Of a stretch of 64,000 bases of DNA, positions 1-64,000 are shown piece after piece; the stretch's first letter is position 1; each line of letters starts with the position of its first letter. This DNA is from Arbacia lixula. Taxonomy: Eukaryota > Echinodermata > Echinoidea > Arbacioida > Arbaciidae. Both the position numbers and the translations under genes were made by a program. Location: positions 22,004,392 through 22,068,391 of the forward strand of contig OZ022586.1 in NCBI GenBank assembly GCA_963669155.1, given 5' to 3'. The notes beneath the pieces were generated by a model. The model saw only the letters and a program-made list of their open reading frames with translations. It was not told where the DNA came from and made no database searches.

Positions 1-39
1 ACTAGGTCAGAAAGACTAGGTCAGGAAATGGCCTAACCC

Positions 40-2700
40 CTCTCCCAGGTGTAAAACAAATTTAGAAACATTCGCACATAGTCCACATAACACATACCAT
101 CATAAATACAATTACACATATATGCACATGTCATGTATATAGCAATACTACCATGACTACTAAAAAGACGGAGACACTTAGTTTACTAGAGATATGTTTT
201 ATTGCCTCTTCTGTCCTTGTTTGCGGTCCTTCGCCAAATCAGTCAAGAATATACCAAGGTTTCTCCACCTTTTGTTGTTGCAATGTATATTTCGATAAAG
301 ATATTAAGGTGTCCATTATGCAATTTTGCGCTGACTAATCTTTCATTACTGTTACTATAGAATTGCGATAACATATATTTCAAGCCAAGAATTTCAATAA
401 TTAGACAAGGGTTGTGATGAATATTCATTGATGTATTATCTGGCATACGCGATTGATATGTCAATAAGACATTTCAAACATTGCTTAAGATGAACAAGAA
501 TTAACTGCTTTCCTAATATGGACAAGTATATAATGTATACACACACCTCACTCGTATCATGACGGCAAAGTAAACAAAATTGACTTGCTATATCAATCAA
601 AGATGCGCGTGTTTATGTAAATAGCGCTTAATATACAAGTATATACCCCAAAGGTCACGAACGTATTTTTTTCAAGCCAGATCATTATTATGATTGGGAA
701 ATGGTGATCGTCTGTAACTTCATGAAGCAGCACTGAGCAATGGCAATACAGCTGTTACTTTTTGTGGCTTATGATGAATGCAATTTCATAGAAAAAAGCA
801 CACAATAAACTGGCATAGTAGATTTTTACTGTAGAAAAAGGTGAATTACGCTAAACCATATGTATTATACACAACACACTATAAATGCAATAATCAATGT
901 ATAAACTGGTCATGCCAGGATTTGTACACTAGAGAAATGACAGATAAAAGTTTCTTTTTTGTCATTATCTGTGACAAAACCTACCTTGAAGCAATATAAG
1001 ACAATCAGTAGAACTTATAATGCACATGAATTTTGTATACTCATAAAAAGTAAACATTAATTTAATATTTAGCTATGTACTTTATCACAGGTGATACTAT
1101 TCAATATCTACCAGTCTAAGAAGACCAGCAGCATGTCTACATCATGCTGAAAATTTACAAATTTGTTTCCAGTTGCAGTAGCATGACCATCTGAAGTAAA
1201 AGTGTAGGCTTTCGAACATAATTTATAAAAGCATTAACGAATCACACTGAGCAATAGAAATCACATGCTCGATTTTGTAAATTGATGCAAAAGACAGCAA
1301 AAATACTCTAATACTTGTTAATACTTTATTTACAAGATGAGCAAGCCATCTAAGGTGAAAGCCATACAAAACATGGAACTTGAACATTCCTCCACAAAAC
1401 TGTGTTTAGATTTTTTTCTGTACAGGGCAGTTGTGTTATAGAAAAGTGGTACTCTTAGATAAAACGTTTGAGAGAAAAGAAGAAAAATAAAAGCGCAAAT
1501 CATCTGCTTCGAAGGCACCAGTACTATTAATAAAAAGGCACAGACATGATAACAAAACTATGAGAAGGGTGATTAAAGTACGTGTTAACATATCCGTAAT
1601 TTACTTGCGTGTGACTGTGTTTCAATTTACGCATGCGCTTTAGATCATCAAAGATAATATCCTCACACCTAACTTAAACATTTTTATGTGTAGATGGGGT
1701 TTTCTACCATCTCTGTGCAGTCCTCGTCATTGTCGTCGGTCACTTTCTTCTTTTTATCCGGCATGGCGTACAAGGCATCCGTGACCGGCGGCGTAGATTC
1801 CTGCGTGCGAGGCTCCATTGCCTTCGAGGCGCCATTGCGCATCACGTGACTCTTCTTCCGTTTGTCAGGCATTGCGTATAAATCGCCCAAGTCGGCGCCT
1901 TCTGGTTCGGGCCTGTGTTTTGTCGACACAGCGTATAAGGCGCTCAGATCCTCTTTGTCTTTCGCGAGTTCCATGTTAACCTGCGGTTCCTTGTTGACCA
2001 CTGCGTAATTGACGCAGTCCTCGTAAGGATGATGGGGGCTTGGTTCTCTTTTACCAAGTGTGCTATCCATAAGAATTTCATCGTAGTTATTCGCATCAAA
2101 CTTGTCAGGAGGCTGATCGGGGAGAGGCCCTTTGCTTGCCGCTCTACCATGTCTAGAGTAGATTGAATACAAAAAAGATCGGGTCAAAAAGGACATTGAC
2201 GGAGACTTATGAACAGAAAGAGTAAATAAGCACTGGAGGGTGAATGAGAAATAGAATGAAAGAGGGGGGGGGGAGGGGTGTGAACAATGTAAATAATTGA
2301 GAAATTCAAGATATAAGGTTTTATTCATTGTACTAATTGAACTAATAATGCATGGCTGGAATTACTATTAACAATGTTACCACTTCTACTACATTATTTT
2401 TATTGTTAAAACGGAATTCTAGAAGTACAACCATGTGAGCCATATACTGCGATAGCACTACTACAGTTTCTTTTTTCACCATCACAATTGCTTCAACTAG
2501 TACTACCACTTCACACGCGTATTTACGAATAATACCTCATCAAATACCTGCGTTTGTAAAGGACTACGACGACGATGATGACCACGAGGATGATCACGAT
2601 CACGGCAATCCCGCCACCTGCACCAGCTGCCACGCCTAGTTTTAAAGAGTATTTTGATGCAATTAATAGATTAAAAGTTGCAATCATTTATTCAAATTGA
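40..2700. repeat. Segmental duplication, copy 1 (3' end and flank of gene A)
   Basis: Near-identical, with scattered substitutions and small indels, to about 55314-57960. It covers the 3' flank, poly(A) signal, tail exon and TM exon of gene A. Bases 1-1683 hold no gene that I can support; the short frames there are also duplicated at the other copy and look like chance frames. The copy begins near ctctcccaggtgtaaaacaa. Confidence 0.85.
1325..1330 (-). terminator. Candidate poly(A) signal of gene A
   Basis: AATAAA on the minus strand, about 355 nt past the gene A stop. It lies in a block that is conserved downstream of gene E. Confidence 0.5.
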
Positions 2701-5700
2701 ATAGCTGCCTGGCGCCAACAATGTCCATTCTCTGTGAATGACGTAACTAAGCAAACTCTTTATCAATACGATATGATTGGTGATACCTGGCCAATGCAGC
2801 AGTCCTTCTGAAGACAACATAGACCTACGAGTTACATGATTAAGACAATACTTGTTATAAGTGTGTTCGTCTTTCAGGTGTTATCTTACCTAGGTTACTG
2901 GTGTTCCCTCCTGGCCTCGTGACAGTAGGAGTGGTAGACGAGAGGGTCGTATCATCTGGAGTTGTAGGGCCCGGCTCGTGTTTCTTTGATGTAAGGTCTG
3001 TAGCAATATTATGATTAATGATGATTATTAAGCAATATTACAAGTTCCAATATCCCATTTTTTAGACTTGTACTATTGTTACATCTAAATCCCACCGACC
3101 CTTGATATCAACAAGGGGAAATATTGACACCTCGTCAAACCAGCAGTCTCTCTGAATAGAGTCGGAAATCTGCCAGGGCACTGTCACACAAACATTTTGC
3201 GACTGATATCAATCGTAAATCTCTACATTAGAGTCATGAGATTGGACGTGCACTCACTTCAAATAAATCGCAACCCTTTATACGCTAGGGCCCAGTGTGA
3301 ACAGTTTCTGCTGCCTATTAACATGATTAAGAGAATGTTGGTTATAAGTGTGTTTTGCAGTATTTCAAGTGTTATCTTACCTAGGTTGCTAGTTTTCCCT
3401 ACTTGGTTTGGGCCAGTAGGAGTGTTAGAAGACACAGGCGTATCATCCGTAGTTGTAGATCCCACCTCGATAGTGTTCGATGTAAGGACTGTAGGTATTT
3501 GAATATGATAATCAGTAATTTATAAATATCAGGATCTCACACCCACCGCTTTCTTTAGCGTAGAGCATATGGGGCATTTGAATTGTCTAAAAAAATATAG
3601 CATGTACATGTATATATAACCAAAATAGACATTTAAGGTTATTTGGAGAGAAATGTATCACAGTGTAATCCTCAGCATGCCACCGTCGGTTTTCCTCACT
3701 ATTTTTTTCACACAAATCCCATACTACAGCAGTTTGTCTGACACACACCGGGTTGATAGAAATACCTGTCATATCGTCATCCTTATCTCTGGACACACAA
3801 ACTTTTTTTTTTTTTTTTTACATTTTATTGTAACAAAGTCGGAGGGAAAAAAAAACAAAACTCGGCATCAAGAAAATCCACACTAAATATCAAAGTGGAT
3901 ATGCTTGGAACACGATTTTAGTGAGGATGATTTTCCGGCCTGTAATAAATTTCCATAATGCGTATGGATGGCTTGTGTTCATTATGCTTTATCCCTTATT
4001 TTGTAATGACGTCTACGTTCATTATAAATACCTGAACTTGTATCAGCATCCTCAGTTGGCATGATAACGGTCTCAGGAGGTGTGACTGGCTGACTTCGTC
4101 CAGGAACTGAACAAATTGTGACATTTTATTTATGTTTACTTGTGGTATATACTGTTAACAATCATTCCTGAAACCCCCACAGTCATGTAAAGAACCTAAA
4201 TAATACCCCCCCCCAAAAAAAAAAAAATAAAAAAATAAAAAAAAAACTGAGCAAAATAGCATAACATTTTAAAGACAGCCAGTCCCTTTTTCAGATCACC
4301 ACAAAACCATCAAAACATTGGCAAAACATATAGAGAAGTGTTAGCAGGCTCTATATTCACAATTTGAAACTGATACGTAGTGTAAAATTCAAATAATGCA
4401 CGTAAACAACGTCTGATTAATAGTCTTTACCTCAGGCTCTTAGCAGTTTGTGTTGAAATATCTGCTTTATTGATTAATCTGTTTATTAAATTATAAAACG
4501 AATTATGAAAAAAAAATTGTTATATGGAAGGAATCATCTCCAAAGTTTGGTAGTTACTCATAAAATCAGGATTTCACACACACATAATAACCACATAGAT
4601 ACTGTAACAAAGACTAATACTTTTTTCGTAGTACGAAAAAAGTCGGTTTGAAATTTAACGGCTGAATTTTTTTACATATACAGAAAGCTTCAACATGCTA
4701 TATTCTTAGAAATGGTCTTGAATCACACTTTCTTCAATTTACGATCGTGATAGACGATTTCAAATTTTAAGCTTGCAAAAGGGACGGACAATCTTTAAAG
4801 AGATTTGGAGCAAAATAACTTAATAAGATAATAAAGATTATAAGCCAACTGATGCGCAATGAACTAATGTGCATAATATGCTAACATATCCAAAAATGTG
4901 AGTTTAAGCTTTGGTTTATTTTCGATCATTTTCAAACTTTACCCTTCTCAGAAAACGTAAACAATATTGATTTTTGTAATCCATATCAGCTACGACGGCT
5001 GTGTATAAATCACACAACAAATATGACTATATCATTACGTACTTTGAAATACTGCGATGTTATCAAGTCCGCCACATGAGCTATAGGCGTCCCCTGCACA
5101 TTGACCCTGGCAATCCTCATCTCCCTTCTTCGCTGCCCCGAGACGACTATAGTCTGCTCCTGCGACACCGCAGAAGCATTCATCCCCGTTCTCCACTCCA
5201 GCATAGACGTAGTCAGCCATGGTGGACTCTCTGCAGTGGCTGATGCATTTGTCGATTGTCATGTCGCTATTCTCTATCAGTGGATCACCGGGAAGCACAC
5301 GATCACTCGAATTATCCCTGTGGCATCCGAGATACGTATCGTCTGTAAAATGTAAACTAAAATCTTTAAGAGAACAGATGGAGGAACGCAGTAAAAGGAT
5401 TTTTTTTTAGAAAGAATGGGTGCAACTAACATGATAAGGATATAGGCCTACATATAATATGATAGTGCTTGTGAGTTCTCATTGACATCTCACGTATAAC
5501 TGATTCAGATTAAACTTTGTGTGCTAAATTAGACTTAATTCACAAGTAATGCACACAAATCGCATTTCTTCCGGATCTTCAAAATGTAACTTACTACGAC
5601 GAGCTGCCCTCAAAGAGAATCAAAAAGGTGGCGGGGGTAAGGGGGGGGGGGGGGAGGGGGTGGATGGGCGGGTTCCGACCTCTTCTCTCACACCTCCCTT

Positions 5701-7129
5701 TGAACATGGACTACTATGCTTTGACTATGCTAATGTGGTTGAAGGGCAGGGGATATGGTACGAAGCATTTGTGACTTACGCATGTTTCAAATGGATGTGT
5801 GCAACACATTTTACTTTGATATTAAAAGTTAATCTTCCTACCGTAACAGATTGCTGCTCCGATGCTTCCTGTTGGACAAAGGTTGTTGTCGGTGAGAGCA
5901 GACAGTTTACAGTCGCTGATATCACTGTCACCTGGTATGGTTGGGATGCAGAGTCAGTTAAATAGGGAAGACATACGAACCGCAATCTCTGTTTTTATAC
6001 ATGTGTGTGTGTGTGTGTGGGGGGGGGGGGGCAATCCAAACAAAACTAAACTAAACGAAATGGTTCAGCTCAATACAAACACACGCATATATACACAAAT
6101 GCAGATATAGCATATACGCAACCATTCACGTAACATCTTCAGAGACTGAGATAAATCGTGCGTTTATGTCCAGATCATTGCATTATTAATTTGTTTCGAC
6201 ATTTGTCCAACCGAAGGGCAAACAATTTGCACTTTGTTCATGACTTTCATTGTTTTCACTTATGTCTCTTGTTGATTTCGCTTGATATATAGTATTAAGT
6301 TTCAAAAGAAATCGAAGGACCTACTTACCTTCCTCGCAATCAAGATGTGACTTTGGTAGATCAAAGTCACTCCCGAAAGTGGAGTTAGCAATAGCCTTGT
6401 TGGTTCCATAGGCTCCGATATGTTGACAGACAACTCGAGCATCCTCGAAACCAAAGTAGACCCCACACGTCATCTTCCACGTGCCATTCTCTGTGGTGTA
6501 CTCCACGGTGCCTTCAAAGCTTGATGGGCCGTTCACAAGGCGGACGTCTGGGGTAAAAATAATAAATCTCATTAGACATTATTCAATCGTCTTTACCTAA
6601 AGCTTTTTCTACCAGTAGAGTATTCTGCGTATTGAACATGTTGAAAGTACACACTTGTGTTTTCTTAACACATCTTCTTCTTTATGTTCTTTGATCATAT
6701 TCATCGCTTTCATTATTACCTTATTGTCGGGCAGCGCATTCTCTTTGTTATTCACCCAAACACGGTCGTTGTTGTTACTACGTTACCGTCCATGTGTTTA
6801 AAGACGAAAGGAGTGGAATAAGCCAAGCGATATGTTTATCCGTGTTGTGGCTATTTCATTTATTTTTGTATTAGTTTCATTTATAGATATTTTATCTTTG
6901 TGCCATATGTGCCTTGTTCACAAGTTATTCACATGAATTCCATTTTTGATAGCAGCAGTTTATCTGGCAAACGGTTTAACATTCAATATATTATCATAAC
7001 TATGAGTAACTATTCGGTGTAGAACGAGGCAGTCGTGATCCAGGACTCACCTATTATCAAGCCTATAGATGGTATTGCGTTGTAGGTAACGAAGATGAAG
7101 ACGAGACAGGCCTGAAGTAGCACATCCAT
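1684..7129 (-). CDS. Gene A: SRCR-WSC single-pass receptor with multi-tyrosine tail (type-1)
   Basis: Nine exons by splice sites and phase: 7129-7051 signal peptide, 6547-6329 and 5931-5842 SRCR, 5342-5043 WSC, 4106-4032, 3488-3381 and 2997-2890 stalk, 2635-2548 TM, 2152-1684 tail. Sum 1536 nt, 511 aa, no internal stop. Start chosen at the ATG opening MDVLLQACLVFIFVTY, a clear signal peptide. SRCR (about residues 27-129) has six Cys over two exons, as in group A SRCR domains. WSC (about 130-229) has the usual Cys pattern (YLGC, CISHC, CFCG, CGG). The stalk (230-326) is rich in Ser/Thr/Pro. The TM (327-356) is a long Ile/Val run ending LYKRR. The tail has seven tyrosines: YDEI, YEDC, VNYAVV, YAVS, two YAMP and C-terminal NPIYT. 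SRCR and WSC are extracellular binding folds; WSC domains are linked to carbohydrate binding. A role in recognition and tyrosine-based signalling is inferred. Expression is unproven. Confidence 0.88.
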
Positions 7130-7866
7130 TCTCTACTGAAAGCTGGGTGGTAAGTGTGTGGTAAGCGACTTAGTTCTGTGTGACGTCACGTGAGCACTGA
7201 TGATACCAGACTACTAAGGCGTTGAAGCGTCTGGTAGGTGTCCGCTAACATCGATCAAAATGATATCTGATTCGGCACTAAGATAGATTCGGTTATACCT
7301 CAGGCTCTGAACTACACCTACATAATATAGACATGACATAAAATGCTCGCAATGCTAAATGTGGCTATACTGCGTCCATTATATACCACACTGCGGTGAA
7401 GTCAGATTACAGTTGCGATTGGTATTGCTGTTTACATTTTTCCATGAAAATCCCTGAATCACAAGTTATCTAAGCCTAGGATAAGTAAGACCAGTTGTAG
7501 CACACACCCACTGACGAAGGAACAGGGTAAGACGTCAAGTGCATACATCAGTATCCTCGCATACACTGTGTGGTCACTACATGTCTTGACATGCCGCACC
7601 CCAAGTTCAGGTTTGAATTACATTTGTCTACTTCCTCCTCTCATTGTTACTAGTAAGCGGTGTATACTGAATGCACAGTGAGTGGCACATAGCGAACACT
7701 ATTCACAACGCTGGTTCGATATTACACATTATTTCCTCACATTTTTGTTTGCCAAACAGCGCGACAATAGTGGAACGGAAAAGTACAATAGACATGTGGA
7801 GTCAATGATTTAGGGAGCATTGTGGACTATACGATCATGCTGACATTGAAAGAGGGCGCGCGAAAC
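7130..7866 (-). promoter_or_regulatory. 5' flank of gene A
   Basis: More diverged than the other flanks but still recognisable: atccggttata-like and tgtctacttcctcc segments, then gccaaacagcgcgacaatag, before a GA-rich tract. No open frame is kept. It presumably contains the gene A promoter. Confidence 0.35.
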
Positions 7867-7930
7867 AAAGAGAGAGAGAAAGAGAGAGAAGGAGAGAGAG
7901 AAAACTACAAGCGGGGGGGGGGGGGGGGAG
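7867..7930. repeat. GA microsatellite and poly-G upstream of gene A
   Basis: An imperfect (GA)n tract followed by a poly-G run, at the homologous place upstream of the first exon. Confidence 0.9.
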
Positions 7931-8919
7931 AAATAGGGAAGCAGCATTAAACATGTTAAAGGAATTGTGTATTGTTACAAGCCTCCATTCCAATCCCCGC
8001 TGTCGCTGACTGTCGTTATACCGTAAGCCGATTTTCTACATTGCAGGGATTGCAAGAGTAAAACTAAAATCGAGAATGGCAAATACTAAGCGTTCGTACA
8101 GGTGCCAATGTTATATTTCCTAATCATCCATGTTTAGGCAGGTTCAACATACCTATAACAGTAGACGGGTGAACGTGTGACGATGACGACGAAGAGCTTA
8201 CACTCTCTTTCTCTTCCGTTCTTTCACACAAACCGTTACCCCTTTCTTTCTCTCCTGCCCCCCTCTCTGTCATGTCTGTGTCTTTCTCTCATTCCGTCCC
8301 CTTTTCTCTCTTTCCCTCCCTCGTTCCTCTCCCAGCTTATTCCCCTTCATCGACTTTTGTATCCTTATCATTTGAGCCCTCTCTCTTCCACTGCGTTACA
8401 CAGCTTCTTGTCTTTTTTACATCAGTTTTTCGTATTTTTCTCTTCTGCTTCATTATGTCAATCTTTTTGGTTCTCTTTCAATTCTTCGCGCCCCTTCTGA
8501 ACTACATTATATTTTACATCTAACACTTTGTGCGCCAGATATTTTTTTTTTGTTCGTGTGATTCCTTTCTTAATTGTTTCTTAATACGTTTTGGACATCG
8601 ACATCACATTGTAAATACATGTAGTAGCATTAAGTGTGACATTATTTTCTGGATTCTACTGGATTTTTCATCTTGTGTACTTAGACTATTTCACAATTTG
8701 GAAACGATTATTTCAGAGACTCTAAGAAGACACATGTAGCACTCAAGGAGTCTATTCTAGTATTTGACATTTTACCCACTCTCAGATTTCCGCAGGAGCT
8801 CATTATCGTTTCCATAGTTGATATTTGACATGATGAAACAAACGCAGAAGAGAATATCATGGTATGTAGAATAGTAGCAATATTTATTAACATATAAAAT
8901 TCGGTACATACATGAAATA
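7931..8919. other. Intergenic stretch between gene A and the R2-group element
   Basis: Contains a CT-rich low-complexity stretch (about 8200-8340) whose long frames reflect its composition. I see no gene, RNA or clear mobile-element end. The 5' end of the retrotransposon may lie in the right part but cannot be placed. Confidence 0.5.
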
Positions 8920-9162
8920 AACTATCAAAGCATTTATGAATATAAAACAAAGTTAGAGTTGGAGCAGAAATTGAAGACCTATGAAAACATTGTTCATGCG
9001 ATTGCTGTGGAATGCTTTGGTGTGAAGGTTTCTAATGATCATCAAAAGGCACGACCCAACAGGAGGATACTACGACTACAGGAGCTTAGAAGAGATCAAA
9101 GAAATTTGCGTAAGCGAATACGGAAAGCACCAGAGGAGGAGAAGCCTGTCTCCAAGATTTGA
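8920..9162 (+). CDS. N-terminal part of R2-group retrotransposon protein, separate frame
   Basis: An open frame of about 80 codons after a stop near 8917. It is Lys/Arg/Glu-rich (LRLQELRRDQRNLRKRIRKA) and ends in TGA at 9160-9162, just where the main polymerase frame begins. The basic segment that precedes the reverse transcriptase in this element type continues from this frame into the next, so a single-base frameshift probably splits the original protein. The zinc-finger/Myb N-terminus expected of the family is not visible. Confidence 0.55.
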   Translation, partial: NYQSIYEYKTKLELEQKLKTYENIVHAIAVECFGVKVSNDHQKARPNRRILRLQELRRDQRNLRKRIRKAPEEEKPVSKI

Positions 9163-11876
9163 GTGACAGGATCCACGCTGATGTTCTCACCATTCGAAAG
9201 AAGGAACGTGCCTGCAAGCGTAGGAGAGAAAGGAGGAAAGGAAGGAGCACCTTTATGCAGAATCCGTACAAATCTGCAAAATCGCTGTTAGAACCGGCTT
9301 GCAAGACGGAACTTAACTGCTCGAGAGAAGATTTGAATTTTCACCTGCGCAACACCTACTCATCTTTCTCAACTCAAACCTTTACTGCCTGGCAGGATGC
9401 AACTCCTCGCGATCCCCCCTCCGTCCCCTTTGTAGATGAAGCTCCGTCGTTCAGAGATGTTCGAGATATTCTACAGAAAACAAAGAACGGATCTTCGCCA
9501 GGCCAAAACGGTTTACCTTATAAGATGTACAAGAAATGCCCCCGCCTCCTTCGCCTTATCTGGAGTCTAATGCTAGTACATGTAGTGTGGCGGACGAAAA
9601 AGATTCCTGTGCAGTGGAGAGTGGCTGAAGGTGTGTACATCCCTAAATCCACTGCAGCTGATGGTACGGTAATCACTGATTTTCGTCCAATTTCGCTATT
9701 AAATGTGGAGGCAAAACTCTTCTTCGCCGTACTTGCAAAACGTTTGGAGAAGTATCTACGAGTCAACGAGTACCTAGACGTGACTGTACAGAAGGGAGGA
9801 ATACGTGGCCACTGTGGCGTATGGGAGCACATTTCTACCCTGTGGGAAACCATCAAGGACGCAAAATCTACCCAGAAGAATCTTGCAGTAATCTGGTTGG
9901 ATTTAGCCAATGCTTTTGGTTCTGTTCCTCATGAAGCAATTGCGTTCGCCTTGAAATGGTACCACATACCAGACACTACCATCGAACTTGTGAAGAATTA
10001 CTACGCCGGACTTTACGCAAGGTTTTCAGTGAAAGATTGGACATCTGACTGGCAGAAGTTTTCGATAGGAATCTTTATGGGCTGCACTCTGTCTCCGATC
10101 CTTTTCGTTGCCACTTTCAATTTGCTGAATGATTTCATCAGCGGACTTTCAGTTAAGCAATACAAGATGAAAAGCAAGGACATTGAGATTCCAATTATGA
10201 AGGAGTACATGGATGACATCAGGATTTGCACCGCTTCAGAAAAAGCCGCCGAGGTCGTTCTCAACAAAGTAAACGCATTCATGAAATGGAGCAAGATGAA
10301 AATCAAGCCTGCCAAGTCTAGATCCCTTATCCTGGAAAGAGGGAGAGTAAAACGAGAGGATCCCTTTTCCGTCGATGGACAGAAGATTCCAGGTGTTCAC
10401 ACGAAACCAATTAAATTTCTAGGACGCCTCATCGATGAGGATCTCAATGACAATGGGGCTCGTGTATCCATTGAGGAGAACTTGAATACCTGGCTTCGTC
10501 TCGTCAATAAGACCATGCTGACTGGAGCCATGAAATGCTGGATCTACGCCCATATCCTTGTCCCGAAGCTCCAATGGCAACTTCTCATCTATGACGTTCC
10601 CCTTTCCCACGTCGAGCGCACGGAGACGATGGTTGCCAAGTACCTGCGGAGATGGTTCGGCGTCAGCGTAAATCTCACATCTGTAGCACTCTTTTGTAAG
10701 CAGGCGAAGCTCAAACTTCCACTTGAGGGACCGACAGCACTGCTAAAAAGAGTTGCTGCAAATAGATGCATGCAGCTGCGTCAGAGCACCGACAGGGTCG
10801 TCAATGCAATCAAGCCGGTTGTCAACTGTGGACGTAAGTGGAAGGCAGAGGAGGCAATCGACAGAGCAGAATGCAGACTGAAGTTTGACGACATGGCCAG
10901 AGGGCAATTCGGACGCCAGGGAGTTGGAGCTTTGAATAGGAGACTGCCGGTCACGAAGCTCTCCAAAAGGGAGTTTAGGACTGAGGTGTGCAAAGTGGTC
11001 TCGGGAGAACATGACGACATCTACTACACCCGGGCTGTGCAGATGGGAGTACAAGGAGCGTGGACGGCGTGGGAGGCAGCAAAACAACGGAACATGACCT
11101 GGCGCACACTCTTGGATATGAGCCCCAAACTTTTGCAGTTTGTTGTTGGAACAACATACGGCACTGTAGCATCTCCAGCCAATCTAAAGAGATGGAAGCT
11201 GAGCCAAGAAGACAGCTGCTCCCTGTGTGCTGAAAGATGCACGACTACGCATGTGTTGGCGGGCTGCCCCACGAGTCTTCGACAAGGTAGATACACGTGG
11301 AGACATAATCGTGTGCTCAGTGTTTTATCAAATGCCAATCAAGCTCATTTGACAGCTCACAACAAGAGACGAGATCAACCAGTTCGTTTTCCCCGGATTG
11401 ATTTCGTAAGAGAGGGTGACAAGCCAAAGCGGCGGATCAATGGCAAAACCATTTCCAACTTCGTTTCAAGGAGCTCCGACTGGAAAATGGTTGCAGACTT
11501 GGAGAAGACGTTGGTGTTTCCAGAGGAAATCCTGGCTACGACATTACGACCAGATATTGTCATTTGGTCGTCATCAACCAAGACGATTGCGGCGGTAGAA
11601 TTAACCGTTCCCGACGAAGGAAATATGCAGAGGGCTCACGAGAGGAAGCTTCTCAAGTACGAAGAACTACAACGGCAGTGTGAAGAGCGAGGGTGGACAA
11701 CGTCAATCTGGCCAGTGGAAGTAGGTTGCAGAGGCTTCGCTTCACACTCCCTCTACTCGGTACTTCCTCGTCTCGGAATAGGACAGAGAGCAGCACGAGA
11801 TACAGAAAGGTCCGCTGGCTGCATCGCGGAGAAGTCTTCGTTCAATATCTGGTTGAGACGGAATGACCAAACATGA
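9159..11876 (+). CDS. R2-group non-LTR retrotransposon: reverse transcriptase plus restriction-like endonuclease
   Basis: 905 codons without a stop. The frame is open from 9114; the first listed codon is TTG, so the true start is uncertain. The reverse transcriptase has GSSPGQNGLPYK, DFRPISLLNVEAK, motif A LDLANAFGS (about residue 247), motif B GIFMGCTLSP and motif C YMDD (about 350). Then follow a CCHC finger CSLC-x7-H-x4-C (from about 687) and a PD-(D/E)xK type nuclease with RPDIVIW (797) and VELTVPDE. This order (RT, CCHC, nuclease) is that of the R2/R4/NeSL/Hero group; I cannot settle the clade. It acts by target-primed reverse transcription. It lies on the + strand, opposite to the receptor genes and between A and B. 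The long intact frame suggests a fairly recent insertion. Confidence 0.85.
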   Translation: MSDRIHADVLTIRKKERACKRRRERRKGRSTFMQNPYKSAKSLLEPACKTELNCSREDLNFHLRNTYSSFSTQTFTAWQDATPRDPPSVPFVDEAPSFRDVRDILQKTKNGSSPGQNGLPYKMYKKCPRLLRLIWSLMLVHVVWRTKKIPVQWRVAEGVYIPKSTAADGTVITDFRPISLLNVEAKLFFAVLAKRLEKYLRVNEYLDVTVQKGGIRGHCGVWEHISTLWETIKDAKSTQKNLAVIWLDLANAFGSVPHEAIAFALKWYHIPDTTIELVKNYYAGLYARFSVKDWTSDWQKFSIGIFMGCTLSPILFVATFNLLNDFISGLSVKQYKMKSKDIEIPIMKEYMDDIRICTASEKAAEVVLNKVNAFMKWSKMKIKPAKSRSLILERGRVKREDPFSVDGQKIPGVHTKPIKFLGRLIDEDLNDNGARVSIEENLNTWLRLVNKTMLTGAMKCWIYAHILVPKLQWQLLIYDVPLSHVERTETMVAKYLRRWFGVSVNLTSVALFCKQAKLKLPLEGPTALLKRVAANRCMQLRQSTDRVVNAIKPVVNCGRKWKAEEAIDRAECRLKFDDMARGQFGRQGVGALNRRLPVTKLSKREFRTEVCKVVSGEHDDIYYTRAVQMGVQGAWTAWEAAKQRNMTWRTLLDMSPKLLQFVVGTTYGTVASPANLKRWKLSQEDSCSLCAERCTTTHVLAGCPTSLRQGRYTWRHNRVLSVLSNANQAHLTAHNKRRDQPVRFPRIDFVREGDKPKRRINGKTISNFVSRSSDWKMVADLEKTLVFPEEILATTLRPDIVIWSSSTKTIAAVELTVPDEGNMQRAHERKLLKYEELQRQCEERGWTTSIWPVEVGCRGFASHSLYSVLPRLGIGQRAARDTERSAGCIAEKSSFNIWLRRNDQT

Positions 11877-12699
11877 TCATTGTCTCAGCTGTGATGTAAT
11901 AGTGGACCTTAGCAACGTGCGCGTATTGCTGTAAACACCCCGGCATCATCTTACGCGCTCAACTTTTCAAGAAAATCAGGTTAGTCAGTGGATTCGTTCG
12001 GCCAGGATCAGACGTTTTACGTTTACCGTCTTACCTCTGATTCACAAACGAATCTAATTTCTAAAATCATTACCACACCCTGGCTGCTGATGACGAGTGT
12101 GGATTTGGCTACCTGATTTTCTTTCTTTTTGGTACTCCCTAGCCAGGAGAGTATTAATATAGCCTTTATGTTTTTTTTCACACTGTAGCATTTGGTCCGC
12201 ACGTCGAAGTGAGCAGCTTCCCCATTCACTTTCTACCTGTCACCACGGACCCTTACTAGAGACAGTAGTGTCCATAGTCCACACTCCATCATTATTCATC
12301 TCGCAAGCATTCATCTCCGTCCGTCATGCTGCAACTAACGGATCTGGGGACAATGACAATACTGTGTAAATCCCTTTGTCATGCTTGTCAGAAGAAGGCA
12401 CGCCGTTGTGTTTCGCACTGCGTGCACTTATCATGTTACAATTACTGCTTTCTGAGCCAGAAAAAAAGTGGCTTTATGCTTATGATGCATGTGTGTTACT
12501 TGTACAAAAAAGCATCAGTTGCGGATAAAGGTTTAATCATAACTCTGGAAAGATTACCATCATATATTTCTAAACATATCATGTTACTCTTTTAAATACG
12601 TTTAATCGTATGAATTTGATTGAAATGCGATAAAAATAACCATGATTATAAGAAGTATATGTTTAGGGTAGGCCTATTCCTATTTCTATTTCATTAGAT
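11877..12699. other. Intergenic stretch past the R2-group element
   Basis: The first part is presumably the 3' UTR of the retrotransposon; its end is not marked by a clear tail. The frame of 89 codons at 12326-12595 has no features that I recognise. Nothing else is evident. Confidence 0.4.
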
Positions 12700-13017
12700 T
12701 ATTTACAAGATCAGACAAGCCATCTTTAAGGGTGTAGGCAATATGAAAACATGGTACATTAACTGTGTACTAAACAATGAAGTTGTACAAGAAGACTTTT
12801 TATCTCATAAATGTACCGTAGGAAACAAGGACAATAGAGCAACACAACACATGCTTAGATGGCACTGCAGCCAAATAAAACAAAATATCTAATCAAAATC
12901 ACGATACAACAAAAAGGGCGTGCGTAAAGTGTGTATTTACATATTCGTTTAATAACAAAACCCCCAAAACCGAGAAGATTCCAAATTCAGGAAATAGGTC
13001 AGAATATTCTTACACCT

Positions 13018-13145
13018 AACTCTATGCGTAGATTTGGTCTCTGCCAGCTCTTTACCGTCCTTGTCGTGGTTGTTGGTCGCTTTTCCCCTTTTATCCGGCA
13101 TGGCGAACAAGGCATCCGCGACCCGAGGCGTACACTCCTGCGTGG
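13018..13145 (-). pseudogene. Relic of type-1 tail exon downstream of gene B
   Basis: The minus strand encodes DALFAMPDKRGKATNNHDKD, which lines up with the last 40 residues of the type-1 tail (DALYAMPDKKKKVTDDNDED) of genes A, D and E. The signalling tyrosine is Phe here. The last codons are out of frame with the NPIYT end. It lies about 200 bp beyond gene B's own stop codon and is followed by sequence like the type-1 3' flank (12705-12760). It is probably a dead remnant rather than an alternative last exon. Confidence 0.75.
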
Positions 13146-13352
13146 TACAACACTTTAATATTATGACCATTTGGGGCAATATTTGTTTACGTTTGATCTT
13201 TAACCTTAAAAATATATAAACTAATCAACATATTGCTTTGGCTGCAAGAATTCGAGGCAGCTCTTACTCTGAAGCAAATCCGTGAAATAGAATATCCAAC
13301 ATTGAGGAACCAGCTTGTATATATGAAAAAAAGATGCGTCTGTAATTTGTTT

Positions 13353-14874
13353 TTACACAAAATCCTCGTAGTGCTGATGGTCCCCTTCTGGTTTTGCACG
13401 CTGTCTCATTGCTTCCTGCGGATTGGCCATTTGCTGATTGACGTAACATCCGCTGTCCATATCCGTCCTACCAACCGGTGATTGGTTGGGCGGATTAGGT
13501 GCTCCCTCTATCGGCAGCAGGTCTTGATAAAGCGAGGCTCTGGTCTCAGGAGTGGCTGAGTGGAGCTGGATGTCCAGGTCGGTGTAGGTGTCTCCCTCTG
13601 GCTTCACGCCCTCTAGCGGCTGCTTCTCCCTCGGAGACCGACTGAGAGAGGGCATGTAGAACGAGAGAGAGAGAGAGAGAGAGAGATAGAGAGCGAGAGA
13701 GAGAGTAAAAAGGAGAGAATGGGTATTGAGCTGACAATTGTACAAAAAGAGCATAGGGAAATAGTATTGGAATATAAACGATAAAGAAAAATAAAATGGA
13801 AAAGTGAATCGATAAGTTATATGATTGCATTTATTATGTATTTGATACATGCTTCATTTCTAGATGAATATCCAATAATTATATTATTACTTTATCTTAT
13901 TTCACTAGTAAATTAAATATTACTGAATATCTCCCTTAAGTCTCTTTTCGAAAATAATGATTTTACTAGTATCCTGTTTATATTGCAATACACAAAGACA
14001 GATCTTCAGATGTATTCATACGATGCTGCACGTGGATCTAGTACTAGTAATCTCTCTTATAGGAATTAGCCTTTGGATCACGTTTCCTGTACAGCCATAA
14101 CTGAAATTCTAGCTTTTTAAGCCGATACCGCGTTGTATTACGTCATCATGAACAAACTCAAAGCCAGAAGGAGAGCACCCTGTCTGGTTTAGCGAGAGTT
14201 GATAGTGCGAGTTCTGTCGGCTCCTCTCAAAATATCACGTGACTTACCGGATCCTGAGATAGAGAACAGTCAGGCTGATGCTGTATATGGCGAACAGTAA
14301 GACAACTACTCCGAGACCAATGATGGGTCCTTAGATTGATAAGGAAAGAAATTGAGATGAGAGATGATGGATTCATAGGGATGGAAAGTGATATGGACAT
14401 AAACGGGACATATATAAAAAAAAAAAAGAGAGTCAGAGAGGGCAAGATTCCAACGTAAGACTGATTTACACGACCCTTTTTTCGACTATTATACAGAATC
14501 TTGGTGAAAGAAAATACATTTCTTTTTCTCTTGTATACTATTAAGCCTATTCATTTCGTTGTGATTAAGGTGATGATTTCAGTTCATATTGTTTATCAAG
14601 CGTACAAAATGATCGAAAAAATACAATCCGGCATAGATTAGCATAATTGTTTGATGCTTCAATCTAAGAGCTCATACAATATATAATTAATACATCGAAA
14701 CATTAAATGACCGAAGATCACATTATACACCCACCATTGGAAGGGGATGCAAATAGCTGTGCTGGTTGGGATGGACAGATGCTAGTCGTGGTATCTGTAA
14801 GGCGACATGACAGCATGAGAAAAGGTGGTTATTGTAAAAAAGAAGTACAAATTCACGTGGTGATAATAATAATA

Positions 14875-14930
<56 letters not shown>

Positions 14931-17900
14931 CAATTCTTAGAGCGCATAATACCATTCAAATTGTTCCTATGCGTATGAAAGTAAACATTTATTATGTGAG
15001 AATTTGAAAGAAAAAAAAAACGAATATTTATCAAGCAGATGCGCCTTTAGTGTTGATTTGAATTGATCGAAGTCTGTCAATGATCTGATGCCTTGAGGGA
15101 GGTTATTCCATAATTTGGGTACCGTATTTGCAAAAGCTCTGTCATCGAATGTGCTAATTTTTACACGAATTTCAGAGAGAAGTTTTTTTGATTGAGAGCG
15201 AAGATTACGACTAGGCTGGTATCGTTTGATGAGTTCTGTAAGCTGGACAGGGGCATTTTTTTCCACATAGGTATTTGAATACAAGAGTGAGCATTTTAAA
15301 CTGAACACGAGCCCTTATCGGAAGCCAGTGAAGCCAGTAGGATCGGAGTTATGCTTTCAACTTTACTTTTTCGCGTCACAAGCCTTGCCGCTGACTTCTG
15401 TACACGTTGGAGTTTACTTAGTTGAGTCTCGGAGATTCCCAGAAACAGACCATTATTGAAATCAAAGTAACTAAATACAAATGCGTGAACGAGTCTCTCT
15501 GTGGTCGCTTTATCCAAAAAATGCCTATTCTTCTCAATCCCATGTAGTCAAATGGCAGCCGATTTATAAATATTATCAATGTGAGTGTTCATACGTGTCG
15601 CGTATTTACCTGGGATGAATCGATGAATATTGTATCGATCACCGATAGCCCGGATATCGATAGTCCAGAGTAAAAAAAAATATTTTTTACATGACGACAC
15701 GAAATAGTACTTCTTTTCCCTCTGAGCTCTCTTCTTTCAAATAGTTCATCTATTTGTGGTCATTCGACACCCTTTCAACCAATCAACGAAATGGAATATA
15801 CTAATGAGGGATATAAAACAAGATATGGTCTCTATCCTTTCCAACCGCAAAAGGCAGTAGCAAGGATGTGAAACATGAAGTATGTTTACCTGGCTTGGTA
15901 TCATCCTCTCGATGTGTTGAGGAAACGGTAGTGTGGCCTGCTGTACTTGACTGTTGAATAACTGATGTTGTTGGTGCCCCTGTAAAGATAAAATAACGGG
16001 GATAAAACTTAGATAGCTAGCTCCTGATTTACTCTATATTCCCTCACAACTGAAATAAGTAAGAATTATTTTTCATTTACTATGAGATTGTGTCTAAATC
16101 TATTAAGAGTTTTCATTTTTTCCTTTTAGGAATGTGATAGATGCGCACCTGCCTTTTCTTTCGTTTACATAATGATATTGATGATTTAATTCAGACATAA
16201 GTAATATGTAATTTCTTCACATCAAAGTTTCAGTTTCTCCTACAGAAGAGATGTGGTTCATGCGAAATGACAGCGTGATGAAGATTAATGCATACCAAAC
16301 AAAACCTACATTACTCCTAAACCCAAAGATGCATGTGGCGCATGAACAAATTAAAACAACAAGCCCTTTTCGTCGTTAAAGAAAACAAACATAGCAATTA
16401 AGTACGCGTTCATTCGAGTACGCATGGCCATGCCTACTTTTAAAAAGCATTCTCAACTCTCCCCAAAGTGTTTGCTGTGTCATGCCATGTCGTGTGCTGG
16501 ACGAACGATTGTTTTTTTTTTTTTTCATCCACATTCTGTTCAATGTCAAAGTTTGCAAGCAGACAAGAGTGAACAGACATCAGTTGAAGCAAATTCTATT
16601 ATATTGTTACTTATTTCGGCATTATGAATACCTCGAGACATATGGTCACAGCGATTGTGCTTTTTAAAATATCATAATTTCAAGCGTTAGCTCCCTATCA
16701 AATGGCTTATTCAGTAATACATACATCCCACGTCAATGCACCCTTTTTCCTTTGGATAATTTTAGTGATTATTCTTGATTTTATATCTCATCGCTTGTAG
16801 CCAGCCGTGGCAAAACTGTGCGTCATGATTGTAATTAGGATGAAGACCAAAAAACCAAGACGAAAACGATCACCAAGCAGGCTGGGTTAGGCGTACTCCT
16901 TTCCCTAATTTCGACCACCTCAATCAAGTTTTGCTTTTGTTATTATAAAAAATGACGATGATAAACATTTGGGCACCGTTTTAACAAAAACTGACGTACT
17001 TTGGAAACCTGCGATGTTAACAATTTCCCTACATGAGCTACGGGCGTCCCCTCCAGATTGACATTGACATGCAACACGATTCTAGTGAGAATTATTTTCC
17101 GGCCTCCATATGCGTATCAATGCATTGTGTTCATGTGCGTGCATTATAAATACCTGAACTTGAATCAGCATCCTCAGTTGTCACAATTACGGTCTCAGGA
17201 GATGTGACTGGCTGACTCCGTTCAGGAACTGAACAAGTTATGAGATGTCATTAATGTTTAGTTGCGGTATGCTGTTAACAAGCATATATTCCTAAAACCT
17301 TCACAGTCACGTTAACAAACTACCCCCCCCCCCCCCCCCCGATCCTAAGCAAAACAGCGTAACATCTTTAAAGATATTTTGAGAAAAATAATTTGGCAAG
17401 ATTGTAAGCCAACTAATAAACTTAATGAACTACTGTGCATAACATGCTAACGTATCCCGAAATGTGATTTTAAGCTGTGTTTTTTTTTTCACTCATTTTA
17501 AAATTGTACCCTTCTCAGAACACGTAAACGATATTGATATTGTTAATCTGTAGCAGCTACGACGACTGTGTATAAACTAAACACAACAAAAAAGTAAGAA
17601 GTAAATATGAAAATATCATAACGTACTCTGAAATACTGCGATGTGACCAACTCCACCACATGAGCTATAGGCGTCCCCTGTACATGGAGTCTGGCAATCA
17701 CGATCACCATTCCTCGCTGCCCCGAGCCGACCGTAGTCTGCTCCTGCGACACCGCAGTAGCACTCCTCCCCGTACAACACTCCAGCATAGACGTAGTCAG
17801 CCATGGTGGACTCTCTGCAGTGGGTGATGCATTTGTCGATTGTCATGGTGCTATCCTCTGTCAGTGGATCACCAGGTAGAACGCGATTACTCGAACTATC

Positions 17901-19571
17901 ATTGTAACATCCAAGGTAGGTATCGTCTGTAAAATATGAAATAAAATATATAATAGAACAGAGGAAGAAACGCAATGAAGAAAAATTATAGAGAAAGAAT
18001 TTTGTAAAAGCAAGGTTTAAGTCAAAATAGTTGGTAAAGATACACTGGTAAAGATTACCCATCGATATCAAATGCCGAGTTATAATAATGCAATATTAGA
18101 TAGTTAAAATACAGTAAAATAGTTAAATTTAATTTCTGTAATTCTACAGGCAATTGTTAATCAGTGTTTGAATACAAAGTACCAAATAATTACAGTCTCG
18201 CCATCTTGTAAAACAAGCAGAAATTCAATGTTAACACTTAGAATGTACTAACTTACTGTGTGTGTATTATGTATTACAAATACGTTTACAACGGTTATCA
18301 TGAATTATGTTATAGCTTATAGCTATTTATTATGTTCAACTCTATCTAAAGTAACATTCGTTTTATTGTATGCCCTTTCCTGATTCCCATTTCACGAATA
18401 GATGTAAACAGTTGGATGTTTGTGTGATAGCTGCGGGCTAGCGATGCATGCAGGTGTGGGTATGACGAACTAACGTACTGTATTCATGTGCAATTCAAAA
18501 TGGCAGCGCTTGATCTTAAAGTGTATTTTGGATACTAATATTTAAGCTTTCCTACCGTAGCAAATGGCTGCTGCAATCATGTCTGGTGACGGGCAAGAAG
18601 ACTCTACTGTACAATTCCTGATGGTCGTGTCACCTGTTGAGGATACAGACTCAGTGTTATTTGGGGGAATGGCAACTATCTAAACAAATGTTACAAATTA
18701 TTTCCTGCAAACTCTTACGGCTGCAATGATTTCATTTAGCGTGTTAGGAAGATGTAATGGGTCTCCTGTATACACTATGGAAAAACACATTTCTAGTTTC
18801 TCTTCACAACATTTATTAGGCCTCAGAAGGAGATGCAAGGTTGGTAGTCATGAAACTGCAATAGCAATGATAGGTGGGGGGGGGGGGGGGACTAGAAAGC
18901 ATGAATTGGAAGACGTGCACAAATGATAATCTACATACCTGACTTGCAGTATAAAGATGTGTTTGATGGATTAAGGTTAGTCCCAACAGTGGAGATAGCA
19001 ATGGCCTTGTTAGTTCCATATGCTCTGATGTGTTCACAGACAAGTATAGCATCATCCAAACCAAAGAAGACCCCACACGTTGTCTGCCACGTGACATTAT
19101 CTGTGGTGTACTCCACGGTGCCTTCATAGCGTGATGGGCCGTTCACGAGGCGGACGTCTGGGGCAAAAATAACTCTCACTCATTATTTTCATTCCTACCG
19201 AGAAAATGTTTAGTATATTGTGAGGAAGCACGTTTTTGTTCTTGCGTCTGCTAGGTCAAACGTTCTTCATAACCATTCCTAACCTCTCTTGTCATGGTAT
19301 TGTTGCGTATTATATTTTTATTTCCCCACACGGTTTCTTCTATACACAAGCCCCTCTTTGTCATATGTGCCCTTTTCCACATGTAATGCACACAAATCCC
19401 ATAGAGCAGCAGTCTATCTGACACATAAAGGTTTACCATTCACAATACTATAATCACTGCAACTAGACCAACATAATTGTCTCAGAACTCACCTACTACC
19501 TGACCGCCTGATAGTAATGGAGTGAAGGTAGCTACAAGCAAGAAGAACCAGAGAAGAAACAGCGCATCCAT
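13353..19571 (-). CDS. Gene B: SRCR-WSC single-pass receptor with short type-2 tail
   Basis: Eight exons: 19571-19493 signal peptide (MDALFLLWFFLLVATFTP), 19157-18939 and 18633-18556 SRCR, 17926-17627 WSC, 17228-17154 and 15979-15890 stalk, 14329-14248 TM, 13641-13353 tail. Sum 1212 nt, 403 aa, in frame. The extracellular half is paralogous to genes A, D and E. The TM (about 281-307, GLGVVVLLFAIYSISLTVLY) and tail (308-403) are unrelated to theirs. The tail has four tyrosines: YTDL, SLYQDL (fits the ITIM pattern S-x-Y-x-x-L), YVNQ (YxN, a Grb2-SH2 type site) and YEDF near the C-terminus. YTDL and YQDL lie 15 residues apart, wider than a standard ITAM. A CR1-like LINE fragment sits in the TM-stalk intron. 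A (GA)n run on the + strand gives the tail exon a very long CT polypyrimidine tract. Inhibitory or activating signalling is inference. Confidence 0.87.
13663..13705. repeat. GA tract at the gene B tail acceptor
   Basis: Read on the minus strand it is a (CT)n tract just before the acceptor of the tail-2 exon, so it also serves as an unusually long polypyrimidine tract. Gene C has the same at 24247-24284. Confidence 0.85.
14861..15594 (-). mobile_element. CR1-like LINE 3' end in the gene B intron
   Basis: 5'-truncated. The minus strand encodes the end of the polymerase protein: LVHAFVFSYFDFNNGLFLGI, LSKLQRVQKSAARLVTRK, then after a frameshift FDDRAFANTVPKLWNNLPQG and FKSTLKAHLLDKY. This is the conserved C-terminal part of CR1/L2-type LINE proteins. 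Next to its 3' side is an (AAT)n microsatellite that may have grown from its tail. It lies in the TM-stalk intron, in the same orientation as the gene. Confidence 0.8.
16991..17063 (-). pseudogene. Relic of the 3' end of a second WSC exon in gene B
   Basis: The + strand here (cgtactttggaaacctgcga, then a degraded match to the CGG...AYSS codons and the donor site) resembles the last 70 nt of the WSC exons. It sits inside the intron between the 75-nt and 90-nt stalk exons. The match is degraded and no upstream half is visible. It suggests an ancestor with two WSC domains. Confidence 0.5.
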
Positions 19572-20357
19572 TCTTAACCGAAAAATTGTGTCGATATCAA
19601 ACTAGTTCTGTGAGTTCAGCTACCAGTCAGCTAGGCGCTTCAATGATTACTGTGTATCCTCCCTATGAAGCGACGTAAGACGTGTGAAGATAGATTAATC
19701 AGTCAATATTGATATGATTAAATAAATTTATACTGATACGATTAATGTAAATTATAAATATACATGACATATGAAATCCATTAAGTACAATCTGGCACCA
19801 AGATAGATCCGGTTATAGTTCTGTCTCCGTACTACACCTTTACGTACACCAGATGAAATTGGTAAATAATAATGTCCGTCAACCGACTATTCCAAGGTGA
19901 AACGTGATTTCGTTGTCATGGTTGTTGATGTTTTTGCTGATGTAAAGACTGCTTTGTCCTGTGTACGAATGGATAATTATACGTCCCAATACGTAAGCCA
20001 ATGCCGGGAAAAGTGTGACCAGTTGCACCACGTACCGACTGGGGTATAAAGTGAGACGCGGAGTGTACAGGTTGTATTCCACTCTATGGCTTGACATGCA
20101 GCATCGTAAGGGTTGGAATGATATTTGTCTACTTCCTTCTTTTCGATAAAGTCGCGTATTATTACTGTATAGTTAATTCCTGACTGCGAGCACAAATCAT
20201 AACGCCGTTCGATGTTAAACATATCTCCTACCATTCTTGCCAAACAAAGCAACAATGGCACGATAGAAACACACAATAGACAGACAAACAGAAATGCGGA
20301 GTTGACGGTTGAGAAGTTATTGGGAATACTGTGTACATACTGGCATTGGAATAAAGA

Positions 20358-20363
<6 letters not shown>
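19572..20363 (-). promoter_or_regulatory. Conserved 5' flank of gene B, with a 128-codon open frame
   Basis: About 790 bp upstream of the gene B start is conserved upstream of C, D and E and ends at a (GA)n tract in each. It should hold the promoter, but I see no clear TATA box. On the minus strand 20363-19977 is an open frame with a hydrophobic stretch (FLFVCLLCVSIVPLLLCLAR) and a Cys- and Asn-rich part (NYTVI, EWNTTCTLRVSLYT). The same peptide pattern is seen upstream of D (54199-54005) and, with stops, upstream of C and E. It may be a relic exon of another gene, or a regulatory block that happens to be open here. Confidence 0.45.
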
Positions 20364-20400
<37 letters not shown>

Positions 20401-20461
20401 AGAGAGAGGGGGAGGGAGAAAGAGAGAGAGAGAGAGAGAGAGAAGGAGAGAGAGGGGGAGG

Positions 20462-20506
<45 letters not shown>

Positions 20507-20522
20507 AGAGAGAGGGGGGGGG
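20364..20522. repeat. GA microsatellite upstream of gene B
   Basis: About 160 bp of (GA)n broken by GG and GAA units in a higher-order pattern, ending in poly-G. The long frames across it come from its composition. Confidence 0.95.
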
Positions 20523-21353
20523 AGGGGGTGATAGTGTAGTGGAAATCTGAAAGAGAAGGGGGGGGGGAATTGTTACACCAATGTGTGTATAATAAGTAAG
20601 TCGATTCGACTTAGAATGATTACTTTAATCGTTCATTATATTCATTGGATTGTTGGAAAATATAAGTGTAGATTTGGGTGATAGAAAGGATGAAAAATTA
20701 AATAAATAAAGAACAACTCCTGTTAAATCAAGCTTCTCTACACATAAATCTTTATGAGTGCATAGCGTATGTTCTGTTCTAGTCTGAATGGACCATGCCG
20801 TTCAGCTACATACGAATGAATAAGCTCCTCTTCATGTTATTTTGAAAGAAGGTATCGTGTATGGTATGTATGTTATTTCTGTCTGCGTGTCATCTATACT
20901 GCCCTAATCTGACAAAAAGAAGCAACTAACAATGGAGACTTGTGTATGGAGACTTTCTTGTAAATGAGCACAATGTGTCTGTCACTTGCATTGGCATCAG
21001 TGCAACACCACATCATGTTAGATTGAATATCTGTAGATGGATATTTCTTATCCAGATTTTGGCCGTATGTAGGGAATGCTGGGTACAATCTAAGAATACC
21101 AATAACCCAGATTTAAGTGATTTGTCACTTGCTTCCTTTTGTCAGAGTAGGGCAGTATAGCTTCTTGTATCTTTATCATGTGTATACAAACACTTCTCCC
21201 AGTATGTCTACATGTCTGTGTGTCTCTCTACATATACCTCAACATCCCTCCTACATGTCCTAAGACATGTTATATCTTCATGTTCTCTTTACCCACTCCC
21301 TTCACTTATTCTTTCTCTCTCTCTCTGTCTCTCTGTCTCTCTGTCTTTCTCTC

Positions 21354-21399
<46 letters not shown>

Positions 21400-22080
21400 T
21401 CCCTGTCTCTCTCTCGTTCTCTCTTTGACAAACACCATCAGAAATAAAACTACACATACACATATATGTCATGCATATCTTGCATATAGCAACAAATCTA
21501 AACAGATTCAAGCATATAGACACATTTTCTATTCCTTTTTGAAGTCCGTTACCAAATCAGTCAAGGATGTAATTTGAAGGTTTCCCTACCGTCATGTTAT
21601 TTTTTTTGTTGTTGTTGAAATTTACACTTATCATGCTTTATTTAAAGGTAGGTCACCATCATGATCATACAATTGTTATCGTCTTTAAATTCATGAAGCA
21701 GCACTAAACAATGCCAACACAGTATTTACTGTCTGTGGCTTATTTGATTTCATAAAAAAACCTAATATTTTAGAACTTTACTGGACAATGGTATGTATAT
21801 ACACATAATACTTTAAATGCAACGATCAATGTATATACTGGTCCTGCCAGAAATGTACATGTGTGAAATGATATATACATTTGTTCTGCTTTGTCTTAAT
21901 CTATGATAAAAATATTACAGTGAAGCAGCATCAAAATCAGTAAAATATATTAAAATTAAACATAAACTCAGTACTCAGATATGAAAATTATCTTTATTAA
22001 TGATATTTAATATCTATCAGTCAAAGAATACCAGGATCATGTGTACGATCTGCACATGGCTTACAATTCTGTTTCCAAGT
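20523..22080. other. Intergenic stretch between gene B and the SINE pair
   Basis: The right part (about 21178-22060, with a CT microsatellite at 21310-21422) resembles the 3' flank of the type-1 tail genes (for example 42700-43500 and 40-1000). It is therefore probably the tail-side flank of a lost unit. The left part holds no gene that I can support. Confidence 0.5.
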
Positions 22081-22122
22081 GCCTACAAGTATATATATAC
22101 ATATATATATATATGTATATAT

Positions 22123-22296
22123 TTTGTGAAAGAAATGGATGAAGAGAACAATGGTAGGCGTAGCTTAAATCAAGGTTCCCCAGAGCTATCTACCCTTTGG
22201 AAAAATTGGTGATGCCGAAAAAAATGTCTCTGCCGGGAATCGAACCCGGGCCCCCAGCTTTGAACGCCGGTGCCTTAACCACTAGACCACAGAGAC
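22123..22296 (-). mobile_element. tRNA-derived SINE, copy 1
   Basis: On the minus strand a full tRNA head (22296-22225) with an A box (TGGTCTAGTGG) and B box (GGTTCGATTCC) is followed by a body of about 100 bp. The body is repeated next to the second copy. This layout is that of a polymerase III SINE. Confidence 0.75.
22225..22296 (-). tRNA. tRNA-like gene with anticodon UCA (SINE head or tRNA pseudogene)
   Basis: It folds into a clean cloverleaf: acceptor GTCTCTG/CAGAGAC, D stem GTCT/AGGC, anticodon stem CCGGC/GCTGG with loop GTTCAAA, T stem CCGGG/CCCGG with TTCGATT. The D arm is tRNA-Glu-like. The anticodon is UCA, which would read UGA, but it lacks the long variable arm of tRNA-Sec and has a 4-nt variable loop. 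No encoded CCA. A SINE head is the most likely reading. Confidence 0.6.
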
Positions 22297-22515
22297 GGGT
22301 TAGTGGCTAAGGCGACCCCCGTCAGATTGACAAATTCTCGACACAATACCAATTATAATTTCCTTTGTCGGGTGTAGGTGGGTTTTGAACAATGACAAGC
22401 CGCCATGCCTCAGCTGGATCAAAGCTATTACTTTGATGCAGTACACGGATGGGGGAAAGTATATAAATGTGAGAAATTATACATATACAACAGCTTTGGC
22501 AACTCTTTTATTTAA

Positions 22516-22680
22516 ATATTTTGTGAAAGAAATGCATGAAGAGAACAATGGTAGGCGTAGCTTAAATCAAGGTTCCCCAGAGCTATCTACCCTTTGGAAA
22601 AATTGGTGATGCCGAAAAAATGTCTCTGCCGGGAATCGAACCCGGGCCCCCAGCTTTGAACGCCGGTGCCTTAATCACTA
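22516..22680 (-). mobile_element. tRNA-derived SINE, truncated copy 2
   Basis: Repeats the body and the T-arm and anticodon part of copy 1 almost exactly. It stops inside the D loop at 22680, where the Penelope-like fragment starts. Confidence 0.75.
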
Positions 22681-22684
22681 TTTT

Positions 22685-23175
22685 TAAGGGGTTCCTTGTA
22701 GACGAAATGGTGAGTGGATCAACTGGGATTGGACCAAATGGCAACAAACCCATGGATAACATGGCAAAAATAATGAAAGTACACAACGACAAGGTAATAA
22801 ACGCCAATCCCAACCCAGAGCAGGAAACCTGCAACTGCAGGAAAAAGGATGACTGCCCCCTTCCAAGGAGAATATACCACAAGAAACATCGTACTATCAG
22901 CCACCTCATCCAAGTCAAGATACGCCACACACAAAGCCAGCTTCACCCATCCACAAAATGAAAAGCAGACAGAACTCAGCAAACACATCTGGATGCTAAA
23001 AGATCAAGGGACCGACTTCAATCTATCATGGAGAACCATCATAAACGCCCAACCCCATTCACCAAGAACAAACCGCTGTAATCTCTGCCTGTGGGAAAAG
23101 TATCACATCATCACTGTTGAAAAATTCACCATCCTGTGCAGGATTTCGAAAATGTTTCAAAATACCTCAACGAAA
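22685..23175 (+). mobile_element. Penelope-like element fragment (GIY-YIG endonuclease end)
   Basis: Two + frames give the C-terminal end of a Penelope-like protein: NMAKIMKVHN and ETCNCRKKDDCPLP in one, then ATHKASFTHPQNEKQTELSK, HIWMLKDQGTDFNLSWRTII and NRCNLCLWEKYHII in the other. The linker with the GIY-YIG core is deleted or frameshifted around 22870-22920. The CNCR, THK-SF, LSKHIW and CNLC-EK blocks are family hallmarks. Dead, 5'-truncated copy. Confidence 0.8.
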
Positions 23176-23589
23176 TACACCCAGCAATAGATATTACATG
23201 CCCGATTTCGTAAATGGATGACAAAAAAGCAACTCCTAAATATTTCTTTACATTATTTACAAGATCAGACAAGCCATCTTTAAGGGTGTAGGCAATATGA
23301 AAACATGGTACATTAACTGTGTACTAAGCAATGAAGTTGTACAAAAAGACTTCTTATATCATAAATGTTCCGTAGGAAACAAGGACAATAGAGCAACACA
23401 ACACATGCTTAGAAGGCACTGCAGCCAAATAAAACAAAATATCTAATCAAAATCACGATACAACGAAAAGGGGTGTGCGTAGAGTGTGTATTTACATATT
23501 CGTTAACAAAACCCCCAAAAGCGAGAAGATTCCAATTTCAAGAAATAGGTCGGAATATTCTTACACCTGACTATATATTTGTGTAGTGT

Positions 23590-23712
23590 GTAGATTTAGT
23601 TTCTGCCATCTCTTTACCGTCCTTGTTGTGGTTGTCGGTCGCTTTTTCCCTTTTATCCGGCATGGCGAACAAGGCATCCGTGACCGGCGGCGTACACTCC
23701 TGCGTGGTAGAA
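23590..23712 (-). pseudogene. Relic of type-1 tail exon downstream of gene C
   Basis: This is a copy of the relic found behind gene B. The minus strand reads TQECTPPVTDALFAMPDKRE, again with Phe in place of the type-1 Tyr. It is followed by the same 3' flank (23265-23400). The shared Tyr-to-Phe change shows that the decay, or the substitution, came before the B/C duplication. Confidence 0.73.
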
Positions 23713-23880
23713 CAGTTTAATATTATGACCATTTGGGGCAATATTTGTTTACGTTTGATCTTTAACCTTAGAAATATATCAACTAATCAACATAGGGCTT
23801 TGGCTGCAAGAATTCGAGGCAGCTCTTACTCTGAAGCAAATCCGTGAAAACGCAATATCCAACATTGAAGAACCAGCCTG

Positions 23881-23911
<31 letters not shown>

Positions 23912-24242
23912 AGATGCATCTGTAATTTGTTTTTTACACGAAATCCTCGTAGTGTTGCTGGTCCCCTTCAAGTTTTGCACGCTGTTTCATCGCTTTCTGC
24001 TGATTGGCCATTTGCTGATTGACGTAACATCCACTGTCCATATCCGTCCTACCCACCGGTGATTGGCTAGGCGGATTAGGTGCTCCCTCTATCGGCAGCA
24101 GGTCTTGATATAGCGGGCCTCTGGTCTCAGGAGTGGCTGAGTGGAGCTGGATGTCCAGGTCGGTGTAGGTGTCTCCCTCTGGCTTCACGCCCTCTAGCGG
24201 CTGCTTCTCCCTCGGAGACCGACTGAGATAGGGCATGTAGAA

Positions 24243-24246
<4 letters not shown>

Positions 24247-24284
<38 letters not shown>
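24247..24284. repeat. GA tract at the gene C tail acceptor
   Basis: Counterpart of the tract in gene B, with a different repeat count. Confidence 0.85.
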
Positions 24285-24286
<2 letters not shown>

Positions 24287-25429
24287 GGTGAAAAGGAGAG
24301 AATAGGTATTGATCTGACAATTGTACAAAAAGAGCATAGGGAAATAGAATTAGAATATAAAGGATAAAGCAAAATAAAATGAAAAAGTGGATAAATAAGT
24401 TATATGATTGCATCTATTATGTATTTGATACATGCTACATTTCTGGATGAATATACAATAATTATATTATAACTTTATCTTGTTTCACTAGTAAACTAAA
24501 TATCTCCCTTAAGTCTCTTTTCGAATATGATAATTTTACTAGTATCCTGTTTATATTGCAATACACAAAGATAAATATTCATATGTATTCATACAATGTT
24601 GCACGTGTATCTAGTACTAGTAATCTCTCTTATAGGGATTTACATTTGGATCACGTTTCCAGTAAAATCATGAATGAAATGTTAGCTTGTTAAGCCGATA
24701 CCGCGTTGTATTACGTCATCAGTAACAAACTCAAAGCCAGAAGGAGAGCACTCTGTCTGGTTTGGCAAGAGTTGATAGTGCGAGTTCTGTCGGCTCCTCT
24801 CAAAATATCACGTGACTTACCGGATCCTGAGATAGAGAACAGTCAGGCTGACGCTGTATATGGTGAGCAGTAAGACCACTACTCCGAGACCAATGATGGG
24901 TCCTTAGATTGATAAGGAAAGAAAGTGAGATGAGAGATGATGAATTCATAGGGATGGAAAGTGACATGGACATAGACGGGACATATATGAAATAAAAGAG
25001 ATACAGAGAGGGCAAGATTCCAACGTAAGACTGATTTATACAAGACCTTTTTTCGACTATTATACAGAATCTTGGTGAAAGAAAATTCATTTTCTTTTTC
25101 TCTTGTATACTATTAAGCCTATTCATTTCGTTGTGATTAGGGTAATGATTTAAGTTCATATTGTTCATCAAGCGTACAAAATGACCAAACAAATACAATC
25201 CGTCATAGATTAGCATAATTGTTTGATGCTTCAATCTAAGAGCTGAAATAATATATAATTAATGCATCGAAACATTAAATGACTGAAGATCACATTATAC
25301 ACCCACCATTGGAAGGGGATGCACACAGCTGTCTTGGTTGGGTTGGCAAGATGTTAGTCGTGGTATCTGTAAGGCGACATGACAGCATGAGTAAAGGTGG
25401 TTATTGTAAAAAAGCAGTACAAATTCACG

Positions 25430-26995
25430 TGGTAATAACGATGCTAATAATAATAATATTAATAATAATAATACGGATAATAATGATGATAATAATAATA
25501 ATAATAATAATACTACTACTAATAATAATAATAATAATAAATTCCTAGAGCGCATAATACCATTCAAATAGTTTCTATGCGTGTGAAAGTAAAAATGTAT
25601 GATGTGAGAATTTGAAAAAAACGAATATTTATGAAACAGATGCGCCTTTAGTGTTGATTTGAATTGATCGAAGTCTGTCAATGATCTAATGCCTTGGGGG
25701 AGGTTATTCCATAATTTGGGTACCGTATTGCAAAAGCTCTGTCACCGAATGTGTTAATTTTTACACGGATTTCAGAGAGAAGTTTTTTTGATTGAAAGCG
25801 AAGATTACGACTAGGCTGGTATCGTTTGATGAGTTCTGCAAGCTGGACAGGAACATTTTTTCACGTAGGTATTTGAATACAAGAGTGAGCATTTGAAACT
25901 GAACACGAGCCCTTATCGGAAGCCAGTGAAGCCAGTAGGAACGGAGTTATGCTTTCAACTTTACTTTTTCGCGTCACAAGCCTTGCCGCTGACTTCTGTA
26001 CACGTTGGAGTTTACTTAGTTGAGTCTCGGAGATTCCCAGAAACAGACCATTATCATGATTATTGAAATCTAAGTAACTAAATATAAATGCGTGAACGAG
26101 TCTCTCTGTGGTCGCTTTATCCAAAGAAAAATGCCTAATCTTCTCAATCCTATGTAGTCCAATGGCAGCCGATTTATAAATATCATCAATGTGAGTGTTC
26201 ATACTCAGATCATCTTGAACAATAACTCCAAGGTCAAGTGCTTTTGAAACTGACAAAACGGGAATATCGGAGACCGTTATTGACAGCGATGGTTCTAATT
26301 TATCTCGAGGTTTTACATGCACAACTTCGGTTTTTCCTATATGTCACTTTAGACTGTTTTACAGTGACCACTCCTGTATTTCACACAAACAGGATTCAAT
26401 TTGAGTTATTACTGTGACACGACTAGTACATTTTGGTATTGAGACATAAATTTGGGTATCATCAGCATATATCATTTTGCCGATGCCACACTTCTCTATT
26501 ACATTTTCCAATGGAGTCGTGTATATAGATAAACATAATGGGCCCATAACTGAACCCTGAGGAACCCCCTCACTTAAAACACATGGAGCAGATGCAGTGC
26601 CCTTGAGAGACACACTTTGAGTGCGGTTGCAGAAATATGAATGAAACCAGTTCAACGCAGTACTTGTAGTCCCATATCTTAACGAAAATCGATTAAGCAT
26701 ACTGTCATGGTCTATAGTGTCAAATGCGGAGGAGTAATCCAGCATCACCAGCACCGTCTCCTCCCCCCTATCTGCTGCCAGGAGTAAGTCATTATAAATG
26801 CGGACCATAGCTGTCTATCTCAACACTGTGGTTTTTCGTATAAGCTGATTGTGCTCTACCATATAAACCGTTCTGATCTAGAGATTCATGTATTTGGTTG
26901 ACAGATGCTCGCTCAACTAATTTTCCAAGAAGTTTAAGCTTCTTTTTTAAGTTAATAACTTTAAACCTTTTTATCAAACCTGCTAATAAAGCAGC
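25430..26995 (-). mobile_element. CR1-like LINE, longer copy, in the gene C intron
   Basis: The same insertion as in gene B but kept further 5'. Reverse transcriptase pieces on the minus strand: LGKLVERASVNQIHESLDQN (26977-26792), then VMLDYSSAFDTIDH, GVPQGSVMGPL and YADD (26808-26359), then the C-terminal part (26322-25650). Several frameshifts make it dead. An (AAT)n tract flanks the 3' end. Confidence 0.85.
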
Positions 26996-28429
26996 TAGGA
27001 AACGTCAAGCTACTTCTGTGTTGACATACAGATGAACAATGACACGTAAATGTTTCGAAGGGGTTCGCGTTGAGTAGTCTTGAAACACACTGGTCAAGGG
27101 AGACATGTTTTCCTGTAATGATGATACGATACAACTGACCGAAGCCATATCACAGTTTATAACGTACGCGACCAATCACCATGATAGCACCAATTATTGG
27201 AAGAGATTGAAGAGCGCCACCAACAGACACAACAGCAAGAACCATCAAACACGTACAATCCACGGAACATTCCACTGTAGTCTGTTAATCCAGCGAGTAT
27301 TCAACACTTTCAGTTTTCCTAATGAAGTCATCCTCACCTATGTTTTACACCTCATTCAAACATTACTTAATATGCATTATTCAGTCATGAGCAAGACTAC
27401 ATTATGATATAAAGATGTTTGCGTGTCAGTGGTATAAGAGCATGCTTTTGCACGATAATTATGAAAACAGATCAGAAAAGAATCACCAGTATGCACATTA
27501 ACTAAGCTTAAAAGGCGCGTGTTTTTTTATCATAACTATACAGATTACGAAGTATACAAAAACGATGTCATCTCTATATCTTCCAAACATGATAGATTGT
27601 GGTTAGGACGTGAAACATGAAGTTTACCTGGCCGGGTACCATCTTCCCGATGTGTTGAAGTAACGGCAGTGAGACCTACGGTTGTAGTTGACTGTTGAAT
27701 AGCTGATGTTGTTGGTGCCGATGTAAAGATAAAGAACGGGGATAAGACTAATAAATGTAACTCATGATTTACTCTATAACCACTCACAACTGAAATACGT
27801 AAGATCTATTGCTCATGAAATTGTGTCTACATCTTTTGAGAGTCTTCATCTTTACCTGTTGTGAAAAGAATGCATGCGCACCTGTCTTTTCTTTCGTTTA
27901 CATAATAATATTGATCATTTAATTCATACAAAAATAATGTTTGATTTGTTCACGTCAGGGTTTCATTTTTTTTTGTAAAGGAAGAGATGTGTCTTATGCG
28001 GAATAATAACGTAACAAAGATGAAGGAAATGCATTAAGAATTTACACACAAAAACAAACAATATATGAACATGCCGCATGAACAGATTAAAACAACAAGC
28101 CAATTTCGTCTTTAAACATATATATTTATTAAATGGCTCATTCAGTAATACATGTATCCCATTTTAAGGCGCTTTTTTCGTTTGGATAATTCTAAGTGAT
28201 TATTCTTGATTTCATATCTTATCTTTTGTAGCCTACCGTGGCAAAACTGTGTTACTTCAAATGTCATCATAATGATTGTAATTAGAGAGAAGACACAAAC
28301 CAAAACGATATCCAAGCAGGATGGGTTAGGCGTTAGTCCATCCATCCTTTCGAGCACCTTCATCAAGTTTTGCTTTTGTTAATATACAAATGACAATAAC
28401 AACACTTTGCACCGTTTTACCCAAAACTG

Positions 28430-28500
28430 ACGTACTTTCAAAAACCGCCATATGACCCATTCCCATACATGAGCTATGGGCATCCCCTGCACATTGACAG
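28430..28500 (-). pseudogene. Relic of the 3' end of a second WSC exon in gene C
   Basis: This is the counterpart of the relic in gene B: ctgacgtactttcaaaaacc followed by a degraded match to catgagctatgggcatcccc on the + strand. It is close to the WSC exon end but lacks the rest of the domain. Confidence 0.5.
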
Positions 28501-30960
28501 TGACATGTTTAGAACACGATTTTAGTGAGGATGATTTTCTGGCCTGTAATCATAATTTCCATAATGCGTATGGATGGCTTGTGTTCATTATGCTGTATCC
28601 CTTGTTTTGGAATGACATGTACGTTCGTTATAAATACCTGGACTTGTATCAGCATCCTCAGTTGTCACGATAACGAACGTAGGAAATGTGACTGGCTGGC
28701 TCGACTCAAGAACTAAACAAATTGTGAGATTTGATTAATGCTCATTTGCGGTATAATGTTAACAAGCACACATCAGTCATGTTAACTAACAAATACCCCC
28801 CCCCCCCCGAACCTAAGCAAAAGAGCATAAAATGTTTAAAGTGATTTTGAGCACAATTATAAGGCAACTGATGCTCAATAAACTACTGTGCATAATATGC
28901 TAACATAGTCCGAAATGTAAGTTAAAGTTGTGTTTTTTTTTCAATCATGTTAAAACTTTACCCTTGTCAGAACACGTAAACAGTACTGGTGATTTTAATT
29001 CATAGCAGCTACAACGACTGTGTATAAATCAAAAACAAAAAAAGTAAGAAGTATAACATTATCATTAATACGTACTTTTAAATACTGCGATGTGACCAGA
29101 TCCGCCACATGAGCTATAGGCGTCCCCTGTACATGGAGCATGGCAATCCTGGTCACCATTGTCCGCTGCCTCGAGCCGACTGTAGTCTGTTCCTGCGACA
29201 CCGCAGTAGCACTCCTCTCCGTTCTCCACTCCAGCATAGACGTAGTCAGCCATGGTGGACTCTCTGCAGTGGCTGATGCATGTGTCGATTGTCATAGTGC
29301 TATCCTGCAGTGGATCACCGGGTAGCACGCGATCCCCTTACAAAAAATTCCTGTGGTACTTCTGTGGTAATACCACACATCAGTACCACAGGAAATACCA
29401 CAGGAAAGTACCACAGGATAGTCCTGTGGTTTTGTGTGGTTTTTTGGGACAAATACCACAGGACCTTACAGCAGTACCACAGGAAATACCACACAGGAGT
29501 ACCACACAGAAGTACCACACAGGAGTACCACACACAAGTACCACACATCACTACCACAGGAATACCACATATACCACACAGAAATACCACATAGCAGTAC
29601 CACACAGAAATACCACATAGCAGTACCACACAGACATACCACATAGCAGTACCACACAGAAATACCACACAGCAGTACCACACAGAAATACCACATAGCA
29701 GTACCACACAGAAATACCACACAGCAGTACCACACAGAAATACCACATAGAAGTACCACAGAAATACCACATAGCAGTACCACACAGAAATACCACATAG
29801 AAGTACCACACAGAAATACCACATAGAAGTATCATATTGCTGTATGATACTCCTGTGTGGTATTGTTGTGATACTCCTGTGTGGTATTCTTGTGATACTC
29901 CTGAGCAGTATTGCTGTGGTACTCCTGTGCGGCATTGCTGTGGCACTCCTGTGTGGTATCGCACTGCTTTACCAAAGCACATCATAATACCACAAATCAA
30001 TATATGTACTACATTGGTTAACGAATTTGTTCTGTCATCTTTTAATAAAAGAAAAACAAATATGAGTAAATGTCTTAATTGATATCATATCAGAAAGCTG
30101 TGATACTATAAAAGCATGTGATCATTCACTGAATACTTAGGTTTAAACTTCGTTGGGACACACACTTTAGGCAGGTACATGCAATTATTGCAGTTAATGC
30201 ACCCAAACAGCAAGACTGTATGGACTTCGAAAATCTGGCCAATCTAGTCAATATGTGACAATATACACAAGAAAAAATACATTGCAGTAAAGATTCTATC
30301 AATTTACATCAGAAAACTACATACTTACATGAGCTAAATAAGAGTACAAAAGAGAACTTTTAGCGTGTACATACTCCAAATACACTGTCAAATTGTCCAT
30401 TTTTCCAGGTTTACAAGTAACTTTTTCAATTGATGATACATGTAATTTCAAGATTTATTCACCAAAGTCAAAGGAAACACTATGTCCAAGTTTATGTATA
30501 GTTTTTTTTTCATCAGTATTTGCACATTTCATTTCAATGTGATGATGCAACAAGGTTATGTGCTCCCTTTCCATCAATAGAATACTGTATTGCGGCCAAA
30601 TATAAACCACTTCATCAAAGTGGAACATTACATTACTGGAACTGCACACTGTATATGTTGACAAACTGAAACTGTATGTCGGAATTACAGTCTCCTCCTG
30701 TTGAAAAGAGCACAGGTTTTGTGTGAACAAGACCAATTTTCTCGGTTGGTTGGGACGGTTTCAATTTCAAGTACCGTTATGTGCACAATGCAGCACATAG
30801 ATATTTTTGTTCACTCATCAAAAATAAACCACTTGACAAAAGTGGAACATCACATTACTAAAACTATAATAACAAGGTTGTTCGCAAACTACAAGTCTCG
30901 CCTGATTTTACAATTGATATACAGTGCTAAGTTGTTTTTCAAATATTGAAAATGGTGCCT

Positions 30961-31325
30961 AGATGACCTTTGACCTCATCGTCTTCTTCAACACACATGT
31001 GGTATTAGCCAAGGATCATTTGTACCAAGTTTCATTTGTACCAAGTTTGATAACAATTGATGCAGAAATAAAGATATGAGAGCAAGTTAAACAAAAACTT
31101 CAACATTTTTGTAATAACATGGCCTCATATTATTGACCTTTTGACCCCTAGATGACCTTTGACCCAATCATCCTCATGACGACACATGTGGTATTACCCA
31201 AGGATCATTTGTACCAAGTTTGATTACAATTGAAAGTTAAACAAAAACTTCAAAATTTTTGTGACAGACCGACTAACAGAGAAAATTATTACTAGGTCTC
31301 TGCCGAACTTTGTTCAGGCGAGACA
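30961..31325. repeat. Dispersed repeat with tandem sub-blocks
   Basis: Contains the block tgacctttgac...cacatgtggtatta, then ccaaggatcatttgtacc, twice, and ends in ctctgccgaactttgttcag. It looks like a non-coding repeat of marine invertebrates. It has no open frame. Confidence 0.45.
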
Positions 31326-31926
31326 ATAAAAAAGCACACTGTATATCACAAAAGAGGTTTACGGTACACCATGTGTAAACTCCTGGAAGGACTGAGAGGA
31401 GAAAAGTAGATAGAAATTGGAGGTCAATGGAAAGGCGAGAATGATGAGTAGAGGTGGACTTGACGTTTCAGGCAGATTGACTGTCCATCTTCAGGAGTGA
31501 GTGTTTGCTAGTTGAGTGACGTTACTTATGGCATGCGTGCGGACATGGGAGGAACCGTGGAAGGAAACCGCGGGCTGTTGGTCTCGGCGGGTGTTGGCAC
31601 TCTGTGTGTGGGTTGGCGGGAATCGGTGATCAGTTGGTAGCGTGGTGGCGTCTGTGTCGGCGAGGCTGGCTTCGTGGGTAAAAGAGGCTGGCTGAGTAGG
31701 TGAAGAGCTGGAGGTGTCTGGTTGTGAAGATATGATTGAGTGATTGGTGGTGGTGGAGGAGACAGTGCTGGTCGAAAGAAGGGAAAACAAATGAAGAATT
31801 ACATGCTTGGTAGTCATGAACTCAAGAGCAATTACTATTAATTTGTTATGTAATGCGATTCTATAAATGTATTCCATTCTTCTTACAATGTACAGTAGTC
31901 ATGCTCTAAGTAGTTTTATTTCACTT

Positions 31927-32141
31927 ATTTTTGCGAGATTCAGTTGGAATATATTTAAGTGCTAAACATGTATACTTTACTTGATTATAAGAATGTGGGT
32001 TTATATTTTTATTACATGTACATTTGATTACATCACCCTTTTACAGTACATGTAATAAAAATATAAACCCACATTCTTATAATCAAGTAAAGTATACATG
32101 TTGAGCACTAAAATATATTCCAACTGAATCTTGCAAAAAAT
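31927..32141. repeat. Near-perfect inverted repeat (hairpin) inside the fold-back element
   Basis: Arms 31927-32021 and 32046-32141 are inverse copies with a few mismatches, with a 24-nt loop. The inner 55 bp (tttacttgattataag to ttattacatgtac) are nearly perfect. It could be a small MITE or the source of a long hairpin RNA. Confidence 0.8.
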
Positions 32142-34383
32142 GACCCCTGAAACTAGCTGATACACCTGTATGCATGCATCTATAACATGAGTGCCAAATG
32201 ATCTTTAGATGTAAATGATTGTTCGTAATTAGCAATACAATAAGCATGTTAACTAGGCCTGAGTCGATCGATTATTAAGCCGGTGTTCAATCGAAGACGT
32301 CGAACTCCGATTTCGTTTTGATAAATTTGATGCATCGAGGAAATTACCAAATTGACTAGAAAATACAAAATCTTTTGTTTGATTGTCCTGTTATACACAA
32401 TTTATCTTCATATTTTCACAATTTTAATTTGCTTACTTGCTTCCTACTGTCTTTTGTAAGTTTTGCAGGTAACGCATCAAGAGAACAAACTGGTCGCTCG
32501 ATGATCAAGCAGCTACTACATACTTGTCTTCAATTTGTTCACTACTAGTTATATCGTATACATGGACGTATGCAACGCCAAAACGAACAATTGTTCATAG
32601 ACTGTGTACAACGGATAGCATCGTGTGTTGTGAAAACCTGGAAACAGCACAGTGGCGATTGTGCGTAAGACTATGTACAACGCGGATAGCATGATATAGA
32701 GTGGCTCCGCACAAGCGATTCGGGGACCGCTGATTGGTGCATCACGTAGATCACGTCATGACCATGTGCTTGTGGAGGTATCGATAGCGATAACGATAAC
32801 GATATCCGGTCACGTCTAAAACCCGGAAGCCGATTGACTTTGTGCACGTTGCAATAGACTGTACAGATTCTAACTATCACGGTGCTATATTGACGCTAAT
32901 TCGTAAGATTTTGACGGAAAAGCAAGAAGTAAACGCTTACATGTATGGTATCGGTGAGAAAATAGATTCTCCGAAAATACCTTTCATAATTCATGTAAAA
33001 TATAGGAAAGTGAAATTTTAGGTCAATTTTTGTACGAGGTGATGGAGCATTGCACACTTGCACTGCGCATGCTTACTTTATTTTCATTCATAAATTGGCT
33101 CTTGGCAGTGGCTGGATGATGTCATGTAATCAGCAAAATTATACACGACCACTAACGTTCACACTCCGCTATCCGTTGTACACAATTTTTCAATGTGCCG
33201 TCGATGCATCGATGTTCGATCGGCGCAAAATCGATACGACTCAGGCTTAATTAATACTGTCATTGGCAAAACTTGAATTGACCGTGAACACGACTAAAAT
33301 CAATTACTACCACGTCATGTGCCCATGCATGCTTGATGATTTTCAACTTCATGTGGTTTTATTCAATTTAAATTGCCATAACTCAAACCAATGCACCTAC
33401 GTTTTTAAGACATTCTCTCAAACTAAACTGCAAGTACTCCAGTTCAAAAGCTTTATTGAATATTAGCTTCTACACAGCATTGTATGACTATTGAAACGTG
33501 AATTTAAAAATTATTTCAACAAACCTGTATTCTCCCAGGACATGGACAGACAATTAAGGTCTCCTTCACAGCTATAGATAGAATGGATCTTTCATCTTGG
33601 TGGTGGCTATCCTCCCTCTTCTTCTTTTAGCTCCACATACAAATCTGACGAGAAAAAAGGAAATCAATTTGAGATTTAACAAAAATAATGCTTCAGTACT
33701 TCCCAAGTCACAACTAAGAACGTATTATCATGCAATATACACAGGGCGAATACCTTGTCTTTTGAAACAAGTTACAAACTTGTCTTTCATCTAGTCTAGA
33801 CCGATGGCATCTTGCCTCTAGGCTATATTACAATGAGCCTATTTGCAATAATATTACACCAAGATGCCCTCGCCATCGATCAGACTAGCCATACAGGTAG
33901 TGGCCCATTCTCTCTGTGGTCTTCTAGTCCACGCACTGGCAAAAATGCATAGAACGCAATGGGAAGAGTATGTACATATGCATGGAATGGAATCACACAA
34001 CAGTTTTGGTCAAGCTACTCAATGTTATTGTTTGTAAAAAAAAAAAAGTTTCATGAAATATCGTGAAAATGTTAGGGTATGACAAATTTTATTATTCAAT
34101 GAATGTCAAATGACAAAAAAAAACCACATGTTTATAATTTTGACATATATATTGCATAGCTCAGTGATTGCTTCAATCACCCACCAATAAAAAAATATAA
34201 AGTAAAGATGTCAGTTTGGTCACAATGTGCATGCCTACATGTGCAATTCAGCATAATGTGCGCTCTGAGAAATGCATATTGGGTCTGCATGTACATGTAC
34301 GAATACAAGTTCATATGGCAATTACCTTTTTTTGGACCTAGGTCCATGAAACATTTTGGGTAGCCTCACAGGAAAAATACGTA

Positions 34384-34804
34384 CCTTTACAGATCTTGCA
34401 TCGCAATGCATGATGGGACGGAATTCTAGTACTCGAGTGTTCAGCGAGCGCGAAGTTCAATATTATTATTTTCATGTTACAGAGTTGTTATGTGGACCGG
34501 TTCCGACGTGATTACTTTCAGTAAATCTGAATTATATTTTAACGATAAGAACTTTGATTATTATTTTCTCAACAAACCCTTTATAAATCATTATTTAGAT
34601 ACAATAATACAAATCAAAATTTCTCATCGTAAAAATACAATTCAGAATCAGATTTACTGAAAATTATCACGTCAGTAGATCCACGTAACAAATCTGTAAC
34701 ATGAAAATGACATTTTAATCAATAACGGTTACCGCAACGATCACTGAACGCTCGCGTACTAGAATTCCGACCCATAATGCCTTGCGATACAAGAACCGTA
34801 AAGG
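34384..34804. mobile_element. Nested palindromic MITE-like element
   Basis: The whole 420 bp is an imperfect inverted repeat: CCTTTACAGATCTTGCATCG at the left matches the inverse of the right end, and the similarity continues to the middle near 34590. No clear target duplication is seen. Confidence 0.65.
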
Positions 34805-36984
34805 CATGAAAGGTATACGTATTCAACCACTTCCACTTCAAATATTTCGATTGAGTCTGACCAGCAAACTGTATTTTTCTCCCCAATCACCAACGTGTCA
34901 GTGTGCTTAGACAGGAATAACCGTCTCATTCGGGGTATTATTTAATCAAAATTAAATTTTTGGACATAGATAGGGTGTTCAGAGGCTGATTTTTTGGTCT
35001 ACAACTACAGTGTGCTGCCCTAGCTGGCTTGGCCTGAATTTAAATGACTAGAATCCTTTCTCAATGGCTGTGGATTGCATCATCACAATTTATGTATTGA
35101 TATCACCCTTTTTGTATAATTTATTCTCACAAGTAAGGCCTGGGCTGCCCTTATAGAGTAAGGGTTATGAAGAGTTCATCGATGTCGAGCAACATCGACA
35201 CCAACATATGGGGATACGTTCACAGACATTACACACTGTCACTGACTGCTGCCTTGTTGGCATCTTTGTAAAAACATGATATCTTCAAAGTTATAACTGC
35301 TAGTAAATACCATTAAATCTAGGTCTTACCTTGGATTGATTGGTCAAGCATGACATGATGTCCAAAGCTAAAAGGTCCGTCTTGAATCCCAAGCATAATT
35401 TTCTTTGCCGCAATTGCCGAGCTAGCTCGAAATCAACCGTTTCCCGCTCAAATGATACGTGCTGATGCAGCACTAGCAATAGCATTGCTTGCGCTTGCAT
35501 GCAGTGCAGTGCTAGTAGAGTGGGTACAGTGTGTGCAGTGTGTGCAGTGGGCATAGAGTTACACTGTACACAAAAATACATGTACATGCATACATGCATG
35601 TACTTGTGTGCGCGCGTAGAGCTCCAGTGTTAGCATGCATGCATTGTTGTATATGTGCTGATGCTCTCCAGCCAGTTAGCTCAGTAGTCTTCTATTCAGA
35701 CTACAGGAATTTATCATATTTGTTTTTCTTTTTTAAAAAGATGACAGTACAACATTTCGCAAGTTCCAAGAACTATGTGATTTAGAAGAAGGCCTAGAAG
35801 ACACAATAGAGCAATAGTATAGAAAAAAAAATCCCACAACACTGCTGTATGGTATTGCTGTGATATAATTTTTCTCTGTGGTATTTTATGTACCACATGA
35901 GTACCACAGGCGACACCTCTGCATTACCACATACATCTGTGTAGGCATCTTCATCCCTGTGGTATTTTATGTGGTATTACACTGTACCGTATTAAAAACC
36001 ACAGCACTGTTGTGTGGTATTGTTGTTATAATGTTTCTCTGTGGTATCCTGTGGTATGAGTACCACAGACGACACCTGTGCATTACCACATACATGTGTG
36101 TAGGCCTTTTTCATCCCTGTGGTATTTTATGTGGTATTACACTGTACCGTATTAAAAACCACAACACTTTGTGTGGTATTGCTGTGGTATAATGTTTCTC
36201 TGTGGTATTTTCTGTGGTATTTCTCGTACCACAGGAGTACCACAGGCTACTCATCTGTAGTACCACAGAAATATGTGTGGTAACTTTCCATCCTGTGGTA
36301 TTTTCTGTGGTATTATGTAGTACCACAGAAAGTACCACAGGACATTTTTGTAAGGGTCGTTCGTTGCATCTATGTAGCATCCGAGGTAGGTGTCGTCTGC
36401 AAAATGAAAACAGAACGGTGATCAGCACACAGGGAGGAAAACATACGTCCTCGTAATACATAACTGAAATGAATGTTAAGTACTGTTCTATTAAACATTA
36501 CTACATAATCAATTATTGACATCAAAGAAACACAAGCCTTGTGCTCTTATATATTGCACTGTCAAAAACCTATGTTTGTATGCTTTATTTTGAATGCATT
36601 TTGATGGTTTTGTTTACGTGTATGTTAAGGTTATGGTCAATAAGTCATATGCCCTTCCTGAAGCTCATGCTTGAATAGATATGGGCGAGTGGCTGGTCGG
36701 ATGGTCAGGGTGATGATAGGGTGCAGGGCTGTGTATGGCCTGGGAATAGGGATAGGGAAAGGCTTGACAAGTATATCCTGCATTGGATCACCGGGTAGCA
36801 CGCGAATGTTATTCACGTAATCCACATAACAACCCATGTAGGTCTCATCTGTACAATGTAGAAACAAATAATGATGGATATTAGATTGGAGTGAGGCACG
36901 CAGTGAATGGACATTACTGAGAATGATTAGGTACGAATAAAGTTATAAAGATGATATGAAAGTGCTCACCGACATCATTGATCA

Positions 36985-38000
36985 TTGATATAATCGCTTT
37001 GTTTCCGTTAATTTCACTTCTTTATATCCCTTGTGCTGACAAACTCCCCCCCAAAAGCATATTAGGAGAGAGGGGCAGAGCTTCACCCCCGACCCCCCCC
37101 CCCCCCCCCCCCCCCACTTGGGCTACGCTAATGAGCCCGAGTGCGGATTGGGTTGATGAAATATTTCTGATTTATGCACGTTTTTAATGGCTGTGGTCGA
37201 CAAAAATAATTTGTATCTACACAAATATCCTTCCTACCGTAGCAAATTGCTGCTCCGATGTCTGTTGTCGAGCAAGAGTAGAACAGAGGACACTCACCAA
37301 TAGCTGTGTTACCTGTTAAGGATGCGGAGTCATGGAAACATACGCGTGGTCAGTATGTGTGTGTGTGTGTTTTTTTTTTTTGGGGGGGGGGGCAAGGGAG
37401 GTAGAGGGACAGCCAAACAAAATCCTAGTTGTCCGTTCAATAAAAAAAATACACACACATTCTTTCTACACGAACATACACTATACATAAATAGCATACA
37501 CTCATGCATGTAACGAATGGCACGTCATTAAAGATTCAGTGTAATCCTGTTGTCGAGCCCTGTTGATTACATCTGTCTTGAAGGATACGTAACAGGTATA
37601 ATGCACGTACCTTCGGTTGGTTGTGTGAGGATACTTCCAAAAGGAATTCAGATTGCCACCCCCCCCCCCCTTTAATTAAAAACTCAAAGGGAAATGTAAG
37701 ATGAGCTTGTTATAACATTACAATGGTAATGAAGGAAGGAATGTTAGGCATGTCTTGAGGGGCATAAATATCTGGCAGATAACAATTATGGTTGGTGGAT
37801 CAAATGGTAGCATCCATTTAACTGCTGTGCTGGCAAATTACAATATGATGATAAACTCACATTTTTGTTATTACGAGTCCCATGGGGACACATCCGTGAG
37901 GTTAAAGGATATTTGAATAGCAGACATATCTTGAACAACATATATACACATTACGAGCATATACGTACCTGTCTGGCAGGCTAGAAATGTAGTTGGTGGT
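36985..38000. repeat. Duplicated block shared by genes C and E, copy 1
   Basis: Closely matches 59900-60890: the SRCR-b exon, its flanks with a poly-C run, and the intron sequence up to the SRCR-a donor. It shows that the 5' half of gene C is E-like. Confidence 0.8.
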
Positions 38001-38129
38001 CCCAGCTCACTCCCGAAAGGGGATTCAGTAATGGCCTTATTAGTTCCATTGGCTCCGATGTGTTCACAGACAAGCCGAGCATCGTAGAAACCAAAGTGGG
38101 CCCCACACGTCGTCTGCCACGTGACATTA

Positions 38130-38766
38130 GGGACTTTTCGATTGGGTGAACGAGAGTGATGTGACGCCCGGCGGCAGGCGTATGTCAACGCGTTTACTCC
38201 CTACGTTGAGCCGCTCCTGAAATGCGTTTCGATTTTGAGCGTCACGTCTAGTGAACGTAGTCATGGTAGTGACGTCGTGGCCCGCGTGGCAATCACTGAT
38301 CTTCCCACTGGTGGCGATACGTATACGGGCGCGGTTAAAATACATATGTGGGACTGTAGTGTGCATTTGCAACTTGCTAGACGACAGAGCAAACAGGTAC
38401 CTGATAGGCTGTAGTTGGTACGTCAGTGGTGCTCATGTTAAGTGAGAAGATGATGAACTTTCTGATAATATAGCTATTTATATTTTGTTTAAAAAAATAA
38501 ATGGAAAAAATCGTTGAACTTCCCACTGATTTGCTGTAACTCTGCATAATCTTCCTCCGGCACCGTCCATAACGAGAGGAGTATGACGTCATAGACATCA
38601 CGGGATGAGCCCGGCGCGAGTGAATTGGGTGGTCGGTGAAAACCTGGGTAAACGCGTTGAGCCGAGGGGTGTTAAGCCGAGGTGTCGACGTTGACGCATG
38701 CGCGGTGCGTAAAAGTGACGTCATTCACGGTGACGCCTGGCGGCACGTCCAAATCGAAAAGTCCCT
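38130..38766. mobile_element. 637-bp MITE in the gene C SRCR exon
   Basis: The ends GGGACTTTTCGATT and its inverse AATCGAAAAGTCCC flank a GC-richer block with no long frame. ATTA lies on both sides (38126-38129 and 38767-38770); leaving one out restores a 219-nt exon identical in length to the four paralogues. A PIF/Harbinger-type origin is possible from the GGG ends, but the duplication could be read as 3 or 4 bp. Confidence 0.8.
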
Positions 38767-38861
38767 ATTATCTGTGGTGTACTCCACGGTCCCTTCATAG
38801 ATAGATGAACCGTTCACAAGGCGGACGTCTGAGGTAAAAAGAACAAGTATCATTAGGTGAA

Positions 38862-39600
38862 GGTCCGGGCGCGCCGGACCCTCGCCGACGCTATGTAAAC
38901 CGTAGACAGCAGCGTGTACACAGGGATCTGTTATGGAAGGATATGAAGCAACTTTCTTCCTTTGAACCCATGTGCCAAGCCGCTGAAAAGTTATGTGTTC
39001 TCAACAGGTGCTGTTCAGGTGTTTGAACAATTATAAACATGATTGTGTGGCAACGGTTTCTCAGAGAGAACAAAAGAAATGTACAGTCTCATTTCGCTTG
39101 TCCCGTTCTGTCAATGACATGAATACTTCCATGAGCATAGCAGGTATGAGCTAACACAAATAAACAAGTTTCTCAAGTGAAATATCTCTGTTGCACGCAA
39201 ACACACACAAACGCCGTTAATTACAATACACAGCTTAATATATCATTTTGAGAGTGGTTGAATCCCCCAAATGCACAAGTTGTCGGAAAGTGAAGAAATT
39301 GGTCAATTTTGTAAGTAATACAAATAGCTTATATGTCTGATTTTTAATGATTCCTCAATACTTTTCGAAACAAAAACAGAGTATAAGATCTGTCATTATC
39401 TGTCGTTAACTTCCTTAAAGTTTGCAAACAAATTTGTCAAAAACAAAACGTCTACAGACAAATGAGAAATTAAAGAAATTTCTTTTCAAGTTGACATCAG
39501 CTAAATGTCGGCCCGGCACATGGAACATCAAAGCATTGTCATGATTATGGAATGCTTTTGACATTCATGAGCACGCTTTAGAACCCATACAGATGTTTGA
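38862..39600. repeat. Dispersed repeat in the gene C first intron
   Basis: Starts at a near-palindrome (ggtccgggcgcgccggacc). Its right part (about 39530-39590, tgacattcatgagcacgctt) is shared with the insertion at 48562-49120 in gene D. Class unknown. Confidence 0.4.
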
Positions 39601-40337
39601 ATATATTACGTTCGAGTTTCTACTCCTTCCTAACACCTCCCTGATTGAACACGCGCCTAAAATCAACCAGCAACAACAACAGCATCTTTGCCCATTGCCT
39701 AACGAAGTCTAGCAGCTTGCCGAGGAAACGTCGCTCTCCTTTACGATTGGTACATCGTGAGACTAACCGACTATTTCTTCCACTTCAAACATTATTAGAT
39801 ATACAGCATTGAATGATTTAACAAATCAAAATCCCTGCTTCTCATATTACATTTGTTTTAGTACCTATCAGTAAAATATTGAGCGTCTTGAGTGAAAGCG
39901 AATGGTCTGTTTTTCACTTGCATCTTTTTTATGATTATTTCATATTCATTGTCGAGCTTTGTATTTGTTTATTTTGAAAAGCCCGATACCGCCTCATCTC
40001 TTACCACGTTACCCTCTGTGTATTTAGAGTCGAAGAGAGGGGTGCGAGTGGGGGGTGGGGGGGGGGGAATGCTAGAGGCCAAGCAGTATAATTTTACACA
40101 ATGTGGTGATATGTTAACCCTTGTTTGTCACATGTGCCATTTTCTACATGTACTGTACACAAATCCCATAGAGCAGCAGTTTATCTGACACATAAAGGTC
40201 ACCATTCACAATACTGTAATCACTGTAACTCGACCAACACGGTCGTCTCAGAACTCACCTACTACGTGTTCGCCAGATAGAAATGGAGCGAAGGTAGCTA
40301 CAAGCAAGACGAACCAGACTAGAAACAGGGCATCCAT

Positions 40338-41095
40338 TCTAAACTGAAAAATTGTGTCGATATCGAACTAGTTCTGTGACATCAGCTACCAGTCAGCTTG
40401 GCGCTTTAATGCTTACTCTGTGTCCTCCTTACGAAGCGACGTAAGGCGTGTAAAGATAGCTTAATCAGTCAATACTGATTCGATTAATGTAAATTATGAA
40501 TATATATGACATATGAAATCCAATGAGTAGAATCTGGCACCAAGATAGATCTCGTTATAGTTCCTTCTCCGTACTACACCTTCACGTAGACCGGATCAAA
40601 TTGTTAGACAGCAATGTCCTTCATCCGACTATTCCAAGGTGAAACTTGATTTAGTTGTCATGGTTGTTGATATTTATTCTTGCTAATCAATTACTGGTCC
40701 GTCATGTGGATACTGGATAATCCTGTGTCACAAAATGTAATCCAATGCATGGAAATGTATGACCAGTTGCATCACGTACCAACGTCGGGACGAAGTGAGA
40801 CACAGAGTATACACCTTGTATTCCACTGTACTTTTTGACATACAGCATTCCAATAATTTGAATTATATGTCTACTTCCTTCTTCTCGATAAGCTGTGTGT
40901 AATTACAATAAAGTTCATTGCTAAATGCGAGCAAAATTCCTGAGGGTTCGATGATATTCACATTTGATAACACTCCTGGCAAACAAAGCAACAATGGTGC
41001 GCAAGAAAAACACAATAGACAGAAAAAGAGAAATGCGGGTTGATTATTAAGAAGGTATTAAGACTACTGTGTAAATACTGGCATTAAAATGCAGA
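40338..41095 (-). promoter_or_regulatory. Conserved 5' flank of gene C
   Basis: Homologous to the flanks of B, D and E: the tcgatatc-aactagttctgtg block next to the start, then the precgtaag stretch and the relic reading frame. In this copy the frame is stopped by TAG soon after a CSHLAMNF-like segment. Confidence 0.4.
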
Positions 41096-41142
41096 GGAAA
41101 AGAGAGGAAGAGAGAGAGAGAGAGAGGAAGAGAGAGAGAGGG
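41096..41142. repeat. GA microsatellite upstream of gene C
   Basis: An imperfect (GA)n tract at the homologous position of the unit flank. Confidence 0.9.
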
Positions 41143-42292
41143 TGAAACAGCGTCCACCAAATTTTGTATTATTACAAGACTCTATTAGTTAGTGAGGTAG
41201 ACACATAATCTGTAGTTAAAATGTTCATTATACTTGTTTGTTTGTTAGGGAATACTACTTTGTTGATTGAGGGGATTGGAAGAATAGAAATTATATCAAA
41301 AAGGGTAATTTTTAAATGTTCGTACTTAGTGCCACTGTCATATTTCCTATTAATATATCTGGAATCAATATTGAATGTTACATTGTGCAGTCACGGAACA
41401 TGAACCTGCTTTGCCGCTGTTCAGTAAAATGAATAATAAACGGGTCGTCACCACATAGATGAACAAGACTAAACAGGTTTAGGCATCGCGTATTGTATAC
41501 ATTGGGCAGTGTGGAGTCTGGCAGAGCAGGACTTGAAGGGATAGTTCGCTCTGATTTTTTTTTTATTTCAGTAAAAGGAAACACATGACACGTGACGTCA
41601 GAAAATCAACGCTTTAAAATCAAATACCTTCCTTTTATATGTCTTCTTTTATTGAAACAGAAAAAATATTCAGGGTGAACTATCCCAAATAGAACATGCA
41701 TGTATTAAAGTAACCTCATTAGGTTAAGCCCAATTAAAAGTTTACCCACAATTGTTAACTTGACGTTAACTCTCAAATTTGTTTTAGTCGGGGTGCACTG
41801 CACTAGATAGGCTTCCCGTAGAAACCAAAGGTAAATGTACATGAAAAAATTATATGATTTAGAACTTCACTTACGTTTTCTGTGCGCGTAATTGGTACAT
41901 GCAAGGCTGTATGAATCGAGCATGGACCAAGCTAATACAAAGTACAGTGCACATGAACTCAAAATTGTCCGATGGAGGTGGTTATTTATAATTCTAATCG
42001 GAATGCACGCTCTAGATCAATTTCAAAAGTCTTAAAATACGTTGTATGTATTGGCTTACTTTATTTTAAGCAGATGGGTGTGAATCGTTTGAAATGAACA
42101 TAAATTAATTGCAGAGTTTGTGTTTAAACAGTCAACTAGCAAGATCTATAGAGCAGTATCATAGATTCATTACGTTCAGATGAACTTAGCACGACATAAT
42201 TTTCTTTGATTATTTTCAAATTATGAAGCGTTAATACTGTTTTGCACGTACTGAATGCGCTGTTACATAATTATAAACATCATATCATAGTC

Positions 42293-42432
42293 TCAATAGC
42301 CCTGTTGGTTCCTTATACTCCGATGTGTTCACAGACAAGTATAGCATCGTGGAAACCAAAAGTGACCCCACACGTCGTCGTACTCCACGGTGCCTTCATA
42401 GCGTGATGGGCCGTACACATGGCGGTCGTCTG
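42293..42432 (-). pseudogene. Relic SRCR-a exon (sixth unit)
   Basis: The minus strand matches the SRCR-a exon of the array, including the acceptor (GCCCCAG) and the start of the domain. It has lost about 24 nt over the TWQTTCGV region, carries an in-frame TAA after CEHIGV, and breaks off after the GTN-AI motif. No other exons of this unit remain nearby, though the DNA at 42440-42960 still resembles the flank of the other genes. It marks a lost receptor gene between C and D. Confidence 0.8.
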
Positions 42433-42874
42433 GGGCAAAAAATAACAATTATCATTAGATATACGACATTGAATGGATTAACAAATCAAAATCATAGCTT
42501 CTCACATTGCATTTGTTGCAATATTTATCAATAGAACATTTAGCGTACTGTCATTCCTGTGTGAAAGCAAATGTTCCGTTTTTCACCTGCACCTTTTTTT
42601 ACGATTATATCATATTCACTCTTGAGATTTGTATTGTTTATTTTGAAAAGTCCGATACAGCCTCTCCAAAACCATCAAAAACCCATTCATACACTTACAT
42701 ACGGAGGGTTATTTCTGTCTGCGTGTCATCTATAGTTTCTTGTCTTCTTTATCATGTGTATACAGACACTTCCTCCAGCCTGTCTGGATGTATGTTTGTG
42801 TGTCTCTACGTATACCTCAACACCCCTCCTTATGTATCTTCATGTTCTCTTTACCCACTCTCTTCGCCAATTCT

Positions 42875-42915
<41 letters not shown>

Positions 42916-43912
42916 ATTTACACCATCACAACTAAATATGCACATATACATATTGGTCTTGTTTATCATGCATAAAGCAATACATTTAGACAGATGCGGG
43001 CACATAGACACATTAATTACTCAAAGAAATCTTTATTTCCCCTTTCTCTTCCTATTCGAAGTCCTTTACCGAATCAGTCAATAATATAATTCAAAGGTTT
43101 CCCTACAGTAATGTTGTTTGAAATATATACTTCTTTTACATCTTTTTTTTTAAATTAAATCATCAAGATATTCATGACATTGTTATCATCTATAAATTCA
43201 TGAAGCAGCACTGAACAATGACAACACAGCAGTTTTTGTTTGTAGCTCATAATAAATCTGATTTCATAGAAGAAAAAAATTACCACAAACTGGCATTGTA
43301 GAATTTTACGGAAGAGAAAAACAACTTACGCTAAGCCGTATCTACATTCACAGCATACTATACATGCAACGGTCAATGTGTATACTGGTCTTGACAGAAA
43401 TGTACTTTATCGAAATAACAGATAAACTTTCCATTTTGTCCATCTGTGATAAAAAATTACACTGGAGCAATATAAAAAAATCAGTTAAACTGATAATGTA
43501 CATGTATACTTAACAAAAGTAAACACAAATTCAATACTTAGATATGTATTTTATCACTGGTGATACTATCTAATGTCTACTAGCCTAAGAAAAACAGGAG
43601 CATGTGTTCGCTATGCTGAAAGTTTACACATTTGTTTCGAGTTGCATATACATGTGTATATACACACATGTATACGATTATTTATGGCTGGCCTAGTATC
43701 AGTACTTGGGACTCAGGAAGGAGGTGCGATTTATTGATGTACACCCAGCAAAATAATCTGTGAGGCAAATACGTGACATTTGTAGCATGTCCATCTCAAA
43801 CGAAAGTGCAGGCTTTCGAACATGCTTATAAATACCTTAACGAATCAAACCAAGTAATAAAAATCGCATGCTCGATTTGGTAAAATGATAAAAAAAACAA
43901 AAAAATCATTCC

Positions 43913-43918
43913 TTTATT
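43913..43918 (-). terminator. Candidate poly(A) signal of gene D, displaced
   Basis: This AATAAA is homologous to those of genes A and E. It lies about 1.97 kb past the gene D stop because a 1.6-kb insertion sits in between. Gene D may use another signal. Confidence 0.35.
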
Positions 43919-43938
43919 TTAAAGATGAGCAAGCCATC

Positions 43939-45550
43939 ATTCTTAATTTGATTTGATTTTTTTTCCATAATAATCTTCAACAATGATATACAATTGAACA
44001 TAATGAATTAACAAGTTATAAACAAATATATATAAGGACAGTTCATCTTGAACAGTCAAACAAAATGAATTGTAAAAATCATTATTGCGGGAGACCTAAA
44101 AAAGCATAGCTTGTAAGGTATAGGTTACCCATAGGTGACGTTAAGGCCAAAGGTACGAAAAATTAACTGAATAATTTCTGTAAATTTGTTCATTTTCCTT
44201 CTCAAAAGCAACTATATGAATTTGATTACAGTACTAAAGAATAAACTATATTGTGGTCTGAGATTTCTACAGCTGTCTACAAGATGATTTCATAAAATAG
44301 AACATTGCATGAGTGCAATATAGGACATGCACCGACATGCAATGTAGATATATAAGAGCAGTTATCTATATGTGACCCAGCAGGCCAAAATGAGTGACAA
44401 GTCACGATTTATCATGTTTGACTTATGTATACCACCCTATTTTCCGTGCCCTAAGCTTTAATTTGATACTTAAATCATAGATTTTGGTGGCTTGGGCGCC
44501 GAGATACAACTATTATAAAGTAGACTATATAAACGTCAGTGAAAAAAAGAAACGGAGAAATTCGCTGTTAAAGAATACGATACGATTTGCTTCCGAACTC
44601 ATGTTGTCCCTCGCTCAATCGTGCTATATCAGCTAAATTCACCGTTTCCAAGTGCGTGAAAACAGTTGACCAATCACAATGTAGTTCGTATAATAGAACC
44701 GTCACCGATCGATATCCGCTTTCCGTGATTTTGCATGGCTATTGATAGACGCCCAGACCTGGTCGCGGGGGAGATATTTTGTGTGAGAGACCGAAGAAAG
44801 TACGTGAGTTTGTTTCGGCTCGATTTTGTTCAATTGAAGAATATGAATCTTCAATATTTCGTCTTGCAAAATGTGTGAGTTTTATCTCTTGAAATAAAGT
44901 ATAGATCCGTCCATTCTTGTATTAGAAATGAAATCTTCGGGGACTCGCCAAGCTGGCGAGATCAGCGTATTGCGAAAGGTCAGCCGACAATAGGTGCAGT
45001 CGTGTGATTGGTCACTCTGGACACCTCCGGCAGCAAGACTGATGCATAATGCATGATTTGCGAAGACATGGTGTAGACAATAGATTTACTCAAGTAAGCA
45101 GCTCCCATTGTCGTTTTGGATTTGGAAGGTGCAAGCAAGCATCGATTAAGTCCATGCTTGGTCTGTGGTTAGATTGTTATACTGAAAGTTCAACTTTAAA
45201 GCGATTTAAGGAACCTGCCGATTCCTAATTTAATAATCCTTCAATTTGTTCTTAACTGAAATAAGTATTAAGGACTGTATAATATTCAATGGCAAGGAAT
45301 TCTAGAAAAAGGGGCCGGTATAAACTAATGTTCTTTGCATAAATTGGGTTTTAGAGGTAAATGAAATGATGTTGAGTGTCTTGTAGGATTCTGATATAAA
45401 CTGTCATTTCTTGCAAACAAAGTAGATAACGTTACAGGAAGTTATTTTATATTATGCAGTTTAAACATAAGGGTTCCAATGTGAAAATAAAATGAATCAC
45501 TTAACTTTAGTATGTTATAATGACACAATAATACACTTGATGGGGATTGC
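43939..45550. mobile_element. 1.6-kb insertion in the gene D 3' flank
   Basis: Splits the block gagcaagccatc / gtgaaggccat that is continuous in A and E. The left edge has an (ATTTG)-like repeat, which could be the tail of a minus-strand LINE. No frame longer than about 60 codons that I can interpret. Confidence 0.5.
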
Positions 45551-45883
45551 GAGGGTGAAGGCCATATAAAATATGGTACATGAACATTCCTCCAGATAAC
45601 TTCTTTATAATTCTTTTTTCTGTACAAGGCAAACGTATTACAGAAAAGTGGTACTCACAGATAAAACATTTGAGAGAAAAGAAGGAAGATAAAAGCGCAA
45701 ATCAGCTGCTTTGAAGGGAACCGCAGTAGATGGAAAGACACAAAAATAATAACAAAGCAATGAAAAGGGTGCTGAAGTACGTGTTAGCATATCCGTCAAT
45801 TCACTTGAATGTCACTGTGTTTCATTCTAAGCATGCTCTTTAGATCCTCAAAGAAAATATCCTCACACCTAACTTTAACATTT

Positions 45884-46580
45884 TTATGTGTAGATGGGGT
45901 TTTCCACCATTTCTGTACCGTCCTCCTCCTCGTCGTCGGTCGCTTTCTTCTTTTTATCCGGCATGGCATACAAGGCATCCATGACCGGCGGTGTAGATTC
46001 CTGCGTGCTCGGCTCTATTGCCTTCGAGGCGCCATTACGCATTACGTGACTCTTCTTCCGTTTGTCAGGCATCGCGTATAAATCGCCCAATTCTGCGCCT
46101 TCTGGTTCGGGCCTGTGCTTTGTCGACACAGCGTATAAGGCGCTCAGATCCTCTTCGTTTTTAGCAGGTCCAATGTTAACCTGCGGTTCCTTGTTGACCA
46201 CTGCGTAATTGACGCAGTCCTCGTAAGGATGATGGGGGCTTGGGTTTCGTCCATCAAGTGTGATTTCCATGCGAATTTCATCGGAGTTATTCGTATCAGA
46301 CTTGTCAGGAGGCTGATCGGGGATATGCGCTTTATCTGTGGCTCTGCCATGTCTAGAAAGGATTGAATACAATAGAGATCGGGTAAAAAAGGACATTAAC
46401 GGAGAATTATGAACAGAGGGAGAAAATAATTAGCACAGGAGGGAGAATGAGAGATAGAGAGAAAGGGGGGGGGGTGATCAAGAGGAATTATTGAGCAATT
46501 AAGAATAGGCCTATATTGTTTATTGTTTGTACTTGAATCAATAATGCATGACTGGAATTACTAATGATAGTACAAAAATG

Positions 46581-46625
<45 letters not shown>

Positions 46626-49600
46626 ATACTACTTTCACCATTAAAATTACTTCTACTTAGAACCATCACTTAACACGCGTACTTTCGAATAATACCTCAT
46701 CAAATACCTGCGTTTGTAAAGGAGTACGAAGACGATGCTGACCACGAGGATGATCATGATCACAGCAACCCCTCCACCTGCACCAGCTGCCACGCCTAGT
46801 TTAGAAAAGTATACCATTTGATACCATTAATAGACTATAAATTGCAATCAGTTATTCAAAGTCAACAACTGTCGGGCGGCATCAATGTCCATTTTCTGTG
46901 AATGACTTAACTATGCAGACTCTTTATTAATACGATATGATTGGTGAATATCCAGACAGGAAGGTGTTAGAGCTGGAGTCAGCACGAAGAATAATTTATT
47001 CCTACACCAGTCGCGATCATTGATAGCACAATAGAATATTTGACGCATTTGGTTTTTTGATCCAGTGACGACCGCCGCCAAATATGCAAAACGAATTTTG
47101 GATGCATTTAGAGGAATATATGTTCTGTATGCGCAGATGATTTCAGAACCGCTTTATGTACTCAACTGCATGTGCAGTAGTAGCACATATTTTAACGATA
47201 CGATTGTGTGAATTTCAGATTATATTGTTGCTTCGTTTTTTGTGATAAAGGGAGAATACTTTAGAAAACATGTCAGAGAAATGCCTCCATATCGAACATT
47301 GGGCAATCATATTTCCTTAAAAGTATCTTGTAAATTGTTTATTGAGTGTTTCACCTTTCATGAATACAACCTCATTTTCGTGTCCATAGATGTCCGTAAA
47401 AGTGACGGTCCAAATTTTTTCTACAATTTTATCAAAAATTTTATTCGCTCACACCAAAACTTATTTACAGTGTGTGTAAAAAGATCAGCTATGAACTCCC
47501 AGCAAAGACTGAACGGTTGACATATTTCTCAAAACAGATTTTCTTTTGTTATTCAGAGGAAGGCACTGCCTAATTAGAAATACAGCGTATTGTTTGAAAC
47601 ACCTGAATGTCTTGAGGCGGCGGTCATCATAGATCAAATGAGGTCTATCCGAGCGCAGTTCATCCATGCTAGGACCATGATCCAGGGAATTCAGAGGGAT
47701 TAGGGCCTAGTCTGTATTACTAGACATGGTTGTTAACAGACTCAGTTGTCACCTTGCACTCCTCATCCCTCTAACTAGGTCAGGTGATATCTGGCCAATG
47801 CAGCAGTCTTTCTTAAGACAATATAGACCTGTAATTTCCATGATTGAGACAGTGCTTGTTATAAGTGTGTTTTGGCGGTATTTCAGGTGTAATCTTACCT
47901 AGTTTGCTGGCGTTCCGCACTGGCCTCGTGACAATAGGAGTGGTAGAAGACAGGAGCGTGTTATCTGGAGTTGTAGAGCCCGTCTCGTGGTTGTTTGATG
48001 TAAGGTCTGTACCAATGTTATAATGAATAATGATTATTAAACAACATTAGTATAATATATAAGTTCCAATACCTCATTGTTTTTAGACTTGTACTATTGT
48101 TACATCTAAAACCCACCATCCCTTGATATCAACAATGGGAAATATCGATACCTCGTCAAACCAGCAGTCCCTCTGAAGAGAGTCGTAAATGGACCAGGGT
48201 CCTGTCACATAAACGTTTTGCGACCGACGTCAATCGTAAATCTGTACATTAGAGCTATGAGATTGGACGTGCACTCGATTCAAATAAATCGTAAAGCCTT
48301 ACATGACATGGCCTAGTGTGAAAAAAATCTGCTGCTTATTACCATGCTTAAGACAATGCTTACTATAAGTACGTTTTGCAGTTTTTCAGGTGTTATCTTA
48401 CCTAGGTTACTGGTGTTCCCCACTTGCCTCCTGACAGTAGGATTGGTAGAAGACAGGGGCGTATCATCGGTAGTTGTAGATCCAACTCCGATAGTGTTCG
48501 ATGGAAGGACTGTAGGTATTTGATAATGGTGATCAGTAATTTATGAATATCACGATCTGTCAAAAGCATTGTCATGATTATGAAATTCTTTTGACATTCA
48601 TGAGCACGCTTTAGAACCCATGCAGGTGTTTGATCCCTGTCCCTGATCACGTCAGCACGTCGCCACGTCGCCTTCTTCGTTGAGGAGTCGGCCGTCGCAA
48701 GGTCGCCAGCATCATCGAAGGTCATGCGCGTCTTCATTAGTTAGTTCCACGCAGCATCATTTAAACGGGGCCCCGACCGCGAACCGCCAGGATTTCGTGT
48801 GTTTGTTGTTGGTGTGATTCCGTATGATTTGCGTGTGTGGTTTATCTGGTCCGTATAAATAATTTGTTTTTAATCACGTGATTTTGTTATTGAAATGTAG
48901 GATTAATGATATTTTCAGAACTTTTTCCCGTTTAGAGTGTTAACCTCAATACAAATTGACATGAATGTCAATTGGTATACCATGTACATCCAGAGTTTTC
49001 AGTAACTGGTGAAAATAATGTTAAGTTTAATTGTTTTTTCATAGTCGGTTTGTGGTGTTATTTGTCAACAAGTTTCTCCTCTTTTATTTTACTGTCGGCT
49101 CTAAACCGGGCCGTGACAGCCATGGTTGACATGCTTAGAACACGACTCAAGTGAGGATGATTTCCCGGCCTGTAATCATAATTTCCATAATGCGTATGGA
49201 TGGCTTGTGCTCATTATGCTTTTTCTCTTGTTTTGTAATGACGTTTACGTTCATTTTAAATACCTGAACTTGTATCAGCATCCTCAGTTGTCACGATAAC
49301 GGTCTTAGGAGATGTGACTGGCTGACTCGACTCAGGAACTAAACACATTGTGAGATTTGATTAATGTTTACTTGCGGTATACTGTGAACAAGAACATATT
49401 CCTGAAACCTTCACAGTCATGTAAACAAACAAAGTAGTCCATTCACCCTAAGAAAAATAGCAAAACAATTTATAGGACATTTAAAAAAAATGAATTGGCG
49501 AAATTATAAACCAACCAATGAACTTCTGTGCATAACTTTCTAACGTATCCCGAAATGTGAGGGTTTTCCGCTCATTTTAAATTTTTTCCCTCCTCAGAAC

Positions 49601-52600
49601 ACGTAAACAAGATTGATATTGTTAATCCAAAGCAGCTACGACGACTGTGTATAAACTAAACACAACAAAAAAGTAAGAAGTAAGTATAAAAATATCATTA
49701 CGTACTTTTAAATACCGCGATGTAACCATTTCCGCCACATGAGCTGTAGGCGTCCCCTGTACATGGAGTCTGGCAATCGGCATCTTCCGCTGGCCCGATC
49801 CGACTGTAGTCTGCTCCTGCGACACCACAGTAGCATTCCTTTCCGTACTCCAGTCCAGCATAGACGTAGTCAGCCATGGTGGACTCTCTGCAGTGGCTGA
49901 TGCATTTATCGATTGTCACGGTGGTATCCCATATCAGTGGATCACCGGTTGGAACGTAATCGCCTCTTTCATCCTCGTAGCATCCCAGGTAAGTCTCATC
50001 TGTAAAATGTAAAAACAAAAATGGACATTTGAACGGAGTTAGGAACGTAGTGATTGGACATGATGGGGAATGAATAGATACGACTAAGGTTATACAAATT
50101 TTATGAAAGTGCGCACCGACATCATTGGTAATAATTGATTATCGATTGTCGTGGCGTCAAAAGTATCACTAAGGATGTAAAAAAAAAAAAAATCTGCTCC
50201 CAGATCTACAAAATATTCCAAAAGATTTGGTGAGAGAAACAAAGCTTCGCCCCCCCCCCCCCCCATCACCCCTCCTTCTCCCCCACCAGGTCTAGGCTAA
50301 TGAGAGCTAGTGTAGATTGGGTTGATGAGGTAAGAAATGTTTGTGAGTTTGCTGTAATCGACGAAAATAATTCATATCTCAAAAGATATCCTTCCTACCG
50401 TAGCAAATTGCTGCTCCGATGAATGTCGAACAAGCGCTGCTGGACACCAGCTGACACTCACGGATAGCTGTGTCACCTGTTAAGGATGCGGAGTCAATTC
50501 AATTCAATTCAATTCAATTCTTTATTCATTTAACAAAACTTTCATGAACAATGCGTATAAGGCATCACCATAAAAGCCAATTGCTTGTGAGATGTGATAA
50601 CCTTTAACATGTGGTTCAAAACACATAAGTATAAAGTCCATTATTTAAATGACATACAGTGTGAGAACCCAAGTACACGAATTAAATAAAATACATACTT
50701 AAAAAAACCCATATATCAAAGGGAGACTAATACAAGCAAATACAAACGAAACAAAAAAAAACAAAAAACGAAAGAACCCCCCCCCCCCCCAAAAAAAAAA
50801 ACAGACAAAACAAACACAAAAACAAACACAAACGAATATTTAACGGCTAAGACAATAATCAACAGAGTAAACAATATGTAATATCAAAATGTCGAAGTAT
50901 AATGCGGCTATGTATACCTCCATATATGTATACCCCTCCACACGCCCCGAGGGCAACTCGAATTACAACAAAATATGTGACTACGCACCACCAAAGCAAG
51001 GTCGAAAAACCTCCGCGTGCTCAATCATTTCAATAGTATGAGTGAGTTCATAAATTTGTTGCGGAGGAAAATTTCCCTGCGACCTGCCAAAGTTGTATGC
51101 ACGATCAAGCTACTTGCTCTTGGGTGCGTCGCAGTATCACAACTATCCACAACCCTGACTTTTCACCATAAAGAGCGTGAGGCTCTAAAATGAATAGTAC
51201 TTAATTAACTATATGTGTTAAAAAAACACCAAGAAGCTCGCTCTTTATGATCAAACACAAATGTGGCATAGAATACGAAACGCAGGATAGAGAATATAGC
51301 ACCGAAGTGGTGACGCCACATGAGCATGTTGTCGAGACAAACTGCTCAAACTCACTACAGTGAGAGGCTTAGCGGTCCAATAATATTGTTTATTGGTTTA
51401 GTGTCGGGCAATCCCTATCACAGCTCCCTCTGTGATAACCGCCGTTTGCTCGATCCGCATAGTTTAGAACCAGTTGTCCCGGCAACTATGCTCAAACGAC
51501 GTCACACCTCGGCACTCCATATCACGCACTAAAAAATTATCATTAGTAAGTTATTACTAATAAAGAGACGGGAAGTGTTTTTTTAATTGGCTTTTGAAGT
51601 TACTGATAGAATTAAGATTTTTTTTATATTTGAATCAAAAGAGTTCCAAAATTTCGCTTCTTTAACATGTTTAAACTGGATAGAATTTGATTGTGTTAGA
51701 TGCAAGCGACAGAACGGCAGGACAACATTATCACTTTTACGAGTATTAAAAGTATGGGTTTGGGAATATCGTACAAAATAATCTGTAAAAACATGTGGCA
51801 ATAACCCATTTAGAAATTTGATAACAAAAACTCCGAGTTTGAACGCAATGCGACCATGAATAGTTAGAGTATGTACTTCTTTGAAAAGTGGAATATACAT
51901 GGAAACATACGGGTAGTGGGGAGAGAATGTGGAGAAGAAGCCAAAATGAACTCCTATTTGTCCGTTCAATTAAAAAAGACAAAACAAATACCTACACATT
52001 ATTTCTACACGAACATACACCCATACATACATATCATGCACTCACTTATGAAACTTAATTAAATATTGCGTTGTATCATGTTGTCGCGCCCTGTTGATTA
52101 CATCTGTCTTGAAGAATACGCACAGAGTATAATCTACATGCTTTTCATTAGTCCAGATACTGGCCGTATTTTATCGTCCGCCTCTTCTCCCACACACATT
52201 ACGCCACTGATTCACATAGTACGCACACCGCGCCAGACCACTGATTGCGCGACTCCACGAATCCGTCCGCCCGAGAAAAATGGGAGGTTATTCCATAATT
52301 TGGGTGCCGTATTTGCAAAAGCTCTATCACCGTATGTCTTAGAATTTCAGAGAGAAGATTTTTTGATTGAAAACGAAGATTACGAGTAGGCTGGTATGGT
52401 TTGATGAGTTCAGTAAGGTAGACAGGAGCATTTCCACATAAGCATTTGAATACAAGAGTGAGGATTTTAAACTGAACACGAGCCCTTTCGGGAGCCAATG
52501 GAGACTACGTAGGATCGGAGTTATATGTTCAAATATCCTTTTTCGCGTTACAAGCCTTGCCGCTGAATTCTGTACACGTTGGAGTTTATTTAGTTGAGTC

Positions 52601-53608
52601 TCAGAGATTCCCAGAAACATACCATCATTGAAATCTAAGTAACTAAATATAAATGCGTGAACAAGCCTCTCTGTGGTCGCTTTATCCAAAAAATGTCTTA
52701 TCTTCCCAATTCTATGTAGTCCCATGGCAGCCGACTTACAAATATTATCAATGTGAGTGTTCATACGCAGATCATTCTAGACAATACATACATCCTGGAC
52801 ATACATACACATTACGATACCTACCTTCCAAGCAGGCTAGAATTGTAGTTGGTGGTCCCAGTTCACTCCCGAAAGGCGAGTTAGTAATAGCCCTGTTAGT
52901 TCCATTGGCTCCGATGTGTTCACAGACAAGTCTAGCATCGTCGAAATCAAAGTTGACCCCACACGTCGTCTGCCACGTGTTATTATCTGTGGTGAACTCC
53001 ACGGTGCCTTCATAGCGTGATGGGCCGTTCACAAGGCGGACGTCTGAGGTAAAAATAACAAGTATCATTACATGTACAACATTGCATGAATGAACAATTC
53101 AAAGTCCTTGCTTCTCATATTACAACTGGTGCAGTACCTATCAGCAGAATACCTAACGTACTGAGTGGAAGCGAATATTCTGTTTTTCTTCTGCATCTTT
53201 CTTGTAATATTTTATGTAATATTCTCCGTCGAGCTCTATATATTTTTTATTTTGGAAAGCCCGATAAAGCCCCTCCTCTTACCGCGTCACGCTCTGTATT
53301 CAGAGCCGATGAGAGGGGTGCGGGGAGAGGTTTTTTTTTTTTTTTTTTTTTTTTTTTGGGGGGGGGGGGCAAGCAGTATGATTATACACAATGTGGTGAC
53401 AGGTCATTGTTTGTCACCTGTAATGCACACAAATCCCATAGAGCAGCAGTTTATCTGACACATAAAGGTTCACAATTCACAATACTATAATCACTGCAAC
53501 TAGACCAGCATAATCGTCTCAGAACTCACCTACGACCATGCCACCAGATAGTAATGGAGTGATGGTAGCTACAAGCAAGACGAACCAGACAAGAAACAGA
53601 GCATCCAT
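45884..53608 (-). CDS. Gene D: SRCR-WSC single-pass receptor with type-1 tail
   Basis: Nine exons: 53608-53530 signal peptide (MDALFLVWFVLLVATITP), 53043-52825 and 50476-50399 SRCR, 49999-49706 WSC, 49338-49264, 48509-48402 and 48006-47899 stalk, 46795-46708 TM, 46352-45884 tail. Sum 1518 nt, 505 aa, in frame. The WSC exon is 6 nt shorter than in A, and the segment after the first Cys differs most (YEDERGDYVPTGDP). The tail keeps YEDC, VNYAVV, YAVS, two YAMP and NPIYT, but the first site is SDEI instead of YDEI, so it has six tyrosines. The SRCR-a/SRCR-b intron holds two LINE fragments, and other introns hold two further insertions. None touches an exon or a splice site that I can see. A 1.6-kb insertion in the 3' flank moves the usual poly(A) signal away. 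Confidence 0.87.
46577..46635. repeat. (ACT)n microsatellite in the gene D TM-tail intron
   Basis: A run of ctactacta units, absent from the same intron of A and E, where only single ctact copies remain. Confidence 0.9.
46946..47785. mobile_element. Insertion of unknown class in the gene D TM-stalk intron
   Basis: The intron matches A and E up to ggtga and again from ggtgatatctgg, so about 840 bp was inserted with a likely 5-bp duplication (ggtga). The 92-codon + frame at 47242-47520 has no recognisable domain. Confidence 0.5.
48562..49120. mobile_element. Insertion of unknown class in a gene D stalk intron
   Basis: Compared with the same introns of A and E, this block is extra. It shares a 60-bp stretch with 39530-39590 and has a locally GC-rich part near 48640-48790. 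No frame or repeat end allows a class. Confidence 0.45.
50497..51897 (-). mobile_element. LINE 3' end with (GAATT)n tail in the gene D intron
   Basis: The intron matches those of genes C and E (ggatgcggagtca, then tggaaacatac) with this block inserted. It ends on its 3' side in a (TTCAA)n repeat on the + strand. The minus-strand frame 51969-51583 has LLPHVFTDYFVRYSQTHTFN and WNSFDSNIKK, typical of the C-terminal end of LINE polymerase proteins. It is 5'-truncated. Any target duplication is only about 2 bp. The 3' part has no long frame. Confidence 0.75.
52281..52788 (-). mobile_element. CR1-like LINE fragment in the gene D intron
   Basis: The minus strand encodes ATTERLVHAFIFSYLDFNDG, QLNKLQRVQNSAARLVTRK and LRSLHWLP, related to the copies in B and C but at a different intron position (between SRCR-a and SRCR-b). 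It is truncated at both ends and frameshifted. Confidence 0.78.
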
Positions 53609-54365
53609 TATAATCTGAACAATTGTTTTGATATCAAACTAGTTCTGTGATATGCTATCAGCTACCAGTCAGCTAGGCGCTTTAATGATTGCTGTGTGTC
53701 CTCCCTACGAAGCGACGTAAGGCGTGTGAAAATAGATTAATCGTGACAAATGAAATCTAATGAGTACAATCTGGCACCGAGATAGATCCGGTTATAGTTC
53801 CGTCTCTGTACTCCACCTTCGCGTAGACCAGATATAATGGTTAGACAGCAATGTCCTTTATCCGACTATTCCGAGGTGAAACATGATTTACTTGTTATGG
53901 TTGATATTGTTTGCTTGTTTAATGGCCAGTTTGTTCTGCGTACGAATCGACAACCCTGCGTCACAAAAAGAAATCCAATGCTGACAAAAGTTCTACCAGT
54001 TGCATCACGTACCAACTGTGGTATAAAGTGAGACGCATAGTGTACTAGCTGCATTATACTGTATGGCTTTACATGCTGCATACCAATGATTTGATTTATA
54101 TGTTTCCTTCCTCGTTTTAGATAAGTCGTATGTAATGACTGTATAGTTCATCGCTAACTGCGAACAACAATCATAACGCGCATTCGATGTCACACACATT
54201 TCATATCATTCTTACCAAACAGAGCAACAAGGCAACAATAGTGCGAAAGGAAAGCACAATAGACAGCCAGACAGAAATGTGGAATTTACGTTTGAGAAGG
54301 TATCATGAATACTGTGCAAATACTGGCTTTAAAGTAGAGTGAGATAGGGGGTGGGGGGGGGGGGG
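53609..54365 (-). promoter_or_regulatory. Conserved 5' flank of gene D
   Basis: Homologous to the other flanks. The frame 54199-54005 reads CCSQLAMNYTVIT and AACKAIQYN, then VSLYTTVGT and a stop. It keeps the peptide pattern seen upstream of B but is shorter. Confidence 0.4.
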
Positions 54366-54470
54366 CAGAGAGAGAAAGACAGAGAGAGAGAGACAGAGAG
54401 ACAGAGAGACAGAGACAGAGACAGAGAGAGGAGTTAGTGGAAATCTGAAAGAGAAGAAAGGGGGGGGGGG
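54340..54470. repeat. Poly-G and GA microsatellites upstream of gene D
   Basis: A (GA)n / (GACA) tract at 54366-54434 between two poly-G runs, at the homologous place of the unit flank. Confidence 0.9.
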
Positions 54471-55313
54471 CAGGGAACTTATTAGGGATATTACTTCTGC
54501 CGTTAGTAAACCAGCGTTCACGAAATTGTGTAATATTAAACATGTTAAAAGACTCTATTAGTTAGTCGAATCAACACATAATCTTTACGTTAACGTTTGT
54601 TACACTTCTTGGTTCGTTGGGGGAAATACTTTTTTTTATTGCGGGGATTGGAAGAATAGAAATTGAATCGAGAAGGGTAATTCTTAATTGCCCGTGATGA
54701 GTGCCACTGTCATATTTCCTATGAATAAAAGTATCTGAAATAAACATTGAATGTCACATTGTGCAGTCACGGAACATAACCCTGGTCTGCCGCAATTTTG
54801 TTCAGTGAATAGCAAACGGATCCCCGCTACAGAGATAAGCAAGATTTAACAGTTTTAAGTATCATTTATTGTGTACATCATATGTTTCCAATCCATAATC
54901 CTTTTGCTAACTTGAGTTTTCTGCTCTCTAAGCAACCCCGGTTTTATCAAACTACTCATGTGACGTCAGAGCGTGTTGGCAAGACAACTGGTTCTAAGCT
55001 ATGTGGATTTAATCAACAGTTGTGATCATAGCAAGATCCCTCAAAGAGAGACCAGTATAACGCTCACTTGAGCATGTTGAGTGATGTTGTTCAGAATCAG
55101 AATTTTGCACAGCAATGGGCATGACGACACCACCTCGGTACTCTACACAGAGATATTTGCGAGGACATAGCACAATGTTCTAGTCAAAATGGATTACGCC
55201 ATGCAGCTACATGAGAATGTGAAATTCTCTTAGCATTGTATGGAAAGAGACTTGTTATCTAATTTGAGGGGGACTGTTGATTTGTGTTATGTGATGTTCA
55301 GGTGTCGGTGATT
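54471..55313. other. Intergenic stretch between gene D and the duplicated flank of gene E
   Basis: No gene seen. The left part (54480-54790) resembles 41150-41400 upstream of gene C, so it belongs to the unit flank. The rest resembles parts of 63100-63350 at the right edge. Confidence 0.4.
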
Positions 55314-57960
55314 GCACTCTCCCAGGTGTAAAACAAATTTAGAAACATTCGCACATAGTCCACATAACACATACCATCATAAATACAATTACACATATAT
55401 CATGTATATGCACATGTCATGTATATAGCAATACTACCATGACTACTGCAAAGATAAAAAGACGGAGACACTTAGTTTACTAGAGATATGTTTTATTGCC
55501 TCTTCTGTCCTTGTTTGCGGTCCTTTGCCGAATCAGTCAAGAATATACCAAGGTTTCTCCACCTTTTGTTGTTGCAATGTATACTTCGATAACGATATTA
55601 AGGTGTCCATTATGCAATTTTGCGCTGAATAATCTTTCATTTCTGTTACTATAGAATTGCGATAACAAATATTTCAAGCCAAGAATTTCAATAATTAGAC
55701 AAGGGTTGTGATGAATATTCATTGATGTATTATCTGGCATACGCGATTGATATGTCAATAAGACATTTCAAACATTGCTTAAGATGAACAAGAATTAACT
55801 GCTTTCCTAATATGGAAAAGTATATAATGTATACACACACCTCACTCGTATCATGACGGCAAAGTAGACAAAATTGACTTGCTATATCAATCAAAGATGC
55901 GCGTGTTGTATGTAAATAGCGCTTAATATAGAAGTATATACCCCAAAGGTCACGAATGTATTTTTTTTCAAGCCAGATCATTAATATGATTGGGAAATTG
56001 TGATCGTCTGTAACTGAATGAAGCAGCACTGAGCAATGGCAATACAGCTGTTACTTTTTGTGGCTTATGATGAATGCAATTTCATAGAAAAAAAAACACA
56101 CAATAAACTGGCATCGTGGATTTTTACTGTCGAAAAAGGTAAATTACGCTAAACCATAAGTATTATACACAACACACTATAAATGCAATAATCAATGTAT
56201 AAACTGGTCATGCCAGGATTTGTACACTAGATAAATGACAGATAAAAGTTTCTTTTTTGTCATTATCTGTGACAAAACCTACCTTGAAACAATATAAGAC
56301 AACCAGTAGAACTTATAATATACATGACTTTTGTATACTCATAAAAAGTAAACATTAATTTAATATTTAGCTATGTACTTTATCACTGGTGATACTATTA
56401 AATATTTTCCAGTATAAGAAAACCAGCAGCATGTCTACATTATGCTGAAAATTTACAAATTTGTTTCCAGTTGCAGTAGCATGACCATCTGAAGTAAAAG
56501 TGTAGGCTTTCGAACATAATTTATAAAAGCATTAACGAATCACACTGAGCAATAGAAATCGCATGCTCGATTTTGTAAATTGATGCAAAAGACAGCTCAA
56601 AATTACTCTTTCCTTTATTTACAAGATGAGCAAGCCATCTAAGGTGAAATCCATACAAAACATGGAACATGAACATTCCTACACAAAACTGTGTTTAGAT
56701 TTTTTTTTCTGTACAGGGCAGTTGTGTTATAGAAAAGTGGTACTCTTAGATAAAACATTTGAGAGAAAAGAAGAAAAATAAAAGCGCAAATCATCTGCTT
56801 CGAAGGCACCAGTACGATTAATTAAAAGGCACAGACATGATAACAAAACTATAAGAAGGGTGATTTAAGTACGTGTTAACATATCCGTCAATTTACTTGC
56901 GTGTGACTGTGTTTCAATTTACGCATGCGCTTTAGATCATCAAAGGAAATATCCTCACATCTAACTTAAACATTTTTATGTGTAGATGGGGTTTTCTACC
57001 ATCTCTGTGCAGTCCTCGTCGTTGTCGTCGGTCACTTTCTTCTTTTTATCCGGCATGGCGTACAAGGCATCCATGCCCGGCGGCGTAGACGCCAGCGTGC
57101 TAGGCTCCATTGCCTTCGAGGCGCCATTGCGCATCACGTGACTCTTCTTCCGTTTGTCAGGCATTGCGTATAAATCGCCCAAGTCGGCGCCTTCTGGTTC
57201 GGGCCTGTGTTTTGTCGACACAGCGTATAAGGCGCTCAGATCCTCTTTGTCTTTCGCGAGTTCCATGTTAACCTGCGGTTCCTTATTGACCACTGCGTAA
57301 TTGACGCAGTCCTCGTAAGGATAATGGGGGCTTGGTTCTCCTTTACCAAGAGTGCTATTCATGAGAATTTCATCGTAGTTATTCGCATCAAACTTGTCAG
57401 GAGGCTGATCGGGGAGAGGCCCTTTCCTTGCGGCTCTACCATGTCTAGAGTAGATTGAATACAAAAAAAGATCGGGTAAAAAAAAAAAGGACATTGGCGG
57501 AGACTTATGAACAGAGAGAGTAAAAAAGCACAGGAGGGAGAATGAGAAATAGAAAGAAAGGGGGGGGGTGAACAATGGAAATAATAGAGAAATTCAAAAT
57601 ATAAGGTTTTATTCATTGTACTAATTGAACTAATAATGCATGGCTGGAATTACTAATAACAATGTTACCACTTCTACTACATCGTTTCTATTGTTAAAAC
57701 GGAATTCTAGAAGTACAACCATGTGAGCCACTTACTGCGATAGCACTACTACAGTTTCTTTTTTCACCATTACAATTGATTCTACTAGTACTACCACTTC
57801 ACACGCGTATTTACGAATGATACCTCATCAAATACCTGCGTTTGTAAAGGACTACGACGACGATGATGACCACAAGGATGATCACGATCACAGCAACCCC
57901 GCCACCTGCACCAGCTGCCACGCCTCGTTTAGAAAAGCATAACATTACATTCTATTAATA
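55314..57960. repeat. Segmental duplication, copy 2 (3' end and flank of gene E)
   Basis: Partner of about 40-2700, in the same orientation. It covers the tail and TM exons of gene E and about 1.6 kb of 3' flank. I see no separate gene in 55314-56975. Confidence 0.85.
56614..56619 (-). terminator. Candidate poly(A) signal of gene E
   Basis: AATAAA on the minus strand at the same homologous place as in gene A, about 360 nt past the stop. Confidence 0.5.
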
Positions 57961-60900
57961 GACTAAAAGTTGCAATCATTTATTCAAATTCAACAACTGT
58001 CTGGCGCCAACAATGTCCATTCTCTGTGAATGACGTAACTAAGCAAATTCTTTATTAATACGATTATGATTGGTGATACCTGGCTAATGTAACAGTCCTT
58101 CTGAAGACAACATAGACCTAAGAGTTACATGATTAAGACAATACTTGTTATAAGTGTGTTTTGGCGGGATTTCAGGTGATATCTTACCTAGGTTGCTGGT
58201 GTTCCCCACTAGCCTCGTGACAGCAAGAGTGTTAGAAGACAGGGTCGTATCAACCGTAGTTGTAGATCCCACCACGATAGTGTTCGATGTAACGACTGTA
58301 GCTGTTTAATCATGATGAACAATGATTTATAACTATTACGAGCTGTTACCCACCGCTTTCGTTATCGTAGGGCATATGAGGCATTTGAATTACTCCCGAA
58401 AAAAAGACTTAAGATGTATAACCAAATTACACATTTAAACACAATTGCATCACATTGTAACCCTCAGCATGCCACTATCAGATTTGTTCATAAACACACA
58501 AATCCCATAGTGCAGCAGTTTGTGTGACACACACAGGGCTGAAAGAAACACCTGTCATATCATCATCTTCATCGCTGGCCACGAGAGGTGTTTTTTGAAA
58601 CATTTTATTGCAACAAAAATGGAGGGAAATACCCTCTGCATCAAGAACAAATCCACACTGAATGTCATAGTTGACATACTTTAAGCACGATTCTAGTGAG
58701 GATGATTTTCCGGCCTGTAATTAATTTTATATTCGTATGGATGGCTTGTGTTCATTATGCTTTATACCTTGTTTTGTAATGTTTAAGTTCGTTTTAAATA
58801 CCTGAACTTGTATCAGCATTCTCAGTTGTCACGATAGCGGTCCTAGGAGATGTGACTGGCTGGCTCGACTCAGGAACTGAACAAATTGTGAGATTTGATT
58901 AATATTTATTTGCGGTGTACAAGCATATATTCCTGAAACCTTCACAGTCTGGCCTGTAATATTTGTATAAATAGCTTCTGTTAATTTTGCTTCACATCAT
59001 GTTTTGTTATAACGTTAACGTTAAGTATAAATACCTGAAATTATATCAAGATCATCAGTTGTCACGATTGTGTGGTGTTGGGAGTTGTCACTGGCTGACT
59101 CGATTCAAGAATTGAACCATTGGAGACATAAATTATTTTTATTTGATTAATATTTTCTCTCGGTGAGCTGTTAAAAATCGCAGATTCACGAAAAATTTAA
59201 AATCATACAATTAATCAGCGATCGCCATAACTGCTACAATTGACTATTGTCCACGTACTATGAGAAATGTAAGACTTGAAAAAAATGTTAGTATTCACAT
59301 TTAGCGACACGTTAACATGCAGAATAGAAAATAGTTCCTTGAAATCAATTGGCTTATAACCCTCATCACGAAATCTCGGGATATATTATTACGTACTTTG
59401 AAATACTGCGATGTATCCATCTCCACCACATGAACTATGGGCGTCCCCTGTACATGGAGTCTGGCAATTACCATCACCATTCTCCGCTGCCCCGTCGCGA
59501 CTGTAGTCTGCTCCTGCGACACCACAGTAGCATTCCTTCCCGTACTCCACTCCAGCATAGACGTAGTCAGCCATGGTGGACTCTCTGCAGTGAGTGATGC
59601 ATTTGTCGATTGTCATGGCGCTATCCTCTGTCAGTGGATCACCAAGTAGCACGCGAGTGTTATTCACATTATCTTCATTATCCACATAACAACCCAGGTA
59701 GGTCTCATCTGTAAAATGTGAAACAAAATGGATATTAGAACTGAGTTAGGAACGCAGTGAATGGACATCATGGAGAATAAATAGGTACGAATTAGGTTAT
59801 AAAAATGATATGAAAGTGCTCACCGACATCATTGATCATTGATATAATCATTTTGTTTCCGTTAATTTCACTTCTTTTGGAATCGAAAGTGACACTATGT
59901 CATGTATGTGTGTCAAGATGATTGCTACCGGAAATATCCCTTGTGCTGACAAACTCCACCCCAAAAGCATATTAGGGGAGAGGGGCAGAGCTTCACCCCC
60001 CCCCCCCCCCCCTTTTCCCACTTGGGCTACGCTAATGGGCCCGAGTGCGGATTGGGATGATGAGATAAGATATATTTCTGATTTATGCACGTTTTTAATG
60101 GCTGTAGTCGACAAAAATAGTTTGTATCTACAAAAATATCCTTCCTACCGTAACAAATTGCTGCTCCGATGTCTGTTGTCGAGCAAGAGTACAACAGAGG
60201 ACACTCACCAATAGCTGTGTTACCTGTTAAGGATGCGGAGTCATGGAAACATACGAATAGTCATCTTTAAATGTGCGTGTGTTGGGAAGGGGAGGTGGAG
60301 GGGCAGCCAAAACGAAGCCCTTTTGGTCCGTTCAATCAAAAATAAATGCAAATAAACACATTCTTTCCACACGAGCATACAAACATACATGCATAGCATG
60401 CACTCATTCATACGTGTATGAAACAAAGATTGGGTTTAACCCTGTTGTCGAGCCCTCGTTGATTACATCTGTCTTGAAGTATACGCACCAGGTATAATGC
60501 ACGTACCTTCGGTTGGTTGTGTGAGGATACTTCCAAAAGGAATTCAGATTGCCACCCCCCCCCCCCCTTTAATCAAAAACTCAAAGGGAATTGTAAGATG
60601 AGCTTGTTATAACATTACAATGGTAATGAAGGAAGGGATGTTAGGCATGTTTTGAGGGGCACAAATATCTGGCAGATAACAATTGTGGTTGGTGGATCAA
60701 ATGGTACCATCGATTTAACTACTGTGCTGGCAAAATCAGATACGCATGTTTGTTTACACTATGATGATAAACTCACATTTTTGTTATTACGAGTCCCACG
60801 GGGACATGTCCGTGAGGTTAAAGGATATTTGAATAGCAGACATATCTTGAACGACATACATACACATTACGATCATATACCTACCTTCCATGCAGTGGAG

Positions 60901-61614
60901 AAGTGTAGTGGGTAGTCCCAGTTTACTCCCGAAAGGTGAGTCAGTAATGGCTTTGTTAGTTCCATTGGCTCCGATGTGTTCACAGACAAGTCGAGCATCG
61001 TAGAAATCAAAGTTGATCCCACACGTTGTCTGCCACGTGTTATTATCTGTGGTGTACTCCACGGTGCCTTCATAGCGTGATGGGCCGTTCACAAGGCGGA
61101 CGTCTGGGGGAAAAAGTAACAAGTATCATTAGATATACAACATTGAATGCATTAATAAATGATTGCTTCTAATATTACATGAATATTTAGCGTACTAAAT
61201 GGGAGCGAATATTTTGTTTTTACCTGCATCTTTCTTATGATCATTTTATATTCGCTGTCGCTGTCGTTTTGATTTTGAAAAGCTCGATACCGCTTCTCCT
61301 CTTACCACGTCACCCTCTGTGTATTTAGAGACTAAGAAATGTGTGCTGGGAAGGGGTGGGGGGGGGGGGGGGGGCTAGAGGCAAAGCAGTATGATTATAC
61401 ACAATGTGGTGATATGTTAACCCTTGTAATGCACACAAATCCCATAGAGCAGCAGTTTATCTGACAAATAAAGGTTAACCATTCACAATACTGTAATCAC
61501 TGTAACTAGACCAACATAATTGTCTCAGAACTCACCTACTACCATATCGCCAGATAGCAATGGAGTGAAGGTAGCTACAAGCAAAACGAACCAAAATTGA
61601 AACAGGGCATCCAT
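56976..61614 (-). CDS. Gene E: SRCR-WSC single-pass receptor with type-1 tail, short stalk
   Basis: Eight exons: 61614-61536 signal peptide (MDALFQFWFVLLVATFTP), 61103-60885 and 60223-60149 SRCR, 59708-59397 WSC, 58876-58802 and 58295-58188 stalk, 57923-57836 TM, 57444-56976 tail. Sum 1425 nt, 474 aa, in frame. The WSC exon is the longest of the five (312 nt) because of extra residues after the first Cys (YVDNEDNVNNTRVLLGDP). One of the two 108-nt stalk exons present in A and D is missing. A decayed copy of the 75-nt stalk exon lies at 59111-59035. The tail is almost the same as in A: YDEI, YEDC, VNYAVV, YAVS, two YAMP and NPIYT, plus one extra Tyr next to YEDC, eight in all. The tail and 3' flank lie in a recent duplication shared with gene A. 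Confidence 0.87.
59035..59111 (-). pseudogene. Decayed 75-nt stalk exon in gene E
   Basis: It resembles the 75-nt stalk exon (58802-58876) lying 160 bp away, with the SSQPVT-like start and a GTATTTAT donor. It is 77 nt long, so out of frame, and its acceptor AG is AA. It is probably skipped. Confidence 0.6.
59900..60890. repeat. Duplicated block shared by genes C and E, copy 2
   Basis: Partner of 36985-38000, in the same orientation. It shares the gcttcaccccc poly-C run, the tccgttcaat stretch and the ccttcggttggttgtgtgag intron segment. Confidence 0.8.
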
Positions 61615-62333
61615 TCTAAACTGAACAATTGTGTGGATATCAAACTAGTTTCGTGTTATGCTACATCAGCTATCAGTCAGCCAGACGCTTTAATGATTGC
61701 TGTGTGTCCCCCTTACGAAGCCACGTAAGTCGTGTGAAGATAATCAGTCAATACTGATGCGATTAATGTAGAGTATTAATATACGTGGTACATGAAATCC
61801 AATGTGTAAAATCTGACACCAAGATAGATCTCGTTATAGTTCCGTCTCCTTACTACACCTTGACGTAGACCGCATACAATTGTTAAATAGCAATGTTCTT
61901 CATCCGACTATTCCACGGTAAAACTTGATTTACGAATGTACGAATGGATAATCCTGCGTCCAACAGGTAATCCAATGCTGGGAAAAGTTTGACCAGTTGC
62001 ATCACGTACCCACTGGGTACAAAGTGAGACGCGAAGTGTACAAGTTCTATTCCACTGTATGGCTTCACATGCAGCATCCCAATGATTAATAATATACCCG
62101 TCTACTTCCTCCTTTTAGATAAGTCTCTTGTAATTAATGCATAGTTCGTTGCTGACTGCAAACAACAACCATGAAGGTTCGATGATATTCACATATCATA
62201 ACATCATTGGCAAACAAAGCAACAATGGCGCGGAAGAAAACAACAATAGACAGAAAGAGAGAAATGCGGAGTTTAAGGTTGAGAAGGTATTGAGAATACT
62301 GTGTAAATACTGGCATTGAAATAGAGAGAACAA
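61615..62333 (-). promoter_or_regulatory. Conserved 5' flank of gene E
   Basis: Homologous to the flanks of B, C and D. The relic frame is broken early by TAA but later keeps AACEAIQWNRTCTLRVSL. No TATA box is evident near the start codon. Confidence 0.4.
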
Positions 62334-62361
62334 GACAGGGAGAGAGAGATAGAGAGAGAGA

Positions 62362-62401
<40 letters not shown>

Positions 62402-62402
62402 G
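62334..62402. repeat. GA microsatellite upstream of gene E
   Basis: A (GA)n tract with few interruptions, at the homologous position upstream of the relic frame. Confidence 0.95.
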
Positions 62403-62635
62403 TGGGATAATTGTGTAGTTGAAATCTGAAAGAGAAGGGGGGGGGGGGTGGGGCAGAGAAATTATTAGGGGAATGACCTCTGCCGTTTAGTGGAACAGCG
62501 TCCACCAAATTGTGTATCATTACAAGACTCTAAATCCTTTGTGTTCTACATGTGAATTTCTTCACAAGTAATTGTTGCTGTCTTGAGTTTTCTGCTCTCT
62601 AAGCAACTCCTGTTTTTATCAAACTTCTCTATACC

Positions 62636-62881
62636 GAATGGAGGTGCCATGGTATAGTGGTTGTGGACTCTGTGACTGAAGATCTCAAGGTCTCAGGTTC
62701 AATCCCACTTGTGTCCTTCAGCTTGTTTATATACTTCATTCACATTGCTGCTCTACACCCAGAAGCATAAATGGAATTATGTAAATGATCTTGACCCAGC
62801 GCTGATACCGTGCAACGGGAAGGGAATACTCCTCGGGGAGCAGAGATGGTGTATATCATATAAAGCTCGTGTATCCAGCGA
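62636..62881 (+). mobile_element. tRNA-derived SINE, second type
   Basis: Starts with ggtgccatggtatagtggtt (A box TGGTATAGTGG) and has a B box GGTTCAATCCC near 62696. The tRNA-like part is imperfect and is followed by about 170 bp of unrelated body. It is unlike the SINE at 22.1 kb. Confidence 0.65.
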
Positions 62882-62887
62882 CCAGGG

Positions 62888-62991
62888 GCCATATTCATGA
62901 AACCTTACTAGGCCTAGTTATTTGCTAAAGAGAATTTGTCTACATGCATTTTAATAACTAACTAGGCTAGTAAGGTTTAATGAATATGGAC
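62888..62991. mobile_element. Small MITE with inverted ends
   Basis: The ends gccatattcatgaaacctta and its near-inverse form terminal inverted repeats of about 35 bp. Both sides carry ccaggg (62882-62887 and 62992-62997), a likely 6-bp target duplication. No coding capacity. Confidence 0.7.
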
Positions 62992-63540
62992 CCAGGGCTC
63001 TAAATCTCTCCTAATTCAGTCTCTGGACTGAGAAGGGAAATACCCTGTATACCATTATACAAACAAAACAAGCACGACGTTATGTGAGCATGTTGTCAAG
63101 ACAATTGGTTCTAAACTATGTGGATCATAGCAGGATCTTTAAATGAGAGTGCCCGACAGTAGGCCGATAGACAATGTCGTTCCAGTGAAATAAATATACA
63201 TGACGACACCACTTTGGTACTCAATACAGAGATATGTGTGAGGGCATAGCATGTGTTATGTTCTAGTCTGAATGGATCATGCCGTTCAGCGACATGAGAG
63301 TGAATAAGCTCATTTCCTTCTTATTTTGATGGAAGGTATCTGGAAAGTTCAAAATGAGCCGTCACATGGAAAGAAAAAAAAATGACATAAGGGAGATATG
63401 GAATGATTAAATGATTAAATCTGCATTAGACTTTACAATAACTACAAGAGTGCGTTTGTCAAATACAGATGTGCAGCATTATTAATTGTTACTTTGTAAA
63501 ATATATCAAACAAGTTTAATCCCCAAATACATCATGAGAA
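62992..63540. other. Right flank of the array
   Basis: Parts resemble 54950-55230 and 20755-20850 (ttctagtctgaatgga-like, gccgttcagc), so this is again unit flank, presumably leading to another unit outside the window. No gene seen. Confidence 0.4.
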
Positions 63541-63840
63541 ACACATGCCCACACATACAAACACATACAAACACATACAAACACTCACATACACACACAT
63601 ACACACACACATACACACACACATACAAACACTCACATACACACATGCACAAACACATAAATACATATACACACACACACATACACATACACATACAAAC
63701 CCTCACATACACACACATACACACCTACACACAAATACACACACACATACACACACTCAAACACACACACACATTCGCACTCACGCACGCGCTCGCGCTC
63801 ATTCATCCTTACACACTCACACACATGCACACACACATAT
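63541..63840. repeat. CA-rich microsatellite
   Basis: About 300 bp of (CA)n mixed with CATA and CAAA units. The long frames on both strands are made of His/Thr or Val/Cys repeats and are not genes. Confidence 0.95.
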
Positions 63841-64000
63841 ATTTATATCATATACATCACAGAGCGCAGCGCAGCAAGTCATCTGGCAGTCAAGGGGTTT
63901 GTAGTTTGGAGAGATCCTGGAAGCAACTTGCAGGGTACTTCCGCTTTCTGATCAAGCCCCTACTTCCGCTTCTTAAAGGTCATGTGATACAAACACGGAG

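Follow-up and report, generated by a model that had tools for sequence, protein, structure and literature searches.

The 64,000-nucleotide stretch of Arbacia lixula DNA analyzed here (the window) raises the question of whether receptor genes that share an ectodomain within one tandem array must also share a tail. The original prediction placed five SRCR-WSC-stalk-TM-tail genes (A-E) on the minus strand, and its coordinates fit the window: exon 1 of gene A begins at 61614 and gene E terminates with a stop at 1684. Complete frames had been claimed for four of them, and splice reconstruction bore this out for genes A (476 aa, 8 exons), B (505 aa, 9 exons), D (423 aa, 9 exons), and E (511 aa, 9 exons), with GT-AG introns throughout and matching phases (phase 1, save for phase 2 preceding the tail exon). 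The idea of five alike genes held for the order of the ectodomain parts, but the tail of genes A, B, and E differs from that of C and D, and gene C is disrupted in its SRCR and WSC exons. A tblastn search with gene A exon 1 failed to detect the first exon of gene E; a diverged 79-nt phase-1 signal exon was located at the syntenic place (7129-7051), ruling out a gene E without exon 1. Shuffling this region 100 times yielded a mean of 0.01 candidates of 79 nt and 0.24 of any length. The features of the window are as follows.

61536..61614, minus: gene A exon 1, signal peptide (MDALFQFWFVLLVATFTPLLSG...)
60885..61103, minus: gene A SRCR exon a
60149..60223, minus: gene A SRCR exon b
59397..59708, minus: gene A WSC exon
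58802..58876, minus: gene A stalk exon 1
58188..58301, minus: gene A stalk exon 2
57836..57923, minus: gene A TM exon, class 1
56976..57444, minus: gene A tail exon, class 1 (VNYAVV, YAMP twice, NPIY)
53530..53608, minus: gene B exon 1, signal peptide
52825..53043, minus: gene B SRCR exon a
50399..50476, minus: gene B SRCR exon b
49706..49999, minus: gene B WSC exon
49264..49338, minus: gene B stalk exon 1
48402..48509, minus: gene B stalk exon 2
47899..48006, minus: gene B stalk exon 3
46708..46795, minus: gene B TM exon, class 1
45884..46352, minus: gene B tail exon, class 1
42295..42430, minus: lone SRCR exon relic with a stop inside, upstream of gene C
40259..40337, minus: gene C exon 1, signal peptide
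38767..38829, minus: gene C SRCR exon a, 5' piece
38129..38766, no strand: gene C SRCR exon, 638-bp insertion with 15-bp terminal inverted repeats and a duplicated AAT target
37970..38128, minus: gene C SRCR exon a, 3' piece (3' end approximate)
37238..37312, minus: gene C SRCR exon b
36775..36848, minus: gene C WSC exon, 5' piece
29332..36774, no strand: gene C WSC exon, insertion of ~7.4 kb between the copies of a 30-bp direct duplication that differ by one mismatch
29076..29331, minus: gene C WSC exon, 3' piece
28426..28507, minus: gene C WSC exon 3' stub, 5' junction of class-2 cassette
24821..24902, minus: gene C TM exon, class 2
23934..24222, minus: gene C tail exon, class 2 (open)
23554..23710, minus: dead class-1 tail-end relic, downstream of gene C class-2 tail
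19493..19571, minus: gene D exon 1, signal peptide
18939..19157, minus: gene D SRCR exon a
18556..18633, minus: gene D SRCR exon b
17627..17926, minus: gene D WSC exon
17154..17228, minus: gene D stalk exon 1
16994..17062, minus: gene D WSC exon 3' stub, 5' junction of class-2 cassette
15890..15979, minus: gene D stalk exon 2 (class-2 cassette)
14735..14794, minus: gene D stalk exon 3 (class-2 cassette)
14248..14329, minus: gene D TM exon, class 2
13353..13641, minus: gene D tail exon, class 2 (YTDL, YQDL, YVNQ, YEDF)
13023..13147, minus: dead class-1 tail-end relic, downstream of gene D class-2 tail
7051..7129, minus: gene E exon 1, diverged signal peptide
6329..6547, minus: gene E SRCR exon a
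5842..5931, minus: gene E SRCR exon b
5043..5342, minus: gene E WSC exon
4032..4106, minus: gene E stalk exon 1
3381..3488, minus: gene E stalk exon 2
2890..2997, minus: gene E stalk exon 3
2548..2635, minus: gene E TM exon, class 1
1684..2152, minus: gene E tail exon, class 1

The domain assignments stood up to comparison with Pfam. All four intact genes exceeded the WSC cut-off (PF01822, 27.8 bits) with 60.3-62.1 bits and have eight Cys in the domain. For SRCR (PF00530, cut-off 26.1 bits), three of the four passed with 33.2, 34.9, and 41.2 bits, and gene D fell marginally below at 25.7 bits. The anticipated two-exon, six-Cys SRCR was present in each of A, B, D, and E; encoding by two exons is a criterion for group A, to which Pfam similarity, Cys number, and exon structure together assign these domains. 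In the available text of PMC7043408, a dual cation-binding site (D1019, D1020, and E1086 of SALSA) is proposed as general for SRCR domains, and single mutation of D1019 or D1020 abolished ligand binding by SALSA. The family SRCR exons lack this site, with Gly in place of Asp1019 in 19/19 exons compared. The Asp pair is also absent from some CD163 repeats. The SRCR exon of one unit, U14, has in addition lost the Cys preceding that Gly position.

Protein database searches returned little. Whole gene A had 7 matches among 7999 scored candidates, every one with a WSC domain and none with an SRCR domain by Pfam annotation; the three with an organism name were all fungi. No candidate reached E 0.1 for the tail region (178 candidates) or E 10 for the SRCR region of gene B (50 candidates). 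Since SRCR is a huge animal family, the searched collection is probably poor in animal proteins, and these matches are silent on novelty. PDB relatives of the window WSC domain include Kremen (E ~1e-8).

The tails had been described as tyrosine-rich, which is correct but conceals two unrelated tails. Genes A, B, and E carry a class-1 TM-tail module with an ITIM-like [VI]NYAVV, two YxxP motifs, and NPIY, whereas C and D carry a class-2 module with YTDL, YQDL, and YVNQ. The class-1 motifs, including [VI]NYAVV, which fits the ITIM consensus, were present in 9/9 class-1 tails compared, and in each of them NPIY forms the C-terminus. YVNQ and YQDL were found in 8/8 class-2 tails; in four of these SLYQDL also matches the ITIM consensus, which blurs the tidy split between classes. 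Canonical ITAMs space their YxxL units by 6-12 residues, and the 15 residues separating those of class 2 rule out such a motif. Neither class has a charged residue inside the TM. Tail tyrosine columns showed no significant excess of invariance over the other tail columns (p 0.24 and 0.14), which rules out a significantly more invariant set of tyrosines. As judged from these comparisons, a shared ectodomain (two-exon group A SRCR, one WSC, and a Ser/Thr stalk) very probably comes with one or the other of two TM-tail modules that are not homologous.

Local duplication, loss, and decay had been proposed from the window, and genome searches strongly support them on a scale far beyond it. All counts are lower bounds. 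Across ~2.1 Mb at an end of contig C11 (21.65-23.73 Mb), reaching to ~61 kb from the contig end, family SRCR exon loci number at least 75 (5 of them partial) and strong WSC exons at least 68, the latter a figure that excludes six weaker rows of 36.9-54.8 bits in the interval. The same interval holds at least 72 tail loci, some partial: 31 of class 2 and 41 of class 1, the latter from 49 rows after merging four split pairs and dropping four short relics. All 49 class-1 matches and 31 of 38 class-2 matches fall in the array. One outside match, at 75% on contig C22, lies beside family SRCR and WSC exons; the other six are at 34-47%, three of them with a same-strand WSC match upstream within ~5 kb. 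A WSC-bearing 1804-aa frame at C11:20.77 Mb was rejected as a gene because it is mostly an N run. Several array units are partial, the majority of array rows have no internal stop, and some copies could be assembly or haplotype duplicates. The locus is an array of roughly seventy predicted germline-encoded single-pass SRCR-WSC receptors, five of which lie in the window.

How did genes of one family come to have two tails? A graft into a class-1 gene would leave two scars, a stub of the WSC exon on one side and the dead end of a class-1 tail on the other, and genes C and D have both cassette junctions in common. The stub was found in seven of the nine class-2 units in which that part is known (C, D, U4, U5, U6, U10, and L007) and in 0/9 class-1 units; the class-1 tail relic follows 9/11 class-2 tails with the downstream part known. 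These scars show that in most copies examined the class-2 module is, by its sequence, a cassette that came from another WSC gene and was inserted into a gene of class 1. The two scars do not mark every class-2 unit: both are missing from U14, no stub is present in U15, and no relic follows the second class-2 tail in L035. With the stub absent from two of nine units and the relic from two of eleven tails, the graft does not account for all class-2 copies. A single graft that was then multiplied probably lies behind all the scarred ones, a confidence that we lowered because U14 and U15 were found. These two units, on the distal side of the array, may be donors, products of a second graft, or copies that lost their scars.

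We compared tail class with the ancestry of the ectodomains. The tail label required six changes on both the SRCR tree (shuffled mean 5.9) and the WSC tree (shuffled mean 5.5), and a single clade of class-2 ectodomains was rejected (p-AU 0.0058 for SRCR and 7e-7 for WSC). Rejection persisted without U14 and U15 (p-AU 0.022 and 5e-5); the label then took four changes per tree where shuffling averaged 5.0 (SRCR) and 4.4 (WSC), which leaves room for weak clustering on the SRCR tree. The trees are built on short exons, with 2/16 and 3/15 inner branches starred. The WSC of U10, which lies in an inverted segment, was excluded from the WSC trees. U12 and U13 have no tail in the set and carry no label; U9 has no ectodomain in the set, with a 5-kb N run upstream of its tail, and was left untagged. 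Along the minus strand, the classes are interleaved, with 32 runs in 61 tails (shuffled mean 31.0), a count that omits class-1 loci found partial or split, units on the plus strand, and units lacking a tail. Collectively, trees and gene order demonstrate that tail class does not follow apparent ectodomain ancestry. We infer that non-allelic recombination or gene conversion keeps reshuffling ectodomain and tail parts.

Fast evolution, as originally predicted, holds in part. In SRCR codons 29-36 and 54-70 (17 units) dN/dS is ~0.8 and in the remaining codons of that exon 0.31, but resampling over the 17 units supported dN > dS in no set of SRCR codons, ruling out these patches as proven targets of positive selection. 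A ratio of 1.29 came from four loop codons chosen after the variation had been inspected. Codons 1-43 gave ratios of 0.41-2.96 among the four window genes, above 1 in 4/6 pairs, at a very low dS of 0.05-0.11. For pairs of window genes, dN/dS was 0.55-0.76 for SRCR and 0.38-0.54 for WSC (A, B, D, and E), 0.38-0.51 for the class-1 tail, and 0.15-0.33 for the signal exon (A, B, and D); in the short stalk exon (0.43-1.21) and the TM exon (0.20-1.00) some pairs reach or exceed 1. Across 16 units, the WSC is constrained (0.46).

Known receptors resemble the array genes in parts. CD5 and CD6 combine an SRCR ectodomain, one TM, and a long cytoplasmic tail with signaling tyrosines, but they have three SRCR domains, no WSC, no array, and one tail type each. 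Kremen (Kringle-WSC-CUB) also places WSC within a type I membrane protein; it differs in lacking SRCR, in being encoded by single genes, and in acting in the Wnt pathway. The paired receptors of vertebrates, KIR and LILR among them, come from clustered genes whose ectodomains are alike and whose tails are not, one tail bearing an ITIM; they are built of Ig domains, and their activating members rely on a charged TM and an adaptor. The array likewise combines related ectodomains with distinct tails in one cluster (41 and 31 loci) and has the ITIM consensus on one tail type ([VI]NYAVV in class 1), but unlike KIR and LILR it has no activating partner with a charged TM or an ITAM.

Large SRCR families, mostly tandem and some with WSC, are known from Strongylocentrotus purpuratus: Peng et al. 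2024 (PMC10855680, available text) report 253 of 359 SRCR superfamily genes in tandem and an expansion of group A SRCR-rich genes. Because that text counts 36 WSC domains in sea urchin SRCR genes and lists WSC for P. australis, the domain pairing is not new. The available text describes no SRCR-WSC-TM-tail architecture, alternative tails, or tail exchange, and its featured sea urchin cluster has single-exon SRCR domains in all but one gene, as opposed to two exons here. No description of such an array was found in the accessible article text consulted on SRCR/WSC, echinoderms, and immune receptors, PMC6767649, PMC3927609, PMC8242945, and PMC13228809 included. Amphioxus BbLcLRR, as presented in the accessible part of PMC8211107, shares a WSC ectodomain, one TM, and an ITIM-like tyrosine tail; it is expressed in the gut, raised by immune stimulants, inhibits via ITIM-like tyrosines that Lck phosphorylates, and upon stimulation binds SHIP1 and SHP1/2. 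It differs in having LRR in place of SRCR and is described there as a single LRR-WSC-TM receptor with one tail. Botryllus FcoR and Hydractinia Alr likewise form receptor clusters in invertebrates, their tails carrying ITIM or hemITAM motifs, but with Ig or Ig-sushi ectodomains, and in Botryllus a motif swap is possible by splicing, whereas in the array the exchange lies in the genome, from gene to gene (available text of PMC12065747 and PMC11999971).

We favor, at a probability of roughly 0.6, the reading that these genes encode germline phosphotyrosine recognition receptors that resemble paired receptors and have their tails reassigned by recombination. Whether they serve in immune or non-self recognition we consider evenly balanced, and opposite signaling signs for the two tails are a tentative idea that we hold to be somewhat improbable. 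Ligand binding would lead to phosphorylation of the tail tyrosines by Src-family kinases. In class 1, [VI]NYAVV would recruit SH2 phosphatases, the YxxP motifs YxxP-binding adaptors, and the terminal NPIY PTB or endocytic proteins; in class 2, YVNQ would recruit Grb2-type adaptors, and YTDL and YQDL other SH2 proteins. With such differing partners, one recognition surface could be wired to restraint or uptake, or else to promotion, as in paired immune receptors.

Other readings fit parts of these data. Scavenger SRCR domains bind polyanions, and the array could be an ordinary expanded SRCR family of scavenger or endocytic receptors in which the class-1 NPIY serves uptake and the two tails, not opposed to each other, are a historical accident. 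An SRCR-rich genome (924 first-look candidates, 150 scored) and the C-terminal NPIY of all nine class-1 tails compared suit this proposal, which we nonetheless judge unlikely: uptake has no need of YVNQ or ITIM-like motifs, and Gly occupies, in every exon compared, a position whose mutation alone kills SALSA binding (PMC7043408, available text). It is quite unlikely that these are developmental or adhesion receptors expanded by drift at an unstable contig end, with many copies decaying. The proximity of the array to the contig end, the broken gene C, the partial units, and the lack of support for dN/dS above 1 would agree with drift, but most rows are free of internal stops and the remaining SRCR codons are constrained.

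A role as carbohydrate or fungal-glucan sensors, with WSC as the main ligand domain, is in keeping with the constraint on that domain and with its link to glycan binding, exemplified by SiWsc3, which binds beta-1,3-glucan (cited in PMC9024836). The SiWsc3 site is apparently built from three WSC domains together, however, and here there is one; moreover, human Kremen, which bears WSC, acts in protein complexes (same source, available text), and such a role seems distinctly unlikely. Very unlikely, in our estimate, are allorecognition or self-recognition receptors read by polymorphic copies, like Hydractinia Alr and the Botryllus fester co-receptor families. In these systems the receptors are type I proteins from gene clusters, with an ITIM or hemITAM in the tail (available text of PMC11999971 and PMC12065747), and mixing across the array would yield individual barcodes, but the ectodomains are unrelated (SRCR-WSC versus Ig).

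It is conceivable, though we would bet against it, that this array at an end of a chromosome-scale contig is an invertebrate equivalent of the KIR and LILR complexes that arose independently, with germline recombination reassorting variable ectodomains and at least two signaling tails. In that case any recognition surface would be rewirable between restraint or uptake and activation, and the map from recognition to response would vary between individuals. Accounts of receptor expansions in invertebrates usually center on the ectodomains; here the sensing part is visibly uncoupled from the tail array-wide, and the scars in most class-2 copies reveal how a second tail probably joined genes already bearing the first. 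The array is a candidate receptor system with explicit predicted SH2 and PTB docking sites, and it makes testable the long-standing question of how innate receptor families alter the sign or kind of a response while recognition stays constant.

Genes A to E, with A at the highest coordinates, form five head-to-tail units on the minus strand of the window, which covers positions 22004392-22068391 of contig C11. Gene A encodes, in order, a signal peptide, an SRCR domain on two exons, a WSC domain on one, a Ser/Thr-rich stalk on two, the transmembrane (TM) segment and a tail on one long exon. All 7 of its introns are GT-AG and of phase 1, save the last, which is phase 2. Genes B, D and E share this layout with one extra stalk exon each, and gene E has a diverged candidate first exon; per shuffle, 0.01 candidates of 79 nt and 0.24 of any length arose by chance.

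61614 to 56976, minus strand: gene A, eight exons and seven introns
7129-7051, minus strand: gene E exon 1, diverged; a 79-nt phase-1 signal exon at the syntenic position

The predicted proteins have 476 (A), 505 (B), 423 (D) and 511 (E) amino acids. The original prediction that they combine SRCR with WSC was upheld by Pfam, which found both WSC and SRCR in all four, with the SRCR of D scoring 25.7 bits, just below the 26.1-bit cut-off. A hydropathy scan (E without exon 1) revealed a single strong TM peak beyond the signal peptide. Pairwise dN/dS among the window genes was 0.55-0.76 for SRCR, 0.38-0.54 for WSC and 0.38-0.51 for the tail shared by A, B and E, with maxima in short exons (stalk 1.21, TM 1.00).

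Two TM-tail modules occur in the window. A, B and E (class 1) share one TM exon, and their common 156-aa tail contains [VI]NYAVV, YAVS, two YAMPDK and, at the C-terminus, NPIYT. The TM exon of C and D (class 2) is a different one; their tail, of 95-96 aa, contains YTDLDI, YQDLL, YVNQQ and YEDFV, and blastp detected no meaningful similarity between the tails (best E 2.1). In sequences from 17 of 72 tail loci, [VI]NYAVV, two YxxP and NPIY were present in 9/9 class-1 tails, and YVNQ and YQDL in 8/8 and YTDL in 7/8 class-2 tails. The tyrosine columns were not significantly more invariant than the others in class 1 (6/7 versus 95/147, p 0.24) or class 2 (4/4 versus 55/91, p 0.14). We take the YAMPDK motifs to be Crk/Nck-type YxxP, the YVNQ-like motif Grb2-type YxN and NPIY a PTB-type NPxY. 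[VI]NYAVV fits the ITIM consensus as given in the available text of PMC8211107. Eight class-1 tail loci on contig C11 (OZ022586.1; e.g. 22553695 and 22109658) start near residue 34, and this variant, with its first 33 residues unmatched, may be a third tail type. Four SRCR-WSC units (C11:23518242, 23657154, 23706932 and 23725390) were found with neither known tail, which may reflect gaps or a further tail type.

A search of the genome (607 Mb, 590 contigs) placed the window within a far larger array. Among the best 150 of 623 candidates, at least 75 family SRCR exons lie at C11:21.66-23.73 Mb, 68 on the minus and 7 on the plus strand; five are partial, one of these with a stop. Three family-like exons lie elsewhere among the matches listed (C22:6.62 Mb, C11:14.64 and 14.68 Mb), and the remaining listed matches are at most 47% identical. 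A genome-wide SRCR model gave 924 first-look candidates, the best 150 of which were scored. The interval also holds at least 68 WSC exons scoring 56.8 bits or more (best 150 of 173 candidates; six lower-scoring rows excluded), 41 class-1 tail loci, 27 of them full length without stops, and 31 class-2 loci. The array is in blocks, with no family exons at ~22.56-22.87 and ~23.13-23.50 Mb, and, as C11 has 23,786,446 bases, it extends to ~61 kb from the contig end. We examined ~315 kb of sequence from the 2.1-Mb array, window included, and a few 3-kb loci, and took the remainder from match tables; some copies may be assembly or haplotype duplicates that inflate the count. Lower-scoring WSC matches form a second group at C11:20.2-21.6 Mb, 32% identical to gene A in one locus (L033). 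SRCR-WSC units outside the array, at C22:6624826-6631171, C11:14.64 and 14.68 Mb and C11:6.26 Mb (L012), are possible founders or escapes; the C22 tail is class 2 at 75%, that at C11:14.68 Mb class-2-like at 34%.

The class-2 genes carry scars at both ends of their module. In C and D, class-1 homology ends in the intron that follows stalk exon 1, and a WSC-exon 3' end comes next.

17062-16994, minus strand: WSC-exon stub of gene D, 3' end of a WSC exon

In D, class-1 homology returns at 13147, inside the class-1 tail exon and downstream of the class-2 stop; this class-1 tail end is frameshifted in C and D. The stub was present in 7/9 class-2 units with that part known (C, D, the array units U4, U5, U6 and U10, and L007, classed from match tables), missing from U14 and U15 on the array's distal side, and present in 0/9 class-1 units. 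The tail relic lay behind 9/11 class-2 tails whose downstream sequence was known, by blastn in C, D, U4, U5, U6, U9, U10 and L010 and by the tail match table in U15; none was found behind the U14 tail or the second class-2 tail in L035. The simplest reading of the scarred copies is that a cassette from another WSC gene (WSC end, stalk, TM, tail and 3' UTR) displaced the matching part of a class-1 gene, and that the graft would then have multiplied. Unscarred class-2 units may be donors, may stem from a second graft or may have lost their scars. Two distal loci, L034 (C11:22.868 Mb) and L035 (C11:23.536 Mb), hold class-2 units without the stub and are possible cassette donors.

Across the genome, class-1 tail matches were confined to the array interval (49/49 rows). 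Class-2 matches numbered 31 in the interval, one on C22 (75%, next to SRCR and WSC exons of the family) and six elsewhere on C11, C12 and C14 (34-47%), three with a same-strand WSC match upstream within ~5 kb. These outside tails, some near WSC matches, indicate that WSC genes with class-2-like tails exist as a dispersed family; of the two tails, class 2 may have come first.

Tail class did not follow the ectodomain. With SRCR and tail class known for 17 units (9 class 1, 8 class 2) and WSC for 16 (9 and 7; U10's WSC was excluded for an internal inversion, a short segment near C11:21840874), the tail label required 6 changes on each tree, against shuffled means of 5.9 (SRCR; 349/500 shuffles as low) and 5.5 (WSC; 424/500). 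A single clade of class-2 ectodomains was rejected (p-AU 0.0058 for SRCR, 7e-7 for WSC). After removal of U14 and U15, each tree required 4 changes (shuffled means 5.0 and 4.4; 121/500 and 255/500 as low), and the single clade was again rejected (p-AU 0.022 and 5e-5). Taken in order on the minus strand, 61 tails (34 class 1, 27 class 2) fall in 32 runs, compared to 31.0 when shuffled. The independence of tail label from the ectodomain trees, with the same scars in most class-2 copies, argues for repeated recombination between ectodomain and tail. The window itself shows this mosaic. A and E are 92.5% identical across the 3' 2.3 kb, introns included, and lower upstream (~82% for the block around the first SRCR exon, 80-86% in WSC). 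The SRCR exon b of gene C is 97% like A's and its 3' part 90% like D's.

Gene C is also broken. Its SRCR exon, unbroken in a close relative, U6 (C11:21.76 Mb), is split by a 638-bp element that has 15-bp inverted ends and an AAT duplication. Its WSC exon is split by ~7.4 kb lying between the copies of a 30-bp direct duplication; the TM and tail exons remain open. Minisatellites that include TACCACA-like units (29470-29831 and 35834-36208) lie close to both ends of the 7.4-kb insertion, and a long hairpin (94-nt arms, 97% complementary, 24 nt between) at 31928-32139. Lone SRCR exon fragments, some gapped or stopped, occur 5' of units at window 42295-42430 and C11:21.676, 21.772 and 21.788 Mb. 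Between D and E, an open 920-aa plus-strand frame with a reverse transcriptase domain (9114-11876; PF00078, E 4.9e-24) is an element of non-LTR type. A 72-nt minus-strand tRNA-like sequence (22225-22296; anticodon TCA, Rfam tRNA 60.9 bits) lies mostly within a 173-bp repeat with two copies at 97%, the other at 22509-22680, and looks like a tRNA-derived repeat, not a selenocysteine tRNA gene.

Among the 17 units, SRCR codons 29-36, the loop after the exon's first Cys, and 54-70 had dN/dS of 0.79 each, and those outside these patches were constrained (0.31). Four loop codons chosen afterwards gave 1.29, and resampling lent no support to dN above dS in SRCR. In four window genes, values were 0.41-2.96 for codons 1-43, with very few changes, and 0.40-1.08 for codons 44-73. 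The corresponding loop of SALSA holds cation-site residues D1019 and D1020, each required for ligand binding in the available account (PMC7043408). The first Asp position is Gly in 19/19 family SRCR exons examined, and the following residue is variable. Since the Asp pair is also missing from some CD163 repeats, the difference likely concerns binding mode, not exclusion from the SRCR family; CD6-CD166 is the case cited, in the text available, as using the same face without calcium.

Echinoderm SRCR arrays are already known, and the available text of Peng et al. (PMC10855680) counts 36 WSC domains in sea urchin SRCR genes and lists WSC among the main SRCR partner domains of P. australis, so the pairing is not new in principle. 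A single-pass SRCR-WSC architecture that carries either of two interchangeable tails, and shows graft scars and array-wide uncoupling, was not found in the portions of the SRCR and WSC literature searched. Judged from sequence, the anatomy of A-E says cell-surface receptor, and both tails are predicted to signal through phosphotyrosine. Class 1 would fit restraint and uptake, and class 2 adaptor recruitment; the least secure step is to give class 2 an activating role, as its tail lacks ITAM spacing and its TM segment a charged residue. The best experimental precedent is amphioxus BbLcLRR (LRR-WSC-TM): according to the available text of PMC8211107, its ITIM-like tyrosines inhibit signalling in Jurkat cells, and once stimulated the receptor binds SHIP1 and SHP1/2.
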